Below are positions 1 to 64,000 of a DNA stretch of 64,000 bases, piece by piece. This DNA comes from Halichondria panicea (taxonomy: Eukaryota; Porifera; Demospongiae; Suberitida; Halichondriidae). Location: the NCBI RefSeq assembly GCF_963675165.1, contig NC_087389.1, positions 3,470,830 to 3,534,829 on the forward strand, read 5' to 3'. The notes below the pieces were generated by a model. It was not told the DNA's origin, did no database searches, and saw only the letters and a program-made list of their open reading frames with translations. The translations under genes and the position numbers were made by a program. Positions within the stretch are counted from its first letter, which is position 1; each line of letters begins with the position of its first letter.

Positions 1-52
1 GAAGCAGTATTTTAGTTGCAGTGTACAAGTACACACTGGACTATAGATTTAG

Positions 53-480
53 AGGATCATGGTCAGGGGGGGGGGGGGGCGGACAAAGGTGAACCGTTAC
101 GTAACAAAATTAAATTCTTAGCCTCATTCCAAACCGATTCTTCTTCAATAGAGCATTTTTGCGGTAAAATCTGTCTGGAAAGCAAGCCTCTGTACCACAA
201 CTGAAGCTATCCTTGAGATTGTAAGCTGTTCCAATAGGTTTGCGAGCTGGTACTAGTCACACAGACTGAATGTCTGGAGCTAAGAGAGATTCTGCTATTG
301 ATGACTCTCATCAACTTGTAGCATCACAAAACAAGTAGGCCGGTCGGGGCCAAGGTACAGGTGTACTTCAAATAATTCTACATAAAACTAGGAAGCTACA
401 CTCCTACTTTAAGATTTGCCTGACTGAGCAATATTTGTGCTCGCGTGATGTTGTCCGCCCCCCCCCCCCCTGGATCATGG
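53..480. repeat. Foldback element with poly-G arms
   Basis: Two arms (54-86 and 451-479) are inverted copies: each has GGATCATGG, then a G (or C) run of 12 or more, then CGGACAA. The interior has no ORF worth calling. It looks like a MITE or foldback transposon and lies upstream of the MFSD4-like gene. Homopolymer length may be imprecise. Confidence 0.7.
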
Positions 481-997
481 CAATGGCACCGTACCCGATG
501 TGGAAACGCCCTAAAAACTATACGGCGTTAGCTATTAAACCGTAACTACTTCCTTGCTACACTTTAATACACCAGGGTAAAATCCACATCTGGTGACCAC
601 CAATTTATCTGACATGTAGGTAATAATAATATATTTGGCCAGCCAACACGTATCTGTACCTAGATTTTAATACACATGTACACACATAGACTCTACACAT
701 TCTTATAAGGAAATCTCAATAGATTGACACACACTCACTTTCGAAGTTAGAGTCGAGGCGAGTATAAAGTAAGAACCGAAACGATTAGTTCGAGTGTAGC
801 CTAGCCGAGTTGAGTGTAGCAATCTTTCAGTTGGTATGTACTTGTAAATAAATCACATGCAAGCGCAATCACACACCATTTTCGGTGACTTCAGATGTTG
901 GGCGTGGTCGATTCTAAGCTTTTGTGCTTGTAATGTCTCTAGACATTGTGATCTTTACCATCCTTGTGTACGTGTATGTACATGTCAGTGACAAAAA
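481..997. other. Upstream region of MFSD4-like gene, no gene seen
   Basis: A+T-rich sequence between the foldback element and the first coding exon of the carrier. It should contain the promoter and 5' UTR, but I see no convincing TATA box or recognised repeat. Confidence 0.4.
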
Positions 998-3900
998 ATG
1001 TTGAAAATCAAGCTGGGATCTCTCAAGAAAGCATGCAAGCCACGGTCTCTCTTCATTAGAGCTAAGAATTGTGACGTTCACTTGTATGCAGTTACTTTCT
1101 GGGCATGTCTCAGCTTTATTGGATTGGTTAGTCTATAGTCGAGCTAGTCCAAGCATTTGTATCCACATCCCTCCCTAGGCCCTATACTGGAAACCACTCC
1201 CCTTCTCTCGGGAGAAAGGGACTGGCAAGCTGCCGTGTTGAGAGTTGTCCCAGTGCGTGAAGAATATCACGCTGCCATAAGAGTGTAAACGTCACAAATA
1301 GTCGTGTGCCACCGCCCACACACTAACTATCACTGCACAAAATATTATCGGATAAAGTACATCACTGGCGGTCTGTTATCGAGGCTGAAATAATATCACC
1401 CATGCATTACGTTTGTTCTACAATGGGACAACTCTCAACATGGCAACTTGCCAGTCCCCAGACCCCAGAGCGAAGGGAGTGGTTTCCAGTCTAATCCCTC
1501 CCCACCTATTAAATATATCTACTCAGGCCCCAACGTAGTTGCCTCTGGTTGCCCGTATAACATTCAACATAAACCCTTGCCATGCGCTACAAATCTTGCA
1601 ATCATGCACAATTATGCGTGCACTGACGCAGTATCATTCCCCCATGTTCAGGGTGCAGCTCTGCTGGTGTTTGGCCCCACTTTACTGGACTTTGCTGATC
1701 ATTTGGGAGTGGGGATTGATGTACTGGTAATCATGTTCACATGTCGGGCCATAGGGGGTGCAGTCGGCAGTGTGGTGACGGGTATCGTCATGGACAAGTT
1801 AGAGCAGTACTCTTTCACTATCCTGTGTGTGATCTACGTTTGCTGCATTGCTAGTAAGTACAGTATAATAAATTATGTGGATTTTGAGAACATTAATTTT
1901 GTTTTGATTTGTTATGTATGTTATAGACAGTGTTCCTTTAAAGTATCACTTTCAATGCGCAATAAAGTGGTTGTTTGTTGGTGACTGACTTGTGATGCGA
2001 ATGTACTAAGTGTATACCGTATAGCTGTATTGTGTATGGTGGAAATGTTCATATTAATTATAGAGTATTACCCGTTAAAAGTGTGAAGTTAGTATGTTCT
2101 ACGTCACCATTCTGAGCTGTACAAATATTTAGAATACGGAATAACGCAAATTCCTGCTATTAAGTACCGTATAGAGGGTATATTTCGAGGGTATAAATGT
2201 TCGTGGTTTTCGCGGATTAGGCATGAACCGCAAACATTTATAACCGCGAATTTAATATTCCATGCATGCATGCTGCAAAAAATGCACTATTCCACGAAAA
2301 TTAAATCCGCAAAAACTTTTCTAAAGGCACATCCGCGAAAATTTATACCCTCGAAATATACCCGCTATACGGTAGTATACCTATAATTATAGTATGTACT
2401 GCAATAGACCAGGAGGCTACACAGCCTATCATCACTGCCCCTCCCATGCAGCCACAGTGGCCATTCCTTTCTCAGTCCACATTGCCATGCTGGGTGTCAT
2501 CATGGCACTCAATGGTGTCGCCATGGGATCCATTGATAACGGTTAGCATAATTATACCATTGATAGTATAATTGTACCATTTCAAGTTGTTGTCTTTCTC
2601 ATGTACCACATTATAAACATACCAGTGCCTAATTTTAAACTTGTGTACAAACCTTAAATTATAGTTATACATTAGTTACAGCAACATTCACCTATCTTTG
2701 AATGTATATATCTTGGAAATTTAGACGTACATGTACTACATAACTATTCTATTCTCTAGGTACCCATGCGGTTCTGATCAAGCTATGGAGAGACAAGGCT
2801 GGACCGTGCATGCAGGTACTCCACTTCTGTTTTGCGTTTGGAGCTTTTATTGCCCCTCTTGTTGCCAAAACTTTTGTGACTGAACAAAGTGAAGACCTTC
2901 TTGCCGTAAATGCAACTGATTATAATGTGTCATTTTCTTGTGAGGATACTTTGAATGGTACACTTTCCAGCGATAAAACTATTGATCTGTTAATGCTGGA
3001 TGAAATTAAGGTGAATGATATCTCTAGCTGCATGGACAAAATCCACAGTACATGCCAAAATTTAACAGCTTCCTCTGTGATAACGGTATCTAACAACTGC
3101 ACACTAATTTATGGAGATGATGGTTTTACTTCGAATTTTGCTTGGGCTTATTGGATTGCAAGTACTTTGTTTGTGCCTTCCCTGATCGCATTCATTTACT
3201 TTGCTATTTCTAAAGAGTTCAGTAAGAAATGCAGCAAACGAAATGAAGTCGAGATCTCAGAAGAGGACGAAGAGGCCAAGAAAAATAAGAGCAATACATC
3301 GAGCAAGCAAGCTGCTTGGTTCCTCATCATTATGTTCACACTATTGTTCATCTTTATGTTTCTATACGTGGGACTTGAGGTGGCTTATGGCAGTCTCATC
3401 TTCACTGTAGCTGTTAAAGGAGAGCTGGGCTTCTCTAAATCCGATGCTGCTGTTCTGACTGCACTATTCTGGGGAACGTTCGCCTTCGCTCGTCTGTTTT
3501 CGGTCCTACTAGCGGTGCTCAAAGTTCGATCTTCAGTGATGATCGCTTGCAATCTAAGTGGCAGTTTCCTTGCCTCTCTGATATTGGTATTCTATCCGCA
3601 TGATCCCATTGCAGTTTGGATAGGGTCTGGCGTGTTAGGGGCCAGTTATGCTTCAATCTACCCGACCACTATGACATGGATGAGTGAGAATACTGAAGCG
3701 TCAGGCAAGGCCACCTCAGTACTAGTTGCAGCTGGTACTCTCGGCGACATCTCAATACCATCAATTGTAGGTGTTGTCATAGCAAAAGTTTCCAAAGACT
3801 CACTACTGTACATCACATTCGGAGGGATTCTAATTTCAGTCCTGGTAGTTGCCGTTTTGTTCCTAGTAACATGCTTGTATAATCGATCAAGAAGAAAGGG

Positions 3901-4045
3901 TGTAACAACTAATACAGTAGTTAAGTACGAGAAACTGAATGAAGAAACTAAAGACTGTAATTTGTCGGAAAACTGTAATGATTCTAATGTTGATGTAGAC
4001 TCCTCAACAGCAGAACAAACCTTAATATCTGCCTCTGAGAATTAG
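998..4045 (+). CDS. MFSD4/NaGLT1-like MFS transporter
   Basis: Four exons, 998-1126, 1652-1853, 2413-2541 and 2760-4045, join in phase to give 581 aa. Exon 2 carries the N-terminal MFS motif GPTLLDFADHLGVG and an acidic-basic loop (MDKLEQY). Exon 3 and the start of exon 4 carry the MFSD4 signature around GVAMGSIDNGTHAVLIKLW and CMQVLHFCFAFGAFIAPL, like the NaGLT1 pattern GxLDTGGNxxxLxLWG...QxLHFxFAxGAFIAPLxA. A long extracellular loop follows, with several N-glycosylation sequons (NAT, NVS, NGT, NLT, NCT), then the C-terminal helices and a hydrophilic acidic tail. The family moves solutes, possibly sugars, across membranes; the substrate here is unknown. The start at 998 is inferred from the exon that supplies helix 1. 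Introns 1 and 2 hold MITEs. Confidence 0.85.
1175..1503. repeat. MITE in intron 1 of the MFSD4-like gene
   Basis: Arms 1189-1251 and 1424-1487 are imperfect inverted copies (GGAAACCACTCC... against ...GGAGTGGTTTCC) of about 62 bp. The interior is about 170 bp with no coding content. It ends about 150 bp before exon 2. Confidence 0.75.
2165..2374. repeat. MITE, TACCGTATAGCGGG family
   Basis: Terminal inverted repeats of about 34 bp begin TACCGTATAGAGGGTATA and end TATACCCGCTATACGGTA. Inner repeats on TTCGCGGAT/ATCCGCGAA make it a near-complete hairpin. It lies in intron 2 of the MFSD4-like gene. Relatives in the window are at 4180, 36086, 46144, 48228 and 57389. Confidence 0.85.
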
Positions 4046-4179
4046 TTGTACATAACTGTTGAGTATATATAATTATTACCTTTTTTTACGATGTTATGTG
4101 TTATTATTTTCAATTAATAATTATAGTAAATAACACCCAACATAATAGACGTCTATACAGTCATGTACATGTATAGAAA

Positions 4180-4364
4180 GGTACCATATGGCGGGTTATT
4201 TTCGTATGATGGAAATGTTCATAATTATACTTTAATTGTTGTAGTGCATCATACGAAAATTAAAACTACAAAATTACTCTACTGCAACATGTACATTCAA
4301 CGTAACTATCCTGAGCTGTACGATTATACGAAAATTTGCATCAACGAAAATTACCTGCTATAAA
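4180..4364. repeat. MITE, diverged TACCGTATAGCGGG family
   Basis: Begins GGTACCATATGGCGGGTTAT and ends with the complementary AATTACCTGCTAT. It sits between the 3' ends of two convergent genes (MFSD4-like plus strand, BTBD9-like minus strand). Confidence 0.6.
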
Positions 4365-4506
4365 TGTGGACTAGAAATAATTACCGACATAACTATTAAA
4401 CAAATCCTCTTCAAAAAATTAAAGGTGCATGTACATGTGCATGTAGGAAACTCTCAAAATTAAGTACGTACGTTATGTACATCATGCTAATTAATAAATC
4501 TACGAG

Positions 4507-7500
4507 TTATAGATCTACTTGTAATAATTGGCACTGAATGGCACTAACAGAGTACAGGCTAGTTGGCACCGAGGAAGAATCAGACCCTAGTTGTGATGGT
4601 CTTCTCTTGACATTGGTGATATGTACCAGAATGTACGAGACAGTTTGTTGTTCAAAATCCACACATACTTCATGCCTGGGTGTGAAAACGTACAATCATG
4701 ATAATTTAATATAATCCACGTACATGTACATGTACAAGTTAAGATACATGTACATGATGTAAAAGCTACTTATTGAAGTGCCCTAACTCGGGCTAGTCTA
4801 TTTGATATTCACTTGAAGCTAGGAGACTCACGCTCTATACTGTAAGTAGGTACAGTTGACGTGAATATAATATTGTATGTAAAGATTGATCAATCTCACC
4901 CCAGGCTGGTGCTTAGAACCACTCCAGCTGTCTCGAAGCTAGAGTACTCCCACTTCAAGCTGGTAGACACCTGCACATCTCCACCGACAAAATCTCCTGG
5001 CATGCCCTGAATCATGAGCCTATAGAGTCATTATTACAAGGTAACTGTAGAGGCTAGCAATACAGTCATGTAGCCACTTTAGTAAATATGTACAGGCTTA
5101 CAACTTTTTCTAGAACCTATAGGTGGTAATACAGCAGGTGATTCAACAAATTTATTGCTGTTTCACCGTTACCTTCTTTAGGCGTACATGTAGCTATTGC
5201 ATGGGTGATAGATCGCATGCGCTTCAAATTACCTTGAATATGGGTAATCGTACTACAAACGTAAAACCTTAGTAAACTATACTGTAAATTAGTCCGTTTA
5301 TTAAGAATATGTTCCGTAATACTTTATCTCCATGACTGAGCTGTGGCTTATGCCATCCATTGCGTTGGTCTAGAAGGCTTAAACACTAGTTTTAAGACAG
5401 AAGAGACTTTCATCTACGTCTACGATGGTCCTATAGCCGGGTTGTCTTTGCAAGTAGCAGTTGAGGCACCACACACTTCCCATAGCCTGTACAGGCCCAA
5501 GGTAAGACATCCTGACCATACAACCGTTATGGAGGTAGATGAGAGCCTCTTTTGGCTTCAGACTAGTGTAAAAGCCTTCAGCTAAGCTGATGTAAAATAG
5601 ATGAGAGAAGAAAAAAGGGGATTCCTCAGATTCTGGAGAATAAACTAACACATGCGCACTATCACCACTATCACCACTATCACCATGCAATAGGTACCAG
5701 GCCGTATTTTAATCGGTCTGGAATCGAGGCTAGTGTACATGCAAGTACACATATACAATGATTTGTATAGCCAAAAAGGTAGACTAAGTGCTTGCCTTAA
5801 ATGTGTAATTGATACAGGTGTGTCTAGAACCATTGCCATAACGACCACATTGGGGCTTTGTGGGTGACCAGGAGGCAGCTCAGAAGCTTGGAAATACTGA
5901 AGTGGCCTCAAAGCTAGAGGACCTATGTATACGTGAATGGTACAGTAAATAGCATTAAGTTTGCAGTATATCGGGTGGAATGCGAGGTTCTTTCGATTGT
6001 GAATTGCGAGTTTTCACATAGATTGAAAACGAAAGACACACAAAGAGTGAGCACGCGCATGAAATTTCAGTTAACACTCACCAACAACCCCTCCTTGAAG
6101 GAAATCGAACGGCTTGGCAGCGTCCTCAAGAGAGCAGCTGATAAACTTGAACCTCAAACGCTTGTCACATGAAACCAGCATAAAATCAATATACCTATAA
6201 TTATAAAATGTGTGCTAGCTTATATAAACGTTACTACAGTGAACAGGAAAGTACGCAAGCACACAGCACAGTCATACATAGTGTAAACAAGCATACGTCG
6301 TGTATGTATATATCATACGAAATCAATATGTATTGTGGCGGCAGCTGTAGGGTATAGAAGTCCTTGGTCAGGTATCAACGTATCAACGTACATAGTATTT
6401 TGTACAAAATAAGATATTAAACTGCTAGCTATACTCACTTGATTGCCTGAGTAGGGAAGCGAAGTGTTTGATTGAAGTAGCAATCCAGGCCGGTAAAATC
6501 AAACAGAGTCTCCCAAGTCTCCCTGTCCTTAGATATCCGAATCTTGTAATTAAATCGCCACTGGATCAATGGATTATCCGCTGGACCAAGAGTCACTGGT
6601 AAGCTGTTGGATTGTTTCTCAGGAAACGCCGATATTCTGATAGTATTGACTAAGTGAACATCACTGAATTCAACCATTTTTGAAGGGGGAGAGGTGACTT
6701 TAGGTGTGTTAGAAAAGGGGAGGTTTGATCGCCTTTGGACAAATGATCCCAAATTACGTGATCGAGCTGATCCTAACGGCTGAGAAAGTGAAGGTGGTGT
6801 AAACAGACCACTGCCAAACAAGGCTGGTGGAGAGCTGCCCTCCTCTTGTGGGTCTAACATACACTGTGGAGCATCCATCTCAACAATTCCATCGATGATC
6901 CTAGGAGGGCCGATCTTTCGTGAATACTCAACACTTCCAGAGCTTGCAAACCTTGCTAATTCGAATAGGTTTCTTCCAATCTCTACAAAATGAAGTGAGA
7001 ATGTGCGAATCAAATGCAGATCAGAACAAATTTTATAGCATAATATGGATTCAAGTTGTCTTAATAGCAGTACAATAAAGGATGACAAACCTTTCCTCCC
7101 TCTAGGCCTCCGGTTCTGAAACTCAGGCTTGATTTGAATCCGTAAGGCAGTTGTAATTTCAGACTGATCGAATATTTTTGCTGGCTCGATGGTTGTGAAA
7201 AGCTCTTTTGCTGGTATTTCACTCAGTCTGACACAGTCCAGAGCATGTTCGCAATCTTCTTTGTTCAGAGAGTTGTGCTCTCTCCAACGCAGAAAAGCCT
7301 CATAGATTCTCATTTCAGGCACAAGGAAAGTATCCCTCGATATTATTAGCTGCAAACTGGACGATGTGAGTGTGGATAAATCATCACAATTGAGGATATC
7401 TTCTGCTTTCTTGTCAATAAGACACAGACACGTATCCAAGAGATGCTTTACTTGATAGAGGTCAGCGTAAGCAAGGAACGTGAGAACGTTGTCCAGTGTT

Positions 7501-9024
7501 ACCATAGAGGCCAAATTGTGCCCCAGATAATCTTTGAGAGTGGTGAAACCAAACCTGTCAGCTAATGCAAGGACATCAAGGACGTCCTACACGGAGTAAA
7601 ACCTATGTATAATGCAAAGGTTCGGATATAGTTTAGGTTCAGCTACTATATGGTCTTACCTCCAAGTAAAATTACTTATGCCAGTTTTCAATAGGCAAAC
7701 TGTTGATCAAACACATACAGCCATTATGGTAATTTCTTTAGTAGGGAAGCATTCATAAAGGCTTAACTTTCAGTTTGTCAGTGTAGGCAAGGACTTTATA
7801 TTATACTTCTACAAACTATACGTGCATATGCATACCTGTTTCAAGATGTGCAGCTCCCCAGTGTAGACATATTCAACGAGAGAGACAAACAGCCGTGGTT
7901 GAGAGATATCAAGAAGAGCTATCTCATCACTGTCAGCCTCCAACATCTCTCCAAACAGCAGGCTTTGGAAGTAGCAGGACTGACAAGCAAGGATGGCACG
8001 GTGAGCATTCACACGTTTTCTCTCAGTCCCGACTAGGAATGTGACATCAGCGTGCTTCTGGTCTCTCCATAGACTGATGACCTGGTTGTGAGCATGGTCT
8101 TTGAGGTCCACGTGCACTGTACGAATGTGAGATAAGGACAATTTAGTAGTGGAGATAATGTTAATCCCCTTTATCGGCCTACCTACGTATATTTATATCA
8201 TGCAATCTTAATTAGCAAGGCTTACACTCAAAGTTCGGAGGCTGCTCACCACCTGTTTTCTCATCGACTACGGAGTTTTGGCGATATTTGCACTGATGTC
8301 TGGTTGCACTCATTTCGCTTACAAGAGGCAAATCACCTTGGGTGATAGATGCACTTTCTGTTGCTACCGGCGACACTGTTTGTAATGGACCAACATCCAA
8401 GCTCACTGATGGTGACTGAAACAGTCTATTTGCAGTCGTGTTCGAAAAAGATTGACAGGATGGCTGAAGGCTTCTAGGTAGTTGTGAAGACATGAAATCA
8501 AGTGATGGAAGATGAGCAAAGGGGTTTGATTGCACCAATAGATCTGAGACACTTGCTAAGCCATGTTGAGAAGGACTGCTCACTGGGAGAGAAATAGATT
8601 GACCAATACATTGCTCACTGTTTGTTCTCCAGTATGTTCTATTCAGCTCCAAAAGTAGCTCAACGTGACCTTGAACAACTCCACTACAAAACATCAACTC
8701 ATCAAAGCCTGGCACCTCTTGATCACTAGCAACACTCTGGACACATCTGCACAAAGCATCTTGAAAGACAGAGAAATGAGAATGTAACGTGTTCATTCCA
8801 GGAAAAACGCCATCTTCTTGGTGTACATTTGGGAAAGAAAGTTGGGATAATTCTGTATACTTATCACCGAGAAGGCTGCCCTGAGTTGGTTGTGAAATAG
8901 ATCTATGATTGTTGCGAATATCAGAGATCTGACGAATACTCTTCACAAGACGCACCAAGCTGTTCATTTTGTCCACAAAGGTCACAGATAACTGGTGAGG
9001 CCCAGGCTGTGTATTGCTTGCCAT
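4507..9024 (-). CDS. BTB-BACK-discoidin protein, BTBD9-like
   Basis: Six exons (high to low: 8226-9024, 7836-8116, 7091-7586, 6439-6982, 4900-5019, 4507-4675) join in phase to about 802 aa. Residues 1-266 are a Ser/Gln-rich N-terminal region with no recognised domain. Next comes a BTB domain (HADVTFLVG, VNAHRAILACQS, VEYVYTGEL), a BACK domain (DVLDVLALADRFGF through RLSEIPAKELFTTIEP) and one F5/8 type C-like region (LARFASSG, RIIDGI, WRFNYKIRISKDRETWETLF, TQAIKLMIQG). BTBD9 proteins normally have two discoidin-like repeats and no such N-terminal extension. BTB proteins of this kind act as Cullin-3 substrate adaptors; that role is inferred. The last two exons rest on phase and weaker similarity. 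Confidence 0.8.
5193..5732. repeat. MULE-type MITE, copy 1
   Basis: About 540 bp, near-identical over most of its length to 34839-35427, in the same orientation. The right arm ends GGTCTGGAATCGAGGCTA; the left arm has lost its outer part and starts TAG then CTATTGCATGGG. Flanks GCGTACATG and GTGTACATG look like a 9-bp target duplication with one mismatch. A 12-bp CACTATCACCAC unit is repeated near 5655-5685. It lies in intron 4 of the BTBD9-like gene. Confidence 0.8.
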
Positions 9025-9566
9025 TCTCTGTGAAGATGATCTGGAACGCGTAAAAATTACTGTCTCCCCTTTCTCTGCCTGTCACTCACTGTCTCTCACC
9101 GGCACCAGGGGACAGGCCGGGTGCTCTGTCCAAAGATATAGCTTTGCTCCTCAGCTCAGACCTCCTCTGATATGTTAGCCTCGATCCCAGGCCGCACTAG
9201 ATCTACTATCATGGCATTTTTTTAGCATTTTTGAGGGGAGGGGCTGGCCTGCTGATTGGCATTAGCCCCGAAGAGAACCACTCTCTGGCCTCGAACCCAG
9301 CACTAGTATAGTATTACATATATAATAGTAAAGTGAACTGCTGGGGCAAAATCTAGAGAACTAGGATCTTTCTCTCTTCCCCCTCCCCCCTCTGAGAAAA
9401 GGTCTGGCCCCCAGGCTAGGGAACTGGTAGGCATTGACTGTACTATACTATGGCATAATCAAACAAGGAAGCTCTAGTGGTTTATTCTATATCTCTGTGT
9501 ACTTGTCTTGGAGCCTACACAACAGGATATGGGGTAGGGTGAGTCAATATTTAAATCATTATCTAT
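9025..9566. other. Upstream region of BTBD9-like gene
   Basis: No coding content recognised. It contains a short stretch with the AGCCTCGATCCCAGGCCG terminal motif of the MULE-type family (about 9178-9197) and a degenerate partner near 9292-9305, so at least part is old transposon. The promoter of the minus-strand gene should lie at its low-coordinate end. Confidence 0.4.
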
Positions 9567-9645
9567 GATTAGTCTCGCGGACCCAGACCCTGAGAAAGAG
9601 ATATATCGATATATATATCGGCTGGTCGATCCACGAGACTAATCT
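9567..9645. repeat. Short foldback repeat
   Basis: GATTAGTCTCG and CGAGACTAATC face each other across about 55 bp that includes an AT palindrome (ATATATCGATATATAT). Related AGTCTCATG and CATGAGACTAAT ends occur at 52684-52743. Confidence 0.55.
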
Positions 9646-9792
9646 ATGGATATATGTATGGGATTATTAACGTGAGGCCTGCCGCGGCGCAGTGCTGTGG
9701 GTTATAGTAGTCGCTCAGTGTGTTTATGTGTGTGTGTGTATATGTATTCTGAGTCTACTCGTACTCACCTAGATACCATAGCGCTGACCTTG

Positions 9793-10069
9793 TTACCGTA
9801 AGCTAGACCTCTAAGGCACTTTTAAAATAATTACGAAGCCAGAGGTCGCTTCTTTTGGAGGTTGAAGGAGGTTAAAAAATTATGTTGAAGACCTGATGTA
9901 GCTCTAATTGGAGGTAGCTCTACTCAGTCTACTTGCCTCGATTTATAGCCGCTTAAAAACGTGTATTTTCCAGAATCAGCTATCACTACTTTTAGAGGTC
10001 AGAAAATTACGTAAGCTCGAGGGTTGTCGCATATTTGGAGGGTCGCCTTAATTAGAGGTCTTACGGTAT
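9793..10069. repeat. MITE with TACCGTAAG...AGACCTCT ends
   Basis: Left end TACCGTAAGCTAGACCTCT and right end AGAGGTCTTACGGTA are inverted copies. The interior is A+T rich with further copies of the AGAGGT motif. No ORF. Confidence 0.65.
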
Positions 10070-10112
10070 TTCAAATAAATTTATAACGCCTACAAAAACT
10101 AAAGAGCAAACC

Positions 10113-11608
10113 ATAGATAGTAAAGGAAAGGGATTGGAAACGCATTACGTCATACGGCTCAATCCTACTGACTGATCTTAGCCTCGATTACAGGCCCATC
10201 ATTGCGGCGTGAAATTGAGGCCACATAGATATCAGAGCATAATTATGAGTGTATCTCAAGCTCGAGCTCTAAGCTCATACTGTGGACAGTGTAGTTAAAG
10301 GACATGGGCTTCATGATGGCATCCATATCAGTAAAAAAAGCTATCATAAAATATAATTATACATGTATATGCAAAAATAAAGACGTATGTATACTTAATA
10401 ATGAGGTGACAGGTGAGGTTACTACGTGTCTTATGGAGTTGAATTCATGTTGAATTCATGTCTTCCTAGATGCTTTTGTTGTGTTGAGAGAGGGTAGGTT
10501 CTGGTTGAGGATGACTTAAATTTTTCTTACGAGATTTTTTGCTTCACATCCTAAAAAAGTCAGCTTATTTTATAAATCACATTAAAAAACATGTACTGTA
10601 TTTACTTGATTAAACGTCCTCCTTGAATAAACGCCCAGGGTAAAAGCTCTGTCTTTGTCAATAAACGCCCATCTTAAATAATCGCCCATGTATGGGGCGT
10701 GGCACTGTGGGTGGAGCTGAAATAGCACATGGAACCCTGTTGCAAGCATGGCAGCATAGAATAATAATACTTTTTATGATGCATCGATGGCAGAGAGAGA
10801 GATACTGACACGGGCACTCCTAAGACTTAAATTTAAGCTGAGAATAGATTTAAGCTGAGACAGCAGCCCAAGAAGAGCACATTAACTGCTGCTGTGCAGC
10901 TGAGTTTTGAGTAGACATAACAATAAACGCCCTCCTGGATTAAACGCCCTCCTCGTTTAAACGCCCCCTCTAAAGACTTCGATCTGAAATAAACGCCCGG
11001 GCGTTTAATAAGTAAATACGGTATATAAAAGTTGTTGTAAATCAAGAGTGGGTGTCCTGATCACTCCAAAATCGTTTGCTTGCTAGCATGAGTACTATAA
11101 CATACAAAACAACCAAAAATAATCTGCCAAAGAGAAAAGGTGCCCACAAAATTGTCACTACAACGACAATAATTTTGAGTATAATCCATGTAACATGCCT
11201 CTTATATCACATACCACCTTATAGCTCAATTATGCCAGAAAAAGATTCTTTCGTGCAATCAATCCTGGCTACCTCTTATTAAGTAATAAAGCACCTGCAA
11301 ACAACTAACCCTAGCTTTCAAGATAGAAAAACACTTTTTTGGGTACAATACACCATCCAACTTCATGGTACCACTACCATTGGAAAGCTTATGTTTTTGT
11401 GTACCCAAACAGCTCACTTGATTGGCTTGAACTCTGAAAGAATGATCTTGAGGTCCAAAAATATAGCTTAAAAAACAGCAAATGACCTCTGGACTAGCAA
11501 TGAATAACTAGCAATGAATAACATTAAAAATCGTAAGTAGCATTGCATGTACCATCCAGGCTCTATTGAAAACATTGGTGCACGTGATGCGTTTCCAATC
11601 CCTTTCAC
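10113..11608. repeat. Inverted pair on GGATTGGAAACGC motif
   Basis: CATAGATAGTAAAGG...GGATTGGAAACGCATTACGT (10113-10160) is inverted at 11565-11608 (GATGCGTTTCCAATCCC...CTATCTATG). The same motifs bound 26040-27670. It may be one transposon enclosing the MITE at 10597, or two unrelated ends. It lies just upstream of the first recognised GLUT-like exon. Confidence 0.45.
10597..11024. repeat. MITE, GATTAAACGCCC family, copy 1
   Basis: Starts TATTTACTTGATTAAACG and ends GGGCGTTTAATAAGTAAATA. The internal motif AATAAACGCCC recurs in both orientations. A second copy lies at 12100-12512 in the same orientation. This copy is itself inside a larger inverted pair (10113-10156 and 11565-11608). Confidence 0.8.
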
Positions 11609-11660
11609 TATCTATGAGCGAACCAAAATATAATAATTATACATGTATATTTTTTTATAG

Positions 11661-14600
11661 ATCAAGTAATGGAGTGCAAAACTACCCTGGATTCTTGAGC
11701 ACGTTTAACTTGATAAGCACTGGTATTAACCTGAGTAATATCACTGGGGACGAATGCACTGAAACATCAATGCTGAGTGATGAAAGCCTACTGATTTTGG
11801 TATGATAACATGAATCATTGTACTCGTAAGAGGTTAGATGTGCATGTCTTACATTTGATCTGTGTGTGAAACCATTACTTAGCAATAGAAGTGGTCGTGG
11901 AAACCTCCTGTGTGCATACTATATTAGCCTGTGTACCCGAGTTGAAAGTGTTGGTTTAGTTAATGTATGTTCCCACCATTGGAATGTTGGTCTTTTAGCG
12001 TGACCACATTATTTTTTGCCACACCCACTGTGTTACCTAAGTACTGTATAATGTGTGTTTTCCCATTGCAATAAATCTTTGAATCTATGCAAGGCTGTGT
12101 ATATAAATTACTTGATTAAACGCCCATGGTAAAAGCTCTAGCTGTCTTTGTAATAAACTCCCATCTTAAATAATCGCCCATGTATGGGGCGTGGCACTGT
12201 GGGTGGAGCTGAAGTAGCACGTGAAACCAGTTGCAAGCATGGCAGCATAGAATAATAGATACTATTATTTTATGATGGCAAAGAGAGAGATACCGACACA
12301 GAGAGAGAAACACCACTCCTATGACTTAAGATGTAAGCTGAGAGCTGTGGAAGCAGCCAAGAATAGCATAATAACTGCTGTGCAAGAGTTTGAAGTAGAC
12401 ATAACAATAAACGCCTGTTTCGAATAAGCGCCCATCTCGGTTTAAACGCCCCCTCTACAGATGTATGCTAGGAGATAAACGCCCGGGCGTTTAATCAAGT
12501 AGAGTGCCGTATATAATTATGGAGAACCTCACCAAACCATGCCACCTACAAATTGCATCACCCATGCAGGGTGCTATGGTGGCTGGTCTTAACCTTGGTG
12601 GTGGTTTGGGAAATCTGCTGACTGGAAGTGAGTTACATGTATCTATTCGTGATGGATATCCCAGACTAAATGAATGCAATTCTTTCAATTAGAGCCGAAT
12701 GACTATTTTGGACGAAAGGTAGTGATTATAGCAAGTGGTGTGATTATGGTCATTGGTGGGGCCATACAGACTGCTTCTTTCTTCTCTTGGTACGTATTAG
12801 GTATAATTCTATTTTCATTTTAAATTGTATGGTCTAATGTAGGATGTTTATTGCTGGCCGAACCACTGCTGGATTTGGATTTGGGTGAGACTCACTGTGT
12901 GTGTAATTGACGTATATATCTGTGTATGGGTCAAAGTTGAACAAGTTGAAGTCATTGTACAAGGAATAGCACCAGACCTGATTTGCACAACGATTGAACA
13001 TTATGAACTCCTCTAAGCATGTGTACTATACCGATTGATGTGCCATTGATACGTATTGAAAGCTGTTTTTGTGTTGAACGTTTAGTTCAGAAATTATGTT
13101 TAGTAAGTAACACAACACAATGTTACTGTATCATACATGTACGGTGTAGCCATCTAGTTATTGTTTTGTCATAGTCGGAAATATTGTTCTGCTCTCTTGG
13201 GATTGTGCCTTTTGTGACGGCCACCGTGGTGGGTGTATTGGCCTTAATTGGGACTATATTGACTACAGCTTTCATTGACAAGGTAACCAACCAAAGGTCC
13301 TACTTTAAAATATAGGCTTGTATTTGCTGTACTGCATGTGTACATATAAGTTTAGTGCCTGCATGGACTTTCGTGTGTGTGATTGATAACATTTCAGTAA
13401 ACCTGTATGAGTCTCTCAATCGGCATTGTATTTTTATCTGGGTACTGCTTCCATTGTACAGATTGGCAGGAAGGTAATGCTGACTGTGGGTGGTCTACTG
13501 ATGGCTCTGTTGAACGGAATATCGGCCACCTTGATACTTTCATTCAACTTAGAGCAGGAGGACAATGTTGTTGTCAGCTACATAGTGGTGTGTCTGGTTT
13601 GTCTCTTTGTACTGATCTTCACGGGCAGTTGGTAGTAAGTTGGTCCTTGTGCGTTGTAGTGAAGTTTATTCTTGTCTTTTACAGTGTAGTACCGTACATC
13701 GTCAATGCTGAAATATTTCCTCTTGAAATGCGAGGTTTGTTGCTCGAAATTGGTACTTGTTTCCTAGATTTTGAGTAGATCTACTGATTTCATTTGAAGC
13801 TTGGTTTTTCAGTTAAAAAAATAATTAAAAAGAATGCTCATTTGTACATAATTATTGTCATTCATTTAAATCATACGTTCTATAGGAATTAGTGCTGCCA
13901 TCACCTCTTCCTCCTATTTCTTCACATCTGCAATTGTCAGTCAACTGTTTCCGTACATATTTTCTGTGTTGAGATCGTACGGTGTTTTGTACCTGGTTGG
14001 ATGCATCAACGTAACTGCTGCATTGTATTTCTGGATCCTGTTCCCAGAAACTAAAGTGAGTAGAAATTATATGATTATACATTCGTACTACTCAACCTTG
14101 GTTTGCTACATAAGTTATTTCTAGCCTGAGAGTCACAAAAGTACTGCTTTCAGCAAAAACTTTGCAAAATCAACTACAAGTTCACGCAGAAAATCGATCA
14201 TTGTCAATAAACTCCTATTGCGCATAATAATTATTATAGGTTATAATTATAGACACTGTTTTGGGGTATCTAGGGGATTTAAAACGAGACTGTTGCAGTA
14301 TCCCGAACGCAGTGAGAGTACTGCCGTAAAAACTTGCCAGAAAATTTTCTTTGGCACACAAATAGAATGGAGAAAATCATGGTAGCTTTAGATGGCTAGA
14401 AGCGTAGGTGGGTCATCGAAATTTGTAAATTTTGGTTAATTTTCAAGGGCTCGTAACTAAGAAGCCATACGACACATGGGGTTAAATTGGGTGCAGCTAT
14501 ATAACTTATGGATATGCCAAGTTTCGTTGTAATCGGAGGGGTGCTCATTTTCGTGTGTTGTGAGTTGACATGGAATGTCCCATTGGGAAATCTATAGATG

Positions 14601-16367
14601 CTACGAGCTATTAGTGTAATGAGTTAGCTAGCCAGCAGAGGAGGTATGACAGGGTCGATAAAGATTAATGACCTTTACACCGTATTTTTCATCTGAACAT
14701 TTTTCATGGTTTAGTTGAAGGTTGTAATTATAACTATTGTCTCTCGATCGGCTGTGGTTTTGATTAAGCTTGTGGTGGTGCAAAAACCCATGCAAAACTC
14801 AGTTTACCGTGTAAATGATAAATTAATAGTCCACGTAATATTGACTTTTAATTTAACCATGTTGTACGTATCTCCTCTGGCTAGCCAGCGTGCAGCTTAC
14901 AATCATGCTTGCTTTTATTTGACAACAAAGTCTTTATGCCATTATGTTGCTCCATGGTATAAAATGCAGCATTTGGTATTGAGATTCACATGCAGAAAAA
15001 TAGACTAGACACACTGATTGACTAGTATGAAACCCGCGGCCACTTACACGCTTCGCCTCATTGTAATTTTGTGAACCTTCATGCATGTGTACCTAGTACA
15101 CGTTAAAATTCTGGTGCACATGAATACAGTAGACAGTAGATTTAATAAGCGTGTGAGCACACACAACAATTAAACTTTTTTCAGACACTTACAAGCTGAC
15201 AACTGGAAAATAATTAGTGCAGCCGACGACAAGACAATGAAGGCAAGATATAGAATTACATGATTAAACTGCCTTCTATAATTTTATACATCAACCACAG
15301 GTATGGAGTGTTCACACGGGCAATCGACTGCTGACTTTAAAGTCCCATACTGATGGCGTCACATGTCTGCAGTTCAATGACAAAGTTATTGTTTCAGGTT
15401 CCTATGATCGAACTGTAAAATTGTGGGACTTCTCAGCATGCTAAATACGATTAGAGTTTCTGTAACACCTATTTTTTTGTAACTGGATGTTTTCCCTTTT
15501 TATTTTTCTTGCGTTTCCTCACTGATGCACAGATTTGTTTGGGGATGGGGCTTTCCAATTGTTTCTTCTGCTCAAATGTTTGTGACTTTGTTTTAACACT
15601 TGTATTCAATTTTCGGTTGAACACAGCAACAAAGAAACCATTAGTTAGATCATCACTGCACATCCGTATGCAACAAGAACCTGCAAATATAAAAATGGGT
15701 TGGACTGAAAATGCAAACTAGTAATAATAATTTTAACGTAAATTATAAGCTGCACAACATGATCATGAAGAATTATAATTACAGTAGACTCTCGCTATTC
15801 CGGCTCTCTGAAGTACGACCACCTCGATATACCGGCCATTTGGCTTGGCACGGAATGCTAGCTATATATTTACTGCACAAAACTCACCCTGAAGTACGGC
15901 CACTCGCTATTCCGTTAACCGGCGCGGCCAGTGCTGGCTGTCCCAAACAAGGTTTTCAATGTAATTTTATACGTATATTACGGCCGGATATGACGTTTTG
16001 GGTGTGGTTTAGCAAATAAAATTAGATTACACTTAAATAGAGAACAGAATGATTCCTCATTATCCTACATTATCCTCGAGACAAGAACCGCAAAAGTAGT
16101 CATTAGATTCGAGGTAAGGTCGTTTTTAAGCTGCGGCTATTTCCTGAGCTGCAGCCACCTTGCTATTCCGGCCAAGCTGCATGGTCCCAAGGGTGACCGG
16201 ATTAACGAGAGTCTACTGTTAGGTACACGACATTAATTTCACTTGTTGATAATTGCTTCATGCAGGGAACTAGTCTGGAAGAGGTTGATGGATTGTTTAA
16301 GAGATCGTGCTGCACAAGATATGAACATTTTTTATTAGAACTGTGTTTTCTGTGGTTATATTTATAG
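11661..16367 (+). CDS. GLUT/SLC2-like sugar transporter, incomplete
   Basis: Recognised exons: 11661-11799, 12570-12627, 12693-12789, 12843-12884, then 13175-13282, 13462-13631, 13685-13734, 13886-14055 and 16266-16367. Family signatures include DYFGRKVV (GR[KR] loop after helix 2), FIAGRTTAGFGFG, IDKIGRKVM (the repeated GRK loop of the C-terminal half), PYIVNAEIFPLEMRG (the PxxxxAEIFPxxxRG motif) and FPETKGTSLEEVDGLF (the PETKGxSLEE motif). The first exon, with helix 1 and the start codon, was not found. Helices 4-7 are absent: exons 4 and 5 do not join in phase and only 290 bp separate them. It is therefore a damaged gene, a misassembled one, or one with an unrecognised exon. Confidence 0.7.
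12100..12512. repeat. MITE, GATTAAACGCCC family, copy 2
   Basis: Same family and orientation as 10597-11024: left ACTTGATTAAACGCCCATGG, right GGGCGTTTAATCAAGTAGA. It sits in the intron between the first two recognised GLUT-like exons and ends about 57 bp before the next exon. Confidence 0.8.
14226..14645. repeat. Dispersed repeat, copy 1
   Basis: Matches 19611-20105 in the same orientation at both ends. Shared stretches include ATAGACAC, TATCCCGAACNCAGTGAGAG, AAAAACTTGCCAGAAAA and AGCTAGCCAGCAGAG...ACAGGGTCGATAAAGATTA. No coding content recognised. It lies in the last intron of the GLUT-like gene. Confidence 0.7.
15185..15444 (+). CDS. WD40-repeat C-terminus, two exons, nested
   Basis: Exons 15185-15242 and 15301-15444 join in phase and end in a stop codon. 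The product reads as one and a half WD40 blades: HLQADNWKIISAADDKTMK, then VWSVHTGNRLLTLKSHTDG and SGSYDRTVKLWDFSAC. This resembles the ends of F-box/WD proteins. The intron between them begins GCAAGA and ends CACAG, so it would be a GC-AG intron. Both exons lie on the same strand inside the last intron of the GLUT-like gene. No upstream blades or F-box were found, so it is a fragment of a translocated gene or the 3' end of one whose other exons I missed. Confidence 0.6.
15781..16219. repeat. pogo/Tigger-like MITE
   Basis: Ends are ACAGTAGACTCTCGCTATTC and AGAGTCTACTGT, inverted copies. ATTCCGGC motifs recur inside. A second copy is at 50321-50675. ACAGTAGA-type ends with 'no gap in row of bases, then CCGG' are typical of pogo/Tigger non-autonomous elements. 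It lies between the WD40 exons and the last GLUT-like exon. Confidence 0.75.
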
Positions 16368-16817
16368 CAACTTATTATAGGCGTAGCCGCACGAGGGATA
16401 AGATAAAGCTGACTGTGTGTGTGTGTGTATTCCAGCTGTAACTGCTCAACGGTTGCAATGTGACAAAAACTATGGCTTCTAGACACGTTCTCTTGGATTT
16501 TGATTTGTGAATTTGCAAATAAAAGCTTAGTTATAGCTAACAGTGAAGGCTGTTGCAGTCTTTTTAAAACCTTTCATAGCGTCATCTGTTAGCCTTGCAC
16601 TAAAACTCTAGCTTTTTGTTAGCTACAAGAGTCAGAAACGAGCTGCAAAGCAGTACTAAGTCTCGCTTGCCCCGCCCCTTCATTCTTTCTGTCACCATGC
16701 TGTTTTTGTCTGCACTGTCAGCAAAGTTTGCTTTGTCAAGTGGGTGTGAACATGACAGTGACCAGCACACGTGGCTTGAGAAGACTGTATGTGCATGTAG
16801 TAGCTCTGGGGTATTAT

Positions 16818-17916
16818 CTAGCCTCGATCCCAGGCCGAGTTTTCGCTTTTATAACGGTTAGGCGAACAACTGGGCCTGGTACTAGTTGTCTGCGCATGCG
16901 TCAGTCGTTTGTCAGATTCTGACGAATGGATATTCTCGTTCACTTTTGTGACATTTATATTCGTGTACTATCGTGTACTAGAAGTCAGTTCCCGTTTTAT
17001 CATTATTGGAATGGCTCTTAGCTGAAGCTTCTCTCTTCTCTGAAGCTTAGAAAACATTATTCTGAAGACTGAACAACAATGGAAAAGGTATAAAGCTTTG
17101 TCAAGCTTGTTAAGGTCAGATATTTTTGTGTGGGCCCTATGCTATCATGTCAAGTCGTGTTCATGTTTGGTATTAAAAGATCTATAGTATCATCATTAAT
17201 ATGGTGGATCAAGTGAAGAGTGTGAGCTAGAGAACTTGGTGCTACCATCATCAGCTCGTCGACAATGACACTATAACCTGTTTAATACGAGAAATTTAAT
17301 ATGTACATGTATACAGTAGATCTACACGTATTTTGAATGTCTACTTCTCTGTACAGGAGCAATGGCTACTATCCAGCTATCCCAACATTGTTCCTCTTGG
17401 CCATACTAACGGACAAGACTGGACAGTTTAAGGTAAAGGGTTTAACCGTGTTTGGTTTCTTTAATATTGTCCTATACTTACAGGACTGGAGTATGACCTG
17501 ATCGTTCGAGTGTTGCTGGGTAGCTCAGAGGCATCAAGAGAATCTACGTTTTCTCAAGCAAAGTTTAACTGAGTTACAAGTTGGGGCCTAGAATCAGAGA
17601 AGTCCAGCAGCCTGCTAAATCGTTGAAACGTAATTTGAAGGCATTCAATCATCTTGAAGTTGCCCTGGGTCACTGTAATCGTGCTGCAGCACAACTGGCA
17701 ACTCCCCAGGCCCTTGTGAAGCAGCTCCCTATGTGCATCTTTTGTGTACTCACTCTGTGCATTTTCTGTGTACAAATTTCGATTATTGATTTATTAAATA
17801 TCTTTGCCGACCACAAATACAATGAAAATTTGACGCATGCGCAGACAACTAGTACCAGGCCCAGTTGTTTGCCTAACCGTTATAAAAGCGAAAACTCGGC
17901 CTGGGATCGAGGCTAG
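16818..17916. mobile_element. MULE-type element, about 1.1 kb, with 10-bp target duplication
   Basis: Long terminal inverted repeats (about 75-80 bp) start TAGCCTCGATCCCAGGCCGA and end with the complement. GGGTATTATC precedes the left end and follows the right end, a 10-bp duplication like those of Mutator-like elements. The inner 950 bp has no transposase. It contains a possible short exon (17358-17431, bounded by CTGTACAG and GTAAAG) whose best frame gives a hydrophobic 24-residue stretch. A partial inverted relative lies at 27945-28180. Confidence 0.75.
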
Positions 17917-17989
17917 GGTATTATCCAGTTTTGGACATATAGATCTATGATTTGCTAGCTGCAAGTCTTCATTGCGAGATTTGCTATAG

Positions 17990-18535
17990 ATAATGAAAGC
18001 ACCGCAGGTGTTGATGCCTCGGTGGAGATACCAAAGCTACATAACATAAAGCTTTTATACACAATCATGATAAAACAATTTAATTTTGCTGCATGCAAAA
18101 ACTCAGAGTGGGTAATGATCGACCATGATTGTTGTTAAAAACGATCGATGCCAAAAGTTCAAGTCTAAAATTAATGGCTGCATTATATCAGAGCCTTGAA
18201 GCTCTCTTGTCACTCTTGCAGCTACCAATAGCTAGCGTTCTAGTGCAGAGCTAACTACTAAGTAGAGTAGCAACACTCGGTGAACTAGTTTGACTACGTG
18301 CTCTTCTGAAAAGGCTGCAATGGCATTCCAAGTAAGCAAAACTAGGCATAACTCGACAATGAAGCATTATTTTGCAAATCCACGAATTAAAATCCAAGTA
18401 AACACGACTAGAAGCCTATAGAAACTCTTACTTGCACTTGATTCATCCTTGAGCAGCTGTAGCAGTCTACACAGACAGACACACACACAAACACACTACC
18501 TTATACCTCGCTTGCGCATGCGCACCGAGGCATAA
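17990..18535. repeat. MITE with GCACCG...CCTCGGTG ends
   Basis: Left end AATGAAAGCACCGCAGG...GATGCCTCGGTGGAGATA; right end GCGCATGCGCACCGAGGCAT. Its content is found inverted at 37605-38130 and, in part, at 28180-28392. No ORF recognised. Confidence 0.6.
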
Positions 18536-19313
18536 TTATATCGAATTCATACTTAATTTGCATGCAATCATGTGTCTAAGAAATTCCTGGACCCACTTGA
18601 ACAAACCAGCATGTTGAGTTTGACCAGACCCTTCTTTTAGTGAACGAAGCTGTGCTGCCTGAGTATAGTATGTATAGTATAGTACTCGAGTGCGAACTAA
18701 CCTATTGCCGGCGCACTCAATCCCACGTGTGTGAGATTCTGAGACAGAATACAATTTTTTCTTCTTTTCGTGAGGTCCTTGTAAGCCACTAAACACTATA
18801 CAGTGCTACATGTACAGGTTTAATTACGCTATGTTTAAAATCATGTGCAGGTGTTTCAACCAGAAAAGCGAACGTTGTGAACATTCAGCAAGTAAATTGG
18901 AACTAGACATGTCTCCTACGATAATCGCCAGCTTCCAGAATCAGAGCTAGAGACTTGTTTGTCGTTATAATCATGTGTCCATCATGTTGCAAAGTTGTAA
19001 TAAAAGTCAGATAGTCCCTACCATATTTATGGTAGTCAGGGTGTCAAGGTACTTATAATGTGATGATGACAAATCCTCATACGTAACTGACATAATTTGC
19101 TACAGTGTATAGCAACTAAAATATCAACTTTTTTACGTATAGGTGATTACTCACGCAAGAGGGATGCAGCTATAATTATAATACAACTCGAGCCCTTGGG
19201 GCATAGCCCCAAAAAAGCAAGAGTCGCGAGCATGACGTTATAACTTATTGCTGATTGTGTAATAAGTTCAAGCCTAATGGACCAGACGAAGCAGAGGAGC
19301 CGGAGCCGGAGCT
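18536..19313. other. Intergenic stretch, no gene recognised
   Basis: Between two repeats downstream of the GLUT-like gene. It contains only short ORFs without similarity, A+T-rich tracts, and a palindromic GGGGCATAGCCCC near 19200. Confidence 0.3.
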
Positions 19314-19614
19314 ACAGTAGAACTTCGATTATCCGGACACCTTGGTTCCAGAAGCAGGCCGGATAAGTGAATATGCCGGATAATCGAATAGATAAACCAC
19401 GCCTTGATCCACCCACTTTATTGATGAACAGCGGTTGTCTGCGCATGCGCAAAAGAAAAGCAGGCATGTCTCCATGGTAACAGCTGCAACGCGCATGCGC
19501 ATTTGAGGGACACGCCCATTTTCTGAATTATGTAATCTGATTAAAAAGAAAACTGCCAAGCCGGATAATCGAGGTTCCGGATAATCGAGGGCCGGATAAT
19601 CGAGGTTCTACTGT
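19314..19614. repeat. pogo/Tigger-like MITE with CCGGATAATCGAGG ends
   Basis: Left ACAGTAGAACTTCGATTATCC and right GGATAATCGAGGTTCTACTGT are inverted copies. The right side repeats CCGGATAATCGAGG three times. This matches the classic end pattern of Tigger/pogo elements. Confidence 0.8.
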
Positions 19615-20105
19615 ATAATTATATAGACACGGTTTTGGAGGTATCTAGGGCTTGCATTATCCCGAACACAGTGAGAGTATACCGTAAAAACTTGCCAGAA
19701 AAATTTCTTTGGCGCACAAATAGAATGGAGAAGATCATGTGAGCTTTAGATGGCGCTTTATTTGAGTGGGAACTACATTTAAATTGCAGTGATAAATAGC
19801 TTGAAGGCACATTTGGTGCAATTAGAGCTGAGACTGTTTAGTTCCGGCGCTAAAATTAGGGTGGAACCTTTATTTGACTGTTTACGGTACTATAGTAGTC
19901 CCTGAGGGCTTAAATCACATAGATACTGTTCAAAATAGTAAGTTTCAAGTTTAGATGCTAGGTGAACATTATTAATTGTACCAGGTTAAAATGGGAAATC
20001 TATGCTACGAGTAACTATGTAGTGTAGTAAGTGTTTCAAATTAAAGTTGCGTTGAGTTATATAGCTAGCCAGCAGAGAAGGTGTGCGACAGGGTCGATAA
20101 AGATT
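19611..20105. repeat. Dispersed repeat, copy 2
   Basis: Second copy of the family at 14226-14645, same orientation, with diverged middle. It directly follows the Tigger-like MITE and ends about 40 bp before the stop codon of the minus-strand ankyrin-Roco gene. Confidence 0.7.
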
Positions 20106-20146
20106 ATACAAATCTATGAAACATGAAACAAACTAGTATTTTAATA

Positions 20147-23100
20147 CTAAGTAGAGTCAAGTGAGCACAAGTGCTGGCAAATATCAATTGCTAGTTGGCC
20201 TTCGTTGGCATTCAGTACTATCTCAATGAGTGCTCTGTAGGTGGCAGCAAAGGGGTTGCGCTTTCTCCACAACCTCAAAGCCTCAGCCACGGCACTTTGT
20301 GTGCTTCTTTTTACTGACAGGAGGTTTGTTACGTCTCTTTGCTGGCTTTGGGTTAGTCCCAAGGGAATCATGTAGTCTTCCACATTACCAAAGTGATCGG
20401 AAAGTCCGAGCATGTCTTTTTCATCAATTTGTCCATCAAGTTGAGAGTCGGTCACTTTAGTACGCTCCTTCAGTTCTTCAACAGTCAGTGTCCTCAGTCC
20501 ACCAGTTCCTATGCCACATTTATCATGAGTAGAAGTATTACAAGACAGAGCTATACTATAATAATTTACCTGGTGTTTCTGGGCTATTTTGACAGATCTG
20601 CAGATCAAAAAATATAATATTGTGTTGCTAATAGTCACCAGCACGTATAACATTTATTTCACATACCAAGAGTAGATACTCTTATCTACTCTTGCACATA
20701 CCTATAGATTCCCACAACACAATACAATTCGTGCATACATGATTGTATCTACCTATATACATATAACTTACTTGCTCTTGTAGAATAACATCAACTTTTT
20801 CACTGCTATCTCCACTTCCTTTCCATTCCTCGAAACACTTAGGACATGCACCAACAGGAACTTCGATTTTAGGCTCATTGTCGTCAAAAGCCACAAATGT
20901 GAAGACAGACGGTTGAGGACAGTGACATAGCAGCATTGGGCCAGCACGATACTTCAAGCCTTGAAATCCACTCTCTTGGCATATCCTCTTGAGGTACTCA
21001 TCATGAATGAGCTGGATACATTCTGAAGGTTTCTTTCCCTTTAATACCCTGCATGTATTTGTAGTGGTTGTGAACATGGTTCAGATATGGGCAAATATTT
21101 GTAACAATTGTGACTAAGTTTAGTACATGTAGGTTGACTTATAGGCTTACCTCACAGAAATCTTTATTCTATGCTGAAGAACTTCCAGTTGAACTTTCCA
21201 TTTACAGTCATGAACCATATCAAAGCAACACAAGAAGCGAGAAACACGACTTCTCCTACGATGCTTTTGAGCTGCTGCCATCAACATGCATACCAAACGG
21301 TGATACACTTCCATAGGTAGAAACTTTTCAAAGTCGAAATAAAATTCCATCCAGGGAATGGTGCTTTGAGCTACCTCTTCGATCATGTCATCTTGAAGCT
21401 CCGGTAGCATTGAAGGGATAACAAAGCATTTGTTGGTTGGACTATCACTGTGACAGCTGGCGGAATCGGCCTGGGAATCGTTACCAGATGTCGGATGAAT
21501 CAGACAATAGGCTTGTAGAATTACACTCAGTGTTGTAGCGTCAACTATATCAGACTTGAGAATTTGTTGACACAATCTTTCGAGAACGGCAAAAGAGATT
21601 ATACCACTCTGTAAATTTCGTTCTTCTTTCCCTGAGAGAATATTGTCACTATCTTTGGATAACTCCATGATAATCTTCATGATTTCAATTAACATTTTCG
21701 GATCGATTATCACCAACTCCTTAATCTTTTCGGCATCCTTTTCACTTAAAAGCAGCTTGGACACGCGATCTGGAAGATACAAGAGAGTACACACATTACT
21801 TATTGTAAAAAGTAAATTCTGAAAGTGTGTATCAATGCAGCCACATAAACAAGTGATGGGGGGGGGGGTTATGCTTTAAGAACCACATCATACAGTACAT
21901 GCAAAAAACGTACCGAGAAGAATTATCTCCCCAACATCATGAAAGAATTCCAGGGCATTAGTGGGGTGTGGAACACCTTTGCGCTCAGCAATTTTAATCA
22001 TTTCATTCTTTCGACAGCACCTCTCAATTTCTCCTTTCTTCTTTTCTCGTTTGATGTCATTTTTCATCTCTTTCAGTTTACCTTCTAATCGAAGCCAAGA
22101 CAGGGGATATACTTCATTCAAAAACTTCAATTTCTTACTTATACCGTCGAGTGTACTTCGGACTTCTAAGGCTCCACTGTTGATCGGATCAGTCACTGAA
22201 TTTTCTACTGCAATGAAGTATCTTCCGTTAATTTTACAAAGGTGATTTACGCATCTATCATCCTCCACGAGCACTTTTCGTACCTCCTTATTGATTTCTT
22301 TCAGTTGATCCTGTGTGATTTCTTCTTTGCCAATTCCAGGATTGCGGTGAGTGCCTACAAGTACTACTCTTCTCTGATACTTGTCTTCTGTTTCTTCATT
22401 CTCATTTGGTTCCGGTGGAGAGATGTGTGCATGAATCGAATGCAACCAGTACCGAACTTCCTCCATTGGATTGGGTTGGAAATTTGGTTGAAGCAGATAT
22501 TCCCGCATATCTTGCAAATTGAACACCACAATGTACATGGATCGTCTCCTGATGAAGCAGTGATGCATTGGTCGGTAGTTTTCTTGGCCAGCGAAATCCA
22601 GGACATTCAGTATAAGGGTTGGCTTTGTATCCTTCATCAGATGTTTCCGGTTTTTAAATGCATTGTTGACGATTTTAGCTTCTAACCGACTGCATACACT
22701 GATACTTCGCTCAGGGGGTACGATTTTAGTAGACACAGGTAAAGGTTGGGAAACAGACTTTTTGACTTGGGAAACTTTGGGGACTTGTGGTTTTGATGGA
22801 GGCTTGGGAGTAAATTCAATTTTCTCTGGCGCTATCAATGTGTTAGCTGCACTTGAATTGAGAACTGGAGGTGGTGAGGGAGAATTTTCTACTGGTGCCA
22901 GTTTCACTTGTTGGTCAGTAGGAGTGTTCGATGGTCGAGGATCACTCGAAAGAAATGAGTACGAGTCTAAAATTGGATCACGTTCCTTCCGCAAATTTAT
23001 TTTAGGAACCAGAGGCTTCGTTTCTTTGTTGATTTTCGTGTTAATATCCTCTATTCTTCGGAGAAGCTCACCCAAAGATTTTTCTTGAAACTTCTGAGAA

Positions 23101-26100
23101 GCTGCTTGCTTTTTCACTTCCTCTGGAAGCCCTTTGATAATAGCCAATGCATGCATTTCATCTCTCTCTCTTTGCTGGTCTCCCTCGCTTGTTTCAGACC
23201 ACTGCATTGTGACTGCTCGAGAATCGACTGTATCCACTTCATTATTGTCAATGCCACGAGTTGATTTTTGGTTCGGATCAAATTCTTTCCCAACGATCAG
23301 TTTATAGAGACTTGTCTTGCCTTTGCGTGCTTCCCCGAGAAACAACAGACCACATCGAGGAATTTTTTTCTTCCCTTGTCTTAACGCTTGCTTGTAACTT
23401 TCGATGAAAACGGATCCACGCTTCACAATCTCGGGGGGAATAACTGCTCATGTGTGTGTGTTTGAGAAAAAGAAGACACTATCAAACATGCACAATACTT
23501 TAAGCACTAGGCTATCATCAGAGGTACATGTACATGCACATTTTCCACGTGGGAAAAATGACTTATATCAAATATGCGCAATGCCGCCCAAACCCAACTG
23601 TACGTTCTAAGCATTCACAAAAGCATGTGCGATATACTGCACAGGTCAGACATAGTGATATCAAACAAACTCACTGTCTTCGGGTTCCACATCCCTAGGA
23701 GACTGACCAGCCTATAAAATGATAAGAGAATATAATTATATATTTTTAATTGTCAGCCAAACATGCATGTGCATCAATAACTGAACCAGTGAATAAACCA
23801 AATATTATACATGTAGGAGACACACCTGGTTCTTCTCTTCGTGGAGAGCTTTACCATGTTCAGTTGCGAGAATAACCTTTTCTACTCTCTCACTTGACTT
23901 TGCTCGTGCTACATGGAGGACTGTGTTTCCCTAAAATTAAAATAGCATGGATTTGAAGCACACCAGTAGGTCTGTATAGTACAAACATACATGTATGTGT
24001 GTACAGATGTAGCTCGTACAAAATTGATGTATACTTTTGCCCTTGGGCATTACATTACATTGCTCCAGTGCAATATTTACCATGTTGCACGAGGGCGCCT
24101 TGCACAATGTTTTTTTTAATTATTACACACCATTATGTCCTTCCGATCAGCTTTGCACCCCTTGTCTAAGAGAGCCTTTGCGATCTCTGCTGAGTCATGA
24201 ATAGCTGCGATATGGAGAGCACTCTTCTCTCCTGTTCTCTCTCCATCATCACTGCTTTCCTCAACAAAGTCCGACACATCCACATCTGACCGCCCAACCA
24301 GGTAATTCGCTGCATCCACTTTCTGATACTCACATGCTGTCAGAAAAGGGGAGTATCCAGCCTGAAAGAAAAGAACGGAATACTATAAATTGCCAATCCC
24401 TGTATAAGCACTGCAAATGCTTTAGTACTCCCCATACACATCCTCACCTTCGTTTTCTGCTTGAGAAGGTCAGACTTGTCCTCATCACTGATCACTGTCA
24501 TATTTTCCAACAGCCATTCGGTGAGATTAGGGCTCTTGCGATTAGAGCAAACATAGTGGATTATATTCCAGCCAATCTGGGGAGAAGTACATTGTAATGG
24601 ACAGTATTATTGTTTAAACAGTATTATTGTTTAAAGTGAAGTACACTATGATTATCTACGGTGGCCCTAAAGGTCACTCAGTACCGTCTTTGTTCTAATT
24701 ACAGCACCAAAACAAATCTGGAAATGGTCCACATTTGGAACGACAAAAGATTATTATTGAGGAGTGGTTCTTAGAATAAGGTGGAGCTAACAAAAAAAAA
24801 AAAAAGAAATATTCAAACACAGTGACAGATTGCTTCGAATATAGCAGTTTCAAGACCTCAAACGTTTATGATTTAGCTATATCTACACTCAAAGTAGTAT
24901 TCTTTCTATCAAATGTGTATACCGTATATCTTCTAGTTTATCGGACACTTCTAATTACCCCGGACACTCTTTTGGGCAATTTTCGTTGTTCTAATACAAC
25001 GGACACTCCAGTGCTTTAATATTACATTTGTTCTAAATATCCGGACAATACTTTGAAAAGTTGAGTTACATTCACCATTCACAGACGGCAAGTAAGACAA
25101 GACTTAGAGTGCTGCAGTTAGATAGCTTTGAGTAGCTAGTTTTAGATAGCTAGTGCAACTATTCAGTCGCACACTGGTCTATTAAACTTAGCTAGCTCGC
25201 ATGCAGCTGCTTGCTTGTTCTAATTATTCCGGACACTTCGCATGCTGTATAAAAATCTGTTCCAATTATACCCGGACAATTTCCAAAATAATTATTTTTT
25301 GCTGTCCGATAAATTAGAAGATATACGGTACATATCATCAACAGCAGCATTTAACTGAGCATGGCTTGCAGAGTATGTGCTTGAAGCTATGCTAACTGTA
25401 TTTATAACGAAAGGTTGTTAGTTATGGTCGTGTAAACTAATTAACTAAGCACCACAATAAAATAATGGAAATGGTTCATAAATAGAACAAAAAATAAATA
25501 GAAACTGCGAGTTGGTTGTAGTTAGAAAAAAGACGGTAGTTCTGTTCTCAACTTGGTGTTCTGCACTTGAGCTTCACTAGTTAGTGTTCTCAACTTCGTG
25601 TTCTGTACTTGAGCTTTGTTAGTTAAGTCTTCAATAGTTTACGACCTTTGACCCATGTGTGTGGTTTGTTGGTAACCGAGAATAGTTAGCTGACCAGCGA
25701 CTAAGAAGAGATGTTATTGCTTCTCATGTAACTATATATAGTGAACCTGTAGATCTATCTGGTATTCATTGTGCAACCTGATACAACTTCACCATGCAGT
25801 CAAATTTTGAATAGATATTGAGCTGCTCTCAAATTGTCATGTTTCACTAACTTCACTAGCCTCCTTCACTGGCCTCCCCTGGCCTGCTACTGACTGCTTG
25901 CGCATACGCAAAATTATTGGATATTTTCCCTCGTAGAATGTCCTATAATACTGAATTTATCGGAGAAAAAATCCTGACGAAGAATGTACTGATTATTAAA
26001 AGTCATACCAAGAGTTCCTAATTAACTCTTGGTCATACCATAGATTGAGTAGTTAACAAGGATTGGAAACGGGATCACGTGCGGTGATGGTGTTGATTGA

Positions 26101-29100
26101 AAAACATGTGTTGCTGATTTCAAGTATCAACTACGCTAATTAATTTATGTGTTTATTTGTACCTCTATGCAGAGGTGAAGAGGTTATAATTTCACAATTT
26201 TTAGTTATAGGCCAAGCATAGGAATAGGTTAATCGTAATGTCTTATTTCTATGACCTGAATGCATTCTTGTGAGAAGTTACACCTTGCTAGGTAAACGTT
26301 GAACATGTCGACCGTTTGTGTATGCAGATATGCCTTAAAGACCCAAATTCCAACATCATCAGGCAAATACAAGAAAGAAATAACTTCAGAAAGATTATGG
26401 GATCCCTATATAAGTTAAAAAGTCATAAAGAACAAGAAAGTTTTTTCGTAGTTTTGTCCATACAAGCTTCATTTCAGTTTATATTTCACAAAAAATGTCA
26501 TAAATATCACAATAATAATGGCCAATAGACAGTTGATACTTCCAAATGGCCAACAGGCATAATAATATATAATTTTGTCTTTATAGAGCCTATAGTGTCT
26601 TAGGTGAGATCCAGAGGAGAGTTTTGCTCAATCTGGCTGATGCTACAAGCTCTCCCCTACAGCTAGCCTCGACCCCAGGCCGATCTGTCTCCAATTGAAC
26701 GCTAGGTCGCCTACTAGGCCTGGTATTGATTGTATTTGGGCGTGATCTGGGCGTGGTTTTTTAATACATTGACTCTGTGGTACAACAAAAAATGAATCCT
26801 CCAACAGTGGTCTTCAACAACAGCCTCTGGGGCAGTATACAGCAGGAAATACTTCCCAGAAGACACTTCTTTGGCAGTGGCAACCAAATATTTGTCGATT
26901 TATTTATTGCTACTGAGGATGGCAGCAGAAACACCTCTATTGTTTAGACTCCTGACCTGGTCAATCATGAGTCTCATGATGAGAGATACAAGGGGAGAGA
27001 CAATTAACAAGAACAACACTTTTGTCAACAGGAGGAGCCTTGGTCCTACCTAGCTTGTAGTCCATTAAAAAGGGTAGCAACTGATATAGCAGAGAGACTT
27101 GCCATACCCCGTTGGGAACCAGATAAACACGTCCCTTCCCTCAAACAGGAGATTGAGAGCCTGGGCCTGTTCTGCCATGAGAGTGAGGCCATCTTGCTTC
27201 AAACAAGACAACGCGTTGCATGCCATAGCTAGCTAGCTATAAATTGAGAACATGACACGGAGCTACATTACTGTAACTTTTACGGGAGTAAAATGCCTCT
27301 ACGTACACCTTTAGTATTACAGAAAAAAAGCAGGAAACAAAGTGTGAAGAATCTCTGCTTTTGTATCCGGTTCCTGCCACGCCCAGATACAATCAATACC
27401 AGGCCGTATTTTTCAACTTCGTTCTATTAAAAAAAAATTGGCCTGGGACTGAGGCTACCCTACAGCATGTATGCAGGAACGATCACATTTGCTGCTCATC
27501 AGCCCTGTCTTCTGTCTTTTGCTACTCATAGCCAGCCACCTTCGGTATAGCCTCGATTCAAGCCTGGTGGCCTGGTTTCGAGGCCTGATCATATACATGA
27601 CGTCAACTGAAACACGGATGGTTTCATCCGGTTCTATTGCATTTCCAATCCCTCTCCCTCCTTAATCTATGGTACAAATAAGGTTTACATTCCATTGGTC
27701 TGGCACATTCCATTGTGAAATGACCTCAAGACAAGAGTGCTCAGACCCTTTCTTAGGAGGGGGCTGATCCATGAGACTAATATCAATGGTGGATCTAGCC
27801 TCGTTCCCAGGCCGATCGAGTCGACCTAGCGTTCAATTGGAGACGGATCGGCCTGGGAACGAGGCAATGGTGGATCTAGATACTGCCAAACAAAAATGAC
27901 TTGATAGAACCACACGCAAATATCTGACCTTGTTGTTCTGTCTTCAGATTAATGTTTTCTAAGCTTCAGGGAAGAAAAGCTTCAGCTAAGAGGCATTCCA
28001 ATCGATTCTAATAATGGTAAACGGGATGCTGACTGCTAGTACACGAATATAAATGTCACGGAAGTGAACGAGAATACATTCGTCAGAATCTGACGAACGA
28101 CTGACGCATGCGCAGACAGGCCTAGTTGTTTGCCTAACCGTTATAAAAGCGAAAACTCAGCCTGGGATCGAGGCTATGCAAGGCTCTGCTGATGCAGCCA
28201 TTATTTTAGACATAGACTTTTGGCATCGATTGTTTTTAACAATAATCATTCGATCGTTTACCCACTCCTTGAGTTTGCATGCAGCAAAACAAAAATGTTC
28301 ATCATGATATAATAATGTGTATATATATGTTATGTATAGTTTTGGTACCTCCACCGAGGCATCAGCACCCGCGGTGCTTTCATTATTATATCAGTACCAG
28401 GTCATAAAACTATAATTTTGTGCTTGTTATACTCATCATACTATTATATGATGTGGTTGTCTTTGTTTGCTCCAGCTTTCAATCCCAAGTCAAGTGTATA
28501 TGTAAGGAACAAGTTTAAGAAGAAATTGGCTCGATTTGAAGAACAGTGTAGTATCATCTTGTACCTCAGTTCACGAATGAAGCAAGGGTACAAAGAACCA
28601 GTCAGCAGGTCTATTGATTTCGATTTCAAGATGAACACATTTCTCAAGCTAAAGACCAGGGCAACTTCACTACAGACTGTATGATACTGTGTTAACTACA
28701 ATAATTATGCTATACTATAATTTTAGCGTGGAGTGAAATTAATTACCTCAGTAGTCAGTACGTTAACTCATGCTCAAAACTAGAAGCAGGTGCAGCCCTA
28801 GTACTAGCTTCTCATTTCACCCTTAGATTGCACGATCATAAATTTTATAAAAAAGGCAAACATAATAACATTTTACATAAGAAAAATGTTATGCTTAATC
28901 TATGGTCATACATAGAGCTATATAGCTAGCTAGCTAGCTAGAGACAGAGCTGTAGGTTGTTGTACAGCTATTTTCTTTCTGATAGAGTCAGCAGCAGTTC
29001 AGAGGAGGGAGGACACGATTAACCTTAGCTAATAATTAGCTAATTATCACGACCTTTTAATGAAATTCTTTGAACGATTCGTCTTTTATTCTTTATAACT

Positions 29101-32100
29101 CTACATGTTGGACACAGAGTAGAGCTAGAGCTAGAGCAAAGTACATGAAGTAAGCGTAATCATAGAAGTTCTCCTACTGGAGATACTCCTATATGGCCAA
29201 GTTGCTAGGACGTGAAGATAATAGGACCCCTATAAGAAGCACCCAAGTACTCCTATCTCCAAGATCCCTGTGAGAAGCATCCCGGGCACTCTGATCTTGT
29301 CTCTGTGAGAAGCACTCCTGATCCTGTCTCCAGAATCCCTATGAGGAGCACCCCAGGTACTCCTGTCTCCAAAATTCCTGTGAGAAGCACCCCAGGCACT
29401 CCTGTCTCTGTGATAATTAAAGCTGCAACATGGAATTGTTTACTTCAGAACGTCTCCAACATGAAGAACATCAATGGCACTAACAGTCTCAGCTTCTAGC
29501 ACCCCTTTATTTTTGTAGTTTGCTCTGTGCCTGCACGAATTGCCTGTCACCCCTACTACAGTACAGTTTTGTGTGTCCCAATATGTAGAGGTTATAAAGA
29601 AAGAAAAGACGAATCGTTCATCATTAAAAGGTCGTAATAATTAGCTAATTATTAGCTAAGGTTAATCCTGTCCTCCCTCTTCTAATAGACTTTCACCAAA
29701 GTTAGTATTTGATGGGCGTAGCCTGTTCATTAGGCTAGTGTTACTTTCACTCCGTTCAGACGATTGTCATCCACACTGTTGCAGGCTGTGAGTCTTTTGT
29801 TAGCATAGCAGGCTACGGGTAGCTATCAGCTCTTTCTCAGATGGGCTAGAAACTTTCAATCGAAATTCCTATCTACTTCCTTTAATCCACTTCCGTTCAT
29901 TGTGACGTCGTTGTTTTACTGAGCATACACGTTGTTATCCTGCGTTAGCCGGTATCTGGCTAATGGTTAGCGCATGCGCAAGCAGTCGATACCAGGGCCA
30001 TGCACTGTTCGAGGAAGTGCGGCCTGGGATCGAGGCTATAACTTCAACATGATTTTAATGCAGAACATGAATATTATTATAATTTATGGACTGTATTTCT
30101 GTACAACTTGTCTTGTATGTAGCTCTAGTTTTTCATATTATACTGCAGTCCTTATTATAACGGTCGGCAGACGGCCCCTTTGCCGACCATTTAGTGCATG
30201 TGACCGGTCAATTTGCCATGTGCTCTGACAAATTGGCCGGACAATATTTTAGTGCTAGTACTAGTTCTGAGAAGGAGCAGAGGCATCTAGTTAGTATAGC
30301 TACTTTTGAAAGATGAAAACAGAAGAAATGACTGTGCCAAGCAGCATAGAAGAACCATCTTGTTGAGTCACTCAAGGAAAAATATTTGTAAGCATTTTGA
30401 TGGATGGCTCCGCCAGCTATATGTCAAGCCATTAGAGTATCAGGGATGAAAATAAGTATTTTATCACTGTGTCAAGTCATTTTCAATGTTCACCTGCCAC
30501 CAATGAAAGGACCTGACAGCCTGTCGTCATAATTATAATTATGTCTTATTAATTTTTGTTTTGATGTTTATAATCGTAATAATAATTATAGTAGTATAAA
30601 GCACAACTCATAAAAACCCGACACTATTTCTTTGAGCTAAACCAGTCTAAATACAGTTCCTTGTGAGTCCACTGACTGTCTAACTCAAGAGCACCAAAGA
30701 GTAGAAACATGTCTTTCTGGTCTAGCCAGTCATGGAGTCAGGACTGATACTTCTCATAGGAGCACTGCCACTTCTAGTCTGTTTTTTTGATTTGAGCTGC
30801 TTGCATCAATGGCACTGGGATGCATCAGTTTTCTTGAACTAGCTACGTAGATGGTACATGTAGATCTAGTAGCTCTACAAATTATTGCTGATTTAGTTTT
30901 TTTGCACACATGGCAATTTTCTGAGCATGCGCAGTTGTTGTCCGGCCAGATGGCAGTTCATGCAGTACAATAGACGGCCAAGCAGGCTATGTGCTCAGAT
31001 TTTTACCGGTAGCCGGTGGCCGGCTGTTATTTTCATCTCTGAGTATATGGTAGGACATTATGTCCTTTCAATTCTTAATCCTTATAATAAGCACTAGTGC
31101 TGTATACAGCTCGGATCTTGCTATACTTGCGTACTTAGCTAGCTAGCTAGGCCTTAGGCTGCTATTGCATTATCAGTAGCAAGCGCATCTATAGGTCAAA
31201 GGTCACCAACTATCAAAGGCTAAACTAGCAAAGATCAAGTACAGAACACCAAGTTGAGAACACAGCTACTAAGTGACCGACCTTCAGGGCCACCGTAATT
31301 ATCAATTATTATAGTCTTGTATGTTCATTAATTTTAGCAAACACCCAATACAGTTACAATGTACATACATGTAGCCAGGGGGTGGAAAAAGGAGCAATCC
31401 CTTTTTTTGGAACACCAATACTCAGTTCTACTACGTCTTAGACTTTAGCTAGCTAGAAGAAACAGTTACAAGCATGTACGTATACAAACAAAATACGTAC
31501 GTGTGGAGGTTGCTCACATTTGACCACAAAATTATAATGCAATAATGGGTACTCAAGGTTTTTTAAATAAATGGGCGTGGTTTCCGGTCAAACTTTTCCG
31601 CTAGTGCCGCCCGATCTTTTGCTCCCCATTCTAGCTACGCCTCTGCAAGACGATTGCACATATATCGGATGTACATCACACACCGTCGCACCAAAATAAT
31701 ACTTACATGTAGATGGATACATTCACTTACTTTATCTGTTGCCATAAATAGCTCCTTTAGAACATCAGGAAGCAGGGGTGGAAGGTCGCCAATAATGTGA
31801 CGAAGAGTTTTGTCACTACCTTCACTGCAGGCTATGTGGAGGAAGTTGGCTCCCTTCTGCAATGTACAGCAAAATGGACACAGGTACATATGTAAAGGTC
31901 AAGCAAAAAACAGTGTCAGAATGACGTTCATCCGAGTACATAAGTGGAGCTATATACCGTATTACTAGAATATTTTGCGGGTGAAAAACTTTTGCAAATG
32001 AGCTAAATCAGCTGACTCTTTGCGATCTAACAATTGCGATTTGGCAAGGATCGTGTGCATTTACTAGTAATAATTTAGGTTTTGCGATTTTATTGTTGCG

Positions 32101-33930
32101 AATTGATCAACCCTCGCAAAATTCGCATATGTTTGTTACTCGCAGCAAAATATTCTAGTAATACATGTACCGGTACATGTATAAACATGACATAATGACT
32201 ACCTTATTGATCACAGAGTAATCTAAAACATCAGTGTCCTCCAGCTCAGTGACAATGTCCAGATGGTCTCCCTTGACAGCATACATCAATGGAGTCCAAC
32301 CTCTCTGAGAATACACAGTGATGAAATGACATAATTATGGTAGAATATAGCCAATAATTATGTCCAGAGATTGTTTGTACACATCTTCTAACCAACCTTT
32401 TCTTTGGCATTGACAAGGATGGATATATCCGAATCATGCTGCTTGTTAATCCCAAAGCGATTTTGATTGTTTGCCTTATCGAGCAAGAGTTGACAGATCT
32501 CCAGATTCCCAGTGTTACAAGCAATATGAAGAGCATTCAGCCCTTCCTGGAAAATGGAAGTTCGATTGTGTCAAACTTTACTGTGAGCGAAATCAATCAA
32601 TTCACATCAATGACCATTTCCCTCCACGTCAGTGTACTATATGCAACTTAGATTTCTACATAATATACACATCTTTCAAGTTTATAGTAAATTAGCCGTA
32701 CTTCATTATACATTCTCATCATACGAATAATATACATGCACTAAAAAGGTGAACCTTGTTTTTGAAGGCAGCAGATGCTCCCTCGTCCAGCAACAGTCTG
32801 ACTCTGTCTATATCACCTCTTTGACAGGCCAGCATGAGAGGAGAGTGGGACCGGTACTCTGGGTTAACCTTGAATGGGATTTAACATAACAGTAACATAA
32901 CAGTAACAGAGGAGTTGAGGTCAGACCATAACCTTGTGTACATGCATGTACATGTAGGACCGATGCCGATGTATCCTTATACTATAGGCAAATAACTCAA
33001 AGATTATATTGTATTGTGCCTGGATTACAGAGTCCCCTTATTTAGAGTTGATCAGGTGATTATTTAGCGTGGTCATTATCAATGAGACGTGGTATCCACT
33101 TGAGGGGATACACCCACATCATGGGATACAGGTAGCAACTTTTACATGACACAACAACAGCTGTACGTATAATGAAAGAACCACCCAACCTGACAGATAG
33201 CTGAGGTAACGAGCAGGTAAAAACTTGCACTGCAAGTTACCTTGGTGCAGGTTTCTTCTCACTCAAACAGTTGTACTAAATGAAATTACAGTATCATGCA
33301 GGATGAGCTCAAATCGGTGGTTAAATAATTACATGTACGGACAATAAAGGGGCAGGAACTATGCCAGTGAAACAAAAAAGAAAGAAGTATTCTGTCAATA
33401 AATAATTTTATCTTTATCCCCAGAAAAAGGGGTGTATATGCAAACAGGTCCTACATGTAAGGTCACAATGCTAATAGTACTCTAGTGCGGCACTGACATA
33501 AATAACTAACATAAGAGTATCGTAGCACAATTCTGAAGGGACTCCATTTATAAATGAGAACAAATGTAAACTGGCTAGAAGCCTTTAAAAGCTCTTAGTT
33601 TTTGAGCAGATACAGCTGGAACATACACACACACACAAATAGCTTTAATTACTATACAATTTTGGGCTAACTCTTTATGAAGTGCGTAGGTCCTGTCGTG
33701 AAACATACTGTACTGTAGTCCTAGTGACTCACCTGTGCGTGTTTGGAGGGTAGAAAGTCCAGACTTTGTTTTCCCCCTTTCTGTTTGTCTTTCTCATCCA
33801 GTTTCTGTTCTCTGATGACCTCCACTGCTCTATGAATTGCAGTATTGTGTTTACAGTAGACTGCAGTCAATATAATGCCCTGTAGAACGTTTCTGTGCTT
33901 ATCAACACTTATAAATGAGGGTGTTGCCAT
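20147..33930 (-). CDS. Ankyrin-Roc-COR-Death protein, gene A
   Basis: Fourteen exons join in phase to 1335 aa: 33733-33930, 32755-32868, 32397-32546, 32203-32304, 31731-31856, 24448-24576, 24131-24361, 23826-23930, 23675-23711, 21914-23443, 21151-21769, 20772-21048, 20570-20597, 20147-20508. Order: ankyrin repeats (about 67-385; SPLMLACQRGDIDRVRLLLD, GLNALHIACNTGNLEICQLL, SALHIAAIHDSAEIAKALL), Roc GTPase (P-loop GEARKGKTS at 434-442, DFAGQ at 680, THRN at 762), COR (about 908-1206; LVIIDPKMLIEIM) and a C-terminal Death domain (LTVEELKERTKVTDSQL). The layout matches DAPK1 without the kinase and suggests a GTP-regulated signalling scaffold. The start is the first Met, matched by gene B. Intron 5 is 7.15 kb, filled with transposons. 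Confidence 0.88.
24919..25331. repeat. MITE with ACCGTATATCTTCTAG ends
   Basis: Left ACCGTATATCTTCTAGTTTA and right TAAATTAGAAGATATACGGT are inverted copies. CGGACACT and CCGGACAA motifs recur inside. It lies in intron 5 of gene A. Confidence 0.8.
26037..27672. repeat. Inverted pair enclosing the MULE-type MITE
   Basis: CCATAGATTGAG...GGATTGGAAACGGGATCACG at 26038-26082 is mirrored by GCATTTCCAATCCCTCTCC...TTAATCTATGG at 27640-27671. It is the same motif pair as 10113-11608, so probably a second copy of one transposon family carrying a different insertion. Confidence 0.5.
26662..27462. mobile_element. MULE-type MITE with 9-bp target duplication
   Basis: Ends are TAGCCTCGACCCCAGGCCGA and its imperfect complement (GGCCTGGGACTGAGGCTA). 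The 9-bp flank CCCTACAGC occurs on both sides. Inner repeats ACCAGGCC and GGCCTGGT match other copies. The inner 600 bp shows only short ORFs. It is nested inside the 26040-27670 inverted pair. Confidence 0.8.
27793..27870. repeat. Minimal MULE-type MITE
   Basis: A 70-odd bp foldback: TAGCCTCGTTCCCAGGCCGA, a short middle, then CGGCCTGGGAACGAGGC. Flanking copies of ATGGTGGATC (10 bp) lie on both sides. It is the shortest member of the family in the window. Confidence 0.8.
27945..28392. repeat. Compound repeat: MULE-type arm joined to GCACCG-family piece
   Basis: 27945-28175 is an inverted copy of about 16818-17060 (ends GCCTGGGATCGAGGCTA). 28180-28392 is an inverted copy of about 17990-18200. 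The two pieces lie side by side as they do at 16.8-18.2 kb, but with the inner 800 bp missing. Confidence 0.65.
28985..29695. repeat. Long-TIR element with internal tandem repeat
   Basis: Arms of about 100 bp (about 28995-29105 and 29585-29685) are inverted: GGAGGGAGGACACGATTAACC against GGTTAATCCTGTCCTCCC, then AGCTAATAATTAGCTAATTA and AAAAGACGAATCGTTC. Between them a 30-45 bp unit repeats about five times (29200-29410), translating in part as RSTPGTPVSKIP units. It lies in intron 5 of gene A. Confidence 0.65.
29950..30027. repeat. Right end of a MULE-type MITE
   Basis: Carries GCGCATGCGCAAGCAGTCGATACC and ends CGGCCTGGGATCGAGGCTA, like the right arms of the family. I did not find a matching left end. 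Confidence 0.5.
31370..31648. repeat. hAT-like MITE
   Basis: TGTAGCCAGGGGGTGG...GGAGCAA at 31370 faces TTTTGCTCCCCATTCTAGCTACGCCTCTG ending near 31647 as an imperfect inverted repeat. It lies near the 5' side of intron 5 of gene A. Confidence 0.5.
31955..32163. repeat. MITE with TACCGTATTACTAGAAT ends
   Basis: Left TACCGTATTACTAGAATATT and right AATATTCTAGTAATA are inverted copies. TTTGCGAT and ATCGCAAA motifs recur inside. Partial relatives are near 42536-42655, 56540-56655 and 61090-61270. It lies in intron 4 of gene A. Confidence 0.8.
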
Positions 33931-34505
33931 AGTCGAGTCAGTCAGATCAGGATCTCTCAGGAACAATACAGATCGTGATCTACATAGAGTGTACAAGTAA
34001 AGAATATACATGTACACAAGCGTCTCTTGACCAGCTTGGAATAACGTCTTTACACTCATTGGGTACGTAATAACAGGCTAGTATCCACAAAATCTAGCCT
34101 ACCCTTTTTTTAGCTGCAACTGAATAGGATTTGGTTCCTCAGGCTCTAGTTTATAGCCTTGCATAGTAGATAGCTCTTTGATTAGAACTCAAGTTGGGTC
34201 TCACCAAAAATTAGGAACTCCAGCCAAAGTATTGGTTAACGTAACATGGACCAGAACTCCTGATATGATCCTCAGTACTTATTTCTGTCAGAACAGTGCT
34301 AGTACAGCACAAGTACAGCATGCAGCAGAACCAGATACACCGCCCCCTTTTGAGATCTACCCCGGCCCTAGCCTCGATCCCAGCCCCTCTCACTCAATTG
34401 AGTGCGGCCTGGAATCGAGGCTACCCCGCCCCTGCTCTGGCCCAGCCCCTTCCGATCATGTGTACGTCAGAGGTATGTGTACGTGTAGATCTAGCAGATT
34501 TGAGG
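33931..34505. promoter_or_regulatory. Shared intergenic region of genes A and B
   Basis: About 575 bp separate the two divergent start codons, so both promoters must be here or in the first exons' UTRs. It contains a small MULE-type foldback (34368-34424). No TATA box stands out. A bidirectional promoter is inferred from geometry, not shown. Confidence 0.5.
34368..34424. repeat. Minimal MULE-type MITE in the A/B promoter region
   Basis: TAGCCTCGATCCCAGCCCC and CGGCCTGGAATCGAGGCTA flank about 20 bp. The flanks CCCCGGCCC and CCCCGCCCC look like a diverged 9-bp duplication. Confidence 0.7.
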
Positions 34506-37500
34506 ATGGCAGCTCAAGTGAAGGCTAGCAGGTCAAGGCACAGGGACGCCTTGCAGGGTATTATACTGACTGCAGTATACCTCAAGCACAATGATCCCAT
34601 TCACAAAGCAGTGGAGGTCATTAGAGACCAGAGGCTGGATGGAAGGAAACCTTCTAAGGAAGGCCAGAAGGGTGGACTGCAACTTTTGGATTTCTTACCC
34701 CAGAAAGATGCACAAGTGAGTTTATCTAGATGCAACTGCCGACTGCCGTTAATTCAGATAATAAGGTAGTTTGTCAAGTGTGCTATCTAGTTAGTGTGGG
34801 GCATGCAATGCTTTGTAATTTCCACCGTATGGTTATGCTAGCCTCGATTCAAGGCCGATTAAAATACGGCCTGGTACCTATTGCAGGGGTGATAGTGCGC
34901 ATGCGCTTCAAATTACCCAGAATATGGGTAATCGTACTACGAACGTAAAACCTTAGTAAATTATACAGGAAATTAGTCCGTTTACTAAGAATATGTTCCG
35001 TAATACTTTATCTCTATGTGAAGCTGTGGCTTATGCCGTCTATTGCGTTGGTCTAGAAGGCTTGAACACTAGTTTTAAGACAGAAGAGGCTCTCATCTAC
35101 GTCTAGGATGGTCCTATAGCCGGGTTGTCTTCGCGAGTAGCAGTTTGAGGCACCATACACTTCCCATAGCCTGTACAGATCCAAGGTAAGACATCCTGAC
35201 CATACAACCGTATTAGAGGTAGATGAGAGCCTCTTCTGGCTTCAGACTAGTGTGAAAGCCTTCTGGAACAACGCAATAGAGAGCTAAGCTGATGTACAAA
35301 GATAGAAAATAGATGAGAGAAGAAAAAAGGGGATTCCCCAGATTCTGGTGGAATAAACTAACGCATGCGCACTAACACCATGCAATAGGTACCAGGCCGT
35401 ATTTTAATCGGCCTGGAATCGAGGCTAGGTTTATGCATACCCTGTATATTTCCAAATGTCTTTGTACCTGAATATGTATATAATTATTATGCACCACACT
35501 GTATGTCACATGGGACCGCATTCCTGTGGGGATTGTGGTAGTGTGGTACTGAGGTTAGTTTTGCCTATTAAGGTTACGGTATAATTATACTAACTCAAAT
35601 TTGCGTGTGCAATTCAGCTGCAGTAACGGAGTGATGGTCACTTGGCTTCATTTTCTAGCCCGAGGAAATTAAAAGGACAGGGCCGCTCGAAACGTTTTCC
35701 CCGAGAGAGTAAATTGAAACAAAGAGTAGACACAGCCACATGTATTTATCTGTTGTAGGCTAATAAAATAAAATGGCGATGTAGAGTAGCTAGTAATAGG
35801 GATATATTTCTGGCTGCATGTGTACGATCTCCATGAACAGAATCTCTTCGAGTGGCCATCCAGTAACTCTTAATTTAAAGCATCGAATACTGGTCAGAAA
35901 GACAACATTGAAGCTATAATTATGCATCAAGAAAAACTTAGACGTCAGTAGTTTTTTCCAGCTAACCTCAGACCTCTTCAATGGATTTTTACAAGACATG
36001 CAAACTCTGAGCAATCGTTGTTACTGTTCTCTTTTTATTCATGAATAGTTATTGAATGTAAAATAATGTTGTGATAAAATAAATACCGTATAGCGGGTAG
36101 AGTTCGTTAGTACACACTTTCGTATCAACTGCCCAATTCAATGTTTTGTATTTTATTTGCATAGCTCAAAAATTTTGAATTTTCGTATGATATGCTCTAC
36201 AATATGAAAATTGTCCACCCTATGAAAATAACCTGCTATACAGCATTGTATATGAATTATACATGAGCAATTGAATGATTACACTGTAACCCTAGTAGAT
36301 TGTGTGCAAAACTACGAAAACCTGTTAAACGAATGCAATTATACATGTAGTATACTTGTATATAGACGTACAGTACGTACGTATCCAACGTCATAAAGTA
36401 GTAATCACGAATCGTATGATGTCTTCATAATAACATCACCCATTCTCCCCTGGTTCAGGTTGACTCGGACTACAGGTCCCATTCACCCCTCATGCTAGCC
36501 TGTGAGTGCGAACTTCAAGATGGTGTAGACACCCACCAAAAAGGAGACGTAGACAGAGTCAGATTGCTGCTGGACCTAGGAGCATCTGCTGCTTTCAAGA
36601 ACAAGGTACACCGTTGTTAGATTTATTCTGAGCAGATCTACTGTCACATGCAGCTGTTTGATTGTGATGCACTTATTAAATGCTCTGTCTGGTCTTATGC
36701 ATGGTATTTAATGAAATGTTTTTTCCAGGAAGGGCTGAATGCTCTCCACATTGCTTGCAAAACTGGGAACCTGGAGATCTGTCAACTCTTGCTCAAGAAA
36801 GCAAAAGATCAAAATCACTTTGGGGAAAAGAAAACCTTCACCTCCGATTTGTCTATTTTGGTCAATGCCAAAGAAAAGGTACAATTAATGTCACTATTAT
36901 AAACAGGTTATAAATGGGTACTAATTTTAGCGAATTTACCGAATTTGTAAGTAATGCTAAATTATGTCCGCACTAATAATAAAACGCATTTAAAAATTAT
37001 GAATCTCACTAATTTTCTATTACGAAAATGTACTTTTGAGAGTTAGCCCTTTTTTCATCTGTATCTGACTCCCAAACTTTCCATCCAATCATACTTTTCA
37101 TTTTTCGACAAACATTGTGTAAATGAATTTCTTCAAATCCGCCAAAATTAGTACACCCTAAAAACAGTGAAAACGCTAAAATTACTACAATGTACCTGTC
37201 TATAATAGTAACCGGTATTTTGTAGAGGTCAGACATTACATGCATACAGTGCGTACATACGTTACACATAATTATATCTGGCACTACACGTATGATAACC
37301 CTCCCCCAGAGAGGCTGGACTCCATTGATGTATGCTGTTCAGAAAGACCAACTGGAAATTGTTACCGAGCTGGTAGACACTGACGTTCTAGAGTTCTCGA
37401 AGACAAACAAGGTCAGTAATGAGCCATATGATGTAAGAAAAAAAATTCAAAGTATTGGTTCTACAGAAAGGGGCTACATTCCTCCACCTTGCTTGTCGTA

Positions 37501-40500
37501 ACGGCAGTGTCAACACTCTGCAGTACATTATCACACACCCTCACTTAGTATCCAAGAATATGTTCACAGCAACTGATAAGGTTCGTACTACCCTAGAATT
37601 AAAGCTTTATCATGCCTCGGTAATTAAAGCTTTATCATGCCTCAGCGCACATGCACAGCAAGGTACACATAGGGTAGTGTGTGTGTGTGTGTGTGTAATG
37701 CTGATGTAACTGCTCTACCGTAGCCTTGAAATTTGGCTCGTGGATTTGCAAATTTATAAAGCTTATTTCTCGAGTTATGGCTAGTTTTGCTTCTTAGAGG
37801 CCATTGAAGTCACTTTAGTCTCAGTTTAGACTTCTGCGTAGCAAAATCTGTAGCTAGTTGTCTCTGCAGTAGAGCGCTTAGTTGGCGGAGTGATAAAAGA
37901 GCTCCATTAATTGCCAACATAATTATAAGCAGCCATAATTATTGCATCAGTACTGCACATGGCCGCTACCATTTGTTGTTTTGAGCTTTAACTTTTAGCA
38001 TCCCTTTTTTTAGCAACAATTTACGATTGATCATTTCCTACTCAATTCATCATTCCTGCGTGCAAATTCAATTATTCGTTTCCACCAAGGTATCAGCTTC
38101 GGTCGTGTATTATTGGTGGTAGTAAATATTATTTACCGCCTGTTACTAACCTCGTTCCCAGTAGCATTGGTGCTGCGGAAAGTGAGTATTATGCACACGT
38201 ACTTTAGGAAGTTATTTGTAAGCAGCTACTCGATGGTGTGTTGATGTTCATAAACCGTATACTGGAAGTAGAAATTTAGCGTTACAATTGGGGAAAAATG
38301 GCCTGGGAATGAGGCTGCTCACCCCACTCATGCATTAAGACTTTCAAGAGAAAAATAAGGCGAACAAAAAATTATGGTAACATACATAGTAAGGCCTGAA
38401 AAGCAGTGGCGGATCCAGGAATGTTGAGAGGAGGTTCCAAAACAGTTAAAAAAAAGGTCATCACTTTCCTAAGCAATGAGCATGCCCATTAGAGAGCCCT
38501 GCCAACATAATTACAATTGCATGACTAGTAACTACAGATCACGATCATTCAAGCTGAGTTGCTAGCTATAGTAAGTTGATCTCCCAGTGTGTTCTTGTGT
38601 GAAAGGGGGGTCCATGGAACCCATGGAATCCGCCACTGAAAAGATTTAAACAAAATACATGTACCTGTACTGCACATTATGCTTGAATTGCTTGAATTCT
38701 ACTCACAGAAAGGCTGGAACATTCTTCACTATGCCTGCTGTTCTGACTTTGAACAGGACGGTCAGAGTTATGTTCAGTGGCTCTTAGAGACAATTCCTGA
38801 TGAGATTCTCAGTGACGCTGACAAATCAAACCTCCTGTCACAAAAGAATGATGTACGTAACTGGGTGGTTAGGATCATACATATCCTTATTCCATTCATC
38901 AGTATACAATTATAAGATGACTTCCTACACATGTATACATGCGTTAATACAAGAGTTCATTAGGATGAATGAACTCTTGATAGTTATAATGAAAAGCTCT
39001 TGTTGTCGTATATACATGCAGAATTTGATGTATTTGCTGTACGTAGGCTGGCTACTCCCCTCTGCTGACAGCGTGTGAATATCAGAAGGTTGCTGCGGTA
39101 AAGTATCTGGCTGGGCGGTCAGATGTGGATGTGTCAGACTACGTTAAGGAGGATGAGGGAGGGGTAACTGGAGAGAAGAGTGCTCTCCATCTTGCAGCTA
39201 TTCATGACTCAGCAGATATTGCCGGAATCCTCCAAAAGGAGGGATGCAAGATTGATCGAATTGATTCACGGGTTAGTGTGAATCTTTTTTTAGTCTCTTA
39301 ACTCATTTATAAATATCACTGTGAACATGTGTTACTGTAATGTGTGTGCTAGCTACAGTTGTGTACTTACGTAGATATACATGTATGCCGATGCCAAATC
39401 AAATGATAAACATGGATTCTCGTTTCAGGGTAACACGGTTCTACATGTAGCGAAAAGAAAATCTAGTGAGCAAGTGGAGAGAGTCATTCTTGAAACTACA
39501 GCCGGTCAGAAGCTTCTAGAAGAAAAAAATCTGGTATGTACAATTACATGTGAAATCCTTGTATAAATGTAGTGTGTTGAATTTATGCTCCGTCAGTTAA
39601 ACCTTTCCCCCCACACACACAGAGTGACCAGCTGCCCGGGGATGTGAAGCCCCAAGACAGTGAGTGCTCTTTCTTATGTCATTCCGCGCATGCATATTTA
39701 TAAACATAAACTTTTACGTTTACAGTACTTGTACATTCCTACATGTTGAAACATAGCATTATAGTCACTCGCTATTTGTTTTTTACTCATAGTTATTCCT
39801 CCCGAGATTGTGAAACGTGGACCCATTTTTGTTGAGCGTTACATGCGAGCTCTAAGACAAGGGAAGGAGAAAATTCCTCGATGTGGTCTACTGTTTCTTG
39901 GGCAAGAACGCAAAGGCAAGACAAGTCTCTATAAACTGATTGTTGGGAAACAATTTGATCCGGAACAAGATTCGACTCGTGGAATTGACAATAATGAAGT
40001 GGATACAGTCGATTCTCGAGCAGTCACAATGAACTGGTCTGAAAAGAGTGCGGTAGACCAGCAAAGAGAGAGGGATGATTCTCATGCGTTTGCTGTGCTA
40101 AGAGAACTCCCAGATGATGAGCAGCATGATCGATCATTCAAATTTCAACAAAAGACTGAAGAGGAGCTCCTTAGCAGCATTGAGGGTATCAACCGTGATA
40201 TGAAGGCTCACTATAAACGAAAACCCAGGCTACAAGACCTTATAAAAAAAATCTTATCTGGCGATGGCGATGATTTCTTCAATTATAGTGATGATGACTC
40301 TCTTGATGAGATGCCATCAGATCCGATAATTCCAAAATCGCCTGCTACAAAACCTGCTCCGTCTGTTTCAACAACAGTTGAACCCAAGAAAAATGAGGTT
40401 TTTTCCAAACCTTCACCCAAGCCACGAGAGCCCAAAGTTCCCTCACCCCGTCATCCAAAAAAAGCTGTGTCAGATCCACTACCTGAACCTTCTGAGGTTG

Positions 40501-43500
40501 AACCCCCTGCTCCCACACCGTTGGAGCTAATTGTCAGCATACCGGTAAGTACACGTACAGAAGCTAAAAATGTCAATAAGGTCTTGAAAGAAGGAAAGAA
40601 GGATCGAAAAGAGCCTTCTCTTCTACTGAATGTGCTGGATTTTGCTGGACAGAAGAATTATCGACCGATGCATCACTGCTTCATTAGGAGACGATCCATG
40701 TACATTGTGGTGTTCAATTTGCAAGATATGTGCAAATACATTCAGCAAGCTGACTCATGCCAGTCACCACCAAGTCCTGTTGAAGAGATACGATATTGGC
40801 TTCACTCCATTCATGCACACATCTACCCACCTGAATCAAAAGAAAGAGGAATAGATGAACGCCAACGGAGAGTTGTGCTCGTAGGTACTCACCAAAATCC
40901 TGGACAGGATGGTCGAGAAGTTACCGAAGAAGATTTCCGGCAGATTGACAAGTTGTTAGCTGAAGAAATAGTAGCCGATGTTCGATGTGTCGATCACCTC
41001 TGCAAAGTTTCTGGACGATGGTTTATTCCAGTCGAAAACTCACTCAAAGATCCAAGCAAGAGCGGAGCAAGAATGCTTCAAAACACTCTTCATGACATAA
41101 AGAATGGGTTGCAGTTTCTAGAAGAATCTTACCCACTACCCTGGCTACGGTTCGAAGGCAGATTGATTGAAATGAAGAAGACACCCAATCAAAAGAAATG
41201 TCTTCCAGAGAAAGAAGTTGTTGAAATTGCCGAGAGTAAGGGTGTCTCAAATCCTGGCGATGCCCTAGAGTTTTTTCATGACATTGGCGAGATAATTCTT
41301 TTGCGTAAGTTTTGCTCACAGGTATACTGCATGTACATGTGTATATACAAGCCTTTGAGGCAGTATAGTATAGCTTAGAACCTGTGCATTATTTTTACCT
41401 ACTTACATATTAGCAAAAAAATTTGTTTTGCTTGCATGCCATTGAATTTTTCCATCGAGCACTATAGCTACAAAAAGCATATGCTGAAATACATGTAGAC
41501 CCATCAGAACAGTATTATCACTTTTACCATGTAGGTAGAGTGTCTAAGCTTTTTGTTACTGAGGAAGAGTCAAAAAGTATCTCGGATTTAGTGGTCATTG
41601 ATCCAAAATGGCTAATTGGAATCATGCAAATCATCATGGAGCTACCAGAAAATTGCGGGCTTATTACAGGGAGGGAGCAGGAAATGCTAAGACGGCATGG
41701 TGAAATTTCTCTTAATGTGCTCGAGCAGTTATGGGGTGATTCAAAGCATGATATTCTCAAATCGAGTGCAGTCAAAGCTGAAAAACTTGCAGTGGTTTTA
41801 CAAGCATACTGTTTGATTCACTCAGCTGCCAGTTCTGATTCGGTGGATTCTAGTGGCAAGTTGTTCATCATCCCTTCGATGCTCCCCCACATTACAGACG
41901 CCGAAAAGGAAAAGATAGCTCCGAGTCACCTTCCTTGGATTGTATTTTATTTCGACTTCCAAAGGTTTCTTCCTGAGGAAGTATATCACCGTTTGGTTTG
42001 CATGCTGATGGCGGAAGCACAAAGGGCGGGGAGTCGCAGACAGTTTCATTCCCTGTGTTTGTTTGACAGGGTTCACAATTGTAAAATGGTGGTTGAGCTG
42101 GAAGCTCTTCTACACAGGATAAAAATATCTGTGATGTAAGTGTTTTACCGTTTAGATTATATTTTGCAGCAGCTATTTTGCCTCTATATGCACCTTAACC
42201 ACAGTGTATAGACCAACCTGTACATTTTCTAATTCTGTATGCATGCAGTGTGTCTGGAGGAAAGTTGGAGCCTTCGGAGTGTATCAAGCTGGTGCATGAC
42301 AAATACCTCAAGAGGATTTGCCAAGAGAGTGGTCTTCAAGGCTTGAAATATTACGGGGGTCCAATGCTGCCATGTTGCTGTTCTCAACCGTCAGTCTTCA
42401 CATATGTCACATTTGACATTGGCAAAAGTAGTGACCTGACTATTGAATGCCTTCAGTGTTTGAAGCAGTGCGAGGAGAATGAAATGGATGATGAAGTAAG
42501 GTGGTACGAATAAGTTTTAATATCTTATTTGATTGTGGGTGAAAAACCCTTTGCGATCTAACATTTGCATTCTGGCAAGGATCGTGTGTATAGTTTAAAT
42601 GATCAATGCTTGCAAAGTTGGCATGTTAGATGCTCCCAAAACATTCTAGTAATTATGGTAGCTAATTTTTCTTTATCGTTTTTCAGATGAAAAGCCTAGC
42701 TACTCAAGAAACACAGTCAGGTAAAATTCACTGCACTCGATGTAATATTATGTATGCTGCGTAGTCAACAATATGCTATAATAGTCAAGTATTTGCCTTG
42801 CATTTAATCGAACATCACTGGCCACGAGAAGTGTGGAGGTGTCAATAAAGAAGGATAGCTACCGTTACTTTAGTAACATGCAATGTTAAAACGTCTTGAA
42901 TTAGTTATACTTGTGTGCTCATTCCACAGATGACCAACTAAAGACGAGTGGTCCACAACAAACCTCTGCATCCAAACCTGATGCAACCAAACCAGGTACG
43001 CATGCATGACCATGCACATTCTGGGAAGGGAAGAAGTGTATATAGGATTGTCCATAGATATACATGTACACATAATTATATACAGTATTTGATATCAGTT
43101 GATCATGAAGTACGTACAACGTTGTTTAGCGGACCTGTATACTCTATAATTATACCAAGGGCATATAATTATCAGGCATGCAACTCACTATAATTTTGTG
43201 TACAAGGCAAAATGCACCGAGATTGTATACATAGATTCCAGTACGCAACAGCAGTCAACGTTTATGTGTGGGTGGAATGTCTGAAAATAGCTGTGCTGTA
43301 TAGCAGGTACATTTGGCGACTATTTGCCGAATAAAGGTGCACAATTTCAATGTTTTAGCTTGCAATACATGTATTGATATGCATGATCATTAAAAAGTCG
43401 CTAATAATAGTTCAATTGCCTCCTTTGCCATTTTTACCTGCATGCTATACATTGTATGTGGTACACAGGGTTTCATACAGGATTTTTAGCCAAGCGGGAA

Positions 43501-44598
43501 ATGACGACGGTCGTACGCCGTTGAAAATTTGGGGGTCCGGGGGGCAGCCCCTGAGAAAATTTGGCAGAATGATTGTCTAAGGTGCATTTTTGGAGCAAAG
43601 CAGAAAAGTACTCAAATTGACCTCTAGTGTGTGTACAGAGCCTATGGTCCCACTATGTACATGCTCTGCTTATGTTGTAAGGTTTAAATTTCAAAGGGTA
43701 TCATCAGAAGTATCATAATAATAATTGTATACATGCATTTTGTGTATGTAATCTCCTGTCTGAACTCTTGAACTGTACCATGTGCTTGATTGGATATACA
43801 TGTATGCACTCCTGATGTATGTAAGAGGCTTTTTCTCAATTGACTGATACACGTTGAATAATCATTATAGCTACATGTAGATCTATCTGAATCACTGTAC
43901 AATTTGGTATGACATCATTAATTTTTCATATTTCCAGGGGGATTTTGGTCAGGGGGAAATCCCAGGGCGCCCCCCCCCCTGTATGAAACCCTGGTACATG
44001 TATATGAATTTGTATTAGTCTGCATGCACACAGTGTGAGTCCATGCCCTCTCCTGATATACCCCCTTGATTAATTATACCAGTACATTTACATGTATCTG
44101 TTCCCTTGTTTACCAGGTAGTGCTGACAGTGCAACGATAAATGTGACAGCACCCCTACCGACCACACCCTCCTCACACAGCTCTCTTTCAGGTATGAAAT
44201 AACCCAAGTTTGCATACTGAAAATGTGGCAATTTGAATTAACTCACAGGAGCTGGTGGACAACAGACAGTGACCATTGAGGAATTGAAGAAGCATACGAA
44301 AGTAACTGACTCTCAACTTGGTACTAAAATTGAAGATAAGTGTATGTATTCCATTTCGGAATACTTTGAGAATGTAGATGACTATGTGGTGCTACTGAAA
44401 CTAAAGACTTGTGACGAAACAGATGTTAAAGACTTGGCAAAACTTAAGAGCACAAAGAATGCCATGTTCAAAGCCTTGAAACATTGGAGGGATCCCAACC
44501 CCTACACTGCCACTTACGGAGACCTGGTGGAAATATTGTTAGAGGCCAATAAAGGTCATGTTGCTGATAAGATTTGTGAGTTCTGTGCTCGATTATAG
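34506..44598 (+). CDS. Ankyrin-Roc-COR-Death protein, gene B
   Basis: Sixteen exons join in phase to 1372 aa: 34506-34715, 36459-36605, 36729-36878, 37310-37411, 37467-37580, 38709-38852, 39047-39271, 39429-39533, 39623-39659, 39793-41304, 41535-42135, 42249-42495, 42687-42720, 42930-42995, 44117-44191, 44249-44598. The first 12 exons match gene A one for one. Order: ankyrin repeats (LNALHIACKTGNLEICQLLL, GWTPLMYAVQKDQLEIVTEL, SALHLAAIHDSADIAGIL), Roc (P-loop GQERKGKTS at 448-456, DFAGQ at 694, THQN in place of a TKxD-type G4), COR (LVVIDPKWLIGIM) and Death (VTIEELKKHTKVTDSQL). Three small exons before the Death domain encode a Ser/Thr/Pro-rich linker that gene A reduces to one. Exon 2 has an 11-residue insertion relative to gene A. 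Confidence 0.88.
34839..35427. mobile_element. MULE-type MITE, copy 2
   Basis: Complete copy of the repeat at 5193-5732. Arms of about 65 bp run TAGCCTCGATTCAAGGCCGA...GCGCATGCGC and the reverse. GGTTATGC on the left and GGTTTATGC on the right are probably the target duplication. It lies in intron 1 of gene B. Confidence 0.85.
36086..36243. repeat. MITE, TACCGTATAGCGGG family
   Basis: Left TACCGTATAGCGGGTAGAG, right AATAACCTGCTATACAG, with TTCGTA/TACGAAA type inner repeats. It is in intron 1 of gene B. Confidence 0.7.
37605..38130. repeat. Inverted relative of the 17990-18535 repeat
   Basis: Shares, in the opposite orientation, the CATGCCTCGGT start, a GTAGTGTGTGTG tract, the TGGATTTGCAAA segment and the ACCAAGGTATCAGC end. 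A (GT)10 tract lies at about 37676-37696. It occupies intron 5 of gene B. Confidence 0.6.
38150..38317. repeat. Diverged MULE-type MITE
   Basis: Begins AACCTCGTTCCCAGTAGC and ends GGCCTGGGAATGAGGC, with about 130 bp between. It lies in intron 5 of gene B. Confidence 0.6.
38402..38641. repeat. hAT-like MITE
   Basis: Ends CAGTGGCGGATCCAGGAA and CATGGAATCCGCCACTG form an inverted repeat of a type widespread in animal hAT elements. AAAAG-like flanks on both sides may be the 8-bp duplication. It is in intron 5 of gene B. Confidence 0.8.
43466..43996. repeat. MITE with CAGGGTTTCATACAGG ends
   Basis: CAGGGTTTCATACAGGATTT at the left and CCTGTATGAAACCCTGG at the right are inverted. The interior has GGGGGTCCGGGGGGCAGCCCC-like G-rich sequence. 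GGTACA lies beside both ends. It is in the intron between exons 14 and 15 of gene B. Confidence 0.75.
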
Positions 44599-44769
44599 AC
44601 CAATGTAAAAGTACATGTAGTTTACTCAGACAGTTATTATTTTTAGCGTTAATACAAAAAATGTAGATGTATGCAGTACAGTACTATTATTATTTTCAAT
44701 ATACATTGTGTTTAGGATCACTATTATAATAATTATAGTTGTATGTTTTTTCTTTTACATGCGTATAAT

Positions 44770-45560
44770 TATAATGATAATCGCATGTTGTCCTATTATT
44801 CACTGTGATTCGTGATTAATCGCGTAGCACGTCGTCATTAACGACGTGCATTACTGCCTTGACGACCGCACGTTCGAATAACGGCCGCGGCTAATTTTTT
44901 GTACTAAAACTGCAGCTAAAAAATGTCCTTAAAACTGCATCACAAACGTTGCCATACTATTAATTATGCTAATCGCATGTTGTCCCTGGGATTCGTACAG
45001 TGATTAATTGCGTATCAGTAATTGCACGTCGGCAAGGCAGTAATTGCACGTCGTCATTAACGACGTGCAATTACTGCCTTGACGACCGTACGTTCGAATA
45101 ACGACCGCGGCTACTGAAACTGCAGCTAAAATGTCCTTAAAACTGCATTACAAACAATTAACAATCAATAGTATGGCTACTCGTGACAAGCAATGGCAAG
45201 GATACTAATTGCACGAGGCGTATATTAATCCCATATTGCACTCTTAGCCATACTATTAATTAATAGTATGGCTAAGAGTGCAATATGGGATTAATATCAC
45301 GAGTAACAAGCAATGGCAAGGATACTAATTGCACGAGGCGCAGCCGAGTGCTATTAACCTTGCCAGTGCTTGTTATGAGTGCTATTAATCCCTTATTGCA
45401 CGAGTAGCCATACTATTGATTGATTGTTAATCGTTTGTGATGCAGTTGTAAGGACATTTTTAGCTGCAGTCATTAATGACGACGTGCAATTACTGATACG
45501 CGATTAATAACTGTACGAATCACAGTGAATAATAGGACAACACTGCGATTATAATACTAA
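44770..45560. repeat. Complex nested palindrome element
   Basis: Outer ends AATCGCATGTTGTCCTATTA and TAATAGGACAACACTGCGATT are inverted. Inside are two direct copies of a 200-bp block containing GCACGTCGTCATTAACGACG and an inverted third. At the centre (45222-45297) is a perfect 76-bp palindrome with no spacer. GCACGAGGCGCAGCCGAGTGC motifs occur beside it. No ORF. Confidence 0.75.
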
Positions 45561-46059
45561 TACTGAGTGGAAGCTCAGACCTATTAAGCACACATTTGTG
45601 ACTCTACAGTGAACTGTAGTTAAAACCATGCATGTGCTTATTTACACTGCATGCATTTAAATCAGGTACCAACTATCCCAAAAATTGGCCGGGACTGTCC
45701 CAGATTTGGCACCCCTGTCCCTTGTCCCGAAAACTGCTATTTACCTCCGATATTCCGGATGCTGTTTCTGAACAGGGTTACTAAGCTGTAATAAATACAC
45801 TATTATTTCCAGGCTTATCAAGTCTGCATGGAAAAGCTTGGAACGTACTGCTAGAATCTTCAAACAATGAACAGGATAGCTAGCTCGATCACTCCAACAA
45901 GACTGAAAGTAATTATATACTACAAAGGTGCACTAATAGCCTGGGAATGATTGAACCATGAATGATAGGAACGAGTAGAACATAGTCACACGGAACTAAA
46001 TTGCATGCATGAACATGCATGCATATGTACATGTAGATCGATCTTAGTATATACCGGCT
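45561..46059. other. Intergenic, no gene seen
   Basis: A+T-rich sequence downstream of gene B. It includes a stretch rich in TGTCCC/GGGACTGTCCC (45680-45740) but nothing I could assign. Confidence 0.3.
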
Positions 46060-46527
46060 TATGCACTTGTCAAACTAATGCCCCACCCCCTACCGGGGAT
46101 TAGACCAATCGCATGATCTAATCCCTATACCTTGTTGGCGTGTTACCGTATAGCGCGAAATTTTCGAGGCACTTATATTTCGTGGATTGGCCTCTAAAAG
46201 CCATTTCGTTGCACAATGTTCGCGGAATGACTGCTTACCGGAAGCCACGCCTTTAAATATTTGCATGATAGCAGGTAATTCTTATTAACGAACACTTTTC
46301 GTGGACTTAATTTTCGTGTAGAATTCCAACCCACGAAATCCGCGAAAATTAAGCCCCTCGAAAATTTCGCGCTATACGGTATTTGGTCTAATCCCCTCGT
46401 AGCCATGGGTATTAGACCAGTATCCAACTGTAAGTCCCCTATAGGTAGAGAAACAATTTCACAAGTGTAATCCCCCAATAGCGTGGGAGGGGGGGGGGTG
46501 AGGCATTAGTTTGACAAGTGCATTACG
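46060..46527. repeat. MITE with a second MITE nested inside
   Basis: Outer arms GCACTTGTCAAACTAATGCC (46070) and GGCATTAGTTTGACAAGTGC (ending about 46522) enclose a complete TACCGTATAGCGCG-type MITE at 46144-46383 (TACCGTATAGCGCGAAATTT / AAATTTCGCGCTATACGGTA). The nesting dates the inner insertion as later. Confidence 0.8.
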
Positions 46528-47259
46528 TACTCTGTAGATTATTATATAGATTATATAATTCCTAACTGACTCTAGTAACTGCATGGTTTTGTCTGTTATT
46601 CGGATTTGTCCTTATTGGGAGGTTATAATTATATCGTGCATATAAGCCTGTGTTGGTGTGTTTAATAATTAGACAATAAATATACATTATGATGAACTGA
46701 ATCAGTATTACATGTAGCCATGGTCTTTAGGAACAGGTTAACACAAATTGACATATTTTATAGTTGGAAAATGTAAGTGGACTGTCGTCACATGACTAAA
46801 CGGTGAACTGCATGCAGCAGACTGAATCTGAACTGCGCATGCACACATGACAAAGTCCTCTTGCTAAGATATGTAACAGTTACTGCAGACCTGTACTGAG
46901 TTCTCTTTCAAGCAGCAACACATCCAAATTGCTGATATAGGCATTATCTTAGAAAAGAATTAAACTCAAACTGCTGTGGGCCTATCTAAAACTACACCCT
47001 TTGTCCCCGTTATAGAAGGTTATATATATTCTGCACTAAAATGACTTAATTGTCCGTTGGTCTGGAGTTTAGAGGTGTCCCTCTAGTGATATATAATTTA
47101 TTAACACCAGTAGCTCCCCCACAAAACAAGAATCCCTCACTATTCAGGGTTGAAGTACACTAGTAAAAGCAGTGGGTACAATAAGGCATGCTGTCTGTTA
47201 TTTAGAGAATCCATTATAAATAGGTTCCACTGTATGTAACAGTTTTGTGATAAAACTCT
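46528..47259. other. Intergenic, no gene seen
   Basis: A+T-rich sequence between the nested MITE and the 3' end of the minus-strand ZIFL-like gene. The last 40 bp probably hold that gene's 3' UTR and polyadenylation signals, but no clear AATAAA could be assigned. Confidence 0.3.
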
Positions 47260-47532
47260 TTAATCACAACTCTTCTGTTTATTGATGCTAACAGGCAGAC
47301 AAGCTGCTACAAACACACACACCACAAACACAAGTCCAAAGAGGAGGAAGACGAGTCTATAGTCTAGTGGGTAGCCCAGTCCAGCAGCTGTCGCTGACAG
47401 ACTCACAGAGAACAGCTTGCCAGACAACAAAGCAGAAATGCCTCTGTACATAAAGAAAATGAGTCTAAAAAAACGTCATAAGGACCACTTATTTTCGTAG
47501 CAAGCAAAATTTTATATGATGCATTAGCCTAT

Positions 47533-47713
47533 ATGATGCATTAGCCTCCTTCGCAGGCATTCCTTTTTCACTTCTATTCACTAAGAAGAGGATATCTCCT
47601 TTTTGGTTCCTTCTTCTTTCTTTGTTCCTCCAATTTGTCCCGTATTTTATCTTATTAAACTACCGGTATTGTGACAAGAACAAAAAAAGAACGGCCTGCG
47701 AAGGAGGCTACAC
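47533..47713. repeat. Foldback MITE
   Basis: TAGCCTCCTTCGCAGGC and GCCTGCGAAGGAGGCTA are inverted ends about 180 bp apart. It lies in the last intron of the minus-strand ZIFL-like gene. Confidence 0.75.
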
Positions 47714-48227
47714 AATCATACAGCAACACCATACCTTCCAAATGCAGCTGTTGTAAGTCCGATTCCATTTACTTTTCCTAGTTTGTCAAAGGTCACAGAG
47801 TTATTGATGAAAATCACCAAACAGTTAAACCCCAGGGAGAAGCATACTTGCATTACAAGTAGGACAGAGCACACCAAGAGCCACAGCGCCCATTTCCTGC
47901 GTGGTTGAATTGCTTTTATTAGCTCACACCAGTCTCAGCACCATGCAGCTATATATTTAATAGCGATGGATGAAAAGCCATAGCCATGCATTTAGAGAAC
48001 AATAGAAGAAACTGTAAATATAGCAGTTTTTATCCTTCAACTGCCTGGAAATGTGCTCAGCAAGAAACTGTACAATAATCTACAATACAAGCTTACGTAC
48101 GTGATGTTAAGGTAGGAGCATCATGGAAGGAACGAGAACGATTGATTGTTCATAGAAAACACTCAAAACGCCAAGCTTTTTTTCTAGCTATGTGTAAATT
48201 GAGAAGTATACATCATCATGACTTACC

Positions 48228-48367
48228 GTGTATAGCTGGTTATTTTTGAGGCACTAATTAATGTTTAAGGTTTTCGAGGATTGAGCTCAAATCTCGAAAA
48301 TTGGTTTACTTCCGGTATTGGGATTTTAGGCTCGAGCTCTTCCCCCTTTGCTCGCTGAATCCTTGTT

Positions 48368-48401
<34 letters not shown>

Positions 48402-48535
48402 GTCAGCGTGAAACCTCTCTACTGTAGGGGTGTAGTCATTTGAACCTCTATCCTCGAAAATAAAATTCGTGAAATGTTTAGCATGATTGAGCAATCCGCG
48501 AAAATTTAGTGCCTCGAAAATAACCAGCTATAATA
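48228..48535. repeat. MITE carrying an rRNA fragment
   Basis: Outer ends TATAGCTGGTTATTTTTGAGGC and GCCTCGAAAATAACCAGCTATA are inverted. The middle contains 28S-like sequence (separate entry). It is in intron 9 of the minus-strand ZIFL-like gene. Confidence 0.7.
48320..48405 (-). rRNA. Fragment of the 5' end of 28S rRNA
   Basis: On the minus strand, TTTAAGCATATCAATAAGCG is followed at once by GAGGAAAAGAAACTAACAAG and GATTC, the near-universal start of eukaryotic 28S rRNA and the site of the common ITS4 primer. After that it diverges (GCGAGCAAAGGGGGAAGAGC), with an apparent 15-nt gap against the normal sequence. About 85 bp only, so it is a non-functional relic inside a transposon. Confidence 0.8.
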
Positions 48536-50320
48536 GATGCCTGGAAATTGTTGCGGGTGCAAATTTTTGCTATTTGGCTCCAGAGTCTTCAACAGAAATG
48601 TGTGTGGGTTCTAGTATTCGCGGTTCAATGCCAGGAAACCACACCCACCAATAGCTTTACTAGTGCGTGGGAGTTTATCCACTGTCTTCGAAAACTGCGA
48701 AATTTTACGCCTCACAGGAATTTCCCGCTATTCTGTACTCTGTAATTTAGTTTTTCTTCTAAATGTATAAACAATTGATAACATTATTAGACTGTTGTCA
48801 TATGAACGGAGGAAAATGAGCGAATGGACACGAAGCAGAATTATGCATGCAGGCCTCTACGTGACAGATTTCTACGAGACATACACATAGTCTATAGCTC
48901 ACCAGTGGAAAGAGAACCAGTGTGATTGGTATCAAGAGGACTGTGGACACAGATAACGTGACACCAATCTCGTTGAGACTGAATCCTAACCCTCCTGTGC
49001 AGGCACAGAAAAATTGTGGTTGTGTAAATTTGAGAAAGCAACACCATTAAACGTATACACACAACACACTATAATAAGTACTTACACATGTACACGTTTA
49101 TACACAATCAACAGGCAACTCTCAATTGTTACTCACAGTGAAGAAAAGACCCCTACACCTCCTGGCTCTACATTTCAACAAGAACCTCCAAAACAATAAA
49201 TTAAAACACTTAGCTATAGAAAAGGTGACCTATATTTTTACATGTAGGTGAGAAAGGTCATTCTTACCATGAGGTGATGTTCTGGCCCAAACAGAGTAAA
49301 TTTCGTTAAATCCAAAATCTATAGAAGAAAAGGCAGAATAGCAGAGAAGAGAGAGCCCAGTCCGGCTTGTTCCTACAATAATTATACATTATATACATGT
49401 TAAAGCTCCTGTAACTTTTAACAGCCAGATTCAAGGACTGCATCACTTCTAATATTGAGTTCATGCAATTTCATTAATGGCCATGTTTTGATCATAATTA
49501 TGGACAGTAACAACAATTATGCATGCAATTCAATACGTATTATACCTACTATTATAGACGGGTAGTAATTTCAGTCTATTTTTAGGGTGCTAATTTTGGC
49601 GGATTTGTACATAGCAAATTCATTAGCACAATAATTTATCTTCTGAGATTCCTATGAGATTCCTAATTTAGCGTTAATTACAAATTACAAAATTACAAAA
49701 TGAGATTCCTATGAGATTCCTAATTTAGCGTTAATTACAAATTCGCTAAAATTAGTACCCGTTTATAATAGGTACTCACCATATCAAAGTGAAAATGTTT
49801 TTCACAGAACTCTTTAACCAATGTGCTGCTTTGATGGACCAACGCTTCAGCGGATTTTGTCTCCGTACCAAAGAATCCTCTCCGATAAGTTTCTCTCGAT
49901 CATTTTGATCTTCCGTGGGTGTCTCATCAGCATAAACTTGGGCAGAAACTGAATTATTCTCATCTTGGCTGAATTTATCGGGTTCTAACTCAAGGCTAGC
50001 ATTAGACACTGTCACTTCTGAAGTATCCGATGTCTGTGCCAAACTTTGACTGATTTCACTTCTAAAAATCATGGAGCGAAAATAATAATTTATTATTACT
50101 GTGATCTAGCTGACAATTAGTGTTACTCGTGTGTGGCTGTTTACCGTTAGTTCCTAATGTTTCAGGTAGAATGAGCGCAGCCAGTAACGCAGACAATGCA
50201 CTAAAGAAGGCACTCAACAGACACGGTGGAGAGTAGGGAAACTTTTCCAGAAAATCTTTGACCACATGATCTAAATAATTATCATGGATAGATGTACGTG
50301 TGCCTATAGAATAATCGTAT

Positions 50321-50675
50321 ACAGTAGACTCTCATTAATCTGGCGACCCTTGGGACAGTGCAGCTTGGCCGGAATAGCGAGGTGGCATTTCAGAAAATAG
50401 TCGCGGCTAAAAAAATGAACCTACCTCAAAATCTAATGACTAATTTTGTGGTTCTGTCTCGAGGATAATAAATCATTGTGCCCTCCATACCCAATTTGAA
50501 ACGTCATATCCGGCCGTAATAATAAAAACCTAGTTTGGGGCACCCAGTACTGGCCAGTATACAGAATAGCTGCATTTCAGGACGAGTTTTGTTTAGTAAA
50601 CATCTAGCTAGCAATCTGTGCCAAACCAAATGGCCAGCCGTACTTCAGAGAGCCGAAATAGCAAGAGTCTACTGT
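50321..50675. repeat. pogo/Tigger-like MITE, second copy
   Basis: Ends ACAGTAGACTCTCATTAATC and AGAGTCTACTGT, same family as 15781-16219 but in the opposite orientation internally (TCATATCCGGCCGTAAT near 50505 against ATTACGGCCGGATATGA near 15975). It lies in intron 5 of the minus-strand ZIFL-like gene. Confidence 0.75.
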
Positions 50676-52683
50676 AGATCTACTGTAGGTGAGGATAGCC
50701 AAATTAATATTTCGCCAATCTTTGAATCTGTCACACAAAATCAACTAAATCAACTAGAGCACTGAGTGCAAACCCTCAGCTGGTGAAGTGGTAATAAAGA
50801 AACCAAAGGAGTGCTGAGCTGTCTAGCGCAGCAACTCAGGAGCACTGAACCAGACTGGAGGCATGCTGAAACATTTAGGAACAGAGTTTTAGTGCACGGT
50901 ACATGAGACATGCACTGTGGACTAGGATCACAGTAATGAAGCCCTGGAGTCTTAGAGAAGTATGGCTCCTAGAGTCCTAGATCCACTGCATGGATCCATC
51001 CTACAAACCAGTCACAATTCTAGCTTTCTACTTTAGTGACCCTTTTCCATTGTTCCTGGTACGGAATCACCTCATCTGCAAGTAAGTGCCTCGAATAAAG
51101 GCCACAGTGTGTAGCGCTCAATGTGCATCTGCCACTATTATTAGTTTTAACTTATTGTGTGAAGGCTATCCATGCTGTAAACGCAGTGCCATGGAATCCA
51201 AGTAAGTAGACTCATGTGTCACAAACAAACAAACAAACCAACAGACTACTATACCTGTGGCTGCCCACGCGCGCTTCAGGTAACAATGCATGTGCAGTAA
51301 CATCCCTAACCACCACGCAATTTCACTAATTTATTGACAAAGGACCTCCGAATAGGAAAAGCTGCAGATGCTAAGTATCTATACAGCTACTGCTAGTGCT
51401 TCAGTGCTTCCACTTATTAGGTATAAATTGGACCAAAATTCCCAAATTGTGGACCCAAAGTGTTCTAAGTTTCAAAAGAAAAAATTGCGATATGCAACAC
51501 AGGATTTGTAAACCATTGTAGTATACACCCTAGGGTGAGCTCAATGATTCATAAAAATGCATGTGTACGTACAGCCAATAATGTACTTACTGTCAATGGT
51601 AAGGTTGTACTGTCCAATGGGGTCAGAGATAGCCCCAGAGACGGCTGGTCCCAGGATGATACCTAGCCCAAAAGATGTTCCTAGCAAAGCAACACCTAGC
51701 GATTGATTAGAATCATCTGATGATTCAGAGATGACAGCCTTACAAGCACCAACAACACCTGAGGAGCGAGCAAAAGAGGCAGTTTACAGATAAAGTATAT
51801 ATGAAACTGAATAACTGATCGAATACGTTTCTTAAATTCCATTCAACAGACTTAACTGACAATTTGCTCACCATTAAACAATCCGACAAGAAATCTCGGA
51901 ACTAACACTGAAGCCAAAGACAACTGACGCAAGCCCCACCAATAACATGCTAGATATAATCACTGGTTTTCTGCCTTTGTTGTCAGCTATACCACCCCAC
52001 ACATAGCTGCATGCATGTGGATCAATGTTGACCGATAATTATACATACACAGAATCCATAACCTAGATAGATTTAGGTAGTCTAATTAGTGTAACCCATC
52101 AATAGAGATGCACACAATTACCTTGCAAACATCCTTCCAAAAAATGGGGCTGAAGCAATAATACCAGCATACGTTCCTGACAAATAATTATGCCTTGCGG
52201 TGTAGATCTAGATGTCGTAGTTCAATCCCATTTCAAAGGAAGGAGTTTCTCTGCAGTTATTTTATAGATCTTTGATTCTAAACAGTTTGTAGTAAGACGA
52301 CAACTTTTCTTGAAACTAGAACAATGTGTGACAAAATGGATACTAACTAGTTTTTACCAATTAGCTCCTCTCTCTCAGTTAGCCAGGGCAGGAGAAACTC
52401 CACCATGAACGGTAGAAAAGGAAAAGTCATGGTAAAAACTGAAGGCACTGCTAAACTAGTGGAACAAAGAGAAGAGAAAAGCATATTCACAATAACATCT
52501 ATAGTGACATGTATAACCATAAAAAGAGGTCTATCTACTGTCACAGTGCAGAGATATAGAACTTACAAAACATACGAAGACTGCCACATATATTTTCAGC
52601 AACCTCTTATGCAGGCAGCTTGGTAAACATTTCTTTACAGAACAACACTGTGGTGCAGAATTAGAAATAGACATCTAGATCTA

Positions 52684-52740
52684 GTCTCATGAATCAGCCG
52701 CACCTTTGGTGTCACCAAAGGTGCGGCTGATTCATGAGAC
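52684..52740. repeat. Near-perfect hairpin beside a start codon
   Basis: Arms 52684-52711 and 52713-52740 are 28-bp exact inverted copies separated by one base (GTCTCATGAATCAGCCGCAC...). AGATCTAG extends both ends loosely. It begins 9 bp upstream of the start codon of the minus-strand ZIFL-like gene (52674). Confidence 0.85.
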
Positions 52741-53004
52741 TAATCTAGATCTAGCTCTCTGGACATGTTTTAAGCCCTGTTTACACACAGCATCTAATGC
52801 GCATTGTAAAGCGCATTACTACTAACGAGGTCTAGTCTAAACGCACTAATGCGCTATCAAAACCGGCTTACGTAAACCGCCTACCTGATGTGGTTTGAAG
52901 CCGGATCAATGCGGTTTAGACAGTAGTGTAAACAGCTGCAAGCGCATTAAAGGAATGCAAAGAATTCATTTGTGGCATAAGAAGTCCTATAAGAAGAGAA
53001 GACA

Positions 53005-53868
53005 ATGAACAGAGGCACATACTGGAGTGACAATGAAATGAAGGCACTAATAGCTATCTGGGGAGCTAGTGACTTGCAGCAGCAACTGGACGGAGCTGTA
53101 AGAAATAAAGTAATTTACGAAAAAATAGCACAAGAAATGAAGAAAAAGGAATATGAAAGAGACTGGACGCAATGTAGGATAAAAATTAAAAACTTAAAAA
53201 CAAACTACAAAAAAGTAAAGGATAGCAATAACAAGACTGGGGAAAGGAGGAAAACATGTAAGTTTTATGACGAGCTGGATAGGATTCTGGGGCACCGACC
53301 AGCCTCCGCTCCATCTTTCCTCGTTGACACAAGCTCTGAGATGGAGGAAAGGGTGGATGAGATTGTGGAGGATACAGACGGTACAATAATTATAATGATA
53401 CACTTGATACTTATCTTAAATTTATTAACACAGATGGCAGTCAAATTCAGCCACAGTTTCCAGTGGAGAGTGCCGGTGCTATGGCCAATACTGAAGGAGA
53501 AGCCAGTACCTCTGAAAAGGAGAAAACAGATGAATGTAAGTTCATAGAAAACATACAAGTGCACACACTTAAAATCTACACACACAGGTGCTCCCCCTAA
53601 AACAAAAAACCCCAGAAAAAACAAGACAGAAAAGGCTATGGAGAGGCAGACGGAGACATTCTTAAGCTACCAGAGAGAAGCAGAGGAAAGATTTGAAAAA
53701 AGAGAGGAAGAAAGATGGGATAAAGAGAGAAAATTAGAAGACGTGAGAAGAAAGGAGGAACAGGCACACCAACTACAGATGATGCAAATGCTTGGACAGA
53801 TGATACAGCAGCCAAGACAGTACTTCCCGCCACCATCACAATCATTTAACCAAGACTCGAATTACTAA
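53005..53868 (+). CDS. Harbinger Myb/SANT-like DNA-binding protein
   Basis: Three exons, 53005-53380, 53434-53535 and 53588-53868, join in phase to 252 aa. The N-terminus is a trihelix Myb/SANT-like domain (YWSDNEMKALIAIW, then WTQCRIKIKNLKTNYKKVKD) and the C-terminus is a charged coiled coil (REAEERFEKREEERWDKERK) followed by a Gln-rich tail. In PIF/Harbinger elements this second protein binds the ends and helps bring the transposase into the nucleus. It converges on the transposase gene, with about 75 bp between the stops. Confidence 0.85.
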
Positions 53869-53944
53869 CTTCAATCATCAAACGTTATAATTATAATCAT
53901 AGTATTACAGTCCTTATTACATATAATTATACGTCACATTAATA

Positions 53945-55201
53945 TCATGTACTGAAATATTGTGTTAATGCACTCCTTATCTGGTCACCACTAATATCTA
54001 CTGAGTCAGATGCCGACTGTCTAATCATACTAAATGATGAGTCACTCTCAATCCACTCGTCATCAAATGATTCCCCTCGAAGTTCACAGATGTTGTGCAA
54101 AACACAGCAAGCTGAGACAATGTTAGGTATATCACAAATATTGGTGTCATTACGCTTCATCAAACATCTCCATCGAGCCTTCAAACGACCATACGCATGC
54201 TCAACAACCACTCGAGCTTTACTAAGGCGATAGTTGAAAGTCTTCTGTTCAAGGGTGAGACGTCCTGTGTCGGGATAGGCCTTCATGAGCCACTTTAAAA
54301 GTGGATATGCCGGATCACCTAGAATCACGAGTGGAATTTCACACTGCTCTATCATCTCCGTCAAAGTGGGTACCAATGATCCTTCTTGACCTTTTCTGAA
54401 CAGTGAGGAATTGGAGAAAACTCTTGCATCGTGGACTCGTCCTGGCCAGCCAACGTAAATGTCCATGAAAAGACCATTGTGATCGACCAATCCTTGGAGA
54501 ATGATAGAATGCCAACCTTTTCTGTTGTAATAGTCGGCTGGGCACTCTTGTGGTGAGATTATAGGTATATGTGTACCGTCAATTGCTCCAACGCACTGTG
54601 GAAACCCCAATTTCTCTTTAAACCCAGCCACCACTTGCTTCAATGCATCACCACAAGGCATACGGATATACTTAGGAAGTAGATGGTCAACAATGCACAT
54701 ACACACATCTTTGGTTATGAGGCAAACCGATGCTTTAGAGACACCAAACAAATGGCTAATCGTTCTAAAATCAGAATTGGTGGAGAGAAACCATAGAGCG
54801 ATAGAAACCCTTTTTTGGAGTGGAATGGCTTTCCTCATCGAGGTATTTCTTTTTTCAATAGATTTTAATTCCTGGCAGACGAATAAAAACGTCTCTCGGC
54901 TCATTCGGAAATTGTGCATCCAGTCTTGATGGGTAAACGTTTCCATTACAACCCGCTCCCACCACTGAGAACTTCTTTCTCTTGTCCAGATAGTTCTTGG
55001 TGTTGAGGACATTCTGGCTGTTGCTAAAGACATTGTCATAGCAAACAGCAAACGTTCTTGAGCCTGTCTCTCATAAAAACGAGTTCTTCTTCTTGCTGAA
55101 TTCTTTTTACTTTTAATTACAGCTTGTTGTCTAAGCATAGTACTTCTTGTCATCATTAAATAACCAACAGATACAATAACAACATCCATAATAGCAAGCA
55201 A
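53945..55201 (-). CDS. PIF/Harbinger transposase (HARBI1-like)
   Basis: One uninterrupted 418-aa frame. It has a helix-turn-helix-like region (SHLFGVSKASVCLITKDV) and the DDE nuclease motifs: QCVGAIDGTHIPI (first D), YVGWPGRVHDARVF with LVILGDPAYPL (second D) and FNYRLSKARVVVEHAYGRLK (E). Length and motif spacing fit DDE_Tnp_4 transposases and the domesticated HARBI1. No stop or frameshift is seen. The start may be a later Met, since the first 30 residues are hydrophobic and not typical. Confidence 0.92.
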   Translation of the reverse strand: MLAIMDVVIVSVGYLMMTRSTMLRQQAVIKSKKNSARRRTRFYERQAQERLLFAMTMSLATARMSSTPRTIWTRERSSQWWERVVMETFTHQDWMHNFRMSRETFLFVCQELKSIEKRNTSMRKAIPLQKRVSIALWFLSTNSDFRTISHLFGVSKASVCLITKDVCMCIVDHLLPKYIRMPCGDALKQVVAGFKEKLGFPQCVGAIDGTHIPIISPQECPADYYNRKGWHSIILQGLVDHNGLFMDIYVGWPGRVHDARVFSNSSLFRKGQEGSLVPTLTEMIEQCEIPLVILGDPAYPLLKWLMKAYPDTGRLTLEQKTFNYRLSKARVVVEHAYGRLKARWRCLMKRNDTNICDIPNIVSACCVLHNICELRGESFDDEWIESDSSFSMIRQSASDSVDISGDQIRSALTQYFST

Positions 55202-55652
55202 AGCAAAGCATATAGGCTTATGAGCAGGATTTGGTAACTTAGCAATGAATAGGCCTTACTATATAGGCATGCTCAGAACACAGGAGGCCTCAGGCATTAG
55301 ATCTACTATCATACTGACTTACTTTATTATTGTGAGCCATTAGATCACTCCAAACTGTTACATAAGGTCCTCTTTCCAAGATTCTTACTTCTTTTCCAAT
55401 TGAAGCACTTTGCAAGAGGTTACTAATCCGGTTCAGACTGTTTACACAGCATAAAACCACAACTGGCTTCGTGGCTGTGTAAACACACTAATGCGCATTA
55501 TCTAATCTGGATTACAATGCGCATTACTTTGCGTGTAAACAGGGCTTTAGACGATGGGCTGTATAAGATCGTCAAAATAACTGGCGCAAAATAATTATGT
55601 TTATCACACGACCTTTGACAGCAAAATTTTTGTTGATGAGATTTTAAGAAAG

Positions 55653-58600
55653 ATGGCTGGATGCTGCTCATCCTTATTCAGCTGCTTCAGGAGCAGATCT
55701 CCAAGATGTACAGCCTGTGGGCCAAACTGCAGGACCAAGATTCCCAAAATCCCAAGGAAAATAGCAAAGATATACTTTGCAGCTTTTCTAGCAATGGTGA
55801 GTTTGAGTGGATGTCAAATGTACATTAATTCCTCATCTGTTACTTTACCCACGTACACACAGTTTAGTAGTGCATTTTCCATCACGATGATGTTCCCTTT
55901 CTTACCATTCATGGTAGAGTTCCTGTTACCATGGCTACTCGAGAACGAGACTCAAGTTGGTGAGCTCCTCAGAGTTACTGATCAATAGTATAAAGCCTTG
56001 CCCAAGACCTAGTGTATGGGCCGGGATAATGGAAGATAAAAGTAGATCAAATTACCGAATTCCTAGGGTTTGCTCTGTAAAGTAAAGGTTTAGATTGACT
56101 GTTCTAATTTCTCTCCTTCTCATAGCCACGTATGCTGGTATTATTGCCTCAGCCATGTTCGTTGGGAGAACGATTGGGAGGTACGTGGTTACTATGTACT
56201 CGGCCTGAGCTGCAAGACAATGTATACTGTCTGATTGTGTATTCTAGACCTACATGTAGGTAATCTCCACAGTTACATATGGGGTGCTATATCGGATCGC
56301 AAAGGACGGAAGCCTGTCATTATTGTTGGGCTGCTTCTAGTAGGTCTCTCGTCAAGCATATTCGGACTCAGTGTCAACTTTGCCATGGCTGTCATCTTTA
56401 GATTCCTGGTGGGACTGACTAATGGTAAATAGTTCCGTATAACCTCGTGTGTGTATCTTAAAATACACTGCATGAGCTTAAAAAAAGGCTTTAAATCTTT
56501 CACCAGTGAAATGGACATGTGCAACTTGATTATTAATACCGTATTACTAGAATGTTTTGTGAGTGAAAACTATGTTCTGACAAGGATTATGATTTGGTAT
56601 ATAGGTTTTTGCGAAGTGATTAAAATTTGCTATGTTTGATGCTCGCTTATGTTATTTAGCATTGGCATCTCCACTGAGGCATCAGCACCGGGCCAGCGGT
56701 GCTTTTTATTTTTTTAAGCAAGACAGCTAGGCCATGAAATGGTTAACTAGCGAACGCAACTAGTAAGTGACCTTCAGGGTAGCCTCGTTCCTGGCCCGAC
56801 TTTAGTACATAGTCTTAGTCCCAACTTGTTCGATTATATTATATTTAAATACATGTACTATCAGGTTCGGTAGGTGCTATCAAAGCGGTAGTGTCTGAGG
56901 TGTCTGATGACTCAACTCAAGCGTTTGGTGTGACTATTCTGGGAGCCTCATGGGGGCTAGGTATCATCCTGGGACCAGCCGTCTCTGGGTCTATCTCTGA
57001 CCCCATTGGACAGTACAACCTTACCATTGACAGTGAGGTTTTAGTGAATGCAGATGGGCTTTGCTTTTCTTTGTACCTAGATTTCCATGCGCTAGAAACT
57101 ATTTAGTCGTATGTTTGAAATTCATAACTAGCTAACAATACTAGATCCCATCTTGTGTCACAGGGATATCTAAATTTGCAATGTTTTGATGTAGTGACTG
57201 CAAATGAATGAATCCTACATGTATACTCATGTATACTCATGCAGACTATGTTGTAAGAGAGTTTCTAACTCGGTTTCCCTACTCTCTGCCATGCCTGGTC
57301 AATCTGCTGCTGTGCGTCGTGTCAGCAGTCGTCTACTTTTTTATGGTCCCAGAAACACTAGGCTTGAAGAGGTAAGCAATGTATATACTGTATAAAGCGA
57401 AACTTTCGAGGGGCTTGTAATTTTCGCTGTTTTCGTGGGTTAGCAATCTCACACGAAAATTGTTCAAATTATCCGCTATAATGTGCAAAGATTAATAGTG
57501 TGGCCTGGGAATGCTTCCGGTAAGCAGTCAACCCACGAAATTTATTCAAGGCCGTTCAACGAAATTTAAGTACCCCCAAAACTTTCACGCAATACGGTAT
57601 GTGCATTAGAGCCTTAAAACAGGCACCTCTAGAAAACACATTTTTGGACATGGAGGTGTTGCTAGTATGATTTGGCCGAGGAGAAAAAACAGTTCAAAAT
57701 TCACAGATTTGCAATAGCACCAGGAGGAGGAGGGGCCTCAACCATGTGGCATTTATATTGCAGTTAGCCTATAGGGGTGATTGTTATAATTATACACTGT
57801 AGGTAACCACTGTATAGCATGTACCTTAGTAACTGACACAAGGCTACCACATAATTATCTGTAGTTAATGTGGACCACGATGATTTAGTGAGGAAACATT
57901 TAGAGCTTTTATTTTGCCATGTGCGCTTAAAGTGAGCTTCCTAATGTACTTGTTTTGTACATACGTGCATGTATTGCTGATTTTGTTCCAAGTCACCTGT
58001 ATTTTTTGTCTTGCAGAAATCTGAAGAGAAGTGAGATATCAAAAAAAGACATTGAAATGACTACGAACAAGGACAACTCCAAAGTGACATCTGACACTCA
58101 ATTTGATGATTCTGAGTCAGCTGCTCTGATTGTGAATGAAGTCCTGCAAGACTCTTCTGAGCAACTAGCAGAGCATTCTATCTCAAGTGCTGACTGTGAA
58201 AACGGAATTGTATCGAGCACTCTCGACAAAGATTCAATAGCTTTAACTACAGACGGTTTACCTGTTGAGAATGTTTCAAATTCAGAAAAGACAGCGAGTA
58301 GCAGTCATGACTGTAATAATGAAAGTATAGAAGAAGTTTCTGAAAACACAGAACGCGAGGAGCTAAGTGATGCAGCCTCTAGTGAGTCGAGTGGTGATGA
58401 AGTAGTTGTTCGTGGAAGACTAAGCTGGGGCACTAACGTTAGGGGGAAGTCAATCAAGATTTCTCTCAGAAATCATTGCCTCTATCTATGGTAAGACTGT
58501 GTAAAATTGAATGTACCTGCTGAATTTTATCAACCTTGGGTTGTCTTCTCGTTCGCTTCAGGTAAATCCTGGCTGTAGTAACATGTATTCTATATGGCCT

Positions 58601-60391
58601 TCGTGTGATAACTGTGTACTATCTTCCACCCAGGGATCGAAATGTGTCTCTTTCACTGCTAATGTATTGCACATTTTCCTTCGCTCTGATCGGATGGAAT
58701 GAAGTGTTTCCAGTCTGGGCAAAAACTTCACCACACCTTGGTAAACATATTTAGATGGATGCTACGTGGTGATTAGTACAATAAACATTATTGTAAGCAG
58801 TGCTGATTGTAAGTATATTAAGTATCCCTGTTCCCTTATGTTGAGGCACATGTGTCCTCACTAAACATTGTACCTGTATGTATATGTATGTATATAAGTA
58901 GCTCTGTTGATCTAGTAATTAACCTATTAATGTTATTTGTGGGGGAATCTGCATAATTATTATAGTGAGCCACCTGGGTTAATTTACTATAATGATCATC
59001 TTGCAGGAGGTCTTGGGTTCAGTCTGCGTGAGATTGGCCTAGCCCTCACTATAGATGGAGTCGTCTTCCTGCCATTCTCTTTATTCCTCTACCCACTGGT
59101 GCGTGAGTTACTGTGACGTGTTTACTATAAATTGTATAATTGTAGTATGCATCTGCTTTACGCTGAATTAGCCCTGCCTTTGCTCATAATTATAACCTTC
59201 TCCCTCTTGTTCGTGGTTTTGATACGTAGGCTCAAATGTGTACCAGTCACTTAATTTTATCTGGGCCCCTTTTATTGATGTGGTATTTAGCCTTCAAATC
59301 ACCGTAATTTTGCCTGTTTTCTATCTCAATGCAGCTTGAGAAAAAGTTTGGCTCCATCAATGCGTGCTATGGTGCATTGATCGTGCTCATTCCATTCACC
59401 ATGCTCATCCCAAATATCCATTACTTGAGTCCATGGTAAGAATTACAACAGTCATGGAAACCATAGAAGTCATACATGTAGCTCGTCCCAGCCTTAGGCT
59501 TGTATGACCTAGAGAAGCAGTTAGCAAAGCTCCAAGACTACTATAACAGTCAGGAATTTATGAGGGGAATTGACTCATCAGCATTTATGTGCATCTCAAC
59601 TACATGTAAGACCACCTCACTAACGGCTGTTCCCCAATGGTGTCTGTTTCATGTAGCTCATTTTGATGTTAATGTAAGCACTGTAATAATTTTCTGCTGG
59701 TTCAGGGTGTGGTTGTCTGTCTTGAGAGGTTATTTTCAATTTCTAAAACTGATAGGGGACTATAAATCTGCTCGTTATACAGAGTAGAGAGGTGGCCGTT
59801 CTTGAGAGGTTGCTCTACATTGAAGTCTATGTAGTTTCAATCCAGACCTCAGTCCTCGACTGTTTCATGCAGGTGGTTATTAATGGAGGTTCCACTGTAT
59901 ATGTAACTGTTGCAAGCCATTTTGTACTTTTAAAACTAGACAACACTCTCCTATATCCTTGTTCTTTCAGGAGAGGTCTGTTGTGGTTCGTGCTGTGTCT
60001 AACACTGATCATTAACCAAATATGCATTGGGGTCGCTGTGAGTTGTAGTATTCTCTTCATCAACAATTCTGTCACCTTTGACAAGCTTGGAACCATCAAT
60101 GGCCTAGCCACCTCTCTCACCTCATTTGGAAGGTAATTAACTAGTACTACTACCAACTACGTACCACGATCCCTGGATTTAATCACTTATTCCTCCTACT
60201 ATAGGTCGTTGGCTCCAGTGGTGGCAGGAGGTATGTTTTCCCTCAGTTTGTCTGCTACTATGAATGGCTATGGATACCCTATCGACTACAGATTTGTCTT
60301 TCTCATGTTCGGACTAACCTATCTCTTGTGTGTGTTGTTTGTCGCTTGTCTGCCTGTTAGCATCAATAAACAAAAAATAATAGAAGACTGA
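55653..60391 (+). CDS. ZIFL-like MFS transporter, intact
   Basis: Twelve exons join in phase to 621 aa: 55653-55796, 55863-55959, 56126-56180, 56273-56424, 56865-57032, 57245-57371, 58017-58490, 58634-58740, 59007-59098, 59335-59435, 59971-60132, 60205-60391. Motifs: Cys/Arg-rich N-terminus, helix 1 FPFLPFMVEFLLPWL, MFS motif A YIWGAISDRKGRKPV, helix 5 motif GLGIILGPAVSGSISDPIG (motif C, antiporter type), PETLGLKR, then a central loop of about 130 residues rich in Ser/Glu/Asp (exon 7), and six more helices. Plant ZIFL1 and fungal relatives are proton-coupled antiporters for metal chelates, potassium or organic ions; the substrate here is unknown. The Harbinger element ends about 107 bp upstream of the start codon. 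Confidence 0.88.
57389..57602. repeat. MITE, TACCGTATAGCGGG family
   Basis: ATACTGTATAAAGCGAAACTTTCG at the left and AACTTTCACGCAATACGGTAT at the right are diverged inverted ends. It lies in intron 6 of the intact ZIFL-like gene. Confidence 0.6.
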
Positions 60392-60553
60392 TCTTTATCT
60401 ATTTATTTGTTCTATGATTATAGAAAGACCGACCTTTATTTATGATTGACCTTTATCTGTTTCTATGATTACCGGTATTGGAATTTAGTATGATTCATAC
60501 TATGAATGACCCTTTACCGGATGATAAAGAGGCGCTAGGCACTAGCTGGAGAA

Positions 60554-63500
60554 ATGGGGAAATTCAGGCAGTATGTGCAGCTATGCTCATCCAGGCTACC
60601 CTCTAAGAGGCTATTGAAGATCTACCTAACAGTATCTTTTTGCAATGTATGCTGCACGAATGTTGATGGTTTCAAGTTATCTATGTTGTTATATAGACAA
60701 GCTTTCGTCAGAGCATAATCGATAATGTCACTCAAGTTTACTCGCAGAGCAAACAGTAACTTTATTGTGTTATGTTTGTTCGAAAGTCATTCGTTCTTTT
60801 TTTCCACAGTTCTGTGCAGTGTATAATCTATCCATGCTTTTTCCCTTCCTACCATTCATGGTCGAGTCACTGCTTCCCTGGCTACCAGAGAACTCAGTTG
60901 GTATGACATGTTTTTGGATCTGTATGTGCATGTACTTGTTTGTCTTTGTAGCAACGTATGCTGGTATTGTTGTTTCTGCTGTACTGTTTGGTCGGATATG
61001 TGGAAGGTTAGAACAATCCTTACCTGTTAATTAGGTTTGTGTAATTAGTTGCAACGTGTTTCTAGTTGGCCAAGATAGTCTACCATAATTATTACTGTGA
61101 TGTTTTGCGAGCATTGAACTTAATTTGCACGGGTTGATCAATTCGATAATCGCAAAGCCTAAATTAGTACTGGTAAATTCTTGCCAGAACGCAATTGCAA
61201 AGGGTCAATTTTTCTGCTGATTTGACTTATTTGCAAAAGTTTTTCACCCACAAAACATTGATACATGCCGGTTACCCAGTTTCCTCTTTGACTTAGTTTC
61301 CTGTTTGACAGGCCACGTTGCAAAAGTGGTGGATTTGAGGCTAGGGAAATGGAACCTTATAATTGGACACTTATATTTATTCCTGATATTTTTCTGGGCG
61401 AGCAGTTCCCATTTTAAGTATCTTGACGATCACTCGTGTTGAGAGCAATATTCCAGGCACCAATAGCTTTATTGCTAGCCTTGTTTCCAGGGCGATATAG
61501 CTATATGCTTGTTTTGTGCACGTGAGGTGCACTAGCTGTAATGACTGCTCCAATTATACAGGGACAATTAAATAAGCTGTTTGATTAAAGTAATTGCTTC
61601 CATAATTTATGGCAAGCCAAACCCATCACAATTAAAATCCAACGTGAATCGTTGTGACGCCATGATATACGATGGAATATACGATCGTGGAATGATGTTA
61701 TGACATTGTAACGCTAAAAACACTCCCCCTAGCTATTATAGTAGATTCAATCATGCCCACGCAATCGAACACATTGAACACCATTTTCTTTTGCATGGCC
61801 CCCCCCCCATGCATGTGAGTGTAAGACTTGACATGACGATCGAATATGACAACATGATTTACGATGTCATAGAAGATTGTCCCACGACGGTATATATTCC
61901 ATCGGAAATTACTATATCAAGGCGTCATTCCGAGCGAAGCGAGGTCACATCGAGATTTTGGATAAAAAAGGGCGCCAGACACTTCAATCGAACTAGTGGC
62001 TCTGGTTGCTGCAGACTGTAACGGTTTGACTTCAAAGTTGGAGGACATGTTAGTGATTGTACTGACGAGGACACTTAGCTCCATTCTTCTACAGCTCAGA
62101 AGGTCCTTTTTGAAGCGTTCTGCTCATAAGCTAGACAATGGTTCTTAAATTGACGATTCGTGACAATTCGATCCTTCATTCCAGTTCCGCCCAGCTACCT
62201 CTGACACACCCCAACATTATTGAATGTCAGAGCTGAACAGAGTGATGAATAATGCATAGCGAGGTTGCACTCTAATGTATCCCTAGTATAACGATCCACA
62301 TTGGATTTTAGATCACATAGTTTTGATAGGCTTGGCTTGCCATACTTCCAGAGGCTGGAACCATTTTACCGCTGACCAGAAACACATTTGCAACTAATAC
62401 AGACCTCCATTAAATTATGTTGGCTTGCTGTGAATATCTCATTGGGACAGTTCTGTGGTTAGCATTATATTACACTCAAGCCTGTCGTTTCTTTTGTAGC
62501 TATTTATGGGGTGCTCTGGCCGATTACAAAGGTCGAAAACCGACAATTATTGGCAGTATTTTGCTGGTTGGGCTGTCAGCATTCGTTTTTGGATTCTCTG
62601 TTAATTATGGGATGGCAATTGCTTTTCGATTTGCTTCTGGTCTTTGTAACGGTGAGCCTGCCATCCATACCATTAACAGATATCTGAAACTGCATGACAC
62701 TGTAAACCACTGTGGTGTACATTGTAGTTGACTCCATCTTAATATACCTAACTGCTTTCAGATTGACCACAGTCTTTTATAGAGGAAATTTTAATATATG
62801 ACTGGGCATAATTTTGAGCATATCTACGTGATCCCAAAACCTATTGGCTACTAGAAATGCACTAGCTTAGCAACAGCCTACATATGTATTGGTTTGCTGT
62901 GTAGGTGTAATCCCGATATCAAAGGCAATAGTATCTGAAGTGTCCGACGACTCAAACCAGTCTTTTGGAGTGGCTCTGTTGGGTACAGCCTGGGGGCTTG
63001 CTTTGGTTGTGGGACCAGCTGTGTCTGCAGCCATCTCTGACCCCATCGGACAGTACAACGTAACTGTGGAGAGTGAGTTCATGTGTATAAAATGTAATGT
63101 CAGATTGATTGAGGACATATCAGTGAACAGCCTCTGTTGGCGCATACTAAACAGTACAGTGCATGTAAGACCATTAAATTGTTATTCTAAACCCTATACC
63201 ATATAGAAACTGGATTATTACGCTTACTTGATTATAAGCGTATTTTTATTTTAAGCACATGCTCAACTGAAGGTTTTTATACTCGAATTGAAGCGCTTTT
63301 CCAGTTTTAGGAAGGATAATTATTAGCAGACTTGATTCGGCTAATTTCGTTTATCTATGAGCTAGCTATAGGTTTGTACAGTGCATGTAGCTATAATAAT
63401 CTGGACGGACTCTCTGGGCACGCTGTTACATTGTCGAGAGAATGTAATACATAGACGAGGTGGACTTGGAACCTTTTTGTTCCAATTCATGGTCAATATG

Positions 63501-64000
63501 AATGTTTCATTTCAATGTGTAAAATGAACTGTAAAATGAACTCTAACATAGATCCAGTTGGGTTGCTTGTTTGCTCACTTTCTAGGTAGCTATCGGGTCA
63601 TCTTTCGTCACAGAGAAATCCGGTTACTGGGTGGAGCGTATAGAGCTCTGCTGTTGACCCCATGAGCGCATGCGCTAATAGCTAATAATCGGTATATAGT
63701 TGGCTGGTTATTGGGCTCTAGCAAGCATTTGGATATAATTATTAATGAGGTCGTATATATTGTATGGTACGTATCTGTGATTTGAATTAGCGTGGCGTAC
63801 CTTAGGCTATGTTGGCTTTACCCATCACCATGCATGCAGGTTTGATGTTTAAACCATGCAGTAAATAAATTTACTAAAGCTATACATGTATGTACAGGTT
63901 TTCTTCCCTCCATATAGGTGAGACAGTGAGAGAGTTCTTGTCTCAGTTCCCCTACTCTCCACCGTGTATGTTGACAACTCTACTGTGTGCTGTCTCTGCA
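60554..64000 (+). CDS. ZIFL-like MFS transporter, third copy, cut by window end
   Basis: Six exons visible: 60554-60646, 60810-60900, 60952-61006, 62500-62651, 62905-63072 and 63918 onward. Exons 2 to 5 have the same phases as the intact neighbour, and exons 3, 4 and 5 have identical lengths (55, 152, 168). Motifs: FPFLPFMVESLLPWL, YLWGALADYKGRKPT and GLALVVGPAVSAAISDPIG. The start at 60554 gives a short basic N-terminus ending KRLLKIYLTV like the minus-strand copy. It begins only about 160 bp after the stop of the intact copy, in tandem. The exon at the window end (REFLSQFPYSPPC) is the sixth; the rest lies beyond. Confidence 0.85.
61090..61270. repeat. MITE, TACCGTATTACTAG family, diverged
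   Basis: TGATGTTTTGCGAGC near the left and CACCCACAAAACATTGATA at the right are inverted, with internal ATCGCAAA/TTGCAAAG motifs like 31955-32163. It lies in intron 3 of the third ZIFL-like gene. Confidence 0.5.
61271..62499. other. Rest of intron 3, no gene seen
   Basis: Contains the inverted pair GATATACGATGGAATATACGA (61662) and TATATTCCATCGGAAATTACTATAT (61890) and a C-rich run, probably another MITE. The open frame at 61791-62021 has no similarity I recognise. Confidence 0.35.
63207..63917. other. Intron 5 of the third ZIFL-like gene
   Basis: Nothing coding seen. A short GAGCGCATGCGCTAATAGC palindrome lies near 63663. Otherwise A+T-rich. Confidence 0.3.

Follow-up and report, generated by a model that had tools for sequence, protein, structure and literature searches.

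Two predicted head-to-head Roco–Death genes of the sponge Halichondria panicea that resemble a kinase-less DAPK1

Within a 64,000-nucleotide stretch of the Halichondria panicea genome (NC_087389.1, positions 3,470,830 to 3,534,829; referred to below as the window), two predicted genes, A and B, form a real pair of Roco–Death genes in inverted order, of old origin and resembling DAPK1 without its kinase. In the explanation that we favour and regard as probable, a single kinase-less, DAPK1-like Roco gene would have undergone an inverted duplication long ago, leaving two intact copies that face away from each other and that would each encode a GTP-switched Death scaffold; shared use of a promoter and the formation of A–B heterodimers are possible. 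The evidence in hand comprises the gene structure, the domain content, the intact G1–G3 motifs, the predicted Death fold and the conservation between the copies. Both the type of protein and the head-to-head arrangement are of kinds that are already known.

Gene models, domain content and GTPase motifs

Both genes were rebuilt by choosing splice sites that preserve the phase within each copy, with the models being predictions from sequence alone (Table 1): neither gene contains a frameshift and every modelled intron is of the GT–AG type. The sequence-only reading had described two mirror-image genes 575 bp apart with exons 1–12 paired in phase, and the spliced models bear this out and extend it to the 13th exon: each of exons 1–13 of A has its counterpart in B, with order and phase unchanged, exons 1–12 being nearly equal in length and exons 3, 4, 8 and 9 exactly so (150, 102, 105 and 37 nt). 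The mini-exon 13 is common to both copies (28 nt in A, 34 nt in B), and the last exon of A, encoding the Death domain, corresponds to that of B, which is preceded by two extra linker exons (14 and 15); the short linker exons 13–15 are the least certain part of the B model. Further in-frame ATG codons lie upstream in both genes (34059/34011 in A; 34320/34458 in B) and the modelled starts are therefore candidates only, with the A–B alignment supporting these inner codons. Intron 5 of A (24577-31730) extends over 7.15 kb and holds several direct and inverted repeats, the counterpart intron of B being only 1.1 kb long; by eye, a 47-nt inverted pair (26666-26712/27819-27865) resembles the 55-bp palindromic repeat found in the gap between the genes.

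Table 1. Predicted genes, exons and intergenic features of the A/B pair, in window coordinates.
Feature	Position	Strand	Description and basis
Gene A	33930→20147	minus	14 exons, 1335 aa, Ank–Roc–COR–Death; complete ORF, GT–AG introns
Gene B	34506→44598	plus	16 exons, 1372 aa, Ank–Roc–COR–linker–Death; complete ORF, GT–AG introns
A exon 1, N-terminal segment	33733..33930	minus	78% complementary to B exon 1 over 104 nt
B exon 1, N-terminal segment	34506..34715	plus	spliced model; pairs with A exon 1
A exons 2–8, ankyrin repeats	32868-32755, 32546-32397, 32304-32203, 31856-31731, 24576-24448, 24361-24131, 23930-23826	minus	model and Pfam
B exons 2–8, ankyrin repeats	36459-36605, 36729-36878, 37310-37411, 37467-37580, 38709-38852, 39047-39271, 39429-39533	plus	model and Pfam
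A exon 9 (37 nt)	23675..23711	minus	spliced model
B exon 9 (37 nt)	39623..39659	plus	spliced model
A exon 10, Roc GTPase and COR start	21914..23443	minus	Pfam Roc; G motifs
B exon 10, Roc GTPase and COR start	39793..41304	plus	Pfam Roc; G motifs
A exon 11, COR	21151..21769	minus	55% identity with B exon 11
B exon 11, COR	41535..42135	plus	Pfam COR-A spanning exons 10–11
A exon 12, after COR-A, taken as COR end	20772..21048	minus	model; without own Pfam match
B exon 12, after COR-A, taken as COR end	42249..42495	plus	model; without own Pfam match
A exon 13, 28-nt linker	20570..20597	minus	spliced model
B exons 13–15, linker	42687-42720, 42930-42995, 44117-44191	plus	spliced model
A exon 14, terminal, Death domain	20147..20508	minus	Pfam Death 15.7 bits, sub-threshold
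B exon 16, terminal, Death domain	44249..44598	plus	finds that of A at 48% identity; Pfam Death 18.0 bits, sub-threshold
Gap between modelled ATGs, candidate shared promoter	33931..34505		spliced models
55-bp hairpin repeat, 18-nt arms, in gap	34369..34423		at least 39 other genome copies (40 of 108 candidates scored)

Ankyrin repeats and a Roc domain were called by Pfam in both proteins, with Roc scoring 57.3 bits (A) and 52.5 bits (B) in exon 10 and 54.2 and 49.5 bits in the full models (cut-off 27). COR-A was called in B at 35.5 bits, barely above the cut-off of 35.3, and was not called by Pfam in A, where the corresponding exon is recognised by its likeness to that of B (Table 1). In case of the Death domain, both copies fall below the Pfam cut-off of 22.6 bits, and the assignment is based upon the predicted fold of the exon, a helical bundle that matches solved Death domains, together with an exon elsewhere in the genome (L046) that is 57% identical to the Death exon of A and passes the cut-off at 25.6 bits. 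The structure prediction for the Roc exon of A reached a pLDDT of 38, which is too low for use in a fold search. Pfam matched no LRR in the full A and B models and, at E ≤ 0.1, no kinase, NACHT or NB-ARC domain either.

The proteins thus display a Roc domain with G1 and G3 motifs that is directly followed by COR, as in Roco proteins, and the order Ank–Roc–COR–Death of the DAPK1 group. Of the three Roco groups, this is the one described as having a Death domain and a kinase before RocCOR (PMC6337361), and it is this kinase for which A and B gave no Pfam match. The ankyrin, Roc, COR and Death domains that had been read directly from the sequence are hence upheld for both genes (Death by fold rather than by Pfam), as are the absence of the DAPK1 kinase and, by domain order, the likeness to DAPK1 itself. 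The proposal of a sensor pair in the style of STAND proteins fared differently: we find no support for it, since the P-loop is part of the Roc small-GTPase domain, no NACHT or NB-ARC domain was matched, and Roco proteins belong to a different class of nucleotide switch.

The G1 P-loops read GEARKGKT in A and GQERKGKT in B (pattern GxxxxGKT), the switch I sequence STRG is kept in both with its Thr intact, and G3 is DFAGQ in both. At the G4 position both copies carry Asn (THRN in A; THQN in B), and a change from Asp to Asn at G4 alters nucleotide preference in other G-proteins. The same motif search was applied to 20 comparison loci of this genome, most of them picked for a Roc or COR-A match: in seven, the G4-like motif obtained has Asp (THLD twice, THTD, SHAD three times and TKKD), and the other 13 gave no clear match. 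Between G2 and G3, A and B both contain an insert of 196 aa, 42–45% of which is Pro, Ser, Lys and Glu; a long insert at this point is not unique to the pair, since about 194 residues separate G1 from G3 in another ORF of the genome (L031). The G4 Asn, when set against the Asp of the seven loci, and the separation of G2 from G3 by the insert could be taken to indicate that Roc is degenerate and that A and B are non-GTPase scaffolds whose action is left to the ankyrin, COR and Death parts. We consider this quite improbable: neither the P-loop nor the switch-I Thr nor DFAGQ is disrupted, and conservation between A and B is highest around the P-loop, whilst the 13 loci without a clear G4 match and the general variability of G4–G5 in Roco proteins (PMC6337361) weaken the argument from G4. 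In the GTP-switched scaffold that we favour, the ankyrin repeats would bind a partner or a putative ligand, Roc–COR would alternate between monomer and dimer according to its nucleotide state, and the Death domain at the C-terminus would recruit an adaptor or join a Death-domain assembly, presumably leading to cell-death or immune signalling.

Divergence of the copies and the gap between them

Searches of the genome (131.46 Mb, 39 contigs) with the Roc exon of A find B with an E-value of 2e-155 at 57% identity, and those with its COR exon find B at 2e-53; at E ≤ 1e-5 the Roc exon of A recovers nothing but itself and B, as does its COR exon at E ≤ 0.001. With the Roc exon of B, 12 further matches were obtained at E ≤ 1, all weak and partial, which we rejected as a third relative of the pair; the best reached 1.3e-4 over 56 residues. 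Since the Roc and COR exon searches find A and B only, the two appear to be a two-gene lineage within a large Roco repertoire. An identity of only 57% in the Roc exon excludes that they are the two haplotypes of a single gene; both lie in one 6.57-Mb contig, and a joining of the two by assembly artefact looks unlikely. Divergence between A and B (NG86, 1289 codons) amounts to a dN of 0.31 and a dS of 1.41, with dS being rough at such depth. The same base is shared at 122 of 215 conserved four-fold sites (26% by chance), and the conservation of the sequences points to purifying selection.

Silent divergence varies along the genes: dS is 0.30 in the block from G1 to switch I, 0.81 at the COR end and at least 1.17 in the other seven blocks. 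The tract of low silent divergence covers A residues 434-490 in exon 10 (about 23336-23166), and in a window of 40 conserved degenerate codons (A residues 434–481) 37 are identical, a number reached in 2 of 5000 shuffles made within amino-acid classes. This may reflect either gene conversion between A and B around the P-loop or constraint on silent sites.

In one blastn comparison of the flanks (4001–20146 versus 44599–60600), the sole match, an inverted one, was between 15780–16219 and 50321–50676 (68.6%), which we rejected as a sign of duplication reaching beyond the genes, as it is a high-copy repeat: the element of about 430 bp at 15780-16219 has 1367 candidate places in the genome, 40 of which were scored, with full-length rows being 94–100% identical (query included). 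This is probably a young family, and 50321-50676 is a diverged inverted copy of it. The gap between the genes contains no TATAAA, has a GC content of 46% and shows a CpG observed/expected ratio of 0.49, which is no higher than in the rest of the window. A sigma-70-type promoter scan of the gap, a type unsuited to animals, returned 2 sites compared to 1.1 in shuffles, and an inverted repeat around the gap (33795–33898 / 34538–34641) was discarded as merely the two first exons.

A bidirectional-promoter pair is defined by divergent starts within 1 kb; the 575 bp measured here are the distance between modelled ATGs, and the transcription starts may lie elsewhere. For the sponge Amphimedon, a median intergenic distance of 587 bp is given, together with 11,379 head-to-head genes whose start sites are no more than 1 kb apart (PMC4773876); such gaps are common in a compact sponge genome, so the gap in H. 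panicea is ordinary and its size says little in favour of a special, co-regulated pair. Other head-to-head Roco pairs did not emerge amongst the 64 COR-A places of the H. panicea genome, where all eight neighbouring pairs within 40 kb are on the same strand, a weak test as the list lacks A and B themselves.

These observations bear on two alternatives. In the first, A and B would be an obligate hetero-pair, expressed from one bidirectional promoter and forming an A–B dimer via Roc–COR that unites the Death domains of two proteins; in keeping with this, the gap is short, both genes are intact and in mirror order despite their far-diverged silent sites, and A and B are the only members of their lineage found by exon searches of the genome. 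Nevertheless, we hold the hetero-pair to be unlikely, given that gaps of this size are the norm in a compact sponge genome, that the linker of B is longer and that the Death exons are only 47–48% identical. The second alternative, to which we give slightly better than an even chance, sees A and B as simple duplicates with divided or redundant roles, their head-to-head order being a functionless by-product of inversion in a gene-dense genome: this agrees with the number of closely spaced head-to-head genes in Amphimedon and with there being no sign of duplication past the genes other than the high-copy repeat, whereas the persistence of the pairing despite old divergence speaks against it.

The terminal Death exon and the Roco repertoire of the genome

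A search with the Death exon of B gave 679 candidate places, and all 150 of those scored match at E ≤ 1.7e-12 (A and B included), in what appears to be a family of terminal Death exons that occupies at least 150 genomic places. Amongst 28 loci inspected (26 distinct places), 27 have an AG in the frame that gives the A/B intron phase (the exception being L025), some of these being due to chance; in 14 of the 28, as in B, this AG is followed by the exact start GAGCTGGTGGAC, from which A differs by one change. The L046 exon follows LRR-coding frames of the same strand at a distance of about 1 kb, and upstream of the L047 exon is a frame whose P-loop GTPase-like motifs were not confirmed by Pfam; neither exon is joined to its neighbouring frames by a splice model, so the host genes are putative. 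Many matches to the Death exon of B are clustered at C13:4.9-6.4 Mb.

The Death exon of A is 57% identical to the L041/L046 exon and 47–48% identical to that of B, and A and B do not pair in the Death-exon tree, which was built without L044–L047, four of the 30 rows that were duplicates or identical. The AU test, however, does not reject a grouping of A with B (p 0.33 both with 26 rows and with the 22 that remained once four long-branch rows had been removed), and a swap of the Death exon is thus not demonstrated. A further and rather doubtful model would see the terminal Death exon as an interchangeable cassette that ends genes with different sensors (Ank–Roc–COR, LRR or P-loop GTPase-like), such that many sensors would feed one shared Death platform; A and B would then represent a divergent two-subunit input in which gene conversion passes the P-loop region between the copies.

 

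Across the genome, Roc was found in at least 141 places (150 of 354 candidates scored), probably including Rab- and Ras-like genes, COR-A in 64 places, and Pfam Death in at least 150, with all 150 scored of 503 candidates matching. A Pfam Death match follows within 8 kb downstream on the same strand in 12 of the 64 COR-A places, which is a matter of proximity and not of gene models; with part of the B-like Death rows added, this becomes at least 19 of 64 within 10 kb. On C10, a 1269-aa open frame at 4.29 Mb (L018) has one Roc and two COR-A matches, and two other places on C10 are identical to it in frame length and match pattern. Two tandem long frames with Roc and COR-A (L013 and L014; 1667 and 1727 aa) lie at C15:5.136-5.150 Mb, and a scan of the former gave the LRRK-like order LRR-Roc-COR-kinase-propeller. 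The silicatein active-site pattern (Cys-to-Ser) occurs in three places in the genome, two of which translate as CGSSYAFS, a signature that we take to be that of silicatein, a marker of demosponges, which would make the genome that of a siliceous demosponge; one of these two (L034) matches the papain family. Within the window, a Myb/SANT-like frame on the plus strand lies beside a DDE_Tnp_4 transposase frame on the minus strand (52993-55255), both long and open, and together perhaps a PIF/Harbinger element.

Comparison with known systems and significance

DAPK1 (Roco group 3) shares with A and B the order of ankyrin repeats, ROC–COR and Death, and its length of 1430 aa compares with 1335 and 1372 aa (PMC12408332); it differs in its N-terminal CaM-regulated kinase, for which A and B have no Pfam counterpart. 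The G4 Asn and the 196-aa G2–G3 insert are features read from A and B alone. In the placozoan Trichoplax, at least 17 ROCO genes are described, some with CARD or Death domains (PMC4104024), and by this description they resemble A and B in combining Roc–COR with Death-fold domains in an early-branching animal; the word ankyrin is absent from the main text of that paper, in contrast to the ankyrin repeats of A and B. In Aplysia, ROCO domains are described in TLR- and MyD88-like proteins (PMC9334734): by description this too joins ROCO with innate-immune domains in an invertebrate, although these are TIR-based, unlike those of A and B. Among the papers listed by searches for sponge or invertebrate Roco–Death–ankyrin proteins, we met no description of the pair in titles or abstract openings.

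Within the same genome, L024 (C13:4.73 Mb) has ankyrin repeats before Roc, as do A and B, and, 2.5 kb after the Roc match, a B-like Death exon with 33–37% identity; L032 (C5:7.02 Mb) also has ankyrin before Roc, in weak, sub-threshold matches only. Unlike in A and B, the G4 motif of both is SHAD with Asp, and their Roc is not recovered by the Roc exon of either A or B. The LRRK-type L013 shares Roc–COR with the pair, but has LRR before it and kinase and propeller after it, with no Death match in its scan.

If the old inverted duplication is correct, A and B would represent a kinase-free DAPK1 relative from a sponge whose repertoire of Death domains and Roco proteins is very large, and would help to establish whether an ancestral Ank–Roc–COR–Death scaffold acquired the DAPK1 kinase or had it and lost it. 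With its many genomic places, the Death exon may in turn offer a concrete and testable case of many sensors with one signalling end.
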